A stretch of DNA of 62,810 nucleotides. It comes from an uncultured Alphaproteobacteria bacterium. GTDB lineage: Bacteria; Pseudomonadota; Alphaproteobacteria; CAAHEQ01; UBA3637. The stretch covers positions 1 to 62,810 of the forward strand of contig CALXUR010000006.1 of assembly GCA_944391735.1 (NCBI GenBank), in the 5' to 3' direction. Both the position numbers and the translations under genes were made by a program. Every line of letters begins with the position of its first letter. Within the stretch, counting starts at the first letter, position 1. Shown in pieces: positions 1 to 62,810 of the stretch. Below the pieces are notes generated by a model that saw only the letters and a program-made list of their open reading frames with translations, did no database searches and was not told the origin of the DNA.

Positions 1-357
1 ACAGACACGAACGTGTCAACACCGTATACGGATACGTTCTCATCACCGGAATACACGGGAACAGATACGAATGTGTCGACACCGTATACGGATACGTTCT
101 CATCACCGGAATACACGGGAACAGATACGAATGTGTCAACACCGTATACTGATACGTTCTCATCACCGGAATACACGGGAACAGATACGAATGTGTCGAC
201 ACCGTATACAGACACGTTCTCATCACCGGAATACACGGGAACAGATACGAACGTGTCAACACCGTATACGGATACGTTCTCATCACCGGAATACACGGGA
301 ACAGATACGAACGTATCAACACCGTATACGGACACGTCCTCACCGGAATGGACGGGA
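1..357 (+). repeat. 60-bp in-frame tandem repeat
   Basis: Five complete 60-base units occupy 1-300, and a sixth, three bases shorter, follows. Units differ only at third codon positions (gac/gat, aac/aat, tca/tcg, acg/act/aca), so all five encode the same 20 residues. The array lies inside the coding region and keeps frame. Confidence 0.95.
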
Positions 358-714
358 ACAAATACGAATGTGTCAACACCGGAATCAACAACATCCGATT
401 CGGAGTCGGCACCGGTTGGAACAGATACGGTATCATCACCAAATATGACACTTGCAACTACGGATGAAACGACGACGGGAACGGAAAGATCGACGACTCC
501 GGGCGGGACAACGGAATCAAGTAGCGAAACGACAGACTGGCAATACGAAACGACATCGGGATGGTGGATGAGGGTGGCCGGGCCTATTGGATACTATCGC
601 GTATCGGCTCGGAACTTGGACGCGCGGTGTATGGATGATGACTGTGTTTGCGCGCAGGCGGGTGACAACTGTGCCTGTGACGGCCGGTTAGTGGATTGTG
701 AATCTTTGTATTAA
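1..714 (+). CDS. Ser/Thr-rich tandem-repeat surface protein, 5' end missing
   Basis: The frame is open from the first base, so the true start lies upstream of the window. The visible 237 residues begin with five exact and one shortened copy of a 20-residue unit rich in Thr, Ser, Pro and Tyr (VSTPYTDTFSS is its core). A looser Ser/Thr/Gly linker follows to about residue 180. The C-terminal tail of about 55 residues has six Cys and ends DCESLY. Repeats of this kind usually form extended, possibly glycosylated stalks on surface proteins; that role is inferred, since no anchor or signal peptide is visible. A terminator follows. The product family is not recognised. Confidence 0.75.
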   Translation, partial: TDTNVSTPYTDTFSSPEYTGTDTNVSTPYTDTFSSPEYTGTDTNVSTPYTDTFSSPEYTGTDTNVSTPYTDTFSSPEYTGTDTNVSTPYTDTFSSPEYTGTDTNVSTPYTDTSSPEWTGTNTNVSTPESTTSDSESAPVGTDTVSSPNMTLATTDETTTGTERSTTPGGTTESSSETTDWQYETTSGWWMRVAGPIGYYRVSARNLDARCMDDDCVCAQAGDNCACDGRLVDCESLY

Positions 715-728
715 CAGGCGGGTATCAT

Positions 729-760
729 CAAAAAAGGGGCTTTTAAAAGCCTCTTTTTTC
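729..760 (+). terminator. Rho-independent terminator
   Basis: A GGGGCTT/AAGCCTC stem (one G-U pair) is flanked by an A-run and a T6 tail, 15 bases after the stop of the repeat protein. Confidence 0.8.
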
Positions 761-774
761 AGAAAGGAAAGATT

Positions 775-975
775 ATGAATGAAGAGCAACGTTTAACAGA
801 CATTGAAGTTTGTTTGGCCAATCAGGAGCGGGTTTTGGATGATTTAAATGCGGAAGTTTTAAGGTTATCGCGTTTAATCGGCATACTGGAGCAAAAAATT
901 GACTCCTTAAAGGCACGTGAAGCGGAAACTCTTGTTAAACCGTTGTCGGAAGAAACGCCGCCACCGCACTATTAA
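775..975 (+). CDS. slyX: SlyX family protein
   Basis: This is a 66-residue coiled-coil protein with heptad-like Leu/Ile spacing from residue 5 to about 45. It ends in PPPHY, the conserved C-terminus of SlyX. An AGAAAGGAAAG ribosome site precedes the ATG. SlyX proteins are short and their biochemical role is unknown; the family call rests on length, coiled coil and the PPHY tail. It sits alone between a terminator and the dapF promoter. Confidence 0.85.
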   Translation: MNEEQRLTDIEVCLANQERVLDDLNAEVLRLSRLIGILEQKIDSLKAREAETLVKPLSEETPPPHY

Positions 976-978
976 AAA

Positions 979-1007
979 TTGACATTTGGCATATCGTCTT
1001 ATATACT
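979..1007 (+). promoter_or_regulatory. dapF promoter
   Basis: TTGACA at 979-984, a 17-base spacer and TATACT at 1002-1007, 36 bases before the chosen dapF start. The promoter begins four bases after the slyX stop. Confidence 0.8.
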
Positions 1008-1042
1008 ATATTCCATTCGTTTTTGGCACAAGAGAGGAAAAG

Positions 1043-1885
1043 ATGCGTTTTACAAAGATGCACGGTTTAGGTAACGATTACATTTACATTAACGGGTTAA
1101 AAGAAAAAGAACAGGATTGGGGGGCTTTTGCAAAGGCGGTTAGTCCGGCGCATACCGGAATAGGATCGGACGGTGTGATTGTGATTTTACCTTCGGAAAA
1201 AGCCGATTTCAAAATGCGGATGTTTAATGCAGACGGGTCGGAAGGGGAAATGTGTGGCAACGGTATTCGATGTGTCGGAAAATACGTCTATGATAAGGGA
1301 TTAACACAAAAAGAACACCTGACCATAGAAACAGGCGCGGGAATTAAGACTTTAAATTTAAAACAAAAAAATGGTCGAGTGGATTCGGTTCAGGTGGACA
1401 TGGGGGTTCCGGTTATAACCGGTCCGAAGTGGATTAACCTTAAAAACGGGAGTCGAGTTTGGGGATTTCCGGTGTCTATGGGGAATCCGCATTTTGTTGT
1501 TTTTGTGCCGAATGTTGCCGATTATGATGTGGCTGGTGTTGGGGCTGAGGTTGAATGTCACACCGAATTTCCGAATCGAACAAATGTTGAATTTGTTGAA
1601 CGGGTTGATACGCATCGGTTAAAAATGCGGGTTTGGGAGCGTGGCTCCGGTGAAACAATGGCTTGCGGGACGGGGGCTTGCGCCGCTGTTGTCGCGGCCA
1701 TAGCGGTCAGGTATTGTTCAGACTATGCCCGCGTTGAATTGTCGGGCGGTTATTTGGATATTATGTGGCCGTCGGGAAAAGGGCGGTTACAAATGACGGG
1801 ACCGGCGGCTACCGTGTTTGAAGGGCGTATCACACGGCAACAGATTTCCCAGATGAAACGATATAACGAACGGGTTCATGACTAA
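1043..1885 (+). CDS. dapF: Diaminopimelate epimerase
   Basis: DapF interconverts LL- and meso-diaminopimelate in the cytoplasm for lysine and peptidoglycan synthesis. The protein is 280 residues, normal for the family. Both catalytic cysteines are visible: C71 in EMCGNGIRC and C209 in TMACGTGAC. The N-terminus MRFTKMHGLGND is typical. I chose the ATG at 1043 because it has a GAGAGGAA ribosome site and family-like first residues; an upstream in-frame start at 986 would lie inside the promoter region and add 19 unrelated residues. The 3' end overlaps ybaK by eight bases, implying cotranscription. Confidence 0.95.
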   Translation: MRFTKMHGLGNDYIYINGLKEKEQDWGAFAKAVSPAHTGIGSDGVIVILPSEKADFKMRMFNADGSEGEMCGNGIRCVGKYVYDKGLTQKEHLTIETGAGIKTLNLKQKNGRVDSVQVDMGVPVITGPKWINLKNGSRVWGFPVSMGNPHFVVFVPNVADYDVAGVGAEVECHTEFPNRTNVEFVERVDTHRLKMRVWERGSGETMACGTGACAAVVAAIAVRYCSDYARVELSGGYLDIMWPSGKGRLQMTGPAATVFEGRITRQQISQMKRYNERVHD

Positions 1886-2375
1886 AGAAAATAAAACGAA
1901 CGTCATGCGAATTTTGGAGCAGGGCGGTGTGTTGTATCAGTCCCATAGTTATATCGGAACGGGGGCGGTCAACGGTATGGAAGTTGCAACAGCACTTCAT
2001 CAGGATATCAATCGCGTTTTTAAGACATTGGTTACTGTTTCCAAATCCAGGCGGTATTATGTGTTTATGATACCCGTTGCCGCCGAGTTGGATTTAAAGA
2101 AAGCGGCCAAAGCTGTCGGTGAGAAAGCCGTTGACATGTTGCCGATGAAAGAGCTGTTACCTTTAACAGGATACGTGCATGGCGGATGTTCCCCGATTGG
2201 GATGAAAAAATTGTTTCCGACTGTCATTCATGAAACGGCCGCGACATTTGACTCCATTATTTTCAGCGGTGGCAAAATAGGGTATCAGGTTGAATTATCT
2301 TTGGATGCCCTAAAACGGATTATTCCCGTTGAAACGGCTGATTTAATTGAATCAGTCACTGTTTTGAGCAAATAG
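1878..2375 (+). CDS. ybaK: Cys-tRNA(Pro)/Cys-tRNA(Cys) deacylase, YbaK family
   Basis: A 165-residue editing-domain protein that hydrolyses mischarged Cys-tRNA(Pro), keeping cysteine out of proline codons. Family marks are the FKTLV segment near residue 48, the conserved AAKAVGEKAVDML stretch and GYVHGGCSPIGMKK around residues 96-110. Its start overlaps the end of dapF by eight bases, so it is probably translated from the dapF transcript. Its 3' end overlaps the convergent csoR-like gene by 24 bases. Confidence 0.9.
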   Translation: MTKENKTNVMRILEQGGVLYQSHSYIGTGAVNGMEVATALHQDINRVFKTLVTVSKSRRYYVFMIPVAAELDLKKAAKAVGEKAVDMLPMKELLPLTGYVHGGCSPIGMKKLFPTVIHETAATFDSIIFSGGKIGYQVELSLDALKRIIPVETADLIESVTVLSK

Positions 2376-2627
2376 TGCCTTTAATTCCTCTATTGTTTTA
2401 TTCCTGTCGCTTTCTGATTGAAAAGACAATGCAACGCAATGTTGTAAATGTTTATGCAGGATGTTGGCTTCAATTGCCTTTAACGCCGATCGGGCTGCTC
2501 GGATTTGAATAATGATATCGGTACAATAGCGCCCTTCTTCAATCATTTTTTTGATACCTTCGATTTGTCCCGAGATTCGGTTTAAGCGTGGCAGGTTTTC
2601 GGTATGAGCAGGTGTTTGTTGTTCCAT
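2352..2627 (-). CDS. CsoR/RcnR-family metal-sensing repressor
   Basis: A 91-residue all-helical repressor of the DUF156 family. Aligning by eye, C35 (RYCTD), H60 and C64 (HKHLQHC) match the Cys-His-Cys copper set of CsoR; the same positions also occur in related sensors, so the metal is not certain. LPRLNRISGQIEGIKKMIEE is the family's DNA-binding helix. It is the last gene of a minus-strand operon behind a Cys-rich peptide and a CDF exporter, 15 bases after the exporter stop, with an AGAAAGGAAAAAA ribosome site. It probably represses its own operon through the dyads at 3761-3805. The convergent 24-base overlap with ybaK is unusual but small. Confidence 0.88.
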   Translation of the reverse strand: MEQQTPAHTENLPRLNRISGQIEGIKKMIEEGRYCTDIIIQIRAARSALKAIEANILHKHLQHCVALSFQSESDRNKTIEELKALFAQNSD

Positions 2628-2642
2628 TTTTTTCCTTTCTTT

Positions 2643-3557
2643 TTATAAACAGCATTTTTGGCAATCAGCTTGTTTTTCAACTTGAATGTTCGTATGTGTA
2701 ATTTGAAATCGGTTATTTAAAATACGGGTTGCGGCTTGAATCGGGTTTGTATCATCGGCAACCAAATGGCAATCCAATGAAACGTCTTTTTCATTGACAC
2801 ACCAAATATGCAGATGATGAACATCTTTCACCCCCGGAATTTGGCGTAAAGCTTGTTCGATATCCGCAGTGTTGATATAGTCCGGTGCCGCATTCATCAG
2901 AATATTGACAATGCGCGGAAATGACAAAACAGATTGATAAATCATGTAGGCCGCTATCCCAAGAGCGACGATGCCATCGATCCGATAGATATCCATCCAA
3001 ATAACGAACAACCCCGATATGATAACGCCGACCGAGCCCAATGCGTCTGCCAAATTATGTAAAAAGACCATTTTCATATTTGTGTTTTTGTCTGCGTCTT
3101 TATGTGATAGCTTTGCGGTTACGGTGTCAACAATCAACGCCAGAACGGATACCCAGATAATCATACTCCCGTCAATCGGTTCGGGTGAAATAATCCGTCC
3201 GATACCTTCAATAGCCAGATAGATCCCCGAAATGAATAAGAGAATCAAGTTAACAAAGCCGCCGATGATTTCGGCACGTTTAAAACCGTAAGTATATTTG
3301 GTATTTGCTTTTTTATGGCTGATTTTAAAAGCAATGACGGCGATTAAAATGGAAAAGGCATCCGAGGTGTTATGCAACGCGTCTCCGATTAAAGAAACGC
3401 TGCCCGCAATAATGCCGCCGATGATTTCGATAACGGATAAAGCTATATTAATTAAAAAGGACAGAAATAAATAACGCACGGTTTTATTGCTGACTTTATG
3501 ATGATGTTCATGCATGTGTTGATGTTGATTATGTGAATGGTGCATTGTCATATCCAT
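2643..3557 (-). CDS. Cation diffusion facilitator metal exporter (CzcD/ZitB type)
   Basis: A 304-residue inner-membrane exporter expected to move Zn, Cd, Co or a similar divalent ion out of the cytoplasm in exchange for protons. A His-rich N-terminus (ten His in residues 6-20) leads into six membrane helices. The metal-site motifs HNTSD (residues 62-66, TM2) and HNLAD (TM5) are intact. A cytoplasmic ferredoxin-like domain follows, and the C-terminus ends CQKCCL, a possible extra soft-metal site. Pairing with a CsoR-type sensor and a Cys-rich peptide makes this a metal-resistance operon. The ribosome site is weak and the gene follows the Cys-rich ORF by 18 bases, so coupled translation is likely. 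A second ATG two codons in is equally possible. Confidence 0.92.
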   Translation of the reverse strand: MDMTMHHSHNQHQHMHEHHHKVSNKTVRYLFLSFLINIALSVIEIIGGIIAGSVSLIGDALHNTSDAFSILIAVIAFKISHKKANTKYTYGFKRAEIIGGFVNLILLFISGIYLAIEGIGRIISPEPIDGSMIIWVSVLALIVDTVTAKLSHKDADKNTNMKMVFLHNLADALGSVGVIISGLFVIWMDIYRIDGIVALGIAAYMIYQSVLSFPRIVNILMNAAPDYINTADIEQALRQIPGVKDVHHLHIWCVNEKDVSLDCHLVADDTNPIQAATRILNNRFQITHTNIQVEKQADCQKCCL

Positions 3558-3575
3558 TGGGTTGTTCGATGATTT

Positions 3576-3740
3576 TTAGTTTTGGCTGTCGGTGTGTTTT
3601 TCGTGACAGGCAGAGTTGGTGTTGCAACGGCATGTGTTTTGACACGAGCAGGTTGCGTCTTGACCGCATACGTCACGAGTGCAATCGGGTTTACACCGAC
3701 AAATATGACAAGAACAATCCGATTTGTTACATTTTTTCAT
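3576..3740 (-). CDS. Small Cys-rich metallothionein-like protein
   Basis: A 54-residue protein with twelve cysteines, mostly in CxC and CxxC arrangements (CSCHICRCKPDC, CSCQNTCRC), and few hydrophobic residues. I chose the ATG at 3740 because GGAGG lies five bases upstream; the longer frame to 3812 would run through the promoter. The composition resembles bacterial metallothioneins, but no family is assigned. First gene of the operon with the CDF exporter and CsoR-type repressor, which supports a cytoplasmic metal-buffering role (inference). Confidence 0.75.
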   Translation of the reverse strand: MKKCNKSDCSCHICRCKPDCTRDVCGQDATCSCQNTCRCNTNSACHEKHTDSQN

Positions 3741-3760
3741 TTTTTCCTCCATTTTTGATT

Positions 3761-3812
3761 TACCCCCTATGGGTATAAAACGTATATTATACCCAATACA
3801 GGTATCTGTCAA
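3761..3812 (-). promoter_or_regulatory. Metal-operon promoter with CsoR-type operator dyads
   Basis: Read on the minus strand, TTGACA (3812-3807) and TATAAT (3791-3786) are 15 bases apart. An ATACC-N7-GGTAT dyad (3789-3805) lies between the boxes, and a second dyad, TACCC-N5-GGGTA (3761-3775), lies just downstream. GC-tracts flanked by TA are typical of CsoR/RcnR operators, so repression by the operon's own CsoR-type protein is likely. The short spacer may need activation or distortion. Confidence 0.65.
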
Positions 3813-3932
3813 GAGAATTTTTATTCCGGGTCAAGTTATTAAAAAACGGATTTTTAAATGATAGATTCTATTTTTAAACGATTGTGAAAAGGTATCAATG
3901 TATTTTAAGGATAGTGTTGTGATGTGTTTTAT

Positions 3933-3963
3933 AAAAAAAACCGCCAAACGGCGGTTTTCTTTT
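3933..3963. terminator. Bidirectional hairpin terminator
   Basis: CCGCC aaa GGCGG-type hairpin (AAAACCGCC/GGCGGTTTT) with A8 on one side and T-rich sequence on the other. It lies between the metal operon promoter and the tRNA-Glu region. Confidence 0.65.
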
Positions 3964-4087
3964 TGGCGACCCTAGCGAGATTGTTCGCTACGCTCATCCC
4001 TCGTTCCTCGGGACCGCCTGCCGGCGTCCGCTCACTGCTGTTCGCGACCGAACTCTGCTCGGCCGAATCTCACACCGGGCGCACACA
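3964..4087. repeat. GC-rich segment starting with a copy of the tRNA-Glu 3' end
   Basis: Bases 3964-3982 repeat exactly the 19 bases at 4117-4135, which are the 3' terminal CCA end of tRNA-Glu. About 105 bases of unusually GC-rich sequence follow, without a coding signal, bounded on both sides by hairpin terminators. No integrase or cargo is present. It may be a scar of tRNA-targeted recombination or a tRNA-linked repeat. Confidence 0.6.
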
Positions 4088-4114
4088 AAAAAAACGCCGA
4101 AACCGGCGTTTTAT
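4086..4114 (-). terminator. tRNA-Glu terminator
   Basis: Nine-base arms AAAACGCCG/CGGCGTTTT (4091-4099, 4104-4112) with a T8 run on the minus strand, three bases past the tRNA CCA end. Confidence 0.8.
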
Positions 4115-4116
4115 AG

Positions 4117-4192
4117 TGGCGACCCTAGCGAGATTCGAACTCGCGTTACCGCCGTGAAAGGGCGATGTCCTAGGCCTCTAGACGATAGGGTC
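4117..4192 (-). tRNA. tRNA-Glu (anticodon TTC)
   Basis: A 76-base cloverleaf with a fully paired seven-base acceptor stem (GACCCTA/TAGGGTC), G discriminator and encoded CCA. The anticodon loop CCTTTCA reads TTC. The T-arm GCGAGTTCGAATCTCGC is intact. Confidence 0.95.
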
Positions 4193-4207
4193 AAAAAGGT
4201 GAGTATT

Positions 4208-4236
4208 CTTATATCTGTTTTTACATGATTTTGCAA
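4208..4236 (-). promoter_or_regulatory. tRNA-Glu promoter
   Basis: On the minus strand TTGCAA (4236-4231), a 17-base spacer and TATAAG (4213-4208), 15 bases before the tRNA start. The AGCTTGCAA context is shared with the tRNA-Asp promoter. Confidence 0.7.
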
Positions 4237-4415
4237 GCTTTTTTTTAAGTTTTTTAAGTTTATTTTATTATGTATTGATTTTATAAGGGTATTTTCTTGT
4301 AAAAACAGAAAAACATGTTTTGTTGAAAAAAACGGGAGACCTGCATTCATATAACTCCCTATGGGTTTTTCCGAAATTTGAAAGAATGTTTGTTAAATTA
4401 AAAACAAAGCGCGAG

Positions 4416-4442
4416 AAAAAAACACCCAAGAGGGTGTTTTTT
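4416..4442 (-). terminator. Terminator of the 84-residue gene
   Basis: AACACCC aaga GGGTGTT hairpin with a T7 tail on the minus strand, overlapping the stop codon at 4441-4443. Confidence 0.8.
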
Positions 4443-4695
4443 AACCGCCCCGTTCGCGATTATATTTTTGTTGTAAATAAAGTAAATTGGCATCGCAACC
4501 GGGGTGTTTTTTTCTGAGCTCCGCTTCCTCATGTGCCTGTTGGGATGGATATTTTATATTGGGTTCTTCTCGAACGACACCGCTTAAAAAACCGTGCGCC
4601 AGATCCCGAACGGTCATGTTTTTAGAATGAGCCGCCTGTTCAACCAATGATTCTTCTTGTTGATCCGATCTTTCGAGAGTCGATATATTTGTCAT
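4441..4695 (-). CDS. Hypothetical 84-residue hydrophilic protein
   Basis: Not recognised. An acidic/basic soluble protein with no signal peptide or membrane segment; Glu-, Gln- and His-rich, with one Cys (PGCDANLL). It is well supported as a gene: a near-consensus promoter at 4743-4771, an AAAGGAAA ribosome site and a terminator at its stop codon make it a complete one-gene transcription unit. It is divergent from ptsP and shares that intergenic region. Confidence 0.7.
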   Translation of the reverse strand: MTNISTLERSDQQEESLVEQAAHSKNMTVRDLAHGFLSGVVREEPNIKYPSQQAHEEAELRKKHPGCDANLLYLQQKYNRERGG

Positions 4696-4742
4696 TATTT
4701 TTTCCTTTCAAGTAAATTTGGTTTAATGACTTGAATATTTAA

Positions 4743-4771
4743 ATTGTACCGATGAACTCTCTTATTGTCAA
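4743..4771 (-). promoter_or_regulatory. Promoter of the 84-residue gene
   Basis: On the minus strand TTGACA (4771-4766), 17 bases, TACAAT (4748-4743), back to back with the ptsP promoter. Confidence 0.75.
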
Positions 4772-4794
4772 CATTTAAAAAAACGGGAAAAGAC

Positions 4795-4824
4795 TTGACG
4801 CGGAAAGAAATTCCTGCTTATGAT
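4795..4824 (+). promoter_or_regulatory. ptsP promoter
   Basis: TTGACG (4795-4800), 18-base spacer, TATGAT (4819-4824), 27 bases before the ptsP start codon. Confidence 0.7.
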
Positions 4825-4850
4825 ATAAAAAAAGAACAAAAGGGTAAAGA

Positions 4851-7109
4851 ATGGATCGCAGTCGCTTTCATGACATGATTTCCGTCCGTCAGATTATGAA
4901 ATCTTTACGGGCTTTGATTGCTCAAGACATGCCTGCCCAAGAACGATTGGACAAGATTGTGGAGCAGGTTGCCCAAAGGTTGGATGTGGATGTCTGTTCC
5001 TGTTATATTACGCGTCCGGGCGGGATACTGGAGTTGTGCGCGACATACGGATTAGATAAAAAGGCCGTTCATGAAACGTTTTTACGGATGGGTGAAGGAC
5101 TTGTCGGTGAAATCGCGTTGCAACGTAAACCGATCGCGGTGGCGGATGTGTGGTCGCATACCAGTTTTGTGTATAAACCGGAAACAAAAGAAAAACCCTT
5201 TAAATCGCTTGTCGGAGTGCCTTTAATCCGGGCTAATCGGGTGTTGGGGGTCTTAGTGATTCAAACACGGGCGGTTCAGTCTTTCTCTTCAGAAATGATT
5301 GAGTTGTTGGAGACAATCGGCATGGTTTTGGCCGAGATGTTGGCGGGGCAGCAGTTTAAAAAGTCGGAATCGGACACATTATTGGTCGGAGGGCGTCAAA
5401 AAATTGAAGGAACCGGTCTGATTGACGGTTTTGCGGTCGGACAGGCGTTAGTGCATAAAAGAATGGAGCAGGTGGCTCAAGTTTTAGCCGGAGACGCTCA
5501 GAAAGAAACGCAAAAATTAATACAGGCTTTGGATCGTGTTGAACGGGAAGTCAACAAGATTTTGGCAACGTCTCATATGAGTGGGGATCAGTCTGATATT
5601 TTTGAAACATATTTGATGTTCATCAAAGATAAAGGGTGGATAGCCAAGATGACAAAGGCCATTGAAACGGGATTGACGGCCGATGCCGCCGTTCAGAAAG
5701 TGGGGGATGAAATCACGGAACGGATGGAGTTGATGACGGATCCCTACATCAAAGAGCGTATTCATGATTTTCGGGATTTAGTCGGTCGGGTCAGACGGCA
5801 TTTAGGGCGTAGCGGTGTTATCCGAAACAGGAAAATTCCCAGAAACACGATTTTGGTTGCTAAAAATCTGGGGCCGGCGGAATTATTGGATTACGACAAA
5901 AATAAAATCAAGGGAATTGTTTTGGAGGAAGGATCGCAGACCATGCATATGGTTATTGTGGCGCGCTCTTTAAACATACCCCTTATCTGTGGTATTAAAA
6001 ATGTGGCACAAATTATATCTAACGGTGATTCGGTTGCCATAGACGCAGCAAGCGGCACTGTTTATCTGAATCCTTCGGATGAAACGTTGGATACGTTAAG
6101 TGCACGGGCTCAACGACAAAAGAAGTTGCGTGCCCGTTATGCGCAGATGAAAGACTTGCCTGCGATAACGTCGGATGGTGTTTCCGTTTCTTTAAATATC
6201 AATGCGGGATTGTCGAATGACCTGATGGTTGATGACGGTGCGTTATTTGACGGAATCGGATTATACAGAACCGAATTACCTTTTATGCTGGCGGACGATC
6301 TGCCGGATGTTAAAACGCAAACGAATATCTATCGACGGGCGTTGATTCAGGTGCAAGGCAAGCCGGTTATCTTTCGGGCATTAGATATCGGTTCGGATAA
6401 GGTTTTACCGTATTTTCAGCATCAAGCCGAAGAAAACCCCGCTCTGGGATGGCGTTCTATCCGAATGACTTTGGATCGTCGGGCATTGCTTCGGAATCAA
6501 TTGCGTGCCTTTATTCGAGCCGCAGCCGGCCGGGATTTATATGTTATGTTTCCGATGATTGCTTCCGTTCGGGAGTTTTGTGAGGCGCGAAAAACGTTAA
6601 TGATGGAGGTTGATCGTGAAAAACGCAGGGGAGGGACTTTGCCGCGTATGATTCGTGTCGGCACGATGATTGAAGTGCCCTCTTTGATTTTTCAACTGGA
6701 GCGGTTGGTGCGGGAGGTTGATTTTATTTCCGTTGGAACAAATGATTTGGCGCAGTTTTTATATGCGTGTGATCGGGGAAATCCCATGATTTGGAATCGT
6801 TATGATGTTTTGTCGCCGGCGTTATTGAAAGCGTTGAAATATATTTGCGATGTTTGTCATCAGGCGCGGATTCCCTGTTCTGTTTGTGGTGAGATGGCCA
6901 GCCGGAGTTTAGAGGCGGTTACTTTGGTCGGGTTGGGATTCCGTTCATTATCCATGACACCGTCATCTTTGGGGGCGGTAAAGGCCGCTATTCGAACGAT
7001 GGATCAAAAACATTTGGCGGCATATTTGGAAAAACAATTGGTAACGACATCCGGGTCTTTGCGTGAAAAGTTGAAAATGTATGCGCGGGATCATGGTATT
7101 TTGATTTAA
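4851..7109 (+). CDS. ptsP: Phosphoenolpyruvate-protein phosphotransferase with GAF domain (EI-Ntr)
   Basis: The first enzyme of the nitrogen-related phosphotransferase relay: it autophosphorylates with phosphoenolpyruvate and passes phosphate to NPr. Its 752 residues fit PtsP. An N-terminal GAF domain covers about residues 1-165, then the EI domains: phospho-His site H366 in SQTMHMVIVARSLNIP, the PEP-binding stretch ending in VGTNDLAQFLYACDRGNP, and the active-site C679 in SVCGEMAS. An AAAGGGTAAAGA ribosome site precedes the ATG. In alphaproteobacteria this relay regulates metabolism and envelope functions rather than sugar uptake. NPr and EIIA-Ntr genes are not in the window. Confidence 0.95.
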   Translation: MDRSRFHDMISVRQIMKSLRALIAQDMPAQERLDKIVEQVAQRLDVDVCSCYITRPGGILELCATYGLDKKAVHETFLRMGEGLVGEIALQRKPIAVADVWSHTSFVYKPETKEKPFKSLVGVPLIRANRVLGVLVIQTRAVQSFSSEMIELLETIGMVLAEMLAGQQFKKSESDTLLVGGRQKIEGTGLIDGFAVGQALVHKRMEQVAQVLAGDAQKETQKLIQALDRVEREVNKILATSHMSGDQSDIFETYLMFIKDKGWIAKMTKAIETGLTADAAVQKVGDEITERMELMTDPYIKERIHDFRDLVGRVRRHLGRSGVIRNRKIPRNTILVAKNLGPAELLDYDKNKIKGIVLEEGSQTMHMVIVARSLNIPLICGIKNVAQIISNGDSVAIDAASGTVYLNPSDETLDTLSARAQRQKKLRARYAQMKDLPAITSDGVSVSLNINAGLSNDLMVDDGALFDGIGLYRTELPFMLADDLPDVKTQTNIYRRALIQVQGKPVIFRALDIGSDKVLPYFQHQAEENPALGWRSIRMTLDRRALLRNQLRAFIRAAAGRDLYVMFPMIASVREFCEARKTLMMEVDREKRRGGTLPRMIRVGTMIEVPSLIFQLERLVREVDFISVGTNDLAQFLYACDRGNPMIWNRYDVLSPALLKALKYICDVCHQARIPCSVCGEMASRSLEAVTLVGLGFRSLSMTPSSLGAVKAAIRTMDQKHLAAYLEKQLVTTSGSLREKLKMYARDHGILI

Positions 7110-7124
7110 AAGAAAGGAAAATAA

Positions 7125-7859
7125 ATGGAAGTCAAAGCGATCGTATTAGGGGCGGGACAAGGAACCCGTATGCATTCTGATTTACCGAAAGTGTTACATC
7201 CCGTCTGTGGTGTGCCGATGATCCGTATTTTGTTGGACAGTATTCGGCAGGCGGGAATTCGGGATATAACGGTTGTTGTCGGCCCGAATATGGATGCCGT
7301 TGCGGCGGCCGTTGCGCCTGCGCCGACGGTTGTTCAATCCGAACGCTTGGGAACGGCTCATGCCGTTTTGGCGGCTCGGAAACAGTTGGCTCCCTTTGAT
7401 GGATGTGTCGTTATTTTATTCGGAGACAGTCCGTTGATTTTACCGGATACGATTAAGAAAATGATTCGGGAGTATGAATCCGGTGCCGACGTTGTTGTTT
7501 TAGGTTTTATTCCGACGGATGCGCGTCGTTACGGTCGTTTGATTATGGGAAGCGACGGATTGGAAGGTATTGTCGAATATAAAGGGGCAACGGATGCGCA
7601 ACGGGCTATTCGTTTGTGTAATTCGGGATTCATGTGTGTAAATGGTCGATATATTTTGGAATTATTGGATCAGATTAAAAACGACAATGCCGCCGGAGAA
7701 TACTATTTAACGGATATTGTTGCTCTTGCGCGTGCCCGGGGGTTAAAGTGTGATGTTGTTATCGGAGATGTTGATGAATTGCACGGAGTTAACACGCCCG
7801 AAGAATTGGATATGGCGCAGGAAATTTTTATTCGTCGTGAAAAGCAACATAAAAAATAG
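7125..7859 (+). CDS. GlmU-type uridyltransferase domain protein, lacking the acetyltransferase half
   Basis: The 244 residues align with the N-terminal pyrophosphorylase half of GlmU, which makes UDP-GlcNAc from GlcNAc-1-phosphate and UTP. The nucleotide-binding signature LGAGQGTRMHSDLPKVLH is at residues 8-25, GTAHAV near 77, FGDSPLI near 104, and GEYYLTDIV near 195. The left-handed beta-helix acetyltransferase domain of normal (about 450-residue) GlmU is absent, and the gene ends cleanly with no downstream remnant. The acetyl transfer must be made by another protein, or this is a specialised nucleotidyltransferase. It starts 15 bases after ptsP with an AAAGGAAA ribosome site, so the two are likely cotranscribed. 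Confidence 0.8.
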   Translation: MEVKAIVLGAGQGTRMHSDLPKVLHPVCGVPMIRILLDSIRQAGIRDITVVVGPNMDAVAAAVAPAPTVVQSERLGTAHAVLAARKQLAPFDGCVVILFGDSPLILPDTIKKMIREYESGADVVVLGFIPTDARRYGRLIMGSDGLEGIVEYKGATDAQRAIRLCNSGFMCVNGRYILELLDQIKNDNAAGEYYLTDIVALARARGLKCDVVIGDVDELHGVNTPEELDMAQEIFIRREKQHKK

Positions 7860-7897
7860 TTGATTTTCGCGCACAGGATTCTTTTATGAAGTTTTCC

Positions 7898-7926
7898 TTG
7901 CCTGTTTTGTCGAAATATGATATACT
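7898..7926 (+). promoter_or_regulatory. glk promoter
   Basis: TTGCCT (7898-7903), 17-base spacer, TATACT (7921-7926), 30 bases before the glk start. Confidence 0.7.
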
Positions 7927-7956
7927 GTCCACATCATCATTTAAAGGAGTTTGTGC

Positions 7957-9045
7957 ATGAACAAAGTGTTGGTGGCGGATGTCGGCGGGACGAATATTCG
8001 GTTCGGAATTGCTGAAAATCGGGAAATTCGGCAGGTGCGGAAGTATGTTTGCAGTCAGTTTCAGTCAACTGAAAAGGCAATTAAAACTTATTTAGAGGAA
8101 GTTAAAGAGCAACCGACATATTTTGTGGCCGGTGCCGCTGGGGAAATCAACGAAGCAGGACGAATTGAATTGACAAATTCGGCGTTACAGTTGGATATTC
8201 AGGATATTTGTCGTCGGTTTGGGTTCAAAAAAGGATTGTTGGCGAATGATGTTGTTTTTCACACGGTTAAAGTATTGGATTTATCTCCGAATGAATGGGA
8301 GGAATTAAATCCGAATACGTCTGCCAGTCAAAAGAACCCATCATCTTGTGTGATTGTGGTTGGTACCGGATTTGGCGGGTCTTATTCTAATGATGGATGT
8401 GTGGAAGCGTCCGAGCCGGGACATCATGAGGCTATTCCGTCTAAACGCGGTGGCAAGACGGATGAAAATATCTGGGGTTATATGCGAGAACAACGGGAAG
8501 GTATTTGGGAAGATTATATCAGCGGTCCGTCGTCGTTGCGTATTTATCAATACCTGACGGCTATTCGCACGGATCGTGATCAATTGGCACAGACACCGAA
8601 GGAGGTGACGGCGTTGGCACATCAGGGGGATGATGCTGCGTTAAGGACATATATGGTTATGGCTCGTTTCCTGGCTCAGTTTTTAGGGCAAGAGATTCCC
8701 GATCGTCATTTATCTAATATTTATTTGGGGGGGCTTGTTAAAGAAATTTTAAGTATTCCCGATGTTCGGAAAGAGTTTTTGGAAACGTTGTATGACAGAC
8801 CGGGAAAGTATGCTTCTAAACATGCAAAAAAAGCCTCTATTCGCTTAATTAAAACAAATGAAAATCTGGCTATAGAAGGATTGGCTATGGTTGCGGACGA
8901 TATTGTGAAAACCGGAACGACGAAACGTATTTTAAAGCGGGATTTGCGTTTGTTTGATTTGGATGAGGATAAAAAGCGTCAAAATATAATGGACAGACGG
9001 GCATTGACTATCAGTGAAAGATTGGCGGCTCAAGGAGGAAGATAG
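7957..9045 (+). CDS. glk: Glucokinase
   Basis: Phosphorylates glucose with ATP in the cytoplasm, feeding glycolysis or the pentose routes. The 362-residue protein has the N-terminal phosphate-binding motif VADVGGTNIRFG, the catalytic segment around LLANDVV, a second phosphate-loop VVGTGFGGS, and the EPGHHE segment matching the glucose-binding loop of the proteobacterial Glk family. I chose ATG 7957, seven bases after AAAGGAG; an in-frame TTG at 7951 sits on the ribosome site. It is transcribed alone from its own promoter. At 362 residues it is longer than the usual about 320, mainly at the C-terminus. Confidence 0.88.
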   Translation: MNKVLVADVGGTNIRFGIAENREIRQVRKYVCSQFQSTEKAIKTYLEEVKEQPTYFVAGAAGEINEAGRIELTNSALQLDIQDICRRFGFKKGLLANDVVFHTVKVLDLSPNEWEELNPNTSASQKNPSSCVIVVGTGFGGSYSNDGCVEASEPGHHEAIPSKRGGKTDENIWGYMREQREGIWEDYISGPSSLRIYQYLTAIRTDRDQLAQTPKEVTALAHQGDDAALRTYMVMARFLAQFLGQEIPDRHLSNIYLGGLVKEILSIPDVRKEFLETLYDRPGKYASKHAKKASIRLIKTNENLAIEGLAMVADDIVKTGTTKRILKRDLRLFDLDEDKKRQNIMDRRALTISERLAAQGGR

Positions 9046-9125
9046 AAAAATCCTGTGTGGATGGCGAGATTTTTCTTTTGAAAATAAGACTCTATGTAAA
9101 AAAATCTAAAAAATGAAAAAAAAGC

Positions 9126-9154
9126 TTGCAATCCGAAGAAAAATCTGATAAAAA
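9126..9154 (+). promoter_or_regulatory. tRNA-Asp promoter
   Basis: TTGCAA (9126-9131), 17 bases, TAAAAA (9149-9154), 16 bases upstream of the tRNA. Confidence 0.55.
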
Positions 9155-9170
9155 TAAGCCAACATCCGTT

Positions 9171-9247
9171 GGGGGTGTAGCTCAGCTGGTTAGAGCGTCT
9201 GCCTGTCACGCAGAAGGTCGAGGGTTCGAGCCCCTTCACTCCCGCCA
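9171..9247 (+). tRNA. tRNA-Asp (anticodon GTC)
   Basis: A 77-base cloverleaf with acceptor stem GGGGGTG/CACTCCC (one G-U pair), anticodon loop CTGTCAC (GTC), T-arm GAGGGTTCGAGCCCCTTC and encoded CCA. Confidence 0.95.
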
Positions 9248-9248
9248 T

Positions 9249-9283
9249 TAAAAACCTTTCAGAGATGAAAGGTTTTATTTTTT
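9249..9283 (+). terminator. tRNA-Asp terminator
   Basis: Ten-base arms AAAACCTTTC/GAAAGGTTTT with a T-rich tail directly behind the tRNA CCA. Confidence 0.85.
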
Positions 9284-9402
9284 TATAAGGCTTAAAAGGG
9301 GCGAGAACCCGTAAGGGGGAAGCCCGTGAAAAACGATCCGGTGAATGATTTAAAAAAGTCTATGCCGAAGAAGTGTTTTCATAAATCTTCGTATAGATAA
9401 AA

Positions 9403-10209
9403 TCAGGGGAGATATCCACCGCCCCGTATGACGGAAGGATATTGTTGGCCATAAGAAATATCGCTAAACGGAGTATTTCGCATTTGTGTTTTGCCGATTA
9501 CCTCAGCTAAACGATGCAAATAGTTATCTTCCCGGATCTGGCGATAGTGTTGAATTGGATTTTGAGGTAAATATTTCATAGAGACCTTGGGATTTTTCTC
9601 AATTTCTAAGGCTGCTCTTATGACTTTTCTGGAAAAACACATGGTCGGTCCGCGCAGATCACTCCGATTAAAAGAAACAGCAACTTCATGCGTGTTGTTT
9701 CGGATGGTCATACTTCGAGTTGTCGCTGACAGTGCTATGTTTTTTTCTTTGTTCAACCACTCATTAACATGTTTAAAATAATCGGGACCATACCAATCGT
9801 CATCGTCTATTTTACAAAAGTAGTCATAACGGGATAAATCAACATCTCGAACGGTATCCAAAAAATTTGAGAACTGATCTCTGTTTGCGTCAATTCTCAG
9901 TGTGAGCCGACCGCTATCAATGTAAGGCTGCCATTCGGCTTTCAAGACATCTTGAACGAAGCTTTTGGGCACACCTTTAATGGATAAACTGATGTCTACA
10001 GGATAAGTTTGGTGCATTAACCTTAACACTTGTCCCGAGGCGAAAATGGGGCGTTTAAAACTGCTGATACAGGCTAAAATTTTATATTTGCGAGGAAATA
10101 AGTGATGTTCGGATGAAAAAGATTGAAATAACAATATGAGAAGAATCAGCTCTATCACTATCAAGAATCCGGATAAAATTTGATATCTATGTTTTAAGGG
10201 GATGATCAT
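9403..10209 (-). CDS. Putative membrane-anchored family 2-like glycosyltransferase
   Basis: A 268-residue protein with one N-terminal membrane helix (about residues 11-30) and a cytoplasmic or periplasmic GT-A-like domain. The KIDDDDWYGPDYF segment (Asp 135-138) matches the metal-binding DxD region of family 2-type transferases, and ILACISSFKRP near residue 44 fits the first beta strand of the nucleotide-binding fold. The sugar and acceptor are unknown. The gene is followed by a short hairpin and lies 12 bases downstream of bamE on the same strand, so it may share the bamE transcript. The family assignment is by motif only. Confidence 0.65.
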   Translation of the reverse strand: MIIPLKHRYQILSGFLIVIELILLILLFQSFSSEHHLFPRKYKILACISSFKRPIFASGQVLRLMHQTYPVDISLSIKGVPKSFVQDVLKAEWQPYIDSGRLTLRIDANRDQFSNFLDTVRDVDLSRYDYFCKIDDDDWYGPDYFKHVNEWLNKEKNIALSATTRSMTIRNNTHEVAVSFNRSDLRGPTMCFSRKVIRAALEIEKNPKVSMKYLPQNPIQHYRQIREDNYLHRLAEVIGKTQMRNTPFSDISYGQQYPSVIRGGGYLP

Positions 10210-10221
10210 TTTGTTTTAAAA

Positions 10222-10680
10222 TTACCTTCTGACGGAACTGTCTTGGCCACCGGCATTATAGCGTCCAAAGTTGTTTGCAATCTGTTCAAATACGGACATT
10301 TCTCTTCCGCCGGCCGGCGTTGTTTTTTCTTCAAAACCGACGGAACGTTTATCCGCAAGTGTTAAATGTTTTTGTTCTGTCAGGACGTTGTTTGTATCAA
10401 AGTAATAAACATAGACATCCCGCTTGATTTCTTTAGGATCAAAAAAAGCCTGGCTTGTTTTCATATTTTGAGCATAAATCAAAAAACTTGTCCCATCGGG
10501 TAACGGCGGGTTATCAGATGCGGGTGTACCTAAAATACGCGTTACTTTTTCTTTGGTGTCACCGATATGAATGGCATTCAGGCGTGCCTGGGTCGGCAAA
10601 TCTCCTCCCGGATAATTTTCCAATCCGCAGGCGGATAACCAAACACAAAACACACAAAATATCATCAATTTCTTGAACAT
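10222..10680 (-). CDS. bamE: Outer membrane assembly lipoprotein BamE (SmpA/OmlA)
   Basis: A 152-residue lipoprotein that helps the BAM complex insert outer-membrane beta-barrel proteins. Its signal peptide ends at lipobox LSAC with lipidated C18. The conserved core IHIGDTKEKVTRILGTPA is the SmpA/OmlA motif in which a helix packs before the beta strands. ATG 10680 was chosen: it begins the signal peptide and has AAGGA upstream, while an upstream in-frame start would overlap the divergent gene. It is transcribed divergently from yceD. Confidence 0.9.
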   Translation of the reverse strand: MFKKLMIFCVFCVWLSACGLENYPGGDLPTQARLNAIHIGDTKEKVTRILGTPASDNPPLPDGTSFLIYAQNMKTSQAFFDPKEIKRDVYVYYFDTNNVLTEQKHLTLADKRSVGFEEKTTPAGGREMSVFEQIANNFGRYNAGGQDSSVRR

Positions 10681-10740
10681 GAAAATCCTTTTTGCTATAC
10701 TGTGCCTGTTAATATAAGCAATAAGGAGGCATGTTGTCAA
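10673..10740. promoter_or_regulatory. Divergent bamE and yceD promoters
   Basis: For yceD: TTGAAC (10673-10678), 17 bases, TATACT (10696-10701). For bamE on the minus strand: TTGACA (10740-10735) then TATATT (10716-10711), an 18-base spacer. The -35 of each promoter overlaps the other gene's start region, so the two probably interfere. Confidence 0.6.
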
Positions 10741-11261
10741 TGAGAAAATCACAAACCGATCATTTTGGAATAAACAGGCTGATTGATGTGCGAACCATTA
10801 CCGAGGAGGGGGTGTCTCTGAACTTGACGGCTACAGAGGCCGAGCGAGTTGCACTTGCGGAGCGGTTTGACCTGGAGGCGGTTCTTTCCTTAACGGTTTC
10901 AGGTCGTTTGTTTTGGGATGATGTTGTTGTTTTTGAAGGTGTGATGCGGTCTGAACAAAAACGGGTGTGTGTTGTTTCTCTGACCCCTTTTATTGAAAAG
11001 ACAGAGGAGCCCATTCGTTTTTTGTTTTCCGAAGAAAGTACGTCCGATTCGTCGGAAATAAATATAGATGAAGATATTGTTTTGCCGATTATTCGCGGGA
11101 AAATTAATTTGGGGAATGCGATTTCGGAAGAGTTTGGCGTTAATCTCAACCCTTTTCCGCGCAAAACACAGGATCCGTTTGAGTATCGGGATGAGGCGGA
11201 TTTTGGGGAAGAAAAGGACAATCCGTTTTCCGTTTTAAAAAACTTGACAAGCAAGAAATGA
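10740..11261 (+). CDS. yceD: YceD/DUF177 family protein
   Basis: A 173-residue soluble protein of the DUF177 family, linked in bacteria to 23S rRNA accumulation. The family pattern FDLEAVLSLTVSGRLFWDD followed by a C-terminal VLPIIRGKINLG and FGVNLNPFPRK region matches, but the usual CxRCL cysteines are not obvious. ATG 10740 was chosen because AAGGAGG lies ten bases upstream; the ATG at 10731 touches that site. In many genomes yceD precedes rpmF; here a gene of unknown function follows. Confidence 0.75.
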   Translation: MRKSQTDHFGINRLIDVRTITEEGVSLNLTATEAERVALAERFDLEAVLSLTVSGRLFWDDVVVFEGVMRSEQKRVCVVSLTPFIEKTEEPIRFLFSEESTSDSSEINIDEDIVLPIIRGKINLGNAISEEFGVNLNPFPRKTQDPFEYRDEADFGEEKDNPFSVLKNLTSKK

Positions 11262-11298
11262 CCGGTTATAATTTAAGAGTAAAAATAAGGAGGTTTAT

Positions 11299-11889
11299 AT
11301 GGTAGATACAAACTTAATTGATTCTTCCCGTGATTATCGAGTCAGTCGCTATTTTAATTTAGTTCGTGTTGTTGAACGGTTTTATTCGGACGGTGCTATT
11401 TCCGATCAAGAATTGAGTAGTATGAAAGAAATGCGTTCGGAAACATTGATAAATTATCAGGTGGCGGCAGATATGTTGCATAAAATGGATAAGAAGGCCC
11501 CCGAATATAATAAATTGAAAGAATTGGTGGATTATCTGCGTAAATGCTGGGTTTTAATGGATTATGCCACGGACAAGGGAGCCGTTGTTAACCGTGAACA
11601 AACACTTGAACCGCAAAAGCCTCTGTTAAATTTAAATCAAAAGGAAAAAGAGACTTTGACCTTGGATGTTGATGCGGCGGCAATGGCTCTTGTCGCGGGA
11701 TTGAAAACACCGGAACAACGGCGGGAGGCGAATGCCGAAAATATTGCTCGTGCCGTCGAATTAATGCCACGCGAAGTGAAAGAGAGGACGGCTCAGGAAA
11801 TCGTGCAAGCGTTACAGGCAATGAAGCAACAGGATTTAATCGCGGCTCGTCGGCGGTTATTGGATATAGAGCGCAGCCGGGTGGCTTAG
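11299..11889 (+). CDS. Hypothetical protein, 196 residues
   Basis: Not recognised. A soluble, helical, charged protein with no signal or membrane segment; the N-terminal third is rich in aromatic and charged residues (YFNLVRVVERFYSDG), and the C-terminal half looks like a coiled or helical array (ALQAMKQQDLIAARRRLLDI). AAGGAGG precedes the ATG by seven bases. It follows yceD by 37 bases and ends in a terminator, so the two may form one unit. Confidence 0.65.
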   Translation: MVDTNLIDSSRDYRVSRYFNLVRVVERFYSDGAISDQELSSMKEMRSETLINYQVAADMLHKMDKKAPEYNKLKELVDYLRKCWVLMDYATDKGAVVNREQTLEPQKPLLNLNQKEKETLTLDVDAAAMALVAGLKTPEQRREANAENIARAVELMPREVKERTAQEIVQALQAMKQQDLIAARRRLLDIERSRVA

Positions 11890-11908
11890 TTTTCTGCTTT
11901 AATCAAAT

Positions 11909-11936
11909 CGGGCGCATATTTTATGCGTCCTTTTTT
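11909..11936 (+). terminator. Rho-independent terminator
   Basis: GGCGCATA/TATGCGTC stem (one G-U pair) followed by T6, 20 bases after the stop of the 196-residue gene. Confidence 0.75.
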
Positions 11937-12011
11937 GATTCATTTTTATTCCGAAACGGCCATTCAAAACGGTCGGATGAGTGTGGCTTATTTAAAAAAA
12001 TAAAAAAAGTC

Positions 12012-12040
12012 TTGACTTTTTATCTGAAAACAGGTATAAA
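12012..12040 (+). promoter_or_regulatory. rpmH promoter and leader
   Basis: TTGACT (12012-12017), 17 bases, TATAAA (12035-12040). This leaves an untranslated leader of about 115 bases before rpmH, with a small AACAUCG/CGGUGUU hairpin. No DnaA-box-like TTATCCACA was found, so the region shows no evidence of an origin. Confidence 0.75.
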
Positions 12041-12163
12041 AAGCATGTTTTTAAGATGCTGTCGAAAGAGTAACATCGGTTAGTCGGTGTTGCCGATAGG
12101 CGGAAATTAGGGTCTGCTGGCGTGCATCTAAAAATTTCGGCAGTTCAGACAAGGAGAACAAAC

Positions 12164-12298
12164 ATGAAACGTACATATCAACCAAGTAAAATCGTTCGGA
12201 CGCGCCGGCATGGGTTTCGTGCCCGTATGGCGACAGCCGGCGGACGTGCTGTTTTGAGTGCCCGTCGTCGCAAAGGACGTAAAGTTTTAAGCGCTTAA
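12164..12298 (+). CDS. rpmH: 50S ribosomal protein L34
   Basis: A 44-residue, very basic ribosomal protein of the large subunit. It begins [20 protein letters not shown] and ends [10 protein letters not shown], the standard L34 pattern. AAGGAG precedes the ATG by eight bases. It is too short for most length cut-offs but is certain by sequence and by its place ahead of rnpA, yidD and yidC. Confidence 0.98.
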
Positions 12299-12360
12299 TA
12301 AATCACTCCGAATCGTTGTGATAGACGGCGGGAATCGGAGGAAAGCGGTTGAATTCATTC

Positions 12361-12396
12361 GGCACCGGTTCAATACTCGGTGCCTTTTATTTTTTT
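12361..12396 (+). terminator. Terminator or attenuator between rpmH and rnpA
   Basis: GGCACCG/CGGTGCC arms with an interrupted T-rich tail. rnpA starts only 11 bases later, so this probably lowers readthrough from rpmH into rnpA instead of ending the operon. Confidence 0.75.
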
Positions 12397-12406
12397 AAGG
12401 ATGCGT

Positions 12407-12880
12407 ATGTCGGTTGATCAAAGTTCAAATCAAATCATTCGAATGAAGAAAAGAAAACAGTTTCTTCATGTCGCCGAACAAGGAACGAAAGTCATCGCGT
12501 CCGGAATGGTGGTTCAGGTTTGCTCCGGTAAGATGCCGGGTGTTCGCATCGGGTTTACCGTAACCAAAAAAGTGGGATGCGCTGTTGTGCGTAACAGAGT
12601 GCGTCGTCGGTTGCGTGAAGTGGTGCGTTTATCGCCGGATATCAATAAATTAGACGGGTATGATTTGGTTTTTATCGGACGTCAGTCAACCGAGAAGCGG
12701 CCTTTTAATAAATTGAAATCGGATTTGTCTTATATTCTGCATCAGATTATTAAGGGAAAAGGGGCCGAATTAAGTCGGGAAAAGAAAAAAGAAATTAAGA
12801 CGGATGTATTGGTTGAGGCTGTGCAGTCTGTTTTGACATCTTCGTTTACGCCCGAGCAGGGGAAAACAGATGATCGGTAG
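12407..12880 (+). CDS. rnpA: Ribonuclease P protein component
   Basis: Binds RNase P RNA and helps mature the 5' ends of tRNAs. The family signature [13 protein letters not shown] is present near residue 63, preceded by [13 protein letters not shown] 45-residue charged C-terminal tail is longer than in E. coli. ATG 12407 was chosen because AAGG is six bases upstream; earlier in-frame starts fall on the terminator. It overlaps yidD by 11 bases. Confidence 0.93.
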
Positions 12881-13121
12881 GTTCGTCGGGGCGTTGTGTC
12901 GGTGTTTTATTCGGATTTATCAAATGGTGGTTTCTCCGTTGAAAACGCCTTGTTGCCGTTTTCAACCGACATGTTCGGCCTATGCTCGTGAGGCTTTTTT
13001 GTTGCATGGTCCCGTAAAAGGTGCTATGTTAACCATTCGTCGTTTGATGCGATGTCATCCATGGGGAGGGTCCGGGTATGATCCGGTTCCGGTACCGTTA
13101 TCTAAAAGGAAAGAAAAATGA
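12870..13121 (+). CDS. yidD: Membrane protein insertion efficiency factor YidD
   Basis: An 83-residue membrane-surface protein that promotes YidC-dependent insertion. The conserved cysteine-containing core [16 protein letters not shown] and the [13 protein letters not shown] segment match the family. It overlaps rnpA by 11 bases and yidC by 4, a strongly coupled arrangement conserved in many bacteria. Confidence 0.95.
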
Positions 13122-14776
13122 GTCATTTGGAACAAGAAAAACAAGAGCAGAAAAGTATGATGATCGCCTTGATTTTGGTGATTGGTGTATTGATAGCGTT
13201 TAATTGGTTTTTTCCCAATCGCTCGGAAACGATTGATGTGCCGTTGAATCCCGTTGAGCAAACAACGGCTGTTTTGAAAACGGCCGAACCGACAGATACT
13301 GTATTGCCGGATCACAATAACGAAAATCCGGATGTGATTATTCCCATGAAAAACGGTTTGGTGTCCGGTTCTTTATCCGCATCCGGAACAGTGTTTAATT
13401 CTTTATCCTTGTTGCAATATCGGGAAACCACGGCGGAAAACAGTCCTTTTGTTTCTTTATTAAATAAAGGTTTTTGGGCGCAGTTAGCATGGCGTGGAAC
13501 GGACGCCGCTTTTCCGAATATGAATACCGTTCCGGCGGTGACGGGCAATGAATTAACACCGTTTACACCGGTTGTATTGACCTGGACAAACGGATCCGTA
13601 ACGGTGGAGCGGACGTTATCTTTGGATGATGCTTATCTTGTCCGGATAACGGATAAAGTGACGAATAAAAGTACCGCACCGGTCAGGGCTGTTTTGCAGG
13701 GGCAGATTATTCGAAAACAGGATACGCTTCCTGAAAACAGAGGTGCCGTTCACGAAGGATTTTTGGGATTCTTTGATAATCGGGAAGTTGAAGAAAAATA
13801 TGATTCAATAGAGGAAGATGATCCTTTTCTGACCTCTAACAAAGGGGGATGGATCGGTATTACGGATAAATATTGGCAGGCTGTTTTTGTGCCGGATCAA
13901 TCAATGATATCGGATATGTCTTTTATGAAAAAAGGGGAAAATTATATTGCTTCTTTTTCTGCGAATCCGGAGACGATTCAACCGGGAGAAACACTGACCC
14001 GGACAACGCAATTGTTTGCCGGGGCAAAAGAGTTGCAGTTGTTGAATGAATATGCCGAAGCTGGAATACCGCGTTTTGATTTATCGATTGATTTCGGGTG
14101 GTATTACTTTTTAACAAAGCCGTTTTTATATTTTCTGGGATTTTTATATTCATTGGTCGGCAATATGGGGATTGCTATCTTAATCTTTGCAACCTTGTTA
14201 CGGATTGCAATGTTACCGATTGCGACAAAATCTTATGAAAGTATGGCTAAAATGAAAAAGATTCAGCCTAAAATTAAAGCGTTACAAGAACGGTTTAAAG
14301 ATAATAAACAACAGTTGCAGTTGGAAATGATGAATTTATATAAAAAAGATAAAGTCAACCCGGCATCCGGGTGTTTGCCTTTGTTGATTCAAATTCCCGT
14401 TTTCTTTGCGTTATATAAGGTGTTATCCGTGTCTATTTTGATGCGTCAGGCACCTTTTTTCGGTTGGATTACGGATTTGTCCGTTCCGGATCCGTCATCT
14501 GTTTTTACGGCATTCGGGTATTTGCCATGGCCGATTCCGGGGATATTGAATATCGGTATTTGGCCGGTTTTGATGGGCTTGACGATGTTTATTCAACAAC
14601 GTTTGAATCCATCTCCGTCAACAGATGAAAACCAAAAAATCATCATGAATATGATGCCGGTGATCTTTACGTTTATGTTAGGTAACTTTGCGGCGGGATT
14701 GGTCATTTATTGGACGTGGAGCAATATTTTATCCATTGCTCAACAGAAATATATTATGAAAAAAATCGGTGTGTAA
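13118..14776 (+). CDS. yidC: Membrane protein insertase YidC
   Basis: Inserts and folds inner-membrane proteins, alone or with Sec. The 552 residues show the Gram-negative layout: one N-terminal membrane helix (about 15-34), a long periplasmic beta domain to about residue 330, then five helices containing [14 protein letters not shown] and the closing segment ending in a basic tail. [15 protein letters not shown] is the conserved motif before TM3. The ATG overlaps the yidD stop by four bases. Confidence 0.95.
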
Positions 14777-14777
14777 C

Positions 14778-15422
14778 ATGACGGATAAGGATATTCAAGC
14801 CGAATTGATTCGAAAGGGAAATCAACTGTTTGAACAAAAACCGACATTTTGTCGCGGTGTTGTGGATATTGAACAGTTGCCGTTGGGTGGTTTGCCGGAG
14901 TTTGCTTTTGCCGGCCGATCCAATGTCGGAAAGTCCAGCTTGATTAACGCGGTAGCGGGGGTTAAAGGCCTGGCACGTGCGTCTAACACCCCGGGACGGA
15001 CGCAGGAGTTGAATTTTTTTGAGCAAAAAGGACAATTTTTTATTGTTGATTTACCGGGATACGGATATGCATCGGCTCCCCAAACAACGGTTCAGACCTG
15101 GACACGTTTGATTCACGCTTATTTGCGCGGACGGGTTCAGCTTCGTCGTGTTTTCCTGTTAATTGATGCGCGGCACGGTATTAAGCAGGTGGATGAAAAC
15201 ATTATGAAAATGTTGGATGCGGCCGCCGTCAGTTATCAGATTGTTTTAACGAAAGCGGATAAAATCTCCGAAAAAGAACAGACGGATGTATTGGCTCGGA
15301 CGGAGGCTGTCGGTGCCACTCATGTCGCGTGTTATCCGGAAGTTATTTTAACCAGCTCCGAAAAAAATAAGAACATTGATTCGGTTCGCGCCCAGTTTGT
15401 CAAAGTCTTGGAAGGAATTTAA
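14778..15422 (+). CDS. engB: Ribosome biogenesis GTPase YihA/EngB
   Basis: A 214-residue GTPase acting in late 50S assembly. G1 GRSNVGKS at residues 46-53, G3 DLPGYGYA, and G4 TKAD are present. It starts one base after the yidC stop with no clear ribosome site, so I infer translational coupling; an in-frame GTG at 14769 overlapping yidC is less likely. mnmE begins immediately after its stop. Confidence 0.92.
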   Translation: MTDKDIQAELIRKGNQLFEQKPTFCRGVVDIEQLPLGGLPEFAFAGRSNVGKSSLINAVAGVKGLARASNTPGRTQELNFFEQKGQFFIVDLPGYGYASAPQTTVQTWTRLIHAYLRGRVQLRRVFLLIDARHGIKQVDENIMKMLDAAAVSYQIVLTKADKISEKEQTDVLARTEAVGATHVACYPEVILTSSEKNKNIDSVRAQFVKVLEGI

Positions 15423-16757
15423 ATGCCGGAGAACCTCTCTTATTGCCTGACGGATACGATTTACGCTTTGTCCAGTGGTCTCGGCAAAGGCGGTGTTGCG
15501 GTTATTCGTGTATCCGGTTCTCGGGTGTTGGATGTTGTATCCCGATTGACCGGTTTGACCCATCCTGAACCGCGTTACGCCTATTTTAAACCTGTTCGGA
15601 CAAGTTCCGGATCCGTCATTGATCATGCCTTGATTTTGTATTTTAAGGGGCCTCACAGCTTTACGGGAGAAGATGTGGTCGAATTTCAAGTCCATGGCGG
15701 CAGGGGTGTGATTCAGGCTATTTTAACGGCATTGGGTGAGATACCGGGATGCCGGCCGGCAGACCGGGGCGAGTTCTCACGCCGTGCGGTTATAAACGGC
15801 AAGATGGATTTAACCGAGGCGGAAGGTCTTTTGGATTTAATTAATGCGGAAACAGAACGCCAGCGTGTCCAAGCTTTGGGACAGATGGAAGGTGTTTTAG
15901 GACGATTGTATGACAATTGGCGAGATCGGTTATGCCATCATATGGCTTATATTGAAGCATTTATTGATTTTCCCGAGGAGGAGATTCCGCCGGAAAAATT
16001 GGCGGGTATTGATGAGGATATTCAATCTTTGCGGACAGCCATACAGAATCATTTGAATGATGGTCGGATTGGCGAAAAGTTACGCGAAGGCTTTCAAATT
16101 GCGATTATCGGTGTTCCCAATGTGGGAAAGTCCAGCCTGATTAATGCCCTGACCCATAAAAACGTGGCAATTGTTTCTCAAACGGCGGGCACAACGCGGG
16201 ATGTGGTTGAGGTGCATTTGGATGTTGATGGTTTTCCCGTTATTTTAGCCGATACAGCCGGGCTGCGGGAGCGGGCGGATGAAATTGAATCGGAAGGTAT
16301 CCGTCGGGCGGTTCAAAAGGCGGATGAGGCTGATTTAATTTTACATGTTCAGGATGGAACGTTGTATCCCGCCGTAGAGCCGCTGCCACCGGGATTATCT
16401 TTGAAAACGGTTTTAACGGTTTGGAACAAAGCTGATAAAATGCGGGAACAGCCGTCGGATGTGATGTGTGTCAGTGCGTTGACCGAATCGGGAATCCCCG
16501 AATTGTGGGCGCAAATCAGGACTGTGTTGGAGCGGGATTTTGGTCGTCGGGACAATGGTATGATTACCCGTGAACGTTACCGCACGGCGTTGGCCGAGTG
16601 TGTCCGTTCTTTGGATCGGGCCTTAACGGTGTCGGATTTAGAGTTAAAAGCCGAAGAGTTGCGTTTGGCGGCGCGAGCTTTGGGACGTATTACCGGACGG
16701 ATTGAAGCGGAAGACTTATTGGATGTCATTTTTCGGGATTTCTGTATTGGGAAGTAA
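15423..16757 (+). CDS. mnmE: tRNA modification GTPase MnmE
   Basis: Works with MnmG to put the carboxymethylaminomethyl group on U34 of certain tRNAs. An N-terminal folate-binding domain (about 1-115), helical domain and inserted G domain: G1 GVPNVGKSS near residue 229, DTAGLRE, and NKAD. The C-terminus is CIGK, with the essential Cys of the CxGK motif. The start lies directly at the engB stop, using GGAATTT in the engB end as ribosome site. mnmG follows after three bases. Confidence 0.95.
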   Translation: MPENLSYCLTDTIYALSSGLGKGGVAVIRVSGSRVLDVVSRLTGLTHPEPRYAYFKPVRTSSGSVIDHALILYFKGPHSFTGEDVVEFQVHGGRGVIQAILTALGEIPGCRPADRGEFSRRAVINGKMDLTEAEGLLDLINAETERQRVQALGQMEGVLGRLYDNWRDRLCHHMAYIEAFIDFPEEEIPPEKLAGIDEDIQSLRTAIQNHLNDGRIGEKLREGFQIAIIGVPNVGKSSLINALTHKNVAIVSQTAGTTRDVVEVHLDVDGFPVILADTAGLRERADEIESEGIRRAVQKADEADLILHVQDGTLYPAVEPLPPGLSLKTVLTVWNKADKMREQPSDVMCVSALTESGIPELWAQIRTVLERDFGRRDNGMITRERYRTALAECVRSLDRALTVSDLELKAEELRLAARALGRITGRIEAEDLLDVIFRDFCIGK

Positions 16758-16760
16758 AAT

Positions 16761-18608
16761 ATGACAAAAGAATATGACATTATTGTCATTGGCGGGGGAC
16801 ATGCGGGGTGCGAGGCAGCGGCCGGTGCTGCTCGGACGGGGGCAAAAACACTTTTGATAACACACCATATCCGGACGATTGCGGATATGTCATGTAATCC
16901 GGCTATCGGTGGTTTGGCAAAGGGGACCGTTGTCCGAGAAATCGATGCTTTAGATGGTTTGATGGGACGGGTTATTGACAAGACCGGGTTACAGTTTCGG
17001 ATGTTGAATGCCTCTAAAGGTCCCGCGGTTCAGGGACCTCGGGCTCAGGCCGACAAAGAGGCTTATTGCGCCGAGATGCAGCGTCTTTTAAAAGGGTATC
17101 CGAATTTGGATATCAGGGAGGCTTCGGCAGATGATTTACTTGAAGAAAACGGTTGTATTTGTGGTGTTATGGCTTCCGGGACGGTTATTCGTGCGGGGGC
17201 GGTTATTGTAACGACCGGTACTTTTTTGAATGGCGTGATGCATGTGGGGCCGGAACAAACAGCCGGTGGTCGTTATGGCGAAGAGGCAAGCTTGGGTATC
17301 ACACCCGCTTTAAAGCGAATGGGGTTACAGGTCGGCCGTTTGAAAACCGGAACGCCGGCACGATTGGATAAAGCAACGATTGATTGGTCCAAATGTATGC
17401 GTCAGGACGGTGATGTTCCGGCGCGTCCTTTTTCCTTTATGAGTTCAGATTTTCAGCCGGAACAAATACCTTGTTATATGACGCATACAACCCCGGAAAC
17501 ACATAAAATCATCGAAGATAATTTATATCGGGCTCCCTTGTACTGCGGGCAGATTCACTCTGTCGGTCCCAGATATTGCCCGAGTATTGAAGATAAACTG
17601 GTGCGTTTTAAGGGGCGCGACAGCCATCATGTGTTTTTGGAGCCCGAAACTCGAAACGGTAACAGCATTTATCCGAACGGTATTTCCACTTCTTTACCAA
17701 AAGATGTTCAAGAAGCTTTTATCCGGACAATTCCCGGGTTAGAGCATGTTCGTATTTTGCGATATGCGTATGCGATTGAATATGATTATGTGGATCCGCG
17801 AGAGTTGAAACCAACCTTGGAAACAAAAAAGGTGTCCGGTTTGTTTTTGGCGGGGCAAATTAACGGGACGACAGGATATGAGGAGGCTGCCGGGCAGGGG
17901 CTGGTGGCCGGTGTAAATGCCGCGTTGCAAGTCTTGAAAACAGGACGGACGCTTGTTTTTGATCGGGCGGATAGTTATATCGGCGTTATGATTGATGACA
18001 TCACGACATTGGGGGTGGATGAACCCTATCGGTTGTTCACATCCCGGGCAGAGTATCGTTTAACCATACGGGCGGATAATGCTGATTTAAGGTTAACGGA
18101 AAAAGGTATTGCGGCAGGGTGCGTTGGTTCCGAGCGGGCAATGGCTTTCCGACGTAAAAAACAAGCGTTGGAACAGGCACGTCGGTTGATTCAATCTATG
18201 GTATATACGCCGAAAGAGCTTCAGTCGTTTGGATTTTCCGTTAATTCGGACGGTCAAAAACGAACGCCGTTTGATATGTTGTCGTATCAGGGGGTTACTT
18301 GGGCACAATTGACTTCTGTTTGGCCTCTTTTAAAGAGTATTACGCCGGACGTGGCGGAACAGCTTGAAATTGAAGGACGATATCAGGGGTATTTGGCGCG
18401 TCAACAACTGGATATTGAAGCTTTTCGGAAAGATGAAGCGTTAAAAATTCCGGAGGATACGGATTATACCGAGATCGGCGGTTTGTCAAATGAAATTATC
18501 GGACGGTTAAATAAAACGAAACCGGCGACAATCGGTGCTATGATGCGGATGACCGGTATGACGCCGGCGGCGGCCACGGCGGTTATCGGGTATTTAAAAC
18601 GAAAGTAA
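16761..18608 (+). CDS. mnmG: tRNA modification enzyme MnmG (GidA)
   Basis: FAD-dependent partner of MnmE for U34 modification. The 615-residue protein has the dinucleotide-binding motif [13 protein letters not shown] near the N-terminus, the GidA signatures [15 protein letters not shown] ([10 protein letters not shown]) and [16 protein letters not shown], and a complete C-terminal helical domain. This is the last gene of the rnpA-to-mnmG cluster. The usual next genes (rsmG, parA, parB) are absent. Confidence 0.96.
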
Positions 18609-18627
18609 CGGCCCGTGACAGGCCGTT
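18607..18627. terminator. Hairpin after mnmG
   Basis: Seven-base arms AACGGCC/GGCCGTT around a seven-base loop, directly at the mnmG stop. It lacks a good T-run, so the terminator call is weak. It also lies 22 bases beyond the convergent luxR-type gene. Confidence 0.4.
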
Positions 18628-18649
18628 GCGCAAATATTGCGGACATATA

Positions 18650-18895
18650 TCAGATAAATCCTTTTTCTTTTGCTTTCAGCAATACCTGAACGCGGTTTTG
18701 AACACCAAACGCGCGGAGCAGAGCGCTGACATGCATTTTAATTGTCGGTTCGGCAACGCCCAGATTATGCGCGATTTGTTTGTTAGACAATCCTTGCCCC
18801 AACTGTTGCAAAACGCTTGCTTGACGTTGGGAAAGGAAAAGTCCGTTGCCCAAGGCATAATCTTGTTTCCGATACGGCTGTGAAGGTAATGACAT
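18650..18895 (-). CDS. Stand-alone LuxR-type HTH regulator
   Basis: An 81-residue protein consisting almost only of a GerE/LuxR DNA-binding domain: LSQRQASVLQQLGQGLSNKQ begins the first helices and VAEPTIKMHVSALLRAFGVQ is the recognition and dimer helix. There is no sensor or receiver domain, so it either acts constitutively or is controlled by abundance (like GerE). GGAGAGG precedes the ATG. It is the last gene of a three-gene minus-strand unit with a helical 91-residue protein and a 43-residue membrane peptide. Confidence 0.8.
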   Translation of the reverse strand: MSLPSQPYRKQDYALGNGLFLSQRQASVLQQLGQGLSNKQIAHNLGVAEPTIKMHVSALLRAFGVQNRVQVLLKAKEKGFI

Positions 18896-18923
18896 GATCC
18901 TCTCCTTTCTCCAAACGGAAAAG

Positions 18924-19199
18924 TTATTTGTTCAGTTCAGCTTCCATCTTTTGGATTTTAGCTTCTTTGTGTGCGATTTTGCGGGAAATTAAATCAACAA
19001 TCGTTTGATGCCCGTTGTCTTTTGCCCAGCCCTCAATCATATATAAAGCTTTTAGTTTTTCTTTTTTTGTTTCCAAAATAAATTTTTTCATATCTTCCGG
19101 AAACTCGGACCATGCTTTTTTAATTTCTGATTTTAAAAGTATTTTTTCGTCTGGTGTCAGTTTATTTGTTCCGTCGTTCATATCAATTTTTGTATTCAT
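18924..19199 (-). CDS. Hypothetical helical protein, 91 residues
   Basis: Not recognised. Highly charged (Lys/Glu-rich), predicted all-helical, with heptad-like spacing in the last 30 residues (SRKIAHKEAKIQKMEAELNK), suggesting a coiled coil. GGGGGAGAAC precedes the ATG. The upstream small membrane ORF overlaps it by 17 bases and a LuxR-type gene follows after 28 bases, so the three are probably cotranscribed and functionally linked. Confidence 0.6.
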   Translation of the reverse strand: MNTKIDMNDGTNKLTPDEKILLKSEIKKAWSEFPEDMKKFILETKKEKLKALYMIEGWAKDNGHQTIVDLISRKIAHKEAKIQKMEAELNK

Positions 19200-19314
19200 G
19201 TTCTCCCCCTTTGAATGGATAAGTTGTCAAATAAAAGAATGCATAAACAAGGAGTCCGAAGCAACAGCATGTCAACAATAGAATTTTAGTCATGATATGA
19301 AACAGTGACATCAT
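19183..19314 (-). CDS. Small single-pass membrane protein, 43 residues
   Basis: A small gene visible when the intergenic strand is read: MMSLFHIMTKILLLTCCCFG, one membrane helix running on to about residue 32 with a CCC cluster, then a short polar tail. GGGGGA lies six bases upstream of the first ATG. It overlaps the next gene by 17 bases, typical of coupled genes. TTGACA with a weak TACCTG 17 bases downstream at 19385-19357 may be the promoter. Its function is unknown; a membrane-bound partner of the downstream regulator is possible but unsupported. Confidence 0.55.
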   Translation of the reverse strand: MMSLFHIMTKILLLTCCCFGLLVYAFFYLTTYPFKGGEHEYKN

Positions 19315-19480
19315 CCGCTCTCCCCCTTTGTCTGTTGTCTTTTGAATAACAACTTACAGGTATGACTATTGCGGCAATTTGTCAAGAGAGAAAAAGAAGA
19401 AAATCGTTGTATTGCCGAATGAAAAGGATAAAAAAGAGAAAAGATAAAAATGGAAAGTAAAGTAAAAACCGTAACGATTT

Positions 19481-19639
19481 AAGGGCCAATAGAATGTTAT
19501 AGATTTTATAGCATAGAGGGTTATTGTCTGGCAAGGACTTTTTCGTTGAATTTCCAAGAAAGGAGCGTATTTTGGACATCTTTCCGAAAATGTAAAAAAA
19601 TAATGACCGTTATTTTTTAATACTGAAAGGAAGGATTTT
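19481..19639 (+). promoter_or_regulatory. Shared upstream regulatory module, copy A
   Basis: Contains an inverted repeat (ATGTTATA and its near complement around five bases, 19494-19514; one mismatch) within a stretch shared with two other genes here. About 110 bases on is a stem-loop AAAAAATAA/TTATTTTTT with ATGACC in the loop, then AAAGGAAGGA and the start codon. It is about 90 percent identical by eye to copy B upstream of 28904. No clear TTGACA-type promoter was seen in it. Confidence 0.65.
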
Positions 19640-20764
19640 ATGACGGAAAAACAAAAGGTTACTCCAAATATGAAAGCGGCAAAAAACGAATCGGGCAAAT
19701 CCATGGTGGAGATGTTAGGTGTCTTGGCTTTGATGGGATTATTGGCTATTCTGGGGGCTAAAGGGTATAATATGGCCATGGAACGCGCGATGGCGAATGA
19801 GATTATCAATGATGTCAATAAACGCTCTCTACTTCATTCTCAACAGCTTTTGGCCGGCAGTGCTTTGGATGTTTCAGAAATGCCCGATAAAATCCGGGAT
19901 ATCTATCCCGTCTCCGCCGAAAAACTGGGGGTTCAGTTCTTTACCCTCAAAGTCTCTCAAGTAGAAACGCCTGTTTGTCGACGGATTGCTGATCTGGGCT
20001 ACCCCGTCCCGATTCAAGTCACAGCAAACGGGACAAAAATCTCTCCCGACAACACCACGCCTTGCGAAAATCAAACGGGTATTGTCGAAATGGCTTTTAC
20101 TTTTAACAGGACGTTGACCCCTTGTCCGGGCTGTTTGGATCAAATTATGTCATGTCTGAATGATTCATCTTGTAAAGAGGGTTACCTGTGCCAAGCTGGA
20201 CAATGTATTTGTCAATCTCCCTGTGGCACTTCCGGATGCTGTTTAAGTGGACAAGTTTGCTCGAATAATAAATGTGTTCAACCGGGGTGTGTTTCCGATG
20301 AAGATTGTGAAAACGGATCCTGTCTGGGAGGGCAGTGTGGATGTCAATCCTTTCGGGATTGTTCACCAAATCGATATTGTATTTTGGCTGAAGGTTGGAA
20401 TGGTGGTGGCATCGGACGTTGTAGTTCCTCATCAGATGTATCTGGTTCGGAAGGTGGATATATTTGGTCGGCGAAAAAAATGTTCTGGTATACAGCTGAT
20501 GATTTTTGTAAAAGTCATGGTATGGAATTAGTTGATACAAGTGGTTGGGATTGTGATACGACGGCTTGGTCCGCTATATGCTCTAACACAAATTTACCAG
20601 ATGGAATTGGAACGCATTGGTATTGGACGAAACATATATATGAAGGTAGAACTTTTTGGGCAATGCAACGTTATAATGCTTCTACTAAAGAGTTTGGTTT
20701 TCGAAAGGAACATTATTCGAATAACAGTGGCGCTATCGGCCCGACAGGAGCACTCTGCTATTAA
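19640..20764 (+). CDS. Cys-rich prepilin-like surface protein, copy A
   Basis: A 374-residue protein. Its N-terminus holds a class III-like prepilin signal: after a 19-residue charged leader ending SG comes KSMVEMLGVLALMGLLAILG, with Glu at +5 and a hydrophobic helix, as in type IV pilins and pseudopilins; +1 is Lys instead of Phe/Met. A middle region with about 20 Cys in short EGF-like spacing covers residues 155-260. The last 110 residues begin GGYIWSAKKMFWYTADDFC and end GALCY, resembling C-type-lectin-like folds (weak). A peptidase and assembly system are expected elsewhere. The last base is 23 bases from the convergent transferase. Inferred surface adhesin. Confidence 0.75.
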   Translation: MTEKQKVTPNMKAAKNESGKSMVEMLGVLALMGLLAILGAKGYNMAMERAMANEIINDVNKRSLLHSQQLLAGSALDVSEMPDKIRDIYPVSAEKLGVQFFTLKVSQVETPVCRRIADLGYPVPIQVTANGTKISPDNTTPCENQTGIVEMAFTFNRTLTPCPGCLDQIMSCLNDSSCKEGYLCQAGQCICQSPCGTSGCCLSGQVCSNNKCVQPGCVSDEDCENGSCLGGQCGCQSFRDCSPNRYCILAEGWNGGGIGRCSSSSDVSGSEGGYIWSAKKMFWYTADDFCKSHGMELVDTSGWDCDTTAWSAICSNTNLPDGIGTHWYWTKHIYEGRTFWAMQRYNASTKEFGFRKEHYSNNSGAIGPTGALCY

Positions 20765-20787
20765 CGTATAAGGGATGTAATGAACAA

Positions 20788-22389
20788 TTATTTCCTTGTG
20801 TTTAAAATACTTTTTTCGGGATTAAAATCATCATTGGTAAGGGACGAAATATCAATAATGGTGTGGATTGCATCTTGCAGATTATAATCGGTTTGAGGAG
20901 ATTGTCCCCGTTGTGCGATATCGGGGCGCAATTTCCGAAGCATCGGGGAAAGCCATAATATAAACGGAACAGAGGTCATCGGTTCATTTGCCAGTTCGGA
21001 ATGGCCTAAAATCCGATTGGGTGTTGAATCGAAAATATCCTCCCCGTGATCGGAAAAATAAAGCATGTATTGCGCACCCTCGGCCTCTTTTAACATTTGA
21101 ATGATTTGGTTGATAATATAATCGGTGTAACGGATGGAATCGTCATATGCATTTAACAGTTGATAGTTGGATCCGGAGAGTTTTTTACCGGGTAATGTGT
21201 CGGTAAAGTGTTTAAATTCGGAGGGATAGCGGTTCACGTATGCCGAATGGGATCCGATTAAATGCACGAAAATAACTTTTTTTGTATCGGTGTTTCGGAT
21301 GATTTTTTGAATATCTGGCAACATCGCCTCATCCAAACCTGCTTTTTCAAAACGTTTCATGCCACTGAAATTAAAATATTTATTGTAATCGGCATGCGAC
21401 GCCATAGCGGTCACAATCGTATCATCCAAAGCGTATTGGTTTGATAGCCAATATGTTTTAAAACCGGCTTGTTTAAAATAATCAATCATGTTGCCTTTTT
21501 CATACAAGTTATTCGGGTGATCGGTATCCGCAAAACTCAATGTTCGCTCCAAAGAGGGCATTGTTTGGGCAAAAGGGGAGCGAACGTTCGGGAACACAAT
21601 CAGTTCGTTTCGGATACAGTCCGTAAATTCATTTGTTTTTCGGGGATAGCCATATAAAGACAGGTGTGTTCTGTTAGCGGATTCTCCGATAACAATCACA
21701 TACGTTTGAGGTTGATCAGACGGTAAACTTGATTGAATTGTTTTAAAATCCGGTGCGGTATACTCGGCTATTTTTTGTTTCAGAGCCTGATAACTTTTTT
21801 TATATTCATAGTAATGATAAAAGATATTGCTATATGGATTTAAAATATAGGCGTCTTTAAATTTTGGCCAACGCCGTCCCAAATTACGAATAAACGGAAA
21901 TGAAAATGCGATTAGAACCGTGACGATACCCCCTTGTTGCAAAACTGTTTCAAACGCGGGCGCGGGTATCCGGGCAATCAAAACAAACGGTGACAGGAAA
22001 AAGAAAGCAAAACCGACGTATAAAACAGGCGGAATATTCTGACTGATAAACTCGCGCGTTTCTTTCATATTGGATACAAAAACGGTAAAAAAGGTATTTA
22101 AACCGATACGTGTTCCGAATAAGTAAATATGCCCCAGTTCGGCAAACATCAACGGCATGAAAAGCAATTGAATGAATCCCAGATACCAACGTGTTAGCGG
22201 TGGATAAATACAGGTCGGCAACATAACCAAACAACAGACAGGAATCGTCCGAATGAAATCTTTGCACAGCATTCGCAGAAAAGCCATGTCTTTTAACTTT
22301 TCCCATGTAACGGTTTTACACGATACATAGATAAGGGGTAGAAATGCAATCAGGGCTATATAGCCGAAAGCGGGCCAAAAATCAATCAT
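20788..22389 (-). CDS. Phosphoethanolamine transferase-like membrane sulfatase-fold protein
   Basis: A 533-residue inner-membrane enzyme expected to move phosphoethanolamine onto lipid A, core sugars or another surface glycan. Five N-terminal membrane helices (to about residue 170) precede a periplasmic alkaline-phosphatase fold: VIVIGESANRTHLSLYGY carries the metal/nucleophile region near residue 235, and YFSDHGED and GHSELANEPM carry further metal ligands. Where many family members have Thr, the residue after the Glu is Ser, so the exact nucleophile is unclear. Substrate not known. It lies 26 bases downstream of ettA on the same strand. Confidence 0.8.
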   Translation of the reverse strand: MIDFWPAFGYIALIAFLPLIYVSCKTVTWEKLKDMAFLRMLCKDFIRTIPVCCLVMLPTCIYPPLTRWYLGFIQLLFMPLMFAELGHIYLFGTRIGLNTFFTVFVSNMKETREFISQNIPPVLYVGFAFFFLSPFVLIARIPAPAFETVLQQGGIVTVLIAFSFPFIRNLGRRWPKFKDAYILNPYSNIFYHYYEYKKSYQALKQKIAEYTAPDFKTIQSSLPSDQPQTYVIVIGESANRTHLSLYGYPRKTNEFTDCIRNELIVFPNVRSPFAQTMPSLERTLSFADTDHPNNLYEKGNMIDYFKQAGFKTYWLSNQYALDDTIVTAMASHADYNKYFNFSGMKRFEKAGLDEAMLPDIQKIIRNTDTKKVIFVHLIGSHSAYVNRYPSEFKHFTDTLPGKKLSGSNYQLLNAYDDSIRYTDYIINQIIQMLKEAEGAQYMLYFSDHGEDIFDSTPNRILGHSELANEPMTSVPFILWLSPMLRKLRPDIAQRGQSPQTDYNLQDAIHTIIDISSLTNDDFNPEKSILNTRK

Positions 22390-22415
22390 GGGGGAAGATG
22401 ACCTTATATGTTTAT

Positions 22416-24092
22416 TTATGTTCGTTCAATCGGTTTGAATTTAATCCGATGGGGTTGATCCGCGTCCGTTCCCAGACGCCGGTGTTTGTCCGCTTCATAT
22501 TCGGCATAATTGCCTTCAAAGAAAACGACCCGACTGTCACCCTCAAAAGCCAGAATATGTGTGGCTAAGCGATCCAGAAACCAACGGTCATGCGATGTGA
22601 TAACCGCACACCCCGGGAAATCCATCAAAGCTTCTTCCAACGCCCGTAAGGTATCGACATCCAAATCATTTGTCGGTTCGTCCAACAATAAAACATTCGC
22701 GCCGGATTTTAACATCTTGGCCATATGAACGCGGTTGCGCTCACCGCCGGATAAAACACCGACTTTCTTTTGCTGATCCGGTCCCTTGAAATTGAATTGA
22801 GAGGCATATGAGCGGGAGTTGACTTCTCTTTTCCCGAGGGTTAAGATATCCAAACCGCCGGAGATTTCCTGCCAAACGGTTTTGTTCGGATCCAAACTGT
22901 CACGCGATTGATCCACATACCCGAGTTTAACGGTTTCTCCGATTCGGAACGTTCCCGCGTCCGGTTGTTCCTGCCCGGTAATAATGCGCATCAACGTTGT
23001 TTTACCGGCACCGTTCGGTCCGATAACGCCGACAATACCGCCGGCAGGCAGATTAAAACTTAAATCATCAAATAACAATTTATCTCCGAAAGCTTTTTTC
23101 AAGTGTTCCGCTTTCAGAACCAGTTCGCCCAAACGAGGCCCCGGAGGAATAATGATTTGAGCGGTTTCAGGTGCTTTTTCATTTGATTTTTTCAGGAGTT
23201 CCTCATATGCCGTGATACGTGCTTTGGATTTTGCTTGGCGCGCTTTCGGTGATTGCCGAACCCATTCCAATTCTTCCGCCAATGTTTTTTGACGGTTCTT
23301 TTCGGCATTTTGTTCTTGCTCTAACCGTTTTTGTTTTTGTTCCAGCCAGCTGGTATAATTTCCTTCATACGGGATTCCTTCGCCGCGATCCATTTCCAGA
23401 ATCCAGCCCGTCACATTATCCAGAAAATAGCGGTCATGGGTGATCATAACAACCGTGCCGCTGTAATTTTTCAAATATGTTTGAAGCCAGGCGATGGATT
23501 CGGCGTCCAAATGGTTGGTCGGTTCATCTAAAAGCAACATATCCGGTTTGGATAATAGCAATCGGCACAAGGCTACGCGTCGTTTTTCCCCACCGGATAA
23601 TTTCGTAACATCCGCATCACCCGGCGGGCAACGCAGCGCATCCATGGCAATTTCAATAGTTCGTTCGATTTCCCATCCGTTGCAGGCATCGATTTTCTCT
23701 TGTAATTCGGCTTGTTCGGCTAACAGTTTATCCATGTCTGCATCCGGATCGCAAAAAGCTTGGTTGACCTCTTCATAACGTTTCATTAGATCACGTATTT
23801 CCCCGACACCGTCCATAACGTTTTCCATAACGTTTTTAGACGGATCCAGTTGCGGTTCCTGGGGCAGGTAACCGACTTTGACTCCGTCGGCCGCCCACGC
23901 TTCACCCGTGAAATCCTGATCCAATCCGGCCATAATTTTTAAAAGGGTTGATTTACCGGCACCGTTCGGGCCGAGAACACCGATTTTGGCTCCCGGAAAA
24001 AACGATAACCAGATATGTTTTAAAACTTCCTTACCGCCCGGAAACGTTTTGCACAAATCCTTCATGACATAAATATATTGATACGCAGGCAT
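22416..24092 (-). CDS. ettA: Energy-dependent translational throttle protein EttA (ABC-F)
   Basis: A 558-residue soluble ABC-F ATPase that binds the ribosomal E site and gates translation by ATP level. Two ATPase cassettes with Walker [10 protein letters not shown] and GPNGAGKTT, signatures [12 protein letters not shown] and [13 protein letters not shown], and [11 protein letters not shown] / [11 protein letters not shown]alker B. The inter-domain arm and toe segments characteristic of EttA are present. Length is standard. The ribosome site GGGAAAGGAAT precedes the start. Confidence 0.95.
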
Positions 24093-24158
24093 AAAAATTC
24101 CTTTCCCCAGTAAACATAAACTGATGGTATCGTATCCGAAACGCCTTTGAAAGTCAAG

Positions 24159-25142
24159 TTATTTCCGTTTTGAAAACACGTTTAATCGCTTGATTTGCTT
24201 GTGCCCGACGGCTTTAATCATGGCTTTGACATCACGCATTTTCAGGTTTTCGTAATCAATATCCTGATAGGGTTTTGCAAAAAAACGCCGCCGCGCCTGT
24301 TCAAGGGGCGCGTCAAATATCGGTTCAAAAAAGCGAAGCAACGCCTCGTCCGTTAAATCATCGGGTAGTTTTCCGTTTTTAAAAACAGGAGCCCTCATCA
24401 TTTTCAGATACAAAGCATCATCCCGGTCAATCTTTTGAACAAAGTCAACCAACTGATCTATTGTTTGAAAATCATGGGCGTTGATAAAAGCGTCCGGATT
24501 GAAATCTTCACTGACGCGTGGATCTCCGTAATAAATCGGAACACAATCGGACGCGAACGCTTGCAGTATTTTTTCGGTTGTATAGCCCGGAGCGTATGTG
24601 TTTTCAAAAGCCAGTGCGAATTTATACCGGCTTTGAAAGGCGATTTTATCCTTGACCGCTCCGCCGACGTTATTTTGCCAACGTCCGCCCGATGCAACCG
24701 GTTTATAAACCGACAGTTTTCTAAAAGCTTCTTCCCGCCGTCCGTCTGTTTGCCGCGCGTTAGAGATGACGGTTGCGCAGAACCCCCGTTGTAGTAACGA
24801 TTTATCGGAACGTCCGACACTTTTTCGTATGGCTTTTTCCAAATCCGGCAGGCACATGCGCCACAAAGGGAGTCGGTGATATCTGTCTTCAAATGTCATA
24901 TGTTGAAAACCGAGGGCATAGTCGCAATAATTAAAATTGGGAACAACATTTTCGCCCGTCCAAAAAATACGAATTCCCGGAAAAGTGTGATGTGTGTTTC
25001 CGCCTAATGTATAAAAGATATAATCCGGCTTGTCCGAAATAACGACATTATATTTTTGGCGTAAAAAAGGTGTGAAAAACTCCTTTTCGGGATCCGAATA
25101 TCGTCCGAAATCCATATAATTGATTTTGATTGTTTTTTTCAT
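24159..25142 (-). CDS. Family 10 fucosyltransferase-like enzyme
   Basis: A 327-residue soluble transferase with the GT10 alpha-1,3/4-fucosyltransferase signature: FALAFENTYAPGYTTEKI at about residues 176-193 followed by the VPIYYGDPRVSED segment. The family moves fucose from GDP-fucose to GlcNAc, in bacteria on LPS O-chains or core; Lewis-type host mimicry is known in Helicobacter. The heptad repeats found in H. pylori enzymes are not visible, and the C-terminal tail is basic. Acceptor and in vivo role are unknown. It sits 22 bases downstream of dut. Confidence 0.82.
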   Translation of the reverse strand: MKKTIKINYMDFGRYSDPEKEFFTPFLRQKYNVVISDKPDYIFYTLGGNTHHTFPGIRIFWTGENVVPNFNYCDYALGFQHMTFEDRYHRLPLWRMCLPDLEKAIRKSVGRSDKSLLQRGFCATVISNARQTDGRREEAFRKLSVYKPVASGGRWQNNVGGAVKDKIAFQSRYKFALAFENTYAPGYTTEKILQAFASDCVPIYYGDPRVSEDFNPDAFINAHDFQTIDQLVDFVQKIDRDDALYLKMMRAPVFKNGKLPDDLTDEALLRFFEPIFDAPLEQARRRFFAKPYQDIDYENLKMRDVKAMIKAVGHKQIKRLNVFSKRK

Positions 25143-25164
25143 GTCTCCCCCTTTTTAGACAAGT

Positions 25165-25638
25165 TTAGCTTCTACCCGTTGAACCGAATCCCCCCGTTCC
25201 GCGTGTTGTGTTGTTGGTAACACTGTCGGTTACGACAATTTCAGGGTGAATGACAGGACAGATAACGGCCTGGGCAATCCGGTCTCCCGGTTGAATGACA
25301 AAAGGTTCTGTGCCCAAGTTAATCACCGTTGTTTTTAACTCACCCCGATATCCGAAATCAACGGTGCCGGGTGTGTTGACAATGGATATCCCGTGTTTCG
25401 CTGCCAAACCGGAACGGGGTCTGACTTGAATTTCATACCCGATGTCAGAACCGAAAGGAAAGGGACCTTCAAATTCGATTTTAATGCCGTTGGAAATCAG
25501 GGCGTATTCCCCCGGTTGTAAGGTAACGGGGGCTTTGATGGCAGCACGCAGATCAAAGCCCGAATCGTCGGTATGCTTGTAATTAAGTTCTCCCCAGCTT
25601 TTATCGTAACAATCCAGGTATTCAATCAGTAAACGCAT
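25165..25638 (-). CDS. dut: dUTP diphosphatase
   Basis: Hydrolyses dUTP to dUMP, keeping uracil out of DNA and providing dTMP precursor. The five trimeric dUTPase motifs are present: DDSGFDLRA (I), RPRSGLAAK (II), NTPGTVDFGYRGE (III), GDRIAQAV (IV), RGTGGFGSTGR (V). The 157 residues fit the family. AAAAGGAGA precedes the ATG. It shares a strand with uvrA and the GT10 gene. Confidence 0.95.
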   Translation of the reverse strand: MRLLIEYLDCYDKSWGELNYKHTDDSGFDLRAAIKAPVTLQPGEYALISNGIKIEFEGPFPFGSDIGYEIQVRPRSGLAAKHGISIVNTPGTVDFGYRGELKTTVINLGTEPFVIQPGDRIAQAVICPVIHPEIVVTDSVTNNTTRGTGGFGSTGRS

Positions 25639-25683
25639 TTTTTTCTCCTTTTGATATCATTTATCCCTTATTGCGGACGGTAT

Positions 25684-28476
25684 TTATGCTTTTTCCAATA
25701 AACGTTTTAGATATTTTCCGGTGTAACTGCCCGGATTTTCGGCCACCTGTTCCGGTGTGCCGGTTGCGACAACGCGTCCGCCGCCATCCCCGCCTTCCGG
25801 TCCCATGTCGATGATATAGTCGGCTGTTTTGATGACATCCAAATTATGTTCAATGACAACGACCGTATTACCTTGATCGACAAGAGCGTGAAGCACTTCC
25901 AACAATTTTTGAATATCGGCGAAATGAAGACCTGTTGTCGGTTCATCTAAAATATAGAGGGTTTTGCCCGTGCTGCGTCGTGACAGTTCCTTGGATAATT
26001 TAATTCTCTGCGCTTCGCCGCCGGACAATGTCACAGCCGATTGCCCTAATGAAATATAACCCAAACCAACGCGTTGCAATAAGGCGCATTTGTCATGAAG
26101 GGAGGGGATGTTTTGGAAAAAATCGGCGGCTTCGTCAATAGTCATATCCAAAACGTCGGCGATTGATTTATCTTTGTATTTGATTTCCAATGTTTCGCGG
26201 TTGTATCTTTTCCCGTGGCACGTATCACATTCGACATAAACATCGGGTAAAAAGTGCATTTCAATTTTCAATACGCCGTCTCCGCAACAAGCCTCGCATC
26301 GCCCGCCTTTGACGTTAAAGGAAAAACGTCCCGGTTTATAGCCGCGCGCTTGAGATTCCGGCAACCCGGCAAACCATTCCCGGATCAGGGTGAACATACC
26401 TGTATACGTTGCCGGATTGGAACGGGGAGTGCGCCCGATCGGACTCTGATCAATATCGATGATTTTATCAATATATCCGACACCCCGGATTTTTTTGAAT
26501 GCACCGGCCGGTTCACGCGATTTATTGATCAGTTGGTTTAGCCCTTTATAGAGTGTTTCAATAACCAGAGAGGATTTGCCGCCGCCCGATACGCCGGTGA
26601 CACAGGTGAATGTGCCGAGCGGAATATCGACAGTAACATCTTTTAAGTTGTTTGTTGATGCGCCCTCAATACTTAAAAATTTGCCGTTACCGGTTCGCCG
26701 GGTTTGAGGCACGATGATTTTTCGCATGCCTGATAAAAATTGTCCTGTCGTTGAAATCGGGTTATCAATAATCTGTTGGGGCGTTCCCTGGGCGACGATA
26801 TGCCCGCCGTTTCGTCCCGCGCCGGGGCCGATATCAATCACGTAATCGGCGCATCGAATAGCATCTTCATCGTGCTCAACGACAATTACGGTGTTGCCCA
26901 GATCTCTTAAACGGACAAGTGTTTCTAACAGTTTGTCGTTATCTCGTTGGTGAAGACCGATGGACGGTTCGTCCAACACATATAAAACACCGGTCAAACC
27001 GGAACCGATTTGGCTGGCCAGACGAATCCGCTGCGCCTCACCGCCGGATAAAGTCCCGCTCATGCGATCCAAGGCCAGATAGCCCAGTCCCACGTTATTT
27101 AAAAATGTTAAACGTTCAATAATTTCTTTGAGGATACGGCTGGCGATTTCCTGTTTTTGCGGAGATAAAGTGTCATTTAATCCCGAAAACCAGGACAGAG
27201 CCCCTGTAATAGAGATATGCGTCGCTTCGGAGATGTTTTTCCCACCGACCTTAACGGCCAGTGCCTCCGGCTTTAAACGGGCTCCGTGACAAGCTTCACA
27301 GGGTGAAGTTGCCTGATATTTTGAAATTTCTTCGCGCATCCATTCAGATTCCGTTTCCAAATAGCGACGTTCCATATTGGGAATAACACCCTCAAAATCT
27401 GCGCGTCCTTCGTGATAACCGTATAAAACGGCTTGTTGAACGTCGGGGGGCAGTTTATTCCAAGGTTTATTCAAATCCAATCGAGGCATTGTTCTGATAA
27501 GAGATTTCAATGCCGAACTATACCATTGGAACATATCTTCGCCATGGCTCCATGGTTCAATAGCACCTTGTTTGATACTTTTGGTCGGGTTGGGAATAAC
27601 CAGAGCCGGATCGACATATTGTCGAAAGCCTAATCCGGAACAGACAGGGCAGGCACCTTGCGGATTATTGAATGAAAACAGACGCGGTTCCAAATCGGCG
27701 ATTGTGAAACCGGAAACGGGACAGGCGAATTTGGATGAGAATAACTTTTCCTCATGCGTTTCGATATTTTCGGAAACGGCCAGCCCGTCTGCTAAATCCA
27801 GAGCTTTTTCAATGGATTGGGCTAAACGATCTTCAATTCCCTCTTTCATAATGACTCGGTCGACAATAACGGAAATGTCGTGTTTCCTGTTTTTATCTAA
27901 TGCCGGCGTGTCATCTATTTCATAGAGTTCGCCGTCAATTTTAACACGGGTAAAGCCTTTTTTCTGCCATTCTTGAATTTCTTTTCTGTATTCGCCTTTT
28001 CGGGATCGAATAACCGGTGCCAGAATCATCAGTTTTGTGCCAGCCCCCATGGCTGTCAAAGCATCAACCATTTGCGAAACGGTTTGTGCCTCAATCGGCA
28101 AGCCCGTCGCCGGCGAGTAAGGAACGCCGATCCGCGCCCATAACAGACGCATATAATCATAGATTTCCGTTACCGTTCCGACCGTTGAACGCGGATTTTT
28201 AGATGTTGTCTTTTGTTCGATGGAAATCGCCGGGGATAGGCCTTCAATTAAATCGACATCCGGTTTTTTCATTAAATCCAAGAATTGCCGAGCATAGGCG
28301 GATAGACTTTCCACATAACGGCGTTGTCCCTCGGCATAGATTGTGTCAAAGGCCAGGGATGACTTTCCGGAGCCGGACAAGCCTGTCATAACGACCAGTT
28401 TATCGCGTGGAATATCAACATCGATATTTTTAAGGTTATGCTCGCGGGCACCCCGGATTTTAATGAAATTTTGCAT
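25684..28476 (-). CDS. uvrA: Excinuclease ABC subunit A
   Basis: Damage-recognition ATPase of nucleotide excision repair. The 930-residue protein has two ABC domains: [12 protein letters not shown] near residue 31 and [11 protein letters not shown] in the second half, two signature LSGGEAQRI segments, and zinc-binding [29 protein letters not shown] and [13 protein letters not shown] 28476 was chosen for the [17 protein letters not shown] start and AGGAGAGG eight bases upstream; the frame to 28533 lacks a ribosome site. No recognisable LexA box was seen upstream. Confidence 0.96.
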
Positions 28477-28572
28477 GATTGAAGCCTCTCCTGATATAAC
28501 AGGCAGTATACTCTTTTTGGGGATAAAAAGCAAGTATCTTTTGGTGTGCTTCCGTGATATTTGACCGATAGT

Positions 28573-28608
28573 GGCAGAGCAGAAAAGATGACTCTGTTCT
28601 GCTCTGCC
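28573..28608. repeat. Perfect 12-base inverted repeat upstream of uvrA
   Basis: Arms GGCAGAGCAGAA (28573-28584) and TTCTGCTCTGCC (28597-28608) around a 12-base loop, 100 bases upstream of the uvrA start. No T-run follows; it could be an operator or an mRNA hairpin. Confidence 0.6.
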
Positions 28609-28742
28609 GTCCCCCTATTGCTCATAAATTCATTCCCCCGTATGAACTTATGAACAGGTTTTATTCTACACCAAATAATTTTCAAAGTCAACCATTAAAA
28701 GATGAAAATTGATATTTTTAGATCTAAAAGGGCTATAACGAA

Positions 28743-28903
28743 AAAAGGGTCAATAAAATGTTATAGATTTTATAACATAGAGGGTTCTTGTCTGGCAAGG
28801 ACTTTTTCGTTGAATTTCCAAGAAAGAAGTGTGTTTTGGATATCTTTCCGAAAATGTAAAAAAATAATGACCGTTATTTTTTAACATTGAAAGGAAGGAT
28901 TTT
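28743..28903 (+). promoter_or_regulatory. Shared upstream regulatory module, copy B
   Basis: Nearly identical to copy A. It has the perfect dyad ATGTTATA-N5-TATAACAT (28758-28778), the TCTGGCAAGGACTTTTTCG stretch and the ATGACC stem-loop before AAAGGAAGGA and the ATG at 28904. Confidence 0.65.
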
Positions 28904-29386
28904 ATGACGGAAAAACAAAAGGTTACCCTCAATACGAAAGCGGCTAAAAACGAATCGGGAAATACACGCCCCCTGTCATCCTTGGATAATTTTTCTTCTT
29001 TGTCATCCTCGGGCTTACTGCGCAAGACAGAATCTGTCCGGCGGACAGTTCTGTCGCGCAAAGCAATGAACCTTAATGAGTCCGAGAATGCTCCGTCATC
29101 CGAGAGACGAATTTTAGGTGGAATTGGGGGATCCAGAGGCAAGGAATTCTTGTTTCTGGATTCCGGCTCGGAGGCCGGAATACTGCGTAAAGCACAACAA
29201 TCCAGTGATTGTTGTGATACGCAAAGCAATGAAACACCGCGAGCCAAGGTAGCGGAAGTCGCCGCAGGCAAGCGGATGTTGGAATTGAAAAATAAAAAGA
29301 CACGGGAATCCATAAAAAGGGAAGTCCCAAAAACGATTCCGAATCGGGCAAATCCATGGTGGAGATGTTGGGTGTTTTGGCTTTGA
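28904..29386 (+). other. Displaced leader ORF of prepilin-like copy B (160 residues)
   Basis: This frame begins with the same promoter module, ribosome site and MTEKQKVT leader as copy A, but after KNESG it reads through inserted sequence and ends 27 bases past the prepilin start in a different frame. It is the original 5' end of the gene, cut off from its body by the insertion. A minus-one slip at the CCCAAAA at 29326-29332 would join the two frames exactly and restore the ESGKSMVEM junction. No independent function is suggested. Confidence 0.6.
28951..29348 (+). repeat. 389-bp insertion of palindromic repeats in the prepilin leader
   Basis: Copy A reads straight through CGAATCGGG into the pilin motif. 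In copy B that nine-base word occurs twice, at 28951-28959 and 29340-29348, around 380 extra bases. The insert holds three palindromes: 29026-29055 (GACAGAA... with a bulge), ATTCCGGC/GCCGGAAT at 29160-29181, and CACAACAATC/GATTGTTGTG at 29193-29216. The first and third are framed by TACTGCG and GCAAAGCAATGAA words. The insert length (389, two mod three) shifts the frame. No transposase is present. Confidence 0.75.
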
Positions 29387-30372
29387 TGGGATTATTGGCT
29401 ATTCTGGGTGCTAAAGGGTATAATATGGCCATGGAACGCGCGATGGCGAATGAGATTATCAATGATGTCAATAAACGCTCTCTGCTTCATTCTCAACAGC
29501 TTCTGGCCGGTAGTGCCCTTGATTCTTCCGAACTTCCAATGACTATACAAGGCGGCTATCCTGTCTCTTCCTCTCCTTTTGGGGATGTCTTCTTTCGTAT
29601 TGATGTTTCCGAGGTGACACCGGAAGTTTGTAAACGACTCGGAAAAATGGATTATCGTAAACCGCTTCAAATAAAAGCCAATGACAAACTGTTGACCGCC
29701 TCTGATCAAAGTTCCTGTTCCGGTGCCGCCAATCTGCTTTCTTTCTTTTTTCTGAAAGACCTGACCGCTTGTCCGGATTGCCTGGATAATCGAAAAACAT
29801 GTGTTGGGCAATCGGGGTGTGCTGCGAATGAAACATGCCGGAATAACCTGTGTGTTTGTGCCCCTCAATACAGTTGCGGTGCCACGTGTTGTTCCGCGGG
29901 TCAATCCTGTATTAACGGAAAGTGTTCCAATGCTCAAGCCTGCGATGACGATTCTTTCTGCGATGGTGTTTGCGAAAACGGAGCTTGTATCTGTCATTCT
30001 TATCGTGATTGCATTCATTATTGCACATTCTTGTGGGGAAGGACGGATCTTGGTACTTGCTCCAACGGAGACCATTTAGGCACGGATAGTGATATGGGGG
30101 GATATATTTACTCAACTGTTGGGCTGAATTATTATAATGCGATTGATTTTTGCGCAAAGTATAATAAGAAATTATTGACGCCTGAAGAATTAGGGTGTCA
30201 AAATCGTGCGGATGGACAGGGGTGGATCTGTAACCTGTCAAATCTTCCCAAAGGGAGGTTTTGGACAAAGACATGGTTCAGCAATGATACGCCATATGCC
30301 ATTGATACAACAAGTCAGCAGATTAAGACAGATTGTGGTTGGACATGCAATCGAAATGCTCTTTGCAGATAA
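29356..30372 (+). CDS. Cys-rich prepilin-like surface protein, copy B (start lost by insertion)
   Basis: A 338-residue frame starting MVEMLGVLAL. Its first 55 residues equal copy A and differ only synonymously in DNA; the rest diverges. Upstream in frame the leader KNDSESGKS is intact, but a TAA precedes it and there is no ATG, GTG or TTG, so the prepilin leader cannot be translated normally. Cys-rich middle (about residues 130-220) and a lectin-like C-terminus with FCAKYN, FWTKTW and ALCR follow. Either frame-broken and dead, started internally without its leader, or rescued by slippage at 29326. Presence of an intact C-terminal half with no stop suggests recent disruption. Confidence 0.65.
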   Translation: MVEMLGVLALMGLLAILGAKGYNMAMERAMANEIINDVNKRSLLHSQQLLAGSALDSSELPMTIQGGYPVSSSPFGDVFFRIDVSEVTPEVCKRLGKMDYRKPLQIKANDKLLTASDQSSCSGAANLLSFFFLKDLTACPDCLDNRKTCVGQSGCAANETCRNNLCVCAPQYSCGATCCSAGQSCINGKCSNAQACDDDSFCDGVCENGACICHSYRDCIHYCTFLWGRTDLGTCSNGDHLGTDSDMGGYIYSTVGLNYYNAIDFCAKYNKKLLTPEELGCQNRADGQGWICNLSNLPKGRFWTKTWFSNDTPYAIDTTSQQIKTDCGWTCNRNALCR

Positions 30373-30466
30373 GCTTTGATACACGTAGGTTTAAAATGTA
30401 TTTATTCAGTCAGGCAGACTGATTATCCGCAACTATTTTTCCTATGTGATCGGTATGCTGTTCAAA

Positions 30467-30497
30467 TTAAAAAAAGCCTCTGTTTCAGAGGCTTTTA
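30467..30497 (-). terminator. rpmB terminator
   Basis: AAAAAGCCTC/GAGGCTTTT hairpin with a T7 tail on the minus strand, 20 bases after the rpmB stop. It may also stop copy B transcription from the other side. Confidence 0.85.
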
Positions 30498-30516
30498 GAA
30501 TGAAATAAAATCGGAA

Positions 30517-30810
30517 TTATAACCCTTTGGCTACCTTGGCCCCTTCAATGCGGGCACGTAACTTTTTGGATTCGGCCGTTAATTTGGAAACCGGTGTATT
30601 TAACAGATATAAATCCAATCCACCGTTTTTCTCAATTGTCCGCAAACCGTGGTTTGTAATACGCAACGTTACCGGTGCTTCCAAAATTTCACTATAAATA
30701 GCAACTTCCTGTAAATTCGGCATAAACCGACGGCGTGTCTTGCGGTTAGAGTGGCTGACATTATTTCCGGTCTGAACGCCTTTACCCGTAATGAGGCATT
30801 TTTTCGACAT
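30517..30810 (-). CDS. rpmB: 50S ribosomal protein L28
   Basis: A 97-residue basic ribosomal protein of the large subunit, beginning [21 protein letters not shown], then [12 protein letters not shown] and the C-terminal [18 protein letters not shown] typical of alphaproteobacterial L28. AGGAAAGG precedes the ATG. It has its own promoter and terminator. Confidence 0.97.
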
Positions 30811-30845
30811 GTGTTATCCTTTCCTAATAAATAAACTGTTGCCCA

Positions 30846-30874
30846 TTTTTACACTCTTTTTGAGTAAAAGTCAA
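30846..30874 (-). promoter_or_regulatory. rpmB promoter
   Basis: On the minus strand TTGACT (30874-30869), 17 bases, TAAAAA (30851-30846). Confidence 0.6.
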
Positions 30875-30895
30875 GCACTTTTTTATCTTTTTTGG

Positions 30896-32377
30896 TTAAA
30901 AAGGGTATAAATCCGGCACGGGCTTCTTTTTTCGGGATTTATGTTTCTTGGCAGGCGGAATTCGTGGTGCCGGTGTCAGGGGGCGACTGCGTCCTTTTCC
31001 GCTCATATATAACAGACCGAGCATAAATCCGCCGATAATGCCGATGCCTAATAAAGCCATAATCCAATAGAGTCCCGGTGTTGTTGTTTTTAACTCTGAA
31101 AAATGTTCCTGAGGCCCTAACGGAGAGGTCGGTTCGGGTGGTTGAGGGGCGGCCGTTAAAGCCTGTTCCGGTATTTTGACGGTCGCGACGGTTTCGGCGG
31201 GAGCCGGTTGAACGGAAATCGTTTTGGCCGGTATGACGGCAGTTTCCATTTTCCGTGTTTGTGTGTTGAACCAAGGGATTTTAACTTCAGGGATTGTGAT
31301 TGTTCCGCTTTGTGTCGGAACGATAACGACGGACATTTCCTCTAATCCTTGTAATTCTCCGTTCGGGGTTTGTGTCGTTTCCCGCTTTTCAGGACTGGGA
31401 TATACTTTTAAATTGTCGGAGGCCGGTTGCTGAATAACGGGTAATTGTTCGGCGGATACCCCCAAAGCCGTTAATTTAAAAACGCGTTCGATTGAATCGC
31501 CGACTGTCAAAGAGTTCGGTAAATTGTCAGAAACCTGTAATGTCACACGCGTTGAAGGCAACCACCATCCCGTCCATCCTGCCGGTTTGGGCAAGACGGT
31601 TAATGTCGTGGGCTTTGAACTTAAAAAGATTTCTTTTTGCTGTCCTGTCAGGCCGTTAAATAAAATTCCCTGTTCGAAAAAGTCAAACATGTCTTTACGT
31701 TGACGTGATGGTTGAGCGGGAATCAAACCGTAAAACTCGGTCGGCGGAATGGTTATTGAACCGCTGCTTTCCGGAACAATGCCGAATGTTCTTTCAAAAA
31801 CGCGCACCGGTTTCCCGTCAACGGTTGTTTGATACGCTTTGTCCATATCCAACACGGATACGCGGGCATTGGGAATAGCGGGCGGTCGGATTTCTCCGTC
31901 AAGTAACCCCGCTGCCTCCGTGATTTTGACGGTATACAGAACGGTTTCTCCCGGATATGCCGTTTCCGGATGAACCGAAGCATCCACCCGCATCATACCA
32001 CGTTCGGTCGTTGATGGTGTCGGGGATACCGTTAACGTCGCCTCTTTGATTGTGTCGGTTCCGATGGTTATAACACCGGTGGAGAGTTGCCCTTCCGATC
32101 GGGGAAAAATATTGTAAATCAGTTCATAATGCGCTTCGGTCTTTCCATTGACAGTGGATGAAAATTGCCGTTGTTGCTGCCCCGAAACGACAAAGTTTTT
32201 TTGTAAGCCGGTTAGGTCGGGTGCCTGCCGAATCGGCTCGTCCGATTGAAAAATAAGCTGGCTGCTTTCTCCGGCATTGACTTGAGCCGGTTCGAAATAA
32301 GCGGTTACGCCGGCTTCCGCGGCACAAGCCATGAATAACCCCGGTAAAATAAGACTTGCGATCAATCTCATGTTCAT
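30896..32377 (-). CDS. batD: BatD-like periplasmic protein
   Basis: A 493-residue protein with a signal peptide (FMACAAEAG region), a large beta-rich periplasmic part and one C-terminal membrane helix (about 437-460) followed by a basic tail. Motifs VTAYFEPAQVNAGESSQLIF at the start and the paired beta-sandwich pattern with PPAIPNARV match BatD of the Bacteroides aerotolerance-like systems. The Cys in the signal region could be a lipobox, which I cannot settle. The start overlaps the batB-batC stop in ATGA; a second ATG two codons in has better spacing to AAGGGGG. Last gene of the Bat operon. Confidence 0.82.
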   Translation of the reverse strand: MNMRLIASLILPGLFMACAAEAGVTAYFEPAQVNAGESSQLIFQSDEPIRQAPDLTGLQKNFVVSGQQQRQFSSTVNGKTEAHYELIYNIFPRSEGQLSTGVITIGTDTIKEATLTVSPTPSTTERGMMRVDASVHPETAYPGETVLYTVKITEAAGLLDGEIRPPAIPNARVSVLDMDKAYQTTVDGKPVRVFERTFGIVPESSGSITIPPTEFYGLIPAQPSRQRKDMFDFFEQGILFNGLTGQQKEIFLSSKPTTLTVLPKPAGWTGWWLPSTRVTLQVSDNLPNSLTVGDSIERVFKLTALGVSAEQLPVIQQPASDNLKVYPSPEKRETTQTPNGELQGLEEMSVVIVPTQSGTITIPEVKIPWFNTQTRKMETAVIPAKTISVQPAPAETVATVKIPEQALTAAPQPPEPTSPLGPQEHFSELKTTTPGLYWIMALLGIGIIGGFMLGLLYMSGKGRSRPLTPAPRIPPAKKHKSRKKKPVPDLYPF

Positions 32378-34038
32378 CCCCCTTGATATCTTTGATATTG
32401 TTGATAAATACGATAACGTAACACACGCGACGGATCTTGTCGCAATCTGTTCAGAATTTGCTCGGATTCCTGATCAAACGGTTCTTTTTGTTGTCCGATT
32501 GACGTTTCCCGTTGCTGGGCATCATCCTGTGTTTCTGTCAGATTTTTGGGTTCGGTTTGTCCGTTTTCCGATTGGTTTTCCGATTCGGTCTGAGTATTTT
32601 GCTCCGAAGAGGGTTGCGGATTGCCTGTCTCGGATTCGGGCGCGGTGGCATTTTCGGATTCGGATTGTTTGTCCGCATGGGTTGGGGTGTTCGGTGCGGC
32701 TTGATTTTGCTCTTCTTCCTGTTGATCAGAGGAGCTGCTGCCGTTTTGCTTGTCCGGTTCTTGCTTTGATTGATTTTGTTTCTGTTGTTGTTCCTGTTCC
32801 TGCTTTTGTTTTTCCAAATACGCTTTATTGTATTGCGCGTCGGTATGGTCGGGATTGCGTTTTAACACTTGATCATAAGCGGCAATCGCCTCGTCAATTT
32901 TATTTTGAAAGGCTAATGCGTTGCCTCGATTGTAAAAATCATCGTCCGTTTTCCCTGTCTGAAACAATGATTCGGCTGCTTCGTATTGTTGGGCACGATA
33001 GGCGTTTACACCTGCCATTTGGCGGGTATAGGCCTCTTGATCCGGTCGTTGCCAGAATCCGGCAGATGCCGGTAGTATCCAAAATGCCAGAATAAAGATA
33101 AAATAAACACCGCGCCTGAATAAAACCGCGAATAACGGCAAACATATTAAAACAAGGTAGACCCCCCGGTCATGCCAAACGGTTGCGACCGCCTCGTTTT
33201 GTTGCCCTTGACCGCCGGTGTTTCCTTCGGTTTGGTGCAACAGGTAACGCACGTCGGTATCGTCCGGTGTGGCCTTTGTAAACGCACCGATTGAACTTAA
33301 ATCGGTGTTGTCCAACCGTGTCAGAATCGGCTGTCCCTGACTGTCGTTCAAAAAACCACCCCGGGGCAGGGGAACGGGTTTTCCCTCACCATCACCAATG
33401 CCCAAGATTCCGATTCGATAGGGTAATTTTTGCGTGGCAGAACGTAATTCCTGTTTGTCAAACGCACCGGTTGTCAGAAACACAATTCTGCCGGTGTTCA
33501 ATCCGGCGTTTTTGAACAATGTGTCGGCTTGTTTAAATCCGGCGTCGGCACGTGCCCCTGTTTCCGGTAGAATAGTGGGATCCAAAGCGGGAACAAGGCC
33601 GCGAATAATATCTGTGTCCGGTGTCAAAGGGCTTGCCGTGTATCCGATGTTGTCATAAACGACCAATCCGACTTGCTCTCCTTTTAATTGATTCAGGATG
33701 TCGTATATTTTTAATTGAGTCTGCCTCAGGTTTTCCCCGGTCATCGCCGGACTTAACTCGGCTATGATGACGGTTCCGGGCTGCTGTGTTCGTGTCGGCA
33801 CCGTTGTTTTGTTCCAAGCCGGTCCCGCCGCCGCCACGGAAATGAAAGTCCAAACCAATAATTCATACCACGACCGACGACGTGTCGACACCGTGTTGTT
33901 TCCTGTCAACAGATAGGGCAAAAGCCGCTTGTCAATGACCTTTTCCCAAGGTGTCCGATACCCGGTATGCCGCCTGAACAGACGTAACAAAATCGGCACA
34001 AAGATTAAAAGCAAGAGCCATGGCCTTAAAAAAATCAT
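32374..34038 (-). CDS. BatB-BatC fusion: VWA domain plus TPR and acidic tail
   Basis: A 554-residue protein with N-terminal membrane helices, a von Willebrand A domain and two C-terminal helices (to about residue 325), then TPR repeats (YNRGNALAFQNKIDEAIAAY, HTDAQYNKAYLEK) and a long Gln/Glu/Ser-rich tail ending RYQGG. Normal BatB and BatC are separate; here they are one chain. The metal-site motif DxSxS is degenerate (AELSPAM), so this VWA may not bind a metal. Start ATG 34038 was chosen for AAAGGAGAGG and the ATGA overlap with batA. Confidence 0.82.
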   Translation of the reverse strand: MIFLRPWLLLLIFVPILLRLFRRHTGYRTPWEKVIDKRLLPYLLTGNNTVSTRRRSWYELLVWTFISVAAAGPAWNKTTVPTRTQQPGTVIIAELSPAMTGENLRQTQLKIYDILNQLKGEQVGLVVYDNIGYTASPLTPDTDIIRGLVPALDPTILPETGARADAGFKQADTLFKNAGLNTGRIVFLTTGAFDKQELRSATQKLPYRIGILGIGDGEGKPVPLPRGGFLNDSQGQPILTRLDNTDLSSIGAFTKATPDDTDVRYLLHQTEGNTGGQGQQNEAVATVWHDRGVYLVLICLPLFAVLFRRGVYFIFILAFWILPASAGFWQRPDQEAYTRQMAGVNAYRAQQYEAAESLFQTGKTDDDFYNRGNALAFQNKIDEAIAAYDQVLKRNPDHTDAQYNKAYLEKQKQEQEQQQKQNQSKQEPDKQNGSSSSDQQEEEQNQAAPNTPTHADKQSESENATAPESETGNPQPSSEQNTQTESENQSENGQTEPKNLTETQDDAQQRETSIGQQKEPFDQESEQILNRLRQDPSRVLRYRIYQQYQRYQGG

Positions 34039-35021
34039 GCGCCTCTCCTTTTCATTTGAGCCATGAACCAACAGACCAGTCCCAAGATCAAAGGGATGTA
34101 AAACAATTCAATTCGCGGACGCACGGGATTATCCTCTATCGGTGTGGTTTCCAACCCTTCAATGATTTGATAGATGTTGACTAAATCCGCCGTTGATCGG
34201 GCTCGAAAATAACGCCCGCCCGTTGCGTCGGCAATAGCCGTTAATGTCTTTTCATCCAAGGCCGGTCCTGTCTGTATCGGTAACATGCCGAAAAAATCCA
34301 TGTTTTTTTGATCCGCCCCGATACCGATGGTGTAAACGGTGATACCTTGTTTGCGCGCCAGTTCAACAGCCTGTCCCACCGATATAACGCCGGCGTTGTT
34401 ATATCCGTCCGACAATAAAATGATGATTTTTTTATCGGCGGGCACCTTGGCCGTGTTTTCAACCGCCAAAGCCAAAGCATCCCCGATGGCGGTTTGTTCA
34501 CCCGCTATCCCGATACCGACGTCGGCGAATAAGTCGCTTAACGTTTTTAAATCGGCGGATAAGGGAGCCAGTGTGTGGGCTTCACTGCCGAATATGACCA
34601 GTCCCAACCGGTCTCCCGTCCGTTTGGCAATAAAATCGGATACCACGTTTTTCACCAAAGATAGCCGTGAAACGGGACGCCCCGCCACGTCAAAATCTTG
34701 TTCCCCCATGGATCCGGACACATCAATGGCTAACATGATGTTGCGCGCTTCCCGGGGTATGTCGGCGGCTGTGCCATAGGTAACGGGGCGCATGGCGGCC
34801 AACACAAAACACAACCAGGCGGCCATCAACCAATATCCCACCGTTCGTGTGTCGGGCGCGCCTTGAAACGTCCCGAAAGCGGCCACCCTGTCAAAAAAAG
34901 GAACCCGTAATGCGCCGGGGGTGACTTCAACCGACTTGTTTTTCAGACGCGCCGAAAAAATCCGCACCAACCAAGGCAACGGTAAAATCAACAAAATGAA
35001 CGGCCATACAAAGTGTTCCAT
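34035..35021 (-). CDS. batA: BatA-like VWA membrane protein
   Basis: A 328-residue inner-membrane protein with an N-terminal helix pair (WPFILLILPLPWLVR), a cytoplasm-excluded von Willebrand A domain and a C-terminal helix. The MIDAS DxSxS motif is intact (AIDVSGSMG), with IILLSDGYNN as the third metal segment. ATG 35021 was chosen because MEHFVWPF matches the family N-terminus; a longer frame to 35057 is possible. It follows dnaX by 81 bases and overlaps the BatB-BatC fusion by four. The MoxR ATPase and DUF58 genes that usually lead such operons are absent. Confidence 0.85.
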   Translation of the reverse strand: MEHFVWPFILLILPLPWLVRIFSARLKNKSVEVTPGALRVPFFDRVAAFGTFQGAPDTRTVGYWLMAAWLCFVLAAMRPVTYGTAADIPREARNIMLAIDVSGSMGEQDFDVAGRPVSRLSLVKNVVSDFIAKRTGDRLGLVIFGSEAHTLAPLSADLKTLSDLFADVGIGIAGEQTAIGDALALAVENTAKVPADKKIIILLSDGYNNAGVISVGQAVELARKQGITVYTIGIGADQKNMDFFGMLPIQTGPALDEKTLTAIADATGGRYFRARSTADLVNIYQIIEGLETTPIEDNPVRPRIELFYIPLILGLVCWFMAQMKRRGA

Positions 35022-35102
35022 GCCTTTCAATATAGTCAGAAGCCAAACTAAAATCAATCATTTTTGATGTGAAAATCAGGAAAGCCGGAATGGCTTCACT
35101 TT

Positions 35103-36827
35103 TTAATCGTCCGATTCGTCCGTATCGGACAGGTCGTCGTCCTCTTCGCCGGTAAAATCTTCCGCCTTTTTCAACGGCTTGACTTTTTCAACTTTGGCTC
35201 CGGGAAAAGCATTTAAAATGCCGGTAACCAACGGTGTTTGTTTCAACTCAACCAATAAGGCATTTTGTTTAGCCTCTTTAATTTCCTGCAGGGTTTGTCC
35301 CCCGCCGGAAACCTGTGTCTGAACAATCCAAGACGTGCCCGTTTCTTTATTCAAAAAACGGCTGATCTGTCCGCATAAATCCCGTCCCGCGTCGGGCGTT
35401 AAAACACATCGAACAAGACCCGGCTTCATATCAACCGGCCGGACACTTGTTTCAATCTGAAAAGCCAGCATTCGTTCTCCCCGGGCGCGTGCCAGAGCAA
35501 CAATGTCGCTTAAGGAATGTAACCCGGAATCCGGCACCGCTGCCGGCGTATTCTGTTCGGGCGGTAAAGAATTCGTCGCCGGTTTTTGCGCGACAGGGGC
35601 AACCGTTGCAATCATGGAAGGTGTTGTTTCGACGGATACAACCGGTCGTGAAGCGACTTCAGGAATCGCTAAGCCGTTTTTTTTTATGTCCGCCATCATT
35701 TCGGCCGGCGTCGGCAAATCCGCCATAAAAGTCAATCGGATGATAACCATTTCCAGTGCTTTAAGCGGGGCATCCGCGTTTTTAATTTCCGAAATGCCCT
35801 TTAATAACATTTGCCAGGCACTGGTCAAAGATGCCATGGATAAAGCCGCTGCCATCTCTTTCCCGCGTGTTCGTTCGGCCTCCGGAACGGTGATGTCGTT
35901 GGCCAAATCCGGCATAATTTTAACTCGGGTCAGCCAATGCGTTAATTCTAATAAATCTTGGGCCAACTCAAACGGATCCGCGCCGCATTCGTATTGCGCG
36001 TCCAACATTTTTAAAGCATCGGCGATATTGCCTTTCAAAGCGGCTTCATATAAATCAAATAAGACCGTTCTATCCGCCAAGCCCAACATTTGTCGCACGC
36101 CGTCAACCGTCAGGTTCGCGTTTAATTGAGTCATTGCCTGATCCATCAGGGAGAGGGAATCACGCACGGATCCGTCTCCGGCACGGGCGATGAGTTTTAA
36201 CGCGTCCGGTTCAAACGTTACGTTTTCTTGACCGGCAATCATGGCCAAGTGGTCGGACAATGTCTGTTCATCTAACCGTCGCAGGTCAAACCGTTGACAC
36301 CGGGATAAAATCGTAATGGGAACTTTGCGGATTTCCGTCGTCGCAAAGATAAATTTAATCCGTTCGGGCGGTTCTTCCAACGTTTTTAACAAAGCATTGA
36401 AAGCCGGCTTTGACAGCATGTGGACTTCGTCGATGATATAGATTTTGAAACGCGCCGATACGGGGTTGTATTTTGCCCCTTCGATAATTTCACGGACGTT
36501 GTCAACACCAGTGTTGCTGGCCGCGTCTATTTCGATAACATCAATATGGGCATCGTTGGCAATGTCGATACAATGTTTGCATTTACCGCAGGGATTCGGT
36601 GTCATGCCGCCGTTTCCGTCCGGTCCGACGCAGTTTAACCCTTTCGCAATGATGCGGGCGGAGCTGGTTTTTCCGACCCCTCGGATACCGGTCAACATAT
36701 AGGCATGAGCCAGCCTGTTGGTTGCAATCGCGTTTGTAATGGTGCGAACCAAAGCCTCTTGACCGATCAGATCGGAAAAAACCTGAGGTCTGTATTTTCG
36801 AGCAAGTACGTGGGATGTTCCGGCCAT
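35103..36827 (-). CDS. dnaX: DNA polymerase III subunit tau/gamma
   Basis: Clamp-loader ATPase that also links the polymerases at the fork (tau). Walker A GIRGVGKT at residues 47-54, zinc ligands C66, C80, C83 and C86, DEVHMLSKPAFNALLK with Walker B, and the arginine-finger region SRCQRFDLRR are present. A linker and acidic tail (DDDLSDTDESDD) form tau-specific domains. ATG 36827 was chosen, six bases from AAAGGA. An A9 run at codons 381-384 could make a short gamma (see separate feature). ffs lies just upstream and batA just downstream, so YbaB and RecR, usual neighbours, are missing. Confidence 0.95.
   Translation of the reverse strand: MAGTSHVLARKYRPQVFSDLIGQEALVRTITNAIATNRLAHAYMLTGIRGVGKTSSARIIAKGLNCVGPDGNGGMTPNPCGKCKHCIDIANDAHIDVIEIDAASNTGVDNVREIIEGAKYNPVSARFKIYIIDEVHMLSKPAFNALLKTLEEPPERIKFIFATTEIRKVPITILSRCQRFDLRRLDEQTLSDHLAMIAGQENVTFEPDALKLIARAGDGSVRDSLSLMDQAMTQLNANLTVDGVRQMLGLADRTVLFDLYEAALKGNIADALKMLDAQYECGADPFELAQDLLELTHWLTRVKIMPDLANDITVPEAERTRGKEMAAALSMASLTSAWQMLLKGISEIKNADAPLKALEMVIIRLTFMADLPTPAEMMADIKKNGLAIPEVASRPVVSVETTPSMIATVAPVAQKPATNSLPPEQNTPAAVPDSGLHSLSDIVALARARGERMLAFQIETSVRPVDMKPGLVRCVLTPDAGRDLCGQISRFLNKETGTSWIVQTQVSGGGQTLQEIKEAKQNALLVELKQTPLVTGILNAFPGAKVEKVKPLKKAEDFTGEEDDDLSDTDESDD
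35659..35687 (-). promoter_or_regulatory. Putative frameshift/slippage site in dnaX (A9)
   Basis: Codons 381-384 read ATA AAA AAA AAC, giving nine consecutive A on the coding strand (35685-35677). A minus-one slip leads to KRLSDS and a TGA at 35661-35659, a product of about 389 residues, ending shortly after clamp-loader domain III as gamma does. Analogous A9 slippage makes gamma in Thermus. Confidence 0.55.
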
Positions 36828-36849
36828 GTCCAATCCTTTAAAAACAAGT

Positions 36850-36935
36850 GGAAAGCGCGCGACCCGTCAGGAAACGGTTGGGCTGCTTTCTTCCGAACCT
36901 GACCCGCTGACCGAAACCGCCGTCCGCGGCTTTCC
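36850..36935 (-). ncRNA. ffs: Signal recognition particle RNA (4.5S-like)
   Basis: On the minus strand the 86-base segment begins GGAAAGCCGCG and ends CGCGCTTTCC, which pair as the basal stem. Between them is the SRP core GGTCAGGTTCGGAAGAAAGC followed by AGCCC, with the GGAA tetraloop and asymmetric loop bound by Ffh. Its place directly upstream of dnaX is the usual alphaproteobacterial one. Exact ends are not certain. Confidence 0.88.
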
Positions 36936-37005
36936 GTTTCAAAAGATACTTTTTTTTACCGTAAAAGTCAATAAAAAAATCATGTTTTAAAACAAACGAA
37001 ATTTT

Positions 37006-37728
37006 TTAAAATACCTCCTCTTCATTTAGGATGTTGTAAAAATCATCTTTTTCAATCAGTTTTTGTTTTTCATGGGTCAGTTTGCTTTTAAAGAATGGAA
37101 TTTTAACCAATTCCTCAATGAAATAATTTCGATTGTCTTGGGCATCATGAGTTCTTTCTTTTAAAATAGTATCATATGATATATCTAGCAAATGACATAA
37201 TTCTTCTCCGGTCATAACTTGTTCCGTTGTGAATCTGTTTTTAAATCCTTTGACAATGATGTCTTTATTTTCTTGATTAAAAGAGCAAATAAAAAAATGG
37301 GTTATAAATTGAATTTGCGCCCCTAAATGATTTTTGAATTTTTCTAAAACAGAAAATTCACCATCTGCTTTTTTGGTGTCAAAGTTATCTCCGTCTTTTA
37401 ACTCAATAATATAACAGTTTTTGGAATCTTGATTAATTTCAAAAATAATCAAATCCGGTTCATGTTTATCTAGTCGGTACCGACTTTTTTTGATCGTATT
37501 TTTTGAACAAAGATAAATCCCCTTTTGTATCCGATTGCATTCGGATAAAAATGTGTCTAAATTATTAATGGCATTTGATTGATGAATAATTATTTTTTCC
37601 AACTCTGTTCCGTTCGTGATGACAGTTGACTGTATTTTCTGAATTAATTTACCCAGATCTTCATCGTTGAAAACACGCGTATATCCTCCCGAACTTGTTT
37701 TGGGTTTCGCATTTCTAATCTTCGCCAT
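37006..37728 (-). CDS. Putative type II restriction endonuclease, PD-(D/E)xK type
   Basis: A 240-residue soluble protein, Lys/Asn-rich and AT-rich in DNA unlike its neighbours. A plausible catalytic core is EPDLIIFEIN (P91-D92) followed after 17 residues by IELKDGDNFDTKKADGE (E109-x-K111). It is paired with a DNA methyltransferase that precedes it and overlaps it by 14 bases, the classical arrangement of a restriction-modification pair. The recognition site cannot be read from sequence. The ribosome site lies inside the methyltransferase end. Confidence 0.75.
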   Translation of the reverse strand: MAKIRNAKPKTSSGGYTRVFNDEDLGKLIQKIQSTVITNGTELEKIIIHQSNAINNLDTFLSECNRIQKGIYLCSKNTIKKSRYRLDKHEPDLIIFEINQDSKNCYIIELKDGDNFDTKKADGEFSVLEKFKNHLGAQIQFITHFFICSFNQENKDIIVKGFKNRFTTEQVMTGEELCHLLDISYDTILKERTHDAQDNRNYFIEELVKIPFFKSKLTHEKQKLIEKDDFYNILNEEEVF

Positions 37729-38368
37729 ATCTCATATCTCCTCCGATAAAATTTCTCCCACTTTGTTGACAAGCTTCAAAAACGGAGTATCCGCCGGCGG
37801 CCGGATCCAAGATCGTGTCTCCCGGATTCGTAGTAGCCATAATAAGAGCTTTTTGTAAAAAAACAGGTTTTGAATGAGGATGTTTTTTTATGACTTTTTC
37901 TTGCCATACATCGGGGATGTTGTGTATTTTCCAAACATCTTTAACTCGGATGGGTGTTTTTTGAAAGATAACCAAATATTCTGATTTTCGGCGTGTTCGA
38001 TATCCCATACCGATTTTTTCTTTATCCCATGTAATTAAATCAACTAAATGTAAATCTGTGTTTAAAAACCAATCCAATACACCTTGGCATAAATGAAATT
38101 TATCCACCCAAAGAAATAAATGTCCGCTGGGCGTTAGGATACGGTTGATTTGTTCAATAAAATGGATAATGTCTAATTCACTCATTTGGGGAAGTGCACT
38201 ACGTGCTTTGCCGCGTGTTTCTCCTTCGTTACCATATCCTAATTTGTCAAGAATGCCACGATACTGCGGATCAAAAAAAATTGTTTTGATACTTTTGCTT
38301 TCTAATCGTTTTAGTAAAGTTAAACCGTCGATTTTATTTTTATGATTTTTTTTAATGATATACTCCAT
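37715..38368 (-). CDS. Site-specific DNA methyltransferase (N6-adenine/N4-cytosine, beta-like order)
   Basis: A 217-residue modification enzyme of the restriction pair. The catalytic motif IV appears as DPQYR (D33-Y36) in place of DPPY, followed by the conserved YGNEGETRGKARSALPQM region; the S-adenosylmethionine motif is the late ILDPAAGGYSVFEA (residues about 186-199). This order fits the beta class, and the Asn/Asp-Pro-x-Tyr set suggests N6-A or N4-C methylation. The ribosome site AAAAGGAGTTAGAAA is clear. The coding DNA is AT-rich, a sign of horizontal origin. Confidence 0.82.
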   Translation of the reverse strand: MEYIIKKNHKNKIDGLTLLKRLESKSIKTIFFDPQYRGILDKLGYGNEGETRGKARSALPQMSELDIIHFIEQINRILTPSGHLFLWVDKFHLCQGVLDWFLNTDLHLVDLITWDKEKIGMGYRTRRKSEYLVIFQKTPIRVKDVWKIHNIPDVWQEKVIKKHPHSKPVFLQKALIMATTNPGDTILDPAAGGYSVFEACQQSGRNFIGGDMRYGED

Positions 38369-38590
38369 TTTCTAACTCCTTTTGTTTTTTAACTAAAACC
38401 CACCTGTTCGGTGGGCGGATGTTAGAAAACCGTACAAATCAAGAACGGCTCGGGTTATTCAGCCGAAAGCCTTATTCGCCGACATCCGCCTTAAAAGCGA
38501 ATGCCAACTTTTTAAATGAGTTGTGTTGCCAACTCTGATTTGTATGGGTTTTCTAAGCCCATGCTTTCTTTTGATCGAAAACAACGGTAT
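38369..38590 (-). promoter_or_regulatory. Long structured leader of the restriction-modification operon
   Basis: From a promoter at 38612-38617 (TTGCAT) and 38589-38594 (TATGAT, 17-base spacer) about 210 untranslated bases precede the methyltransferase. TTAGAAAACC near its 5' side pairs with GGTTTTCTAA near its 3' side over about 20 bases with small mismatches, enclosing a GAGTTG/CAACTC hairpin. GGCGGATGT can pair with ACATCCGCC, which abuts the hairpin CCCACC/GGTGGG followed by TTTTAGTT. This looks like a switchable attenuator or a separate small RNA; I cannot name a family. Confidence 0.5.
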
Positions 38591-38653
38591 CATAGAGTAA
38601 ATGACCGTGAAATGCAAGTATAAAAAAGAGATTTCTGTATCAACAGCGGGTGT

Positions 38654-39331
38654 TTATATTGTATCGTTTTTCCCGAAACATTGTTTCAGAAAGCGGCCGA
38701 TATGGTCGATACAGGATTCATCAATACTGTGTCCCATACCGTTGGATACAAAAACATCCGGTGTTATGCCGATAGCGTTCAGTTGTTCAATGTTCAATGC
38801 CAATCCCGCCGGTGGGACAACCATGTCTGCCGATCCGTGTGTCAGTATAACAGGCGGCTTTTGTCGAATCTCTGACACGGGTAGTGTTTCCCCGAACAAA
38901 ATCGGTGCCGCCGACATGCCGATTACGCCCGCTGTTTTTTCAGGATCGGTTAAAGCTGTATACATGGCCAGCAGACCGCCTTGAGAGAAACCGCCTAAAG
39001 CAATATTATCCGAGGATATGCCGTATTTTTCCCGAATATCGGACATCATGTGCCGAATGATGTCTGCCGGCGCGGATAAACGGTTCATCAAGATGGACAG
39101 ATAGGCTCTGTTCTGCATACAATCCGCATTATAATCGTCCAGTGAGAACCATTCATAGCTGTTGAATCCCAATTCTTTTACCCCGTTCGGACAGAAAAAG
39201 GCCGTGTCGGGCAAAATAGAACAGAAAGAGGGGATGAGTCCCGCCATATCATCGCCCGAAGCACCGTATCCATGGCATAGAATAACGGCGTGCCGGACGG
39301 TTTGAGGAATGAAGCGAGGGTCGCTGAACAT
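38654..39331 (-). CDS. Alpha/beta-hydrolase, carboxylesterase/YpfH family
   Basis: A 225-residue soluble serine hydrolase. The Ser of GFSQGGLLA, the Asp of HGSADMVVP and the His of GMGHSID form the triad, and VILCHGYGASGDD holds the oxyanion strand. These match the phospholipase/carboxylesterase group. Substrate unknown; short acyl esters are likely. ATG 39331 was chosen for AAGGAG seven bases upstream; an upstream start adds only seven residues. Confidence 0.85.
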   Translation of the reverse strand: MFSDPRFIPQTVRHAVILCHGYGASGDDMAGLIPSFCSILPDTAFFCPNGVKELGFNSYEWFSLDDYNADCMQNRAYLSILMNRLSAPADIIRHMMSDIREKYGISSDNIALGGFSQGGLLAMYTALTDPEKTAGVIGMSAAPILFGETLPVSEIRQKPPVILTHGSADMVVPPAGLALNIEQLNAIGITPDVFVSNGMGHSIDESCIDHIGRFLKQCFGKNDTI

Positions 39332-39403
39332 GAAAATTCTCCTTGAAATCAATTTCGAAATATGTCTTAATACAGGTATAAAGCATTTTGGAGGAAAAAA
39401 TCA

Positions 39404-39907
39404 ATGAAAAAAGTCAGAACAAGCGTGTTTTTTGTGATGTTGTTAACGGCTTTTTCAGTGTCCGCGGCTTCCGATCGGACAGCGCGCGGATTGTCCGAAG
39501 CCGAACAACTGGGTATTACCGCCGGAACGGCACTTGCCTGTAACGCCGGTGCCAAGCTGGATGATTTTGAGTTGATCGCCAGCCGTATTATCGCCAATAA
39601 AGCCCTGACTGCCGAGGCGGAGGAGGCGGGATATCGTGATTATGCGGAGGCAAAACTGCGCGCGTATCAGGAACAAAAGAATGATCCGCAGGAAACATGT
39701 GGCGAAGTCCTGTCATCATTCAACCATTTGCCGATTTTTCGTTCAATCGTCTATGCAGACGGTGGTCTGAAAATGTATGACGGCACTTTTTTAAAGCCGC
39801 AACGTCCTGTGACGCAAAAGAAAGTAGTTAAGCAGTCTCGTTCAAAAACGACACCCCGTGGAAAATCCGGTGGTGTTCGGAACTCTCAAAACAGGCGTGG
39901 AAAATAA
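39404..39907 (+). CDS. Hypothetical secreted protein with basic tail
   Basis: A 167-residue protein with a clear signal peptide (cleavage near SVSAAS, residue 22). The mature part has two Cys (ALACNAG, QETCGEV), a predicted helical core with AEAEEAGYRDYAEAKLRAY, and a Lys/Arg/Ser-rich tail. GGAGG precedes the ATG by nine bases. It lies seven bases before recG and so probably shares its transcript, without obvious functional link. Not recognised. Confidence 0.65.
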   Translation: MKKVRTSVFFVMLLTAFSVSAASDRTARGLSEAEQLGITAGTALACNAGAKLDDFELIASRIIANKALTAEAEEAGYRDYAEAKLRAYQEQKNDPQETCGEVLSSFNHLPIFRSIVYADGGLKMYDGTFLKPQRPVTQKKVVKQSRSKTTPRGKSGGVRNSQNRRGK

Positions 39908-39913
39908 AACGCC

Positions 39914-41998
39914 ATGCGTCCGGCCGTCCTGAATCCGTTGTTTGCCCCCGTGGAAAATATTCCCGGCGTGGGGTTGAAACTCGGTCGGTTAGTCAGGCGT
40001 TTATGCGGTCCTTATGTGTCGGATGTGTTGTGGCATTTGCCGAACGGTGTGACTCATCGCCCCCGCATTCAACGGCCGGAGGAAGTTGTGTTCGGTTCTT
40101 TCGGAACAATATCCATGCGCATAACCCGGCATATCCCGCCACCGACCCGTCGTCAGCCGTATCGGATTATCGGGGAGGGGATCGGTTTGCCGGTTGAATT
40201 GGTCTTTTTCAATTACCATAAAAATTATTTGCAAACCAAATATCCGGAGGATCGGTTGATTTGGGTGTCCGGTAAAATAGAGCGACAAGGGATCGGTATT
40301 AAGATTTTGCACCCCGATTATATCGCCGATACACCGGAACAAATACCCGAGTTTGAAGTTATCTATCCACAGGCGCAAGGTGTGACCAGTAAATTGTTGC
40401 GCCGGATTTTATCCTATGCATTGCCCGCAGCCCCCGATTTGCCGGAATGGCTTGATGCCGCTTTTCAGGCGAAACACCGCCTGCCTTTTTGGACACAGGC
40501 GTTGGAGGAGGCGCATCATCCGAAATCGGAAGCCGATTTGAATCCGAAACATCCGGCTCGGTTGCGGTTGGCTTATGACGAGATTTTGGCAAATCAGTTG
40601 GCTTTGATGTTGGTGCGACAGCAAGCTTCCCGAAAGACCGGTGTGGTTGTTCATCCGACAGGATTTTTGACGCAAAAGCTGATTGACTCCCTGTCTTTTG
40701 AATTGACCGCTGCCCAACAACGGGTTTTGATTGAAATTCAACGCGATTTAACTTCTCCCCATCAAATGGTGCGGTTGCTTCAAGGCGATGTCGGCAGTGG
40801 TAAAACCGTTGTTGCCTTGTTGGCGGCCTTGTCTGTTATTGAAGACGGTTTTCAGGCCGCCTTGATGGCACCGACGGATATTTTGGCACGACAACATTTT
40901 GCCAAAATAGAAAGCCTGTGTCGTCCGCTGGGCGTAACGACAGCTATTTTAACCGCACGTGAAAAAGGAGCGGAGCGGGAGCGTATTTTGTCTGAATTGG
41001 CCGATGGGCGGATTCAGTTTTTAATCGGCACGCATGCTCTTTTGACGGAACAAGTGGCCTTTCATCGGTTGGGCTTGGCCGTGATAGATGAACAACACAA
41101 GTTCGGTGTGAATCAGCGTTTGGCTTTGATTCAAAAACAAAAAGGCGTTAATTTGTTGGTGATGACGGCGACACCGATACCCCGCAGTTTGGCATTGACC
41201 GCTTATGGCGATATGGATAGTTCTCGGTTGGATGAAAAGCCGGCCGGCCGACGGCCGATTGAAACACGTGTTATGCCTGTTTCAAAAATTCCGGAGTTGA
41301 CGCAACGATTATATGACCGTATCCGAACATCCCCTGTCAGAATGCAGGCATATTGGATTTGCCCTCTGGTTGAGGAATCCGAAAAGACGGATCTGACAGC
41401 CGTTAAAAAACGGTTTGCCGAATTGCGTCAGGTTTTCGGCGACCGTGTCGGTTTGGTGCACGGACAAATGAAAGGTGTCGAAAAGGACGCCGTCATGGAA
41501 CAATTTGCTGCGGGGCTTTTGGATGTGTTGGTGGCGACGACGGTTATTGAAGTCGGTGTGGATGTCAAGTCGGCAACGGTTATGGTGATTGAACAAGCCG
41601 AACGTTTCGGATTGGCCGGATTGCACCAGTTGCGCGGTCGTGTCGGACGTGGTTTAGATCAATCTTTGTGTATTCTGTTACATGGTTCCCGGTTAACGGA
41701 TACGGCGAAAGAGCGGTTGCGGATTATGCGGGAGACGGATGATGGATTTATTTTGGCCGAGGAAGATTTAAAATTGCGTGGTGCCGGTGAGGTATTGGGC
41801 ACGCGCCAAAGCGGGTTACCGGATTTTAAAATGGCCGATTTATCGGTTCAAAGTGATTTATTGTGGACGGCAACAAAAGATGCCCAAATGATTTTATCTT
41901 TGGATCCGAAACTGGAAAGCCCGCGTGGACAGGCGTTGCGAACCCTTTTGTATCTTTTTCAAAAAGATATTGAAATTCAAACTCTTAAATCAGGATAG
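39914..41998 (+). CDS. recG: ATP-dependent DNA helicase RecG
   Basis: Remodels stalled forks and processes recombination intermediates. The 694-residue protein has the N-terminal wedge (OB) domain, Walker A GDVGSGKTVVALL near residue 291, the DEAH-variant DEQHKFG, TATPIPRS, and the C-terminal TRG motif near the end. The start follows the secreted-protein gene by seven bases with no own promoter evident. Confidence 0.95.
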   Translation: MRPAVLNPLFAPVENIPGVGLKLGRLVRRLCGPYVSDVLWHLPNGVTHRPRIQRPEEVVFGSFGTISMRITRHIPPPTRRQPYRIIGEGIGLPVELVFFNYHKNYLQTKYPEDRLIWVSGKIERQGIGIKILHPDYIADTPEQIPEFEVIYPQAQGVTSKLLRRILSYALPAAPDLPEWLDAAFQAKHRLPFWTQALEEAHHPKSEADLNPKHPARLRLAYDEILANQLALMLVRQQASRKTGVVVHPTGFLTQKLIDSLSFELTAAQQRVLIEIQRDLTSPHQMVRLLQGDVGSGKTVVALLAALSVIEDGFQAALMAPTDILARQHFAKIESLCRPLGVTTAILTAREKGAERERILSELADGRIQFLIGTHALLTEQVAFHRLGLAVIDEQHKFGVNQRLALIQKQKGVNLLVMTATPIPRSLALTAYGDMDSSRLDEKPAGRRPIETRVMPVSKIPELTQRLYDRIRTSPVRMQAYWICPLVEESEKTDLTAVKKRFAELRQVFGDRVGLVHGQMKGVEKDAVMEQFAAGLLDVLVATTVIEVGVDVKSATVMVIEQAERFGLAGLHQLRGRVGRGLDQSLCILLHGSRLTDTAKERLRIMRETDDGFILAEEDLKLRGAGEVLGTRQSGLPDFKMADLSVQSDLLWTATKDAQMILSLDPKLESPRGQALRTLLYLFQKDIEIQTLKSG

Positions 41999-42004
41999 AA
42001 AATA

Positions 42005-42463
42005 ATGACCATTCTTTTTACGCTTCAACCCCCGGAAGTTACTAAAAAGCTGCGCAAGCAATTTGACAGGCTCAAGTTAAATCATGTTTTTGTGCGGTAC
42101 CTGTATCGGCGCGGCATGTTGGATAAGTATGCCCATGTGATGAATCTGAAACGGGCGGCAAAAGGAAAAATTCCGCGCGGGTTTGATGTTCATCACATTA
42201 TTCCATTGTCCGGCGGCGGTAAAAACAGGTTATCCAATTTTTGCCTGATTGAAAAATCATTGCATAAGTTTATCAATAAAAAATGTTTTGAACCCGCTTT
42301 GCGTGGTGTTCAGGTCGGTCAAACAGTTGCCATCGAATTGCCGGATTTCGGACCGGTTGCACTGCGACGAGACTATAACGGTTTTATTGATAGAAAATTG
42401 GCACACGATAAAGATCGGGGATATTTTTATGCCTTTTTGCGCAAGTGGAGTAAAGAAAAATAA
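42005..42463 (+). CDS. HNH endonuclease-like protein
   Basis: A 152-residue small basic protein. FDVHHIIPLSGGGKNRLSNF followed by KSLHKFIN is the HNH nuclease fold, with catalytic His pairs and the ligands of a single metal. It lies six bases behind recG. Such genes occur as homing, repair or phage-derived nucleases; no intron, intein or phage gene is nearby, so its job is not clear. GC and codon use resemble the recG region. Confidence 0.7.
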   Translation: MTILFTLQPPEVTKKLRKQFDRLKLNHVFVRYLYRRGMLDKYAHVMNLKRAAKGKIPRGFDVHHIIPLSGGGKNRLSNFCLIEKSLHKFINKKCFEPALRGVQVGQTVAIELPDFGPVALRRDYNGFIDRKLAHDKDRGYFYAFLRKWSKEK

Positions 42464-42533
42464 AATATCTTTCCGAATTACAATCGTGTGTAACCGGTTT
42501 TGTGGGGTGTTTTTTATCCCATTTTAATGTGAT

Positions 42534-42572
42534 ACAAAAAATATCCCACCCTTGCGGATGGGATATAAATGA
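42534..42572 (-). terminator. Terminator of the MORN_2-repeat gene
   Basis: ATATCCCA/TGGGATAT hairpin (42541-42548, 42559-42566) followed on the minus strand by T6, 18 bases past the stop. Confidence 0.8.
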
Positions 42573-42583
42573 GGCATATTTTC

Positions 42584-44542
42584 TTATACAGATGATGATT
42601 CCGAAAGAAGATTACCTTGTGGATCATAGGTTGACCATTCCCCGATTTTTTCACCGTTTTTGTATTGGCCGCTTGCTTTTAACTGTCCGTTTTCGTGATA
42701 GTATTTCCAAGGCCCTTCTTTTTTTTCGTCTTTAAAATTTCCTTCGGCCTCTAATTGTCCGTTTTCATAGTAGTATTTCCAAAGACTTTCTCCTTTTTCA
42801 TCTTTGAAAATTCCTTCGGCCTCTAATTGCCCATTTTTATGGTAGTATTTCAAAAGCCCTTTTGCTTTTCCGTCTTTGAAATTCCCTTCGGACTTCAATT
42901 GTCCGTTTTCGTAATAGGATTTCAAAGATCCTTCTAGCCTCCCATCTTTGAAATTTTCTTCGGCATCTAATTGCCCGTTTTTATGGTAGTATTGCCAAAG
43001 TCCTTCTTTGTTTCCCTCTTTGAAAATTCCTTCAGCATCTAATTGCCCGTTTTCATGGTAGTATTTCCACAGACCTTCTCCTTCGTCATTTTTGAAATTT
43101 CCCTCGGACTTCAACTGTCCGTTTTCATGGTAGTTTTTCCAAGCTTCTTCTTTTTTACCGTTTTTGAAAATTCCTTCGGCTTTTAATTGTCCGTTTTCAT
43201 GGTAATATTTCCACGGCCCTTCTTTTTTAGCATCTTTGAAAATTCCTTCGGCTTTTAATTGCCCGTTTTCGTAATAAGACTTATAAATCCCTTCCTCTTT
43301 TCCATCTTTGAAATTGCTCTCGGCTTTTAATTGTCCGTTTTCATGGTAATATTTCCACAGACCTTCGTCTTTATCGTTTTTGACACCTCCTTCGCTTTTT
43401 AATTGCCCATTTTCGTGGTAGTATTTCCAAGAGCCTTCGCCTTTTCCGTCTTTGTAACTTCCTTTGCTTTTTAATTGTCCGTTTTCATAGTAGTATTTCC
43501 AAAGACCTTCGCCTTTTCCGTCTTTGTAATTTTCTTCAACTTTTACTTGCCCATTTTCATGGTAATATTTCCACGGCCCTTCTTTTTTAGCATCTTTGAA
43601 ATTTCCTTCGGCTTTTAATTGCCCGTTTTCATAGTAGTATTTCCAAAGACCTTCGCCTTTTCCGTCTTTGTAATTTTCTTCAACTTTTACTTGCCCATTT
43701 TCATGGTAATATTTCCACGGCCCTTCTTTTTTAGCATCTTTGAAATTTCCTTCGGCTTTTACTTGCCCATTTTCATGGTAATATTTCCACGGCCCTTCTT
43801 TTTTAGCATCTTTGAAATTTCCTTCGGCTTTTAATTGCCCGTTTTCGTAATAAAATTTATAAATCCCTTCTTTGTTTCCGTCTTTGAAATTTTCTTCGGA
43901 CTTCAACTGTCCGTTTTCATAGTAGTTTTTCCAAGAGCCTTCTTTTTTACTCTTAAGAAATGCTAAACTCCTTTCAAATGCTGATTTTAATGGCTTGTCA
44001 AGGGATTGATAAGAATCCTTTTTATCATCTTCACTTTTTACTATCTTGAAATTTCCTTCGGCTTTTAATTGCCCGTTTTCGTAATAAAATTTATAAATCC
44101 CTTCTTTGTTTCCGTCTTTGAAATTTTCTTCGGACTTCAACTGCCCGTTTTCATAGTAGTATTTCCAAGAGCCTTCTTTTTTATCGTCTTTGTAACTTTC
44201 TTCGGCTTTTAATTGCCCATTTTCGTGGTAGTATTTCCACAGCCCTTCTTCTTTACCACCTTTGTAATTTCCTTCTCTTTTTAATTGCCCGTTTTCGTGA
44301 TAGTATTTCCACAGCCCTTCTTTTTTGCCGCCTTTGAAATTTCCTTCGGCATTTAATTGCCCGTTTTTATGATAGAATTTCCAAATAGATTCTTTTTTTC
44401 CATCTTTGAAGTTTCCTTTAGCAAACAGTTGCCCGTTGTCATGATAAAGTTTCCAAATAGATTCTTTTTTCCCGTCTTTGAAGATCTCTTCGATCTCTAC
44501 TTTATTATTTCCATATTTTTGCGTTTTTGAGTATTGATTCAT
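42584..44542 (-). CDS. Large MORN_2-repeat protein
   Basis: A 652-residue protein made almost entirely of 24 units of a 24-residue repeat (HENGQLKAEGNFKDGKKEGL is its core), matching the MORN_2 pattern that databases sometimes label antitoxin; no toxin gene is nearby. One unit is followed by an unrelated 35-residue insert, SQSLDKPL-like (KDSYQSLDKPLKSAFERSLA). The last 13 residues end ESSSV. ATG 44542 was chosen for GGAGGAATGT; an in-frame TTG is 15 bases further out. No signal peptide, so probably cytoplasmic or exported by an unusual route. Function unknown. Confidence 0.8.
   Translation of the reverse strand: MNQYSKTQKYGNNKVEIEEIFKDGKKESIWKLYHDNGQLFAKGNFKDGKKESIWKFYHKNGQLNAEGNFKGGKKEGLWKYYHENGQLKREGNYKGGKEEGLWKYYHENGQLKAEESYKDDKKEGSWKYYYENGQLKSEENFKDGNKEGIYKFYYENGQLKAEGNFKIVKSEDDKKDSYQSLDKPLKSAFERSLAFLKSKKEGSWKNYYENGQLKSEENFKDGNKEGIYKFYYENGQLKAEGNFKDAKKEGPWKYYHENGQVKAEGNFKDAKKEGPWKYYHENGQVKVEENYKDGKGEGLWKYYYENGQLKAEGNFKDAKKEGPWKYYHENGQVKVEENYKDGKGEGLWKYYYENGQLKSKGSYKDGKGEGSWKYYHENGQLKSEGGVKNDKDEGLWKYYHENGQLKAESNFKDGKEEGIYKSYYENGQLKAEGIFKDAKKEGPWKYYHENGQLKAEGIFKNGKKEEAWKNYHENGQLKSEGNFKNDEGEGLWKYYHENGQLDAEGIFKEGNKEGLWQYYHKNGQLDAEENFKDGRLEGSLKSYYENGQLKSEGNFKDGKAKGLLKYYHKNGQLEAEGIFKDEKGESLWKYYYENGQLEAEGNFKDEKKEGPWKYYHENGQLKASGQYKNGEKIGEWSTYDPQGNLLSESSSV
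42620..44500 (-). repeat. 72-bp in-frame repeat array
   Basis: Twenty-four near-identical 72-base units. A two-unit block is present twice back to back (about 43528-43671 and 43672-43815) and nearly identical in DNA, so the array expanded recently. Units flank the non-repeat insert at about 43940-44045. Confidence 0.9.
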
Positions 44543-44613
44543 ACATTCCTCCTTCAAAGATTATTATCAATACTCATATTATATCATAATACAGACTATT
44601 TGTAAACTTTTTT

Positions 44614-46377
44614 TTACATCTTGTCCGGTATTTGAAGTCCCAACATATCGGCGCAGGCTTCGGCAACGTGCAACGCATATTTTGTCAAAGCCAAACGGGA
44701 TTTTTGCGTTTCTTCATCTGCGTCCTTGATCGGACAGTCATGGTAAAACAAGTTGAAATCCTGTGCCAGTTTGAATAAATAATCCGCAATGACATGGGGT
44801 GCTCTGTTGTCATAGGCCGTTTGAACCGAATCGGGCAGTGCATATAGGCGCAAAAGTAATTGCCGTTCGGCCGGTGCCGTTATTGTGACTGTGTCCGCCT
44901 TGGTCAAAATGCCAGAGGCTCCTAACTTGTCCAAAACGGATTTCATGCGCACAATGGCGTAAAGGATATAGGGGCCCGTTTTCCCTTCGGTGCTGGTCAG
45001 TTTATCCTCATCAAAAATATAGTTTTTCATTCGTTCGTTCATCAGGTCGGCGAATTTTAAAGCGGATACACCGACAATTTTGGAAATACGTGTTTTTTCC
45101 TTTTCGTTCAAATCACGTCCCATTTCACCGGATTCCATTTTTTGACGCGCCGCCGTAACGGCCGTATCAATTAAGTATCGCAAGGTTGGAATACCGCCGG
45201 AACGGGTTTTATAGGGCTTGTTATCCGTTCCGTTGATTGTTCCGAAACCCAGATGCTCTAAACTGACCCCGTTGGCCAGATTGATTTGGGCGGCTCCTGA
45301 AAAGACCTGTTCGAAATGTAATCCCTGTCGCGCGTCCACAACGTATAAAATGGCGTCCGGATGAAATTCGTCTACGCGTTCTTCAATGGTTGCCAGATCC
45401 GTGGCACCATACATGACGGCTCCGTCGGATTTAACCATGATTAAAGGCGGCAGGTCGTTTCCGTTTTTCGCTTTACCGAGCGGAATGATTTCTGCACCCT
45501 GATCCGGAATTAATACGCCGGATTGACGCAGTCGCGCGATCATGTTTTGAAGCCGGTCGTGCACATGGCTTTCCCCGCGCCATAAGTCAAAGGAGACGTC
45601 CAGTTCGTTATACAACTCTTTGATATCCGAAACGGACAGGTTGATAAAATGATTCCATAATGCCCGATAGCCGCGGTGACCGTTTTGCAACAGGCGCGTG
45701 TTTTCCCGTGCTCTGGCGGCGTAATCTTCATCTTCTTTGGCGTGCGCGCTGGCCACCGGATACAATGTTTCCAAATCCTTGGATGTAAAAGGGGCTTCCG
45801 CCGGATAATCTCCGGTAAACGTATCGTCGAAATAAGGCAGGTTCGGGAACCGGTCTTGTAATTCGGTAATCAACAACCCCATCGGTTTCCCCCAGTCTCC
45901 CAAATGAACGTCGGCAATGACTTTGTCTCCGACAAAACGACAAATGCGTTTGATTGATTCACCAATGACGGCCGGACGTAAATGACCGACATGGAGGGCC
46001 TTGGCGACATTAGGTCCGCCATAGTCAAGGACAATTGTTTTTATTTCATCCGGACGCTCATAACCACATTGCGGTCCGCTTAAAACATTGAATGCTTGGG
46101 CCCCTAAAACGGCATCACTGATACGCATGTTGATAAAACCCGGACCATCAACGGAAACCGACTCAAAGAAAGAATCTTCACGCAGTTTGGCGGCGATCGG
46201 TTCGGCAATGGAACGCGGATTTTGTTTCAACGCTTTTGCCAAGGGCAGGGCGCCGTTGGCCTGATAATCACTCATATCCGGTCGGTCGGACAGACGGACC
46301 AGCGTGTTGGACGTATCAAATCCGCAAGCCGTAAAGGCGGTTGCAACTTTTTCTTTAATTTGGTTTAACAGGTTCAT
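44614..46377 (-). CDS. argS: Arginyl-tRNA synthetase
   Basis: Charges tRNA-Arg. The 587-residue class I synthetase has the HIGH-like site as ALHVGHLRPA near residue 115, the ArgRS-specific N-terminal domain and GPYILYAIVRM and the C-terminal helical bundle. ATG 46377 was chosen: AAAGGAAA precedes it and MNLLNQIKEKV fits the family; the frame to 46440 crosses the intergenic region. It has no co-oriented neighbour, with a MORN_2 gene on each side. Confidence 0.95.
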   Translation of the reverse strand: MNLLNQIKEKVATAFTACGFDTSNTLVRLSDRPDMSDYQANGALPLAKALKQNPRSIAEPIAAKLREDSFFESVSVDGPGFINMRISDAVLGAQAFNVLSGPQCGYERPDEIKTIVLDYGGPNVAKALHVGHLRPAVIGESIKRICRFVGDKVIADVHLGDWGKPMGLLITELQDRFPNLPYFDDTFTGDYPAEAPFTSKDLETLYPVASAHAKEDEDYAARARENTRLLQNGHRGYRALWNHFINLSVSDIKELYNELDVSFDLWRGESHVHDRLQNMIARLRQSGVLIPDQGAEIIPLGKAKNGNDLPPLIMVKSDGAVMYGATDLATIEERVDEFHPDAILYVVDARQGLHFEQVFSGAAQINLANGVSLEHLGFGTINGTDNKPYKTRSGGIPTLRYLIDTAVTAARQKMESGEMGRDLNEKEKTRISKIVGVSALKFADLMNERMKNYIFDEDKLTSTEGKTGPYILYAIVRMKSVLDKLGASGILTKADTVTITAPAERQLLLRLYALPDSVQTAYDNRAPHVIADYLFKLAQDFNLFYHDCPIKDADEETQKSRLALTKYALHVAEACADMLGLQIPDKM

Positions 46378-46665
46378 CGTGTTTCCTTTCCGATTTTTAT
46401 TCGGAACTATACCTGAAACAGGGTTAAAAATCAAGAACAAAGTCTTATTTTTTTCTGGAAAATCCGCTTTTCTGTTGTTATAGAGCGTTATTTGATTATT
46501 TCTTCTTTTTCAGAAAATCAACACTGTAAAAATTTAATGATCCTTTTATTTTTATACTTTATTATCTCATTTTTGAATAAACCTGTCAAGCATTATTTTT
46601 ATCTTTTTCAAACACTAAAATAATTTGTGGTAAAATGTGTCAAAATGGTGTATACTGTAAAATGT
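46378..46665. other. AT-rich intergenic region
   Basis: No gene seen. The 288 bases are very AT-rich and hold the argS promoter region and a stretch CTGTAAAAATTTAATG, also found (partly) at the third prepilin-like gene; by itself that could be chance in AT-rich DNA. Confidence 0.4.
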
Positions 46666-47124
46666 AATGGATCATTATAATTTTATAAGAGGACAGGTCC
46701 TTGGAAAGAGTATGGTGGATACGGCACAGTAAGTGCTGAAGGGGCGTATGAAAACGGGAAGAGGATAGGACCTTGGAAGTATTATCATGGCAACGGCAAT
46801 GTAAAGGCCGAAGGGGCGTATGATGAAAACGGGAAGGCGACCGGTCATTGGAAGTATTATTATAAAAGCGGCCAGGTAAAGGTCGAAGGAGGTTATCAAG
46901 ACGGATATAAGATGGGCTGGTGGAAAGAGTATTATGAAAACGGGAATAAAAAATCTGTGAAAGCGTATATGATGGATCAAAAAGTCGGAACGTGGAAATA
47001 TTATGATGAAAATGGAGAACTGACAACCCAGGAAAAGCACAGTCGGGCATCGGAAGAAAGAATTAATACATACTCATCGGATGTGTTGCTTTTAAATCAT
47101 CTCAAACCTGGCAGTCGCGGATAA
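46666..47124 (+). pseudogene. Decayed MORN_2-repeat gene
   Basis: From 46681 to the stop at 47122-47124 one frame reads continuous MORN_2 units (GPWKEYGGYG, GPWKYYHGNG, KYYYKSGQVKVEG, WKEYYENGNKKS, WKYYDENGEL), but it has no start codon before ATG 46912. Another frame offers ATG 46666 (MDHYNF), which would enter the repeat frame only with a frameshift around 46680. The intact part from 46912 is 70 residues. I treat it as a frame-broken relative of the large repeat protein on the other side of argS. Confidence 0.7.
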
Positions 47125-47160
47125 CAAATATCCCCCGATTTTCGGAGGATATTTGTTTTA
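47122..47160. terminator. Bidirectional terminator
   Basis: Long hairpin AACAAATATCC/GGATATTTGTT with inner CCGA/TCGG between the decayed MORN_2 gene and oadB, closing both. Confidence 0.75.
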
Positions 47161-47168
47161 CCTTGCTT

Positions 47169-48422
47169 TTAACTACACAAAGCCAATAAAATACCGGCCG
47201 CGATTGCCGACCCGATGGCTCCCGAAACGTTGGCGCCCATGGCGTGCATCAACAAATGGTTTTCCGGATTTTCCTCTTGACCCAGCTTTTCGGAAACTCG
47301 TGCCGCCATCGGAATGGCCGACACACCCGCCGATCCAATCAACGGATTCATCTTGTTTTTCAAAAACAGATTCATGCCCTTGGCCATTAAAACGCCGGAA
47401 GCCGTTCCGATACCGAACGCGATAACGCCCAGAATTAAAACAACCAATGTCTGCGACACTAAAAACAATTCGGCCGATAACTTTGAACCGACGGAAAGTC
47501 CCAATAATACGGTAACGATATTGATCAGATCGTTGGCTGCCGTTTTAGCCAGACGCTCCGTAACACCCGATTCTTTTAACAGGTTCCCGAACATCAACAT
47601 ACCGATCAGCGAAACTGCCATGGGAATAAACAATCCCGTTAAGATAATGACAATAATCGGAAACAGGATTTTTTCCCGCTGGCTGACGGGACGCAGTTGC
47701 GTCATTTGAATCCGGCGATCCGTTTGTGTTGTCAAAGCGCGCATAATCGGCGGTTGAATAACCGGAACCAACGCCATGTATGAATAAGCCGCAACGGCAA
47801 TCGCACCCAACAGTTCCGGAGCCAGTTTTCCGGCCAGGAAAATCGATGTCGGACCATCCGCACCCCCGATAATGGCGATGGAAGCCGCTTGTTTTAAAGT
47901 CAGTTCAAATCCTGGGATAAGACCGCCCAATGCGATACCGCCAAGGAATGTGCCGAAAATGGCGAATTGTGCCGCCCCGCCCAACAAAGCCGTTTTCGGA
48001 TTAGCCAACATGGGGCCGAAGTCAATCATGGCGCCGACACCCAAAAAGATTAACAGCGGAAATAAACCGTTTCCGATGCCGAATTGATATAAAACGGATA
48101 ACAATCCGCCTTCATCCGTCAGACCGGCTCCGGGCATGTTGGCCAGTAATCCGCCGGTTGCAATCGGAATCAACAACAAAGGCTCAAATTTTTTGACAAT
48201 TCCCAAGTATAGCAGGATCAGACAAATACCAATCATGACAATCTGCCCGACGCCAAGCGGCAAAAACATTCCTTTTGGAACGGGCTGAGCGGCAATCAAC
48301 CAGGCACCGGTTTGCTTCATAATACTTGTCAGAGCCGGTGATACCGCCGTGCCGAATCCTAAAACACCGCATATCGCCAGAGCCAGAACGCCCCAAAACC
48401 AAATTGAATTAAGCTTGGTCAT
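47169..48422 (-). CDS. oadB: Sodium-pumping decarboxylase beta subunit (OadB/GcdB)
   Basis: The membrane part of a biotin decarboxylase that couples removal of CO2 from carboxybiotin to Na+ export. The 417 residues form about nine membrane helices with the Na+ and proton site [14 protein letters not shown] and the conserved [15 protein letters not shown] stretch. Its start overlaps oadA by 14 bases. With oadA and oadG it forms a complete pump, typical of anaerobic or fermenting cells. Decarboxylation substrate (oxaloacetate, methylmalonyl-CoA or glutaconyl-CoA) is set by the alpha subunit. Confidence 0.92.
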
Positions 48423-50226
48423 AAGCCACCTCCAAAACAGGTTGTCCGGTTTTCACTTGTTCTCCTTTTTGAACCAATATTCGGGTAACCGTTCCCGGCT
48501 GGCCGGCGCGGATGAATGTTTCCATTTTCATAACTTCCAAAACACACAGGTTTTGTCCCGCGGCAATATGGTCTCCTTCTTTGACCGGAATTTGGGTGAC
48601 AAGCCCCGGTGTTCCGGCGGTTATGACGGATACGGAACCTGTCGCCCTCGGAGCCTCGGCTTTTTCTTTGGCAGGTTCTATGCTGTCCGAAACGGATACG
48701 TCGTATGTTGTTCCGTTCACTTCGGCTTGTGCGCCGTTCAAACGGACGGTAAACGATTCGCCGTCAACGGTAATCCGATATACGTCGGATTTTTCTTTCG
48801 GTGTTTCTTTATAGCGAACGCCCACCTTTCCTTTACCTTGCAGGAACGCGATTCCTTTATCACCGCAACTGGCCGCGATAAAGACATTTTCATCCGTTAT
48901 CGGCAGGTTCGCCGTTTTCAACATGTCTTCATAATGTGCTCGGGATTTATCCGGATTTCGATCGTTGATAGCCAGAACCGTTTCTTTTGTCGGCTTTAAT
49001 CCCAATTGTTCGGCGGCGATTTTAACCACTTCTTTATCCGGTGTGACCGGTGTTTTTCCAAAGTATCCCAAAACCATTTTACCGTAACCTTCGGCAATTT
49101 TTTTCCAAGGCCCTTGCATCACATTGTTAAATGCCTGTTGAAAGTAAAATTGCGAAACCGGTGTGACGGATGTTCCGAAACCGCCTTTGCGAACGACTTC
49201 CTCCATAGCGACAATGATTTCGCCGTATTTATCCATCAATCCGTTGTCACGTAACATCTGTGTGTTGGCCGTTAAAGCACCGCCGGGCATCGGTGACCAC
49301 GGAATCCGGGGATCCGCGTGTAACGCTTCGGGGGGCATAAAGTAAGGATTTAACGCTTCTTTCAACGTTTCCTCTACCCGCATGACGGCGTCGATGTCGC
49401 ATTCCAATTCATAGTCCATACCACGCAAGGCGTGCCACATTGTGGCGACGTCGGGTTGGCATGTTCCCCCGGATACGGGGGCTAACGATAAGTCGACAAT
49501 GTCAGCTCCCGCCTGTATTGCCGCCAGATAACAGGCAAGCCCGACACCGGCGGTTTCATGGGAATGAAATTCAATCGGACATGTGTTTCCGACCAACTTT
49601 CGCGCCCGGACAATTGTTTCATAGACAACGGCAGGCACGGATGTCCCCGAGGCATCCTTGAAACATAACGAATCAAACGGAATCCCGGCCTTGATGAACT
49701 TTTTTAACCGTTCTTCATAAAAATCAGGTGTGTGCGCTCCCTCCGCCCCCGGCGGTAATGACATGATCGCAACACATAACTGATGTTTTAAACCGGCTTT
49801 TTTGATACATTCGGCACTATAAAGTAAATTTTCGGGATCGTTTAACGCGTCAAAGTTCCGAATGGTTGAAACGCCGTGCTTTTTAAACAAATCGGCATGC
49901 AGTTTGATCATGTCGGAACTTTGGGAATCCAGCGCAACAACATTGACACCGCGCGCCAATGTTTGCAAATTGACATCCGGGCCGCAGATATCGCGGAACT
50001 TGTCCATGACGTCAAACGCATTTTCATTGTTGTAAAAGAAAGCGGATTGGAATGAAGCACCGCCTCCGGATTCAATATTTGTGATGCCGGCTTTGACGGC
50101 TTCCGCCACAACCGGTAAATAATCTTTTGACAGGACGCGTGATCCGTAACAGGATTGAAATCCGTCTCGAAACGCCGTGCACATAAATGAAATCTTCTTT
50201 TTTCCGGAACGTTTTTTTGTTGCCAT
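48409..50226 (-). CDS. oadA: Oxaloacetate decarboxylase alpha subunit with biotin domain
   Basis: Carboxyltransferase plus biotin carrier: transfers the carboxyl from oxaloacetate to biotin. The 605 residues start with the DRE-TIM-type barrel ([15 protein letters not shown], metal and biotin site), a conserved PYC/OADA domain, a linker, and the C-terminal biotinyl domain with [10 protein letters not shown] (biotinylated K567). The PYC-type barrel points to oxaloacetate or pyruvate carboxylation. It starts 15 bases after oadG with AGGGAGGG. Confidence 0.93.
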
Positions 50227-50241
50227 AATAACACCCTCCCT

Positions 50242-50412
50242 TTATTCCTGATGTTTTGCCAGCGCGATTGCCGCCGCTATTTTACTTAAATTGTCGCGCG
50301 ATGTGTTTGCTAATGCGATTCGCAGGATATTCATGCCGCAAATCAACAGGAACAAAAATACAAACACACCCCCCATGCCGATGATGGTAATCGTTAATGC
50401 TTCAGAAATCAT
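50242..50412 (-). CDS. oadG: Oxaloacetate decarboxylase gamma chain, short
   Basis: A 56-residue single-pass membrane protein: MISEALTITIIGMGGVFVFL, continuing as one membrane helix, then a short cytoplasmic tail with NLSKIAAAIALAKHQE, like the conserved IAAAIA tail of OadG. Usual members have about 80 residues; this one lacks the long linker. GGAGG is five bases upstream. Position gamma-alpha-beta on one strand matches the classical oadGAB order, and the gene is absent from long-ORF lists. Confidence 0.82.
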   Translation of the reverse strand: MISEALTITIIGMGGVFVFLFLLICGMNILRIALANTSRDNLSKIAAAIALAKHQE

Positions 50413-50439
50413 ACATCCTCCTTCTATGTATCTGCGAAA

Positions 50440-50468
50440 AGTCTAAATGTTCTTTTTTGTATTTGCAA
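50440..50468 (-). promoter_or_regulatory. oadGAB promoter
   Basis: On the minus strand TTGCAA (50468-50463), 17 bases, TAGACT (50445-50440), 28 bases before oadG. Confidence 0.65.
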
Positions 50469-50500
50469 GCCTTTTTATTTTGATTTTCGGAAAAAGATAC

Positions 50501-50529
50501 TTGCATTTTAGTGTCCTGTTTGATAAAAT
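50501..50529 (+). promoter_or_regulatory. Promoter of the lysozyme-like gene
   Basis: TTGCAT (50501-50506), 17 bases, TAAAAT (50524-50529), divergent from the oadGAB promoter. Confidence 0.65.
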
Positions 50530-50549
50530 AAAATCAAGGAGGACTGTTT

Positions 50550-51542
50550 ATGGCTATATCACGACGCGGTTTTTTGGGGCTTTTGGCTGCCGGTGGATTT
50601 ACCACCGCTGCTTCGGCGGCAAAAATACCATTGCCGTCGTCGAACATAACGTCCCGCATGACGGATCGAGAGAAGTTGTTTTTATCCTATCTGCCGGTTT
50701 TAGAGGCAAATGAAAACAAAATACTTCATTTTTATCGGGACTCGAAAGGAGGAGTAACCGTAGGGTGCGGCACAAACGTCGCGGCACACAAGGCTTTGTT
50801 TGCCGGGTTGAATATTTCCGTTCGTTATAATGGTAAAGTGTTGTCACCAAAAGCAAGGGATACTTTTTTAAACAGGGTCGATCGTTTACCTGGCGCGGTT
50901 TTGGAAAAGTATGAAATTAATGAAGACGATGCCGTTCGATTGGCACGCCAAACTATTAACGGTTTTATTGATGATTTGGAAAAACAATTTAAAAGTCCGG
51001 CGGATAAAAGAAAAAAAAAGGTGTTGTTTTTTGGTCTGCCGTTATGTATGCAGGCGTTGGCTTTAGATGTTTTGTATAATGTGGGGCGGGAGCGTTTTAA
51101 GACGTATGTCAAGTTTGACAAGGCTTTGCGGAAAGGGGATTATGAAACGGCCGTGGCCGAATCCCGTGTGCTGACGGATACAGCAGCTAAAAAATACAAT
51201 GTTCAGCGGGAAATTCGAAAAAAACGGTTTTTAGAGGTTTGTAAAATCGTTTGGAAATCCGTTGGACAGAATAAACCGTTGTCGGATGTGTTGCCTCAAA
51301 TTGTGGATAGCTATGATAAACAGGGAAATACAAATAAAAACCCGGAGGAACGCCGTTTGAACTTATGCGCCGAAACGGCCTTGGCAACGGGGGAGTATTA
51401 CCATTTTACCCAAAACTGGCGGCACTTGTCCGCCTCTCAGTTTGAACAGAAAATTAGTCGAAGTATGTATGATATGAACCGGATGATTCAACGGGAAAAT
51501 CTGGCTCAAATAGCGAAAAAAGAACAAAAATCAATAGGTTAA
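50550..51542 (+). CDS. Tat-exported lysozyme-like (GH24) protein
   Basis: A 330-residue protein with a twin-arginine signal SRRGFLGLLAAGG and cleavage near ASAA (residue 24). The mature N-terminal part has the T4-lysozyme catalytic set at the right spacing: E55, D64 (HFYRDSKGG) and T70 (VTVGCG), then a lysozyme-like ALALDVLYNVGRERF helix. The C-terminal 130 residues are not recognised. AAGGAGG precedes the ATG. It may cut peptidoglycan for remodelling; Tat export suggests folding or a cofactor before export. It is followed by trpS after two bases. Confidence 0.75.
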   Translation: MAISRRGFLGLLAAGGFTTAASAAKIPLPSSNITSRMTDREKLFLSYLPVLEANENKILHFYRDSKGGVTVGCGTNVAAHKALFAGLNISVRYNGKVLSPKARDTFLNRVDRLPGAVLEKYEINEDDAVRLARQTINGFIDDLEKQFKSPADKRKKKVLFFGLPLCMQALALDVLYNVGRERFKTYVKFDKALRKGDYETAVAESRVLTDTAAKKYNVQREIRKKRFLEVCKIVWKSVGQNKPLSDVLPQIVDSYDKQGNTNKNPEERRLNLCAETALATGEYYHFTQNWRHLSASQFEQKISRSMYDMNRMIQRENLAQIAKKEQKSIG

Positions 51543-51544
51543 AT

Positions 51545-52570
51545 ATGATAGATTTAAAAAATAAAACAATCCTGACAGGAATTAAGCCGACAGGGACTCT
51601 TCATTTCGGGAATTACGCTGGCGCGTTAAAGCCGGCCGTGGAATTGGGACATCAGGTTAACAGGGAAGGGGGGCGACATATTATGTTTGTGGCGGATTAC
51701 CATGCCATTAACGCCATCAAAGATGCGCCGCTTTTGAAACAGTTGACACGTGAAATCGCGTGCGCCTATTTGGCGTGCGGTCTGGATCCGAAAAAATCTT
51801 ATTTTTATAAACAATCCGATGTTCCGGAATTGTTTGAACTGACAACTATTTTGATGGCATATACCCCCAAAGGATTTATGAATAAGGCGCACGCCTATAA
51901 GGCTGCCGTGGATAAAAATACGGCCAAGGGGGAACCGCCCGATGCCGGTATCAACATGGGGTTGTATACCTATCCTGTTTTGATGGCGGCCGATATTTTG
52001 GCGTATGATACGGATTTGGTGCCCGTTGGTAAAGATCAAATTCAACACGTGGAAATCGCGGCCGATATTGCCGGATCCATTAATGCGCATTATGGTTCGC
52101 CCGTTTTTAAATTGCCGCGTTATTTCACAACCGAGGCAACCGAAGTTGTCCCGGGCTTGGATGGTCGGAAGATGAGTAAGAGCTATAACAACGTCATTCC
52201 CTTGTTTGCAGATGATGCTGTTTTGAAAAAAGCGGTGATGAGTATTAAAACGGATTGCCAGGATATTAACGCGCCGAAGAATCCGGACGAGATTTTACTG
52301 TATCAAATTTTGCGCGGTATTGCGCCGGTGGAAATGGTTGCCGAGGTTAAAGAGGGGCTTGAAAAAGGCGGTATGGGATATGGCACGATTAAAAAGATGT
52401 TGTTGCAGGCCATTATTGATGAAATCGGTGAAAAGCGTGAGAAATATCATGACTATTTAACGCATTTTGATACGGTGGAGGATATGTTGCGCGACGGTGC
52501 CGAACGGGCACGGACTTTGGTTCGTCCGGTTTTGGAACGTGCCAAGGATGCAGTCTTTAATCGGAAATAA
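51545..52570 (+). CDS. trpS: Tryptophanyl-tRNA synthetase
   Basis: Charges tRNA-Trp. The 341-residue class I enzyme has TGIKPTGTLHFGNYAGAL (HIGH region) near the N-terminus and GRKMSKSYNN (KMSKS) near residue 210. It starts two bases after the lysozyme-like gene, so it is likely cotranscribed, and is followed by a terminator. Confidence 0.95.
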   Translation: MIDLKNKTILTGIKPTGTLHFGNYAGALKPAVELGHQVNREGGRHIMFVADYHAINAIKDAPLLKQLTREIACAYLACGLDPKKSYFYKQSDVPELFELTTILMAYTPKGFMNKAHAYKAAVDKNTAKGEPPDAGINMGLYTYPVLMAADILAYDTDLVPVGKDQIQHVEIAADIAGSINAHYGSPVFKLPRYFTTEATEVVPGLDGRKMSKSYNNVIPLFADDAVLKKAVMSIKTDCQDINAPKNPDEILLYQILRGIAPVEMVAEVKEGLEKGGMGYGTIKKMLLQAIIDEIGEKREKYHDYLTHFDTVEDMLRDGAERARTLVRPVLERAKDAVFNRK

Positions 52571-52578
52571 TATCCGCT

Positions 52579-52610
52579 TAAAAAAAACGTCCCGAAAAGG
52601 GACGTTTTTC
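52579..52610. terminator. Bidirectional trpS terminator
   Basis: ACGTCCC/GGGACGT arms with an A-run on one side and T5 on the other, between trpS and the convergent prepilin-like gene C. Confidence 0.85.
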
Positions 52611-54229
52611 TATCCGCCACACCTGTCATTGTTCCACGTCAGCCCGCAGGCTTGACATTGCGTTTCTGTCAGGTTGGAGGCTTGATTCGGTTTGGGGCAC
52701 TTTTTGCAGGTTGTGTTATCCAAGTACCGAACGCCGATACAATCGATTTCGCATTTGTTGGCTGTGTTGGCAACCTTGAAATCGGCAGTTTGTTGACAGG
52801 AGACACAGTTATAAACATTATCGTATGTTTTTCCGACACCGCAGTCCGCTTTGGCACAATATCGTTTATTCCAGCCTCCAAAGGAAATACGCGATGGTCT
52901 GTCTGTTGAGTGTCCATCACAAATTTGAGCACACGTTTTCGAATCTGAATTTTCCAAATAAAACGAAGAGTCTTCCCCGCAGGTATGACAACGCCCTGTG
53001 TTGTCCATTATTGGCGCATTTTCGGGACATCCGCAAATACCGTTTGTATCAATTGTTCCCTCCGGACAAGTCAGGGCACACCATTTATCCGCGTATACAA
53101 AACGAGATGAACACAGATGGCATGTTTCAGTATAACTTTTGGCAGCAAATGTTACCCCCTGATTGATATTATTTGGGTAATCGCAGGGATAACATAATCC
53201 GTTATATGATTGAACCGGTGTATTCGACGGACACTGCTTTAAAACACACCACCCTTCATAACTGAATCCCTTATTGCGATAGATTCTATTCAAACATCTT
53301 TTACACGGTTGCCAGTTGAGAGCATCTTGTTTGACTGCTGTTTGACGTTCACTCGACACGTCGTCACATGCGACACATTCTCCATAAAGTGTGTAAAGCG
53401 GTTTATCCGGTGGGCAACAATATTCTCCGTTTTCATCGCAACACGTGCCGTTATCGCCGGGATAAGCGCAACAGACACCGTCCACAATATGATCCGGCGC
53501 ACAGCATGTCTTGGCTCCTGTATCGAAATCTTTGATACAGCTTGCCGTCGCATCGCAAGTGGGTTGACACAGGCCGTCTAGGCACTCTTCACATCCGTTG
53601 ATACAGTCATCGGTCGTTTCGCAACGCCCCGGAGGCGGCTCGGTGCCCGCTCCCAGTAAACCGTCAAAAATGAACGTTAATCCGCTTTCTCCCGATTGAC
53701 AGTGCATTTCCGAGCTGATTGGTATATCGTTCAGATGAATATCCACCGGCATTTGCCAATTCAAATTCAGTATTTGGTTGCAAACACCTTCTTTTATGTT
53801 ATCCACTTTGATTCCAAAGTAAGAAGGTCTGTTTTCATAGGCGGTAATCAGACTAGTCGGATAATTTTGATTGATTTTTATTGGAAATTCGGAAAGGGAA
53901 ACAGATTGACCGGCCGTATATTGTGAAGAGGCAACAATTGCCCGTTTTTTGACTTCATTGATAATTTCATTCGCATTGTATTTGTCTACCGCATATCGAT
54001 AGCCGATAATCCCTCCGATGGCTAATACGCCCATAATCGCCAACACACCCAGCATTTCCACCATCGAACGCCCGGATTCATCACCCTGCGTCATTCCCGT
54101 TTTTTTATAATGTGTCATTCCCGTGCTCCGACACGGGAATCCAGTAACACGTAATTCTTCTTTTTCGGTTCCTTGGGGCAACTCCGCTTCTTCTCGGCTT
54201 CCTGCATCTCTTTTTCCTCTCATTCCCAT
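52610..54229 (-). CDS. Cys-rich prepilin-like surface protein, copy C
   Basis: A 539-residue protein of the same prepilin-like family but more divergent. The pilin motif GRSMVEMLGVLAIMGVLAIG starts about 55 residues in, much later than in copy A (residue 20); the extra leader includes the palindrome-encoded VTGFPCRSTGMTHYKKTGMT. Then about 40 Cys, mostly C-x2-C and C-x3-C groups (CCDENGEYCCPPDKPL, CPSNTPV), stretch to the C-terminus ending TWNNDRCGG. No lectin-like end. Start ATG 54229 chosen for AGGAAAGGG; the in-frame ATG 54259 (MTIKFLQ) is also possible and would be coupled to a mini-ORF. Confidence 0.72.
   Translation of the reverse strand: MGMRGKRDAGSREEAELPQGTEKEELRVTGFPCRSTGMTHYKKTGMTQGDESGRSMVEMLGVLAIMGVLAIGGIIGYRYAVDKYNANEIINEVKKRAIVASSQYTAGQSVSLSEFPIKINQNYPTSLITAYENRPSYFGIKVDNIKEGVCNQILNLNWQMPVDIHLNDIPISSEMHCQSGESGLTFIFDGLLGAGTEPPPGRCETTDDCINGCEECLDGLCQPTCDATASCIKDFDTGAKTCCAPDHIVDGVCCAYPGDNGTCCDENGEYCCPPDKPLYTLYGECVACDDVSSERQTAVKQDALNWQPCKRCLNRIYRNKGFSYEGWCVLKQCPSNTPVQSYNGLCYPCDYPNNINQGVTFAAKSYTETCHLCSSRFVYADKWCALTCPEGTIDTNGICGCPENAPIMDNTGRCHTCGEDSSFYLENSDSKTCAQICDGHSTDRPSRISFGGWNKRYCAKADCGVGKTYDNVYNCVSCQQTADFKVANTANKCEIDCIGVRYLDNTTCKKCPKPNQASNLTETQCQACGLTWNNDRCGG
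54112..54151 (-). repeat. Palindromic repeat inside the copy C leader
   Basis: ATTCCCGTG/CACGGGAAT arms (54117-54125, 54132-54140) with a six-base loop, plus an adjacent TCATTCCCGT word at about 54091-54100. The word GACACGGGAATCCA is shared with the insert in copy B (about 29299-29312). It is translated as part of the leader. Confidence 0.75.
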
Positions 54230-54400
54230 TTCCCTTTCCTGTAAAAATTTAATGGTCATTTAATTTTTACATTTTTTCATCTTATCCCCCTTTTCTCTCA
54301 ACATACAGGAAATCTTTTTATTATTTCATTTTTTCCTTGATTTCGTATCCGCCTCTATGTTATAAAATCTATAACATTTTATTGACCCTTTTTTCGTTAC
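54230..54400 (-). promoter_or_regulatory. Shared upstream regulatory module, copy C
   Basis: The perfect dyad ATGTTATA-N5-TATAACAT lies at 54357-54377 inside a conserved stretch of about 38 bases. Downstream a stem-loop again carries ATGACC in the loop near the ribosome site. A six-codon ORF (MKKCKN, 54280-54260) with GGGGG five bases upstream ends in TAAATG, right where the longer in-frame start begins. Confidence 0.6.
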
Positions 54401-54415
54401 AGTTTTCTTAAAATT

Positions 54416-54444
54416 AAAAGCCTCTTGTTTCCAAGAGGCTTTTC
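54416..54444. terminator. Bidirectional terminator
   Basis: Twelve-base arms AAAAGCCTCTTG/CAAGAGGCTTTT between the copy C module and pgsA; closes pgsA on the minus strand. Confidence 0.85.
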
Positions 54445-54456
54445 AAGTTTGGATTG

Positions 54457-55131
54457 TTAACCATCCATGTATTTGCGGCCGGATCGCCAATAGTCGTATC
54501 CCGTCATAACGGTCAACAAAGCTGCGCCCCATAAAGCGATAGATCCGATAAATGTCAAATAAGGGGATAGACATCCTGAAAATTGCGGTTCCGCCACCAT
54601 CAAGACCGGCAAGGCAACCATTTGACAAGCCGTCTTCCATTTTGCCAAACGGGTTACCGGGCATCCGACTTTGATTTCGGCCAGGAACTCGCGCAGGCCG
54701 GACACCAAAATTTCCCGACACATAATGATAACCGCCGGTATGATACCATAAACACCCAACCGACCCGTATGTGCCATCATCAATAAAAGTGCGCCGACCA
54801 GCAATTTATCCGCAATCGGATCCAAAACACGTCCGAAACGCGATAATTGGTTCAAGTGCCGTGCTAAATACCCGTCCATATAATCCGTGATACCGGCTAA
54901 TGCGAACAAAACCAAGCCGACCCATGCCCAGGCCGGATGTTGAAAAAAGAAAGTTGCGACAATGGCCGGAATAGCCCAAATACGTAACATTGTCAACAGG
55001 TTGGGAATGTTTACACGTTTGTGAACGTTGGTGTTGACCGTTTGTAAAGTCTTTTGAACGACCTGAACCGGTTTTTTTATTTTTGTTTTAACGGGTGTTT
55101 TGATTGTTTTTCTTTTCTTTTTTTGTGCCAT
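54457..55131 (-). CDS. pgsA: CDP-diacylglycerol-glycerol-3-phosphate phosphatidyltransferase
   Basis: Makes phosphatidylglycerophosphate for phosphatidylglycerol. The 224-residue membrane protein has the CDP-alcohol motif TDYMDGYLARHLNQLSRFGR followed by VLDPIADK (metal Asp residues), five membrane helices and a basic N-terminal 40-residue extension rich in Lys and Thr. It is read after uvrC on the minus strand, 38 bases beyond its stop. Confidence 0.93.
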   Translation of the reverse strand: MAQKKKRKTIKTPVKTKIKKPVQVVQKTLQTVNTNVHKRVNIPNLLTMLRIWAIPAIVATFFFQHPAWAWVGLVLFALAGITDYMDGYLARHLNQLSRFGRVLDPIADKLLVGALLLMMAHTGRLGVYGIIPAVIIMCREILVSGLREFLAEIKVGCPVTRLAKWKTACQMVALPVLMVAEPQFSGCLSPYLTFIGSIALWGAALLTVMTGYDYWRSGRKYMDG

Positions 55132-55169
55132 GACATGTTTCCTTTTTTCAATAATGACTCATTATATAC

Positions 55170-56990
55170 CTATCCATGATAAAAAGTATAGATCTTTTTT
55201 GCAATTTTTTCACTAATTCCCGGAACGCGCGCCAATTGTTCGATGGAAGCCCCCGCGATTTCACGCGCCGAACCAAAGTGCAACATCAATGCTTTTTTTC
55301 TCTTTTCCCCGATTTCTTCAATGTCTGTCAGTGATTCATGCAACATATTTTTAGCGCGCTTGGCTCGATGTGTCCCGATTGCAAAACGGTGAGCCTCATC
55401 CCTCAAACGTTGTAAAAGGTGAATCAGATCTCCTTTCAAGTCCAAATGAATCGGAACATCCGGTGCCGTTCCCAAGTAAAATGTTTCCAATCCCGCGTTT
55501 CTTTTTTCCCCTTTTGCAATGGCCAGAACCGCGATATCCCGGATATTTAATTCGGCCATAATGTCCATGACACTGGATAATTGTCCCTTTCCGCCGTCAA
55601 TCAATAAAGCCGATGGCAGGTCTTTTTCAACCAGTCCCCGGCTGAGGCGTCGCAACAACACTTCGCGCATCATGCCGAAATCATCGTTTGTTTGCGCGCG
55701 GGTTCCGTCAATGTTAAACCGGCGATAAAGTTTTTTCTGAAAGCCGTCAACGGTTGCCGCAACCATGGCTCCGACGGCAAAAGCCCCTTGAATATGGCTG
55801 TTGTCATAGACCTCAATTTTATCTAAAACCGGTATTTGAAGTAGTTGTCGCAGCTGTTCCCAGATTTCCGATCGGATACCGCTTTCCTGAATGTATTGTT
55901 CATAAGCCCTTTTGGCGTTTTGTAACGCCTGATCCATTATTTTTCGCCGTGCGCCGCGTAAATGCCTTGCTTGGGCGATATGAACCGGATGATCGGATTT
56001 TTGGCTCAATGCCTCATCCAACCCCGGTTCTACCGTTTCGGAAATGTAAATTTGTTTCGGTGGCGGGATTTTATCATAAAATTGCATTAAAAACGTTGAA
56101 AGAGCTTCGGATATATCTTGGTCGGGCAAATGGTCTAAAAAATGAACAACGTTCCCCTCTGCGTGGCCGGATCTGAAAAAGAAAACCTGTAAACAGGCCG
56201 TGTCTCCCTGACGGTAAACGGCAATAACATCCGTGTTAAACAAAGCGGCTTCCGAATCCGTGTTTTGAATGTGGTTGAGTGCCAGTATCTTATCCCGAAC
56301 CGCGGCGGCTTTTTCGTATTCTTCTGACGCGGCATAGGCTTGCATCCGGCGTGTCAGTTCGTTTTGAATGTCGATGGATTCCCCGCGCATAAATGCTTTG
56401 GCTTGTCGGACTTGTTCTTTGTAGTCGTCTTGTGGAATACATCCGACGCATGGCCCGGTACACCGTTTGATTTGATATAAAAGGCAGGGACGCGATCTGT
56501 TTTTAAAATAGGAATTACTACATGTTCTGAGGCCAAATATTTTTTGTAATTCTTTGATCGTTTGCACAACGGCCAGGCCGGAAGCAAAAGGGCCGAAATA
56601 ATCCCCTTTAATCGTTCGGGCACCTCGGTATTTCATCAGGCGCGGCGTTTCTTCCCGTGTGATTAAAATATAGGGATAACTCTTGCCATCTTTTAATAAA
56701 ATGTTGTAAAATGGTTTGTATTGTTTGATTAAATTGTTTTCCAGGATGAAAGCTTCGGTTTCTCCCGCCGTTTCAATGGTGATAACGTCCGCAATTTGGG
56801 AAACCATTTGCCTGATTCGCGTGGATAATTTGTCCAGATGTGTGTAATTCGTCAGTCTTTTTTTTAGATTTTTGGCTTTTCCGACATACATCACGACGTT
56901 GTCTTCCGAGATCATGCGATAGACGCCCGGCCGTTCCGATATATTTTTCAGTTTTTCTAAAAGACGTTTCACTCCCGTTTTTTCTGTCAT
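55170..56990 (-). CDS. uvrC: Excinuclease ABC subunit C
   Basis: Makes the two incisions in nucleotide excision repair. The 606-residue protein has the N-terminal GIY-YIG nuclease (GVYRMISEDNVVMYVGKAKN), UvrB-binding region, C-terminal RNase H-like nuclease (SHIQGAFAVGAMVA) and terminal helix-hairpin-helix (VPGISEKIAKKIY). ATG 56990 was chosen because MTEKTGVKRLLEKL fits; the frame to 57326 would add 112 unrelated residues. uvrA is about 28 kb away. Confidence 0.95.
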   Translation of the reverse strand: MTEKTGVKRLLEKLKNISERPGVYRMISEDNVVMYVGKAKNLKKRLTNYTHLDKLSTRIRQMVSQIADVITIETAGETEAFILENNLIKQYKPFYNILLKDGKSYPYILITREETPRLMKYRGARTIKGDYFGPFASGLAVVQTIKELQKIFGLRTCSNSYFKNRSRPCLLYQIKRCTGPCVGCIPQDDYKEQVRQAKAFMRGESIDIQNELTRRMQAYAASEEYEKAAAVRDKILALNHIQNTDSEAALFNTDVIAVYRQGDTACLQVFFFRSGHAEGNVVHFLDHLPDQDISEALSTFLMQFYDKIPPPKQIYISETVEPGLDEALSQKSDHPVHIAQARHLRGARRKIMDQALQNAKRAYEQYIQESGIRSEIWEQLRQLLQIPVLDKIEVYDNSHIQGAFAVGAMVAATVDGFQKKLYRRFNIDGTRAQTNDDFGMMREVLLRRLSRGLVEKDLPSALLIDGGKGQLSSVMDIMAELNIRDIAVLAIAKGEKRNAGLETFYLGTAPDVPIHLDLKGDLIHLLQRLRDEAHRFAIGTHRAKRAKNMLHESLTDIEEIGEKRKKALMLHFGSAREIAGASIEQLARVPGISEKIAKKIYTFYHG

Positions 56991-57058
56991 ACACTTTATT
57001 GTATCGAATTTTTTATAGAAATCAAGATAGACATGCGCGTTTCCCACAATATTTTTAC

Positions 57059-57087
57059 TTGACGTTTTTCCCGTTTGGCTGTATAAC
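57059..57087 (+). promoter_or_regulatory. dacA-like gene promoter
   Basis: TTGACG (57059-57064), 17 bases, TATAAC (57082-57087), 21 bases before the start codon. Confidence 0.7.
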
Positions 57088-57108
57088 TTTTTCAGAGAGA
57101 AAAAAATA

Positions 57109-58371
57109 ATGAGTCGGTATTGCCTATTCTTAATGATGTTTGTGGCTTTTGTCTGGGGACAAAGCTTTTCCGCTGATGCGGGTGTGTCAACACTTGTCGC
57201 CGATACCAAAAGCGGTTTTATTATTGAATCAAAAGAAGCCGCCTTGCCAAGACCACCTGCTTCTCTGACTAAATTGATGACGTTGTATTTGACGTTCGGG
57301 GCACTTGAAAGTGGATTATTAACCATGGATCAGGCTCTGCCGATATCGGAGCATGCGGCGGCTCAACCGAAATCTAAAATTTATGTCCGGGCAGGTGATA
57401 CCATTACCGTGCGTGAAGCGATTTTGGCATTAATTATTAAGTCCGCCAATGATGTGGCTGTGGTTGTGGCCGAGGCGTTGGCTCCCAGTGAAGAGGATTT
57501 TGCCGACTTGATGACGCGGACGGCGCAGAGTTTGGGTTTGACGGACACGGTTTTTAAAAATGCTTCCGGCCTGCATGTTCCCGGGCAAGTAACGACTGCC
57601 CGGGACATGGCTGTTTTAACAATGGCGTTGATTGAACATTACCCGCAATATTATGATTTGTTTTCAACCCCTTCTTTTTCATACAAAGGGCAAAAATACG
57701 GAACGCATAATATTGTGCTTCAACAATATGAAGGTGCCGAAGGGTTAAAAACCGGATTTGTGTCTGCCGTCGGTTATAATATTATCTCCACGGCAAAACA
57801 AGGGGATACGCGGTTGGTCAGTGTCGTGATCGGGGACGAATCTCCTTTGAAACGGGATTTAAGGGCGATGCGTTTATTGGATAAAGGCTTTCATCAAGTG
57901 GCTGTTCAACGCCGGGCGGAAGCTGCCGGTCGTCTGAAAGCACCCTTTAATCCTTTGAATCGAAAAGCGTTTATTGCTCGGCCACCGGCTCAAATGTATG
58001 TGCCGATTATGGAAGCCAGCTTGAAACAAACGAAAAGCAGGGCTATGATTGCTTTAAATAATCCCAAGCCCGTGGAAACCAAATTGGCTCAGGCTCCCCG
58101 TGTCTTGGATACGTCTATAGAGCAGGGGGATAGCTGGGCCATTCAGGTTGGTGCTTTTGAGGGGCGTGACAAGGCGCGTCAAATTGCCCAAAAGGCTTTG
58201 ACTGTTTTGGGGATTTCTAATAAAGAAATCCAAACTCCAAAAGCAAATAATCAGTTTTTCCGTTCACGCATTTTGGGTTTTTCCAACAAGGATGAAGCCT
58301 TTAAAGCGTGTAAGTTGTTGCAAAACCAAAGTTGGCAGTGTTTCCTTGTTTCGCCGCAAAAAGGATCGTAG
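57109..58371 (+). CDS. D-alanyl-D-alanine carboxypeptidase with SPOR domain
   Basis: A low-molecular-weight penicillin-binding protein that trims pentapeptide stems. Signal peptide to about residue 24; SLTK (S52-K55), SAN (S112-N114) and KTG (K215-G217) form the active site. A C-terminal SPOR domain (SWAIQVGAFEGRDKARQIAQ onward, residues about 345-415) binds denuded glycan at septa; such fusions occur in alphaproteobacteria. The usual amphipathic membrane anchor of PBP5 is not obvious. Confidence 0.9.
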   Translation: MSRYCLFLMMFVAFVWGQSFSADAGVSTLVADTKSGFIIESKEAALPRPPASLTKLMTLYLTFGALESGLLTMDQALPISEHAAAQPKSKIYVRAGDTITVREAILALIIKSANDVAVVVAEALAPSEEDFADLMTRTAQSLGLTDTVFKNASGLHVPGQVTTARDMAVLTMALIEHYPQYYDLFSTPSFSYKGQKYGTHNIVLQQYEGAEGLKTGFVSAVGYNIISTAKQGDTRLVSVVIGDESPLKRDLRAMRLLDKGFHQVAVQRRAEAAGRLKAPFNPLNRKAFIARPPAQMYVPIMEASLKQTKSRAMIALNNPKPVETKLAQAPRVLDTSIEQGDSWAIQVGAFEGRDKARQIAQKALTVLGISNKEIQTPKANNQFFRSRILGFSNKDEAFKACKLLQNQSWQCFLVSPQKGS

Positions 58372-58472
58372 CCGTTGTAAGCCGGATGGGCATTCCCCTA
58401 TTTGTAAGGAACAACGATATAACTGATATTTTCTATATAAAAACGAATATATATCCGATATAAACGCAACCG

Positions 58473-58799
58473 TTAAATCAATAGAAACGTGTTGATTAAA
58501 AAACAAGCGGCCACGGTGCTTAATACAACGGCATTAATAATGATTGTATCCCGCAAAATACGCATTAAATAACCGCCTATGTCATAGAAAGAGGCTTTTT
58601 CAACGATCATCCATAACAGAATGTGAAAACCGACAACAATTAAAAATGAGATCAGATAGATCCGCCCTTCCGTTAATAAAGCCGATATCGGTGTTTGCTC
58701 CGATTGCATGGAACAGAGCCATAATCCCATAACAATCCCGGCAATAATAATAAATCGAAAAGCCAGAAACGGTTTGAAAATAGATTGAATGGACAACAT
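58473..58799 (-). CDS. Hypothetical membrane protein, 108 residues
   Basis: Not recognised. Three hydrophobic segments: residues about 14-31, 46-64 and 82-104, with short polar loops and no conserved charged motif. The first loop is outside or inside unknown. It lies 26 bases after the Sel1-repeat gene on the same strand. Confidence 0.6.
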   Translation of the reverse strand: MLSIQSIFKPFLAFRFIIIAGIVMGLWLCSMQSEQTPISALLTEGRIYLISFLIVVGFHILLWMIVEKASFYDIGGYLMRILRDTIIINAVVLSTVAACFLINTFLLI

Positions 58800-58825
58800 A
58801 GCCTACCCTACTCCTTTCTTATTGT

Positions 58826-59812
58826 TTAACGACGGCGCCGACGCCGACGAATGGGTTGCACCTCGGCTTTTTCCGCTTCTTCTTCCACCTCTTCCTGTTT
58901 GATGGGCGATTCAATTTTTCCGATAATCGTTTTTTGAATATCAATGGATTCACGGCGCGCATTGTCCAAATCCGTTAACGTCATGTTTTCGGATATTTTT
59001 TTCTGCGCCTCCTCCGCAACTCCCAATTTTTGATTAACGGCTAAAGATAACCAGGCGTAGGCTTTAATCAGGTTACGTGTAACACCGTCTCCGTTGGCGT
59101 AAATTGTTCCTAGAACGTATTGTGACGGTGCATAATTTTGTGATGCCGCGTATTGATAAAACTTAATGGCTTCATCCATGTTTTCAATGCCGCCCAGTCC
59201 TTTTTGATTCATATAGCCCAATGCGTGATAGGCTCCCAAATCCCCGCCGCGCGCGGCCTCCATATAATATTCACGCGCTTTGTTAAAATCCTGAACACCC
59301 GAATCATATTGAAAAATGTCCCCCAGATATCGTCCGACAACCGGTTTTTCTTTTAACGGAATCCGTTCAAAATAAGAAATGGCTTTTTTGATGTCTTTAT
59401 CAACACCGTCTCCGGTATAGTAAGCGACGCCTAAATTCAAAAAAGCGGAAATGTTGCCGCGCTCGGCCGCTTTGTTGTATAATTCAAGTGCTTTTTTCTT
59501 GTCTTGAGGGATGACTTTTCCTTCTGCATATAAAAAACCCATTAATGCCTCGGCCAAATCATAATTTTGAGCCACCGATTGTTGCAGATAGGATAAAGCT
59601 TTTTGATTGTCTTGCTCAACACCATATCCGTTCAGGTATAAATACCCGACGTAATATTGGGATCGAAAATCTCCCGTATCGGCCAAAGGCTTGAATTCGG
59701 CAAATGCCTGCGCATACCGTTGGTTGTTCAGGTATTCTTCACCCTCCGTAAATCCGGCAACAGCAGGAGAAACACCCAACAACAGACTTAAGAACAAAAT
59801 AATTTTTTTCAT
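58826..59812 (-). CDS. Secreted Sel1-repeat protein
   Basis: A 328-residue protein with a signal peptide (cleavage near AVAGF, residue 20) and about six or seven Sel1-like repeats of 36 residues (for example YVGYLYLNGYGVEQDNQKAL, NLGVAYYTGDGVDKDIKKAI), followed by a charged linker and an Arg-rich end. Sel1 repeats usually mediate protein interactions; in Proteobacteria they occur in signalling and envelope proteins. It follows the Pal-like gene on the minus strand behind a terminator. Confidence 0.8.
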   Translation of the reverse strand: MKKIILFLSLLLGVSPAVAGFTEGEEYLNNQRYAQAFAEFKPLADTGDFRSQYYVGYLYLNGYGVEQDNQKALSYLQQSVAQNYDLAEALMGFLYAEGKVIPQDKKKALELYNKAAERGNISAFLNLGVAYYTGDGVDKDIKKAISYFERIPLKEKPVVGRYLGDIFQYDSGVQDFNKAREYYMEAARGGDLGAYHALGYMNQKGLGGIENMDEAIKFYQYAASQNYAPSQYVLGTIYANGDGVTRNLIKAYAWLSLAVNQKLGVAEEAQKKISENMTLTDLDNARRESIDIQKTIIGKIESPIKQEEVEEEAEKAEVQPIRRRRRRR

Positions 59813-59876
59813 ACAGATATCCCTTCCATCATATTATATCACAGGTCTTTGGTAAAACACAATAATAAAAATGAAA

Positions 59877-59908
59877 AAATCGGAAAGAAATGTTTTCTTT
59901 CCGATTTT
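59877..59908. terminator. Bidirectional terminator
   Basis: AAATCGGAAAGAAA/TTTCTTTCCGATTT hairpin directly after the Pal-like gene, with T4 beyond. Confidence 0.85.
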
Positions 59909-59926
59909 AAAGGATGTTGTTAAATT

Positions 59927-60391
59927 CTATTCGTAGAATAAAACTTCAATACGACGATTTTTGGCACGTCCCGTTGATGTTGTGTTCGGTGCGGCAAATT
60001 CAGAAGCGCCGTATCCTTTCGTGCTGATGCGACTGCTTGAAATGCCGGCATTTTCCAAATAGATAGCCGCATTTTGCGCGCGTTGTTCGGACAGTTTTAC
60101 ATTGTATGCCGGAGATCCTGTAACATCCGCATAGCCGTTGATGCGTACTTTTTCGGCGGGATTGGCTTTCAGGCGTTCTGCAATTTGGTTCAGGTTTGCT
60201 TTGTCCGTTGAGGTCAGTTCTGCAGAGTCAAAGGCAAAGTAAGCCGGCGTTTCTAAAACAATGCGCTCTTTAACTTGAATTTCGCAGTTGTCGCATCGTC
60301 CGCATGTCGGATCTTTGTCACTGCAAACAGAAGAACAGCCTGATAATAGGATAGCTGTTGAAACCAATAAAATTGAAAGTTGTTTTTTCAT
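59927..60391 (-). CDS. pal: Peptidoglycan-associated lipoprotein (OmpA family)
   Basis: A 154-residue outer-membrane lipoprotein: lipobox LSGC with C19, three more Cys (DPTCGRCDNC), then the OmpA-like peptidoglycan-binding domain (YNVKLSEQRAQNAAIYLENA and the ISTKGYGASEF end). ATG 60391 was chosen for AGGAG nine bases upstream. The C-x2-C pairs in the linker are unusual. Not next to the tol genes, so it may be a Pal-like relative and not the Tol partner. Confidence 0.85.
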   Translation of the reverse strand: MKKQLSILLVSTAILLSGCSSVCSDKDPTCGRCDNCEIQVKERIVLETPAYFAFDSAELTSTDKANLNQIAERLKANPAEKVRINGYADVTGSPAYNVKLSEQRAQNAAIYLENAGISSSRISTKGYGASEFAAPNTTSTGRAKNRRIEVLFYE

Positions 60392-60634
60392 AAAAAGCTC
60401 CTTTTGTTGATTGAATAAAGACAATGTCTATATAGAATCTTTTGGGGTTGAATGCAAGCATTGAAATGTTAAAATCGGTTAAATCGGATTCTTTAAAAAA
60501 AGACTTTAAATTCATTTGATTTCAAAACTCTTGTTTTGGCTTTTTGGGCTTTTCTTATTTTGTTTTTTATCTTTATTTTTGAGTGTGATAATCGTTATAT
60601 CTTATTTTTTGGTATGGAAAAATCATTTTTATGC

Positions 60635-60663
60635 TTGACAACGACTCCTTTTATTGTTATACT
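60635..60663 (+). promoter_or_regulatory. Initiator tRNA promoter
   Basis: TTGACA (60635-60640), 17 bases, TATACT (60658-60663), 14 bases before the tRNA. Confidence 0.75.
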
Positions 60664-60676
60664 CCCATTCACTTAT

Positions 60677-60753
60677 CGCGGGGTAGAGCAGTCCGGTAGC
60701 TTGCCAGGCTCATAACCTGAAGGTCGGAGGTTCAAATCCTCCCCCCGCAACCA
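60677..60753 (+). tRNA. Initiator tRNA-fMet (CAT)
   Basis: A 77-base cloverleaf with the diagnostic mismatched first pair (C1 and A72), anticodon CAT, T-arm GGAGGTTCAAATCCTCC and encoded CCA. The anticodon stem carries A at position 29, as in alphaproteobacteria, and a C27-A43 mismatch. Confidence 0.93.
60736..60753 (+). other. Probable attachment half-site at the initiator tRNA 3' end
   Basis: A tyrosine integrase starts 312 bases downstream, and the base composition of the sequence past 61,065 is unlike the upstream region. Such elements recombine into tRNA 3' ends. The other half-site would lie outside the window, so the boundary is inferred. Confidence 0.4.
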
Positions 60754-60755
60754 AT

Positions 60756-60804
60756 GGAAAGGCTTGGGTTTGCTTGGGTTTAGCAATTTTCCAAGCCTTT
60801 TTTC
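60756..60804 (+). terminator. Initiator tRNA terminator
   Basis: Ten-base arms AAAGGCTTGG/CCAAGCCTTT around a 23-base loop, then T4. Confidence 0.7.
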
Positions 60805-61064
60805 TTTGCCTTTTTGTCGCTGCCAAAACGTCTAATTTTCGCCCTTTTTTCCAAGGAATGCTATTTATTCTGCTAGGCATTTGCTAGTCGGAGCAAAAAG
60901 TCAGTCTAAACTTTGAAAGTTTTTTCAGTGTATTTTTGGCGTTATGTTTTGACTTTTTTAGTATTAAAATTTTACATTTTCTGCCGTCCGTTGACGGTAG
61001 AAGTATAAACATCTATTGACATTTTTCTTATCCTGGCTATTTTAATAGGTGCAGGGTTATTAAA

Positions 61065-62375
61065 ATGAAGAAAAAAATTACAAAAACATTGATCGAGAGC
61101 GAATCGGCTCCGCAAAATTCAAAACTTTTAATCTGGGATGAGACAGTTTCCGGTTTCCATGTCGTTATACGCCCGAGCGGGCGCAAGAGTTTCTACGCCT
61201 TTTATCGTTTACGTAACCACAAACAGCAAACGGTTAAACTCGGCGATTTTCCGGCCATGACGGTTGAGGAGGCGCGCGAAAAATGCAAGGCGCTGATGAA
61301 CCAGGCCTTTGACGGCGTGGATCCTTTGGCCGTTATTCGCGAACGCGCAAGGCTGGAGGAGCCGGATCCGGCCAAAAACGGCACGATGCGCGATTTGTAT
61401 GCCAAATATATGGCCGAGCATGCGATTTTTAAGAAACCGGCAAGCCGGAAAAACGATGTTATTTACTGGGAAAGGCATATTTTGCCGAGAATCGGCGACA
61501 AACGTGTGCGCGAGGTTACCCGCGGCGATATTTCGGCCATCCATAAGGGAATCGGCGCCGAGCTGAATCGCAAGGGCGAATTGATGAAGACGACGGCCAA
61601 CCGCGTGCTTGAGGTCTTGAAAAAGGCTTTTTCTCTGGCCGAGGAATGGGAATGGCGGCTGGAGGGTTCCAACCCCGGAGCGCGGATTAAGAAGTTCAAA
61701 GAGCAAGCTCGCAACCGATATCTGACGCTTCAGGAGGCGGCGGCTCTTGATAAGGTTCTGGCGAAATATCTTGATGCTGGATATCGCGAGCGGCAGGTCG
61801 CGCGGCTGGTTCTGATTTTGCTTTTGGTCGGCGGTCGCAAACAAGAGATAAGGAGCGCCCGCTGGGAATGGGTAAACCTTGAGCGCGGCGTTTTGTCGCT
61901 GCCGGACAGCAAGTCAAACGAGCCGCAAGATATCCAGCTGCCCGACAAAGTTTTGGATATTTTGGCGGATATTCGCGACGATCAGCGGCGGAATAATCGG
62001 GAAAGCGACTATATTTTTGACGGGCATGTCCGCGGACAGCCGCTTAAAGATGAGGGCCGGCATTGGGACAACATCCGCGCCGAGGCCGGTTTGAAAGATT
62101 TTCGTATGCACGATCTGCGCCACAGCTTTGCCTCGTATATGGCTATGGCGACAGGATCCGAGCTGATGATCCAGCAAAGCCTGCGGCACGCTGATGCCAA
62201 AACGTCGAAACGCTACACTCATATGTTTAATGAGCCTTTGCGTTCGGCGGTCAATCAGACGGCCGGAAAAATTATCGAGGCCATGCGCGGCGATAAAATC
62301 GTTGATTTTGAAACGGCCAAACAAGCGCGCCGCAAGGCTAACGACCGCGGTCAGGTGTCCGAACAGACTGCGTGA
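61065..62375 (+). CDS. Tyrosine site-specific integrase of an integrated element
   Basis: A 436-residue integrase with N-terminal DUF4102-type arm-binding domain (GFHVVIRPSGRKSFYAFY, VKLGDFPAMTVEEAR), SAM-like core-binding domain and C-terminal catalytic domain with Arg (GGRKQEIRSARW, about residue 257), HDLRHSFAS (about 348) and a Tyr (KRYTHM, about 383). It uses GC-rich codons, unlike the housekeeping genes. Probably excises and integrates the element at the initiator tRNA. Its 3' end overlaps the convergent RNase H gene by 38 bases. Confidence 0.92.
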   Translation: MKKKITKTLIESESAPQNSKLLIWDETVSGFHVVIRPSGRKSFYAFYRLRNHKQQTVKLGDFPAMTVEEAREKCKALMNQAFDGVDPLAVIRERARLEEPDPAKNGTMRDLYAKYMAEHAIFKKPASRKNDVIYWERHILPRIGDKRVREVTRGDISAIHKGIGAELNRKGELMKTTANRVLEVLKKAFSLAEEWEWRLEGSNPGARIKKFKEQARNRYLTLQEAAALDKVLAKYLDAGYRERQVARLVLILLLVGGRKQEIRSARWEWVNLERGVLSLPDSKSNEPQDIQLPDKVLDILADIRDDQRRNNRESDYIFDGHVRGQPLKDEGRHWDNIRAEAGLKDFRMHDLRHSFASYMAMATGSELMIQQSLRHADAKTSKRYTHMFNEPLRSAVNQTAGKIIEAMRGDKIVDFETAKQARRKANDRGQVSEQTA

Positions 62376-62810
62376 GGCTGTTCAGAAACTTGACAACTCC
62401 CTCTTTGGCCATAAGGTCGGCTAAGGCGTTATTGATGGCTTTGAATTGATAGTGACCGGTGTGAGCCTTGACTTTTTCGATTTTTAAGCCCTGCGGGGCG
62501 ATTTGGTTGATACGGTATGCCCATTTGCGGCATTCGAGCCGGTTTTTCTGCTGTTTTGGCGTGAGGGGGCGGTCTTTGACATTGTCGGAAATGTAGGCAA
62601 TGGCGTTTTGGCTGTCGGTATAAACTGTATGCGGCCCGGGATATTGCTTGATGAGTTCAAGAGCATAATATATGGCGTAGAGCTCGCCGATGTTGTTGTT
62701 TTCGGCCTTAATCCATTTTGAAAAGATGCGGCGCTGCTGTCCGCAGATGATGACACAACCGATTCCGGCAACCCCGTGTTTTTCGTTGAAGCTGGAATCG
62801 GTGTATATTA
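62338..62810 (-). CDS. RNase H-like protein, 5' end beyond the window
   Basis: The minus-strand frame is open from the window end to the TAG at 62340-62338. It reads YTDSSFNEKHGVAGIG at its start, GELYAIYYALE, VYTDSQNAIAY and AHTGHYQFKAINNALADLM, which are the Asp, Glu, Asp and His/Asp sites of RNase HI. Some N-terminal residues are missing. It resembles mobile-element or housekeeping RNase H; as it is convergent with the integrase and shares its base composition, I regard it as element cargo. Confidence 0.8.
   Translation of the reverse strand, partial: IYTDSSFNEKHGVAGIGCVIICGQQRRIFSKWIKAENNNIGELYAIYYALELIKQYPGPHTVYTDSQNAIAYISDNVKDRPLTPKQQKNRLECRKWAYRINQIAPQGLKIEKVKAHTGHYQFKAINNALADLMAKEGVVKFLNSLTQSVRTPDRGR

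Follow-up and report, generated by a model that had tools for sequence, protein, structure and literature searches.

The R64 thin pilus is built with machinery of the PilN/PilO/PilP type. In the PilV shufflon of IncI plasmids such as R64 and TP114, a type IVb pilin with a constant N-terminus carries a switchable C-terminal binding end that serves in the recognition of partner cells, and the PilV variants of TP114 are described as adhesins that choose the recipient cells (PMC9045228). The prepilin-like genes analysed here resemble this arrangement, and partner-cell recognition is a candidate role for them. They differ from it in that the shufflon relies on a site-specific recombinase to swap variants within one gene, whereas here tens of scattered genes are found, with lectin-type ends and, instead of inversion, the signature of a diversity-generating retroelement (DGR).

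DGRs are powerful targeted mutators in bacteria, and to our knowledge few of their targets have an established role. The targets Mtd, TvpA and AvpA (the last in PMC5006420) have a C-terminal variable region (VR) in a C-type lectin fold, an AAY-rich template (TR), and Avd and reverse transcriptase (RT) beside the template. The elements presented below are alike in these features, but their carrier is a type IVb prepilin-like protein, and as many as 19 pattern matches occur in one genome (G022). Pilin-related targets were touched on earlier: homologues of a Bacteroides ovatus pilin tip are mentioned among DGR targets in PMC6199706, and 'putative pilin structures' linked to DUF1566 domains in PMC6642488 (its reference 5). 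The likeness lies in pilin-related proteins being the targets, and the difference in that the Bacteroides pilin belongs to another, unrelated class. The statement on pilins and DUF1566 goes back to Paul 2017 (Nat Microbiol), judging by the place of reference 5 in the list. A term search of the main text of PMC8144416 gave no occurrence of 'pilin'. Within the literature searched, which included few subscription papers, mutagenic retrohoming, DGR and pilin came together only in PMC6199706; no text joined DGR with prepilin, and none brought a retroelement together with both 'type IV pilin' and C-type lectin. No precedent for a type IVb prepilin as a DGR carrier was found in that literature.

The window, that is, the whole stretch of 62,810 nucleotides that was analysed (G+C 44.6%), lies on contig C6 of the genome G000 of an uncultured alphaproteobacterium; other G-numbers denote compared genomes, and L-numbers denote loci. 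It holds three prepilin-like copies, A, B and C (Table 1). We propose, with a probability of about 0.78, that they belong to a family with 32 type-IV-prepilin-like matches scattered over this genome, in many of which a near-constant pilin anchor is followed by a differing Cys-rich C-terminal half; that the proteins are displayed on a type IVb pilus; that copy A, and likely many of its sisters, end in a C-type lectin domain, as predicted for A; and that in sister genes and sister species these ends have likely been diversified by a DGR.

Table 1. Features of the prepilin-like copies in the window, and of a prepilin gene with its template in genome G001
Feature	Positions	Strand	Basis
Copy A, intact prepilin-like gene, 374 aa	19640-20764	+	ORF sequence
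A leader, 19 aa, ends ...NESG, then K+1 S+2 M+3 V+4 E+5	19640-19696	+	sequence; putative cleavage site
A anchor stretch, protein same as in B, 8 silent codon differences	19688-19870	+	alignment
A residues 20-157, predicted type IVb pilin-type domain	19697-20110	+	model
A residues 158-268, Cys-rich linker with short strand pairs	20111-20443	+	sequence and model
A residues 269-374, predicted C-type lectin-type domain, without DGR pattern match	20444-20764	+	
B leader remnant MTEKQKVTLNTKAAKNESG, frame differs from that of the body	28904-28960	+	sequence
Short-repeat insert splitting B leader from body, about 380 bases, ends approximate	28961-29340	+	repeat matches
B body: anchor, Cys-rich linker, C-terminus aligning with the lectin-type end of A	29341-30372	+	first start codon 29356
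Copy C, prepilin-like gene, 549 aa, Cys-repeat body, no lectin-type end	52610-54259	-	
C leader, at most 63 aa up to ESG when counted from the first ATG	54071-54259	-	short repeats common to other leaders
L171 prepilin gene (G001:C32)	224-1504		
L171 VR (G001:C32)	1418-1514		
L171 template (G001:C32)	2137-2233		

Copies A and C display a class III signal in which ESG is followed by K/R-S-M-V-E, with Gly at −1 and Glu at +5, and a hydrophobic helix. Type IV prepilins usually, though not strictly, have Phe or Met at +1. That residue is Lys in A and B and Arg in C, atypical as the first-pass annotation had pointed out, while Gly −1 and Glu +5 are kept. A ribosome-binding-like site, GAAAGGAAG, lies immediately 5' of copy A. 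Copy B as assembled is not a working prepilin gene. It has no intact prepilin start, as the ATG of its leader (28904) is out of frame with the body; a TAA at 29293-29295 precedes the body, and the first ATG, GTG or TTG after this stop is the methionine of MVEML. Pieces of the repeats within the B insert are found again in the leaders of other copies (matches in L047, L051, L060, L061 and L067).

Comparison of A with B revealed a sharp boundary between a constant and a divergent part. The identity around the pilin helix, previously put at about 55 residues with only silent DNA changes, extends over 61 residues (ESGKS..ALD; 29341-29523 in B), and all eight codon differences are silent. DNA identity falls from 95% over this anchor to 48% over residues 62-145 and 45% over the body. 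The claim that the two copies diverge fully beyond the anchor is overstated, as the bodies can be aligned (27/82 and 68/192 residues alike) with many Cys columns in common. The sisters L047 and L049 share the anchor with A and B at 95-99% DNA identity over residues 1-61; A, L047 and L049 are still 91-95% alike up to residue 145, and about 50% beyond it. Copy C, as the first-pass annotation had stated, combines the MVEMLGVLA motif with a distinct Cys-rich body unlike that of A and B; this body consists of Cys repeats, and C also has a pilin-type domain. Since the silent sites show the same identity step, selection on the protein alone is insufficient to explain the likeness of the anchors, and recombination or recent duplication of the anchor would account for the step. 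Recombination that keeps anchors alike and lets bodies differ may therefore be one source of variation in the family, and it is the only one of the two sources proposed here that the sequences of A and B themselves suggest.

The homogenised anchors with their sharp identity step also resemble pilE/pilS of Neisseria, where many scattered partial or whole pilin copies recombine with one another. By analogy, the scattered copies might donate to a few expressed pilins in gene-conversion antigenic variation, with B as a silent donor; B, which has no usable start, and L067 in G000, which contains in-frame stops, would fit such a scheme. We consider it quite unlikely, because 14 of the 30 copies read in G000, A and C included, have retained the same block upstream, in each case with a ribosome-binding-like site behind it, and in most of the 30 a long open frame follows the motif. 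Many copies thus have a start of their own. Moreover, the anchor is the common, homogenised part here, whereas in pilS/pilE it is the varying part that moves between copies.

Structure prediction gave a type IVb pilin fold followed by a C-type lectin fold for A and for one sister prepilin, with the globular fold of pilins present in the predicted models and the helix of A spanning residues 20-71. The prediction that had been suggested for the C-terminal domains thus returned the lectin fold sought, at residues 269-374 of A. The fold calls rest on VIA-align Z, and the confidence of the A model is moderate (pLDDT 71.8, pTM 0.41); the P0073 model is better (79.6), with its lectin part mostly above 90 per block. 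Foldseek alone gave no match at E ≤ 0.001. All five copies scanned (A, B, C, L171 and L095) stayed below the curated Pfam pilin cut-offs, and neither an initial Pfam scan nor one with NCBIfam assigned a name to any of the copies submitted. Matches of A and B to Dickkopf-type Cys-rich Pfam families were weak and not trusted. A C-type lectin domain of the predicted kind is likely in many sister prepilins too.

The extent of the family was determined with a model built from A, B and C, which was run against 58 genomes, 34 from the same family and 24 from other families. This search for the MVEMLGVLA profile, one of the checks suggested at the outset, gave 32 matches in G000 (an assembly of 1,003,394 bases, 75% complete), scattered over contigs and in several cases at contig ends. 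All 34 same-family genomes had matches, 11-68 each, with at least 68 in the three that reached the scoring limit, compared with 3 of the 24 genomes of other families; this distribution indicates that the family is more than chance. By our own reading of 30 of the 32 loci in G000, 14 are lectin-ended, about 10 have Cys-repeat bodies like that of C, and the rest are of other kinds or fragments. Two small pilins on contig C14 of the same genome (148 and 131 residues) could be the major pilins.

We then consider how such proteins might be assembled. The first-pass annotation had tied its reading to the presence of a prepilin peptidase in the genome, and one was found (PF01478, G000:C2:144983-145297, 52.4 bits), as in 23 of 23 family genomes searched. 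The pilus ATPase family, whose cognate member was to be located along with the peptidase, was detected in 22 of 22 other family genomes searched, but not in G000; the platform protein and the PilN secretin were likewise not found in this 75%-complete assembly. In the genus mate G004, six neighbouring genes match, in a row, TcpQ (1.7e-17), PilN, PilO (2.7e-27), PilP, a T2SSE ATPase (2.8e-69) and a T2SSF platform (8e-25). PilN, a type IVB secretin (2.1e-81), and PilP (4e-7) scored slightly under their NCBIfam cut-offs (274 bits against 287.65 and 31.1 against 34.65, respectively). This gene order is that of an R64-type thin-pilus operon. Of 14 same-family genomes examined, 12 have the platform, and PilN is present in three of five genomes of the genus; neither was found in G000 or G001. 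G001 is 98% complete, and its ATPase is a single divergent match.

With these components, the prepilin peptidase would cleave the leader immediately behind Gly −1, and the hydrophobic helix would enter a type IVb, R64-like pilus, for which the operon in G004 serves as the model for G000. The lectin-type end might then be exposed and bind partner or host surfaces, by analogy with PilV tips. The earlier suggestion of a constant anchor with a variable display is thus supported as a prediction by the pilin and C-type lectin models, the peptidase and the pilus operon of G004. Pseudopilins of a secretion system, or tips of a DNA-transfer pilus, could also account for such proteins in place of host-binding adhesins. 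G004 has a PilT-like ATPase, a third T2SSE-family ATPase of about 333 residues occurs in the family, and R64-type pili are used in mating-pair recognition (PMC9045228). Against this stands the machinery found, which matches type IVb PilN and PilO, with PilN scoring far better than GspD (2e-81 against 3e-7). Such numbers with lectin ends are also unfamiliar, and we know of no pseudopilins that have both. We regard this alternative as fairly unlikely.

Diversification of the proposed adhesin ends was assessed with a variable-codon pattern, which gave 64 matches in 13 of 44 family genomes, compared with three for a reversed control. The matches are distributed over G022 (19), G007 (12), G043 (7), G000 (5), G062 (5), G020 (4) and, in smaller numbers, seven others. 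Two of the 64 are templates (L120 and G001:C32:2157), and L116 and L118, which lie inside long frames, are probably chance matches. L113, whose frame is complete, has a VR but lacks the prepilin motif, and L121 encodes a small, secreted protein of lectin-like type. The 38 VR stretches that we fetched comprise the full sets of G022 (19) and G007 (12), three from G020, two of the three in G042, and two of the five in G000. The prepilin motif was present in 26 of the 38 VR frames: in all 24 whose 5' end lay within the stretch, and in two of the remaining 14, which were truncated. In G000 itself, the prepilins on C5, C8 and C16 combine the motif with the VR codon signature, and L057 and L059 differ near their ends in codons that keep a mostly constant third base.

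As the search pattern itself fixes some third bases, only codons outside the pattern were counted, with CGN codons dropped. The third base was C in 114/136 of these codons in G022, 66/79 in G007, 27/34 in G020 and G042 together, and 24/34 in G000 (the rest T), whereas its share in the bodies was 0.18, 0.20, 0.22 and 0.16, respectively; P values from such counts are overstated, because VRs within one genome are related. When the C8 prepilin was compared with 18 homologues, the mean pairwise difference among the 19 sequences was 0.00-0.02 per block over residues 21-80 and 0.81-0.95 at 14 VR positions, between which V, L, G, V, R and A-L-C were largely kept. The middle part of these proteins also differs, by 0.2-0.45, so that not all of the divergence is due to the VR. 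Prepilin tips from several genera bear the imprint of a mutator specific for adenines.

Of the 44 family genomes searched for the reverse transcriptase, 10 gave matches, and three of these 10 belong to the genus of the window. A prepilin-like gene lies directly before an avd-like gene and an RT in G001, G004, G005 and G049; the full row in G001 and G004 runs from the prepilin-like gene through avd, the template and the RT to a small secreted lectin-like gene with a VR. The gene before avd was checked in six genomes. Its prepilin motif is ESGRSMVEVLGV in G004 and SGRSMVEILGV in G005 and G049; in G001 it is ENGRSIIEILGV, which was read by eye and had been missed by the motif search. The start of the G047 gene falls outside its contig; before the avd of G020, which sits at the contig start, no prepilin-like frame was found. 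The avd-like gene, template and RT occur together in L083, L078, L082 and L084, with the Avd model scan made on L083. The Avd of G001 scored 34 bits with bAvd and 44 bits with DivGenRetAVD, both under the cut-off, and 1.4e-16 with the PHROG family 'Avd protein of DGR'. Its RT matches RVT_1 (58.7 bits), and the best match by sequence to a solved structure is 8ub7 (1.2e-22), which we take to be the DGR enzyme of phage BPP-1.

The clearest pairing of template and target was found in the same-genus genome G001, where the prepilin gene L171 lies 0.6 kb from its template (Table 1; the DNA is that of the named record JAFTEW010000050.1, L191). Between template and VR, 17 of 29 A are changed and none of 68 non-A (P 1.4e-11). 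No RT frame was found beside the L171 template in the stretch read; the RT of G001 is on another contig, and we therefore infer that it acts in trans on L171. The template in the avd-RT spacer of G020 was compared with three C-termini, of which two belong to evident prepilins and the third to a frame cut at the contig start; the changes are 10/23 A and 1/37 non-A, 11/23 and 1/37, and 11/23 and 5/37. Further pairs come from L083 (9/28 A against 0/60 non-A), from L078 (11/29 against 1/69) and from a set in G047. The VR lies at the end of the predicted C-type lectin domain, as in described DGR targets. Self-comparison of the RT loci in G005, G049, G002 and G014:C19 (L080, L081, L085 and L086) gave no TR/VR pair. 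The second source of variation would thus be adenine-specific rewriting of the VR from the TR by the RT and Avd of a DGR, to which the TR/VR pattern points. Could the pattern instead be a composition artefact in an ordinary fast-diverging, Cys-rich surface family? The genome is A+T-rich, as the G+C content of the window indicates, and some third bases are fixed by the search pattern. However, non-A positions of L171 are unchanged, the signature persists in codons outside the pattern, the reversed control gave 3 matches against 64, and avd, TR and RT are adjacent. We find this explanation hardly credible.

The status of the element in the lineage of the window itself is a separate matter. Copies A, B and C gave no VR pattern match, and none was found on the whole contig C6; a DGR acting on A or B was rejected, as their C-terminal codons are without a constant third base (by eye) and C6 is without a pattern match. 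In the 75%-complete assembly of G000 no DGR reverse transcriptase was found, none of its five pattern matches is an all-adenine template, and the avd-TR-RT cassette of G001 and G004 is absent at the matching site. The RT has an in-frame stop in G020 and G049 and is truncated in G002. Together these observations would fit a DGR that is dead in this lineage, with the cassette lost, the VR prepilins left as relics, and present variation arising from recombination and point mutation only. Set against this is the incomplete assembly, in which several copies lie at contig ends where cassettes can drop out, and the fact that VR positions are the most variable of all in the 18 homologues of the C8 prepilin, which argues that the process is recent in close kin. 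A dead element is a real possibility, though short of an even chance. Neither an RT nor a template that matches was found in the assemblies of G022 and G007, the two genomes with the most VR matches. An RT that occurs in G007 and G014 was considered as the driver of the G007 VRs and rejected, as its template matches another protein.

A lectin end that varies on a type IVb pilin would provide a concrete delivery route for DGR products, and a testable role in adhesion or partner choice, in uncultured gut bacteria. Variation of the tips by a DGR would let the bacteria vary what they bind. If the proposal is true, it describes a parallel to the PilV shufflon in which tips on the same kind of pilus are varied by an unrelated mechanism. 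The scale is unusual, with 11-68 prepilin-like loci in genomes of about 1-2 Mb and 19 VR-pattern matches in one of them. We give even odds to a broader picture, in which a reduced gut alphaproteobacterium has tens of lectin-tipped type IVb pilins per genome of about 1 Mb, with anchors that recombination keeps interchangeable. A retroelement would rewrite as many as 19 of the tips in this picture, and the population would thereby show ever-new binding sites on a common pilus, as a bacterial counterpart of a variable receptor repertoire.

Named records with the motif, among the 80 listed of the 445 confirmed, are mostly MAGs titled Alphaproteobacteria bacterium. Many titles among the named records listed refer to the gut of roe deer, sheep, goat or water buffalo, and one record among them is labelled Akkermansia.

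A second kind of diversity-generating retroelement (DGR) occurs in the family, at one locus in each of two genomes (L076 in G014 and L077 in G007). In both, the template lies 5' of the reverse transcriptase gene (RT) and the variable region (VR) 3' of it, and comparison of template with variable region revealed adenine-biased mismatches, 10 of 11 and 8 of 9, respectively, falling at a template A. As we read the sequence, the frame holding the variable region also has a P-loop-like stretch.

In the window's own genome, G000, the DNA upstream of prepilin copies A (L017), C (L050) and 12 others has a block with [A]TGACC[A/G]TTA in common, followed by a ribosome-binding-like site in all 14. This block points to shared control or to duplicated 5' ends of the copies. 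Comparison among copies also revealed short repeats within many prepilin leaders, common to several copies and in frame in several; they are reminiscent of Rickettsia palindromic elements.

On contig C14 of G000, prepilins L069 and L072 are small, at 148 and 131 residues, and may be major pilins. On contig C7, the cassette of accessory gene avd, template (TR) and RT is absent between a lectin-like gene and prepilin L075, and is present between their counterparts in the genus mate G004. Within the window, a single gene lies between copy C, on its 3' side, and the gene weakly similar to Pesticin and phage-lysozyme.

Coordinates of additional features in the window and in other loci
Feature	Position	Strand	Remark
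Small secreted lectin-like gene, VR-like end	L087:17100-17504 (G000:C7)		adjoins prepilin L075
Protein built of many repeats, type '...DGKKEGLWKYYHENGQLKAEG...'	window 42584-44557	-	
Gene weakly similar to Pesticin and phage-lysozyme	window 50550-51542	+	below cut-off
tRNA-Met, then integrase-like gene	window 60677-62375		near contig end
Integrase-like gene of that region	window 61065-62375		reading of sequence
Leader short repeats	window 28961-29340 (B), 54071-54259 (C); L047, L051, L053-L055, L060-L063, L067		sequence comparison
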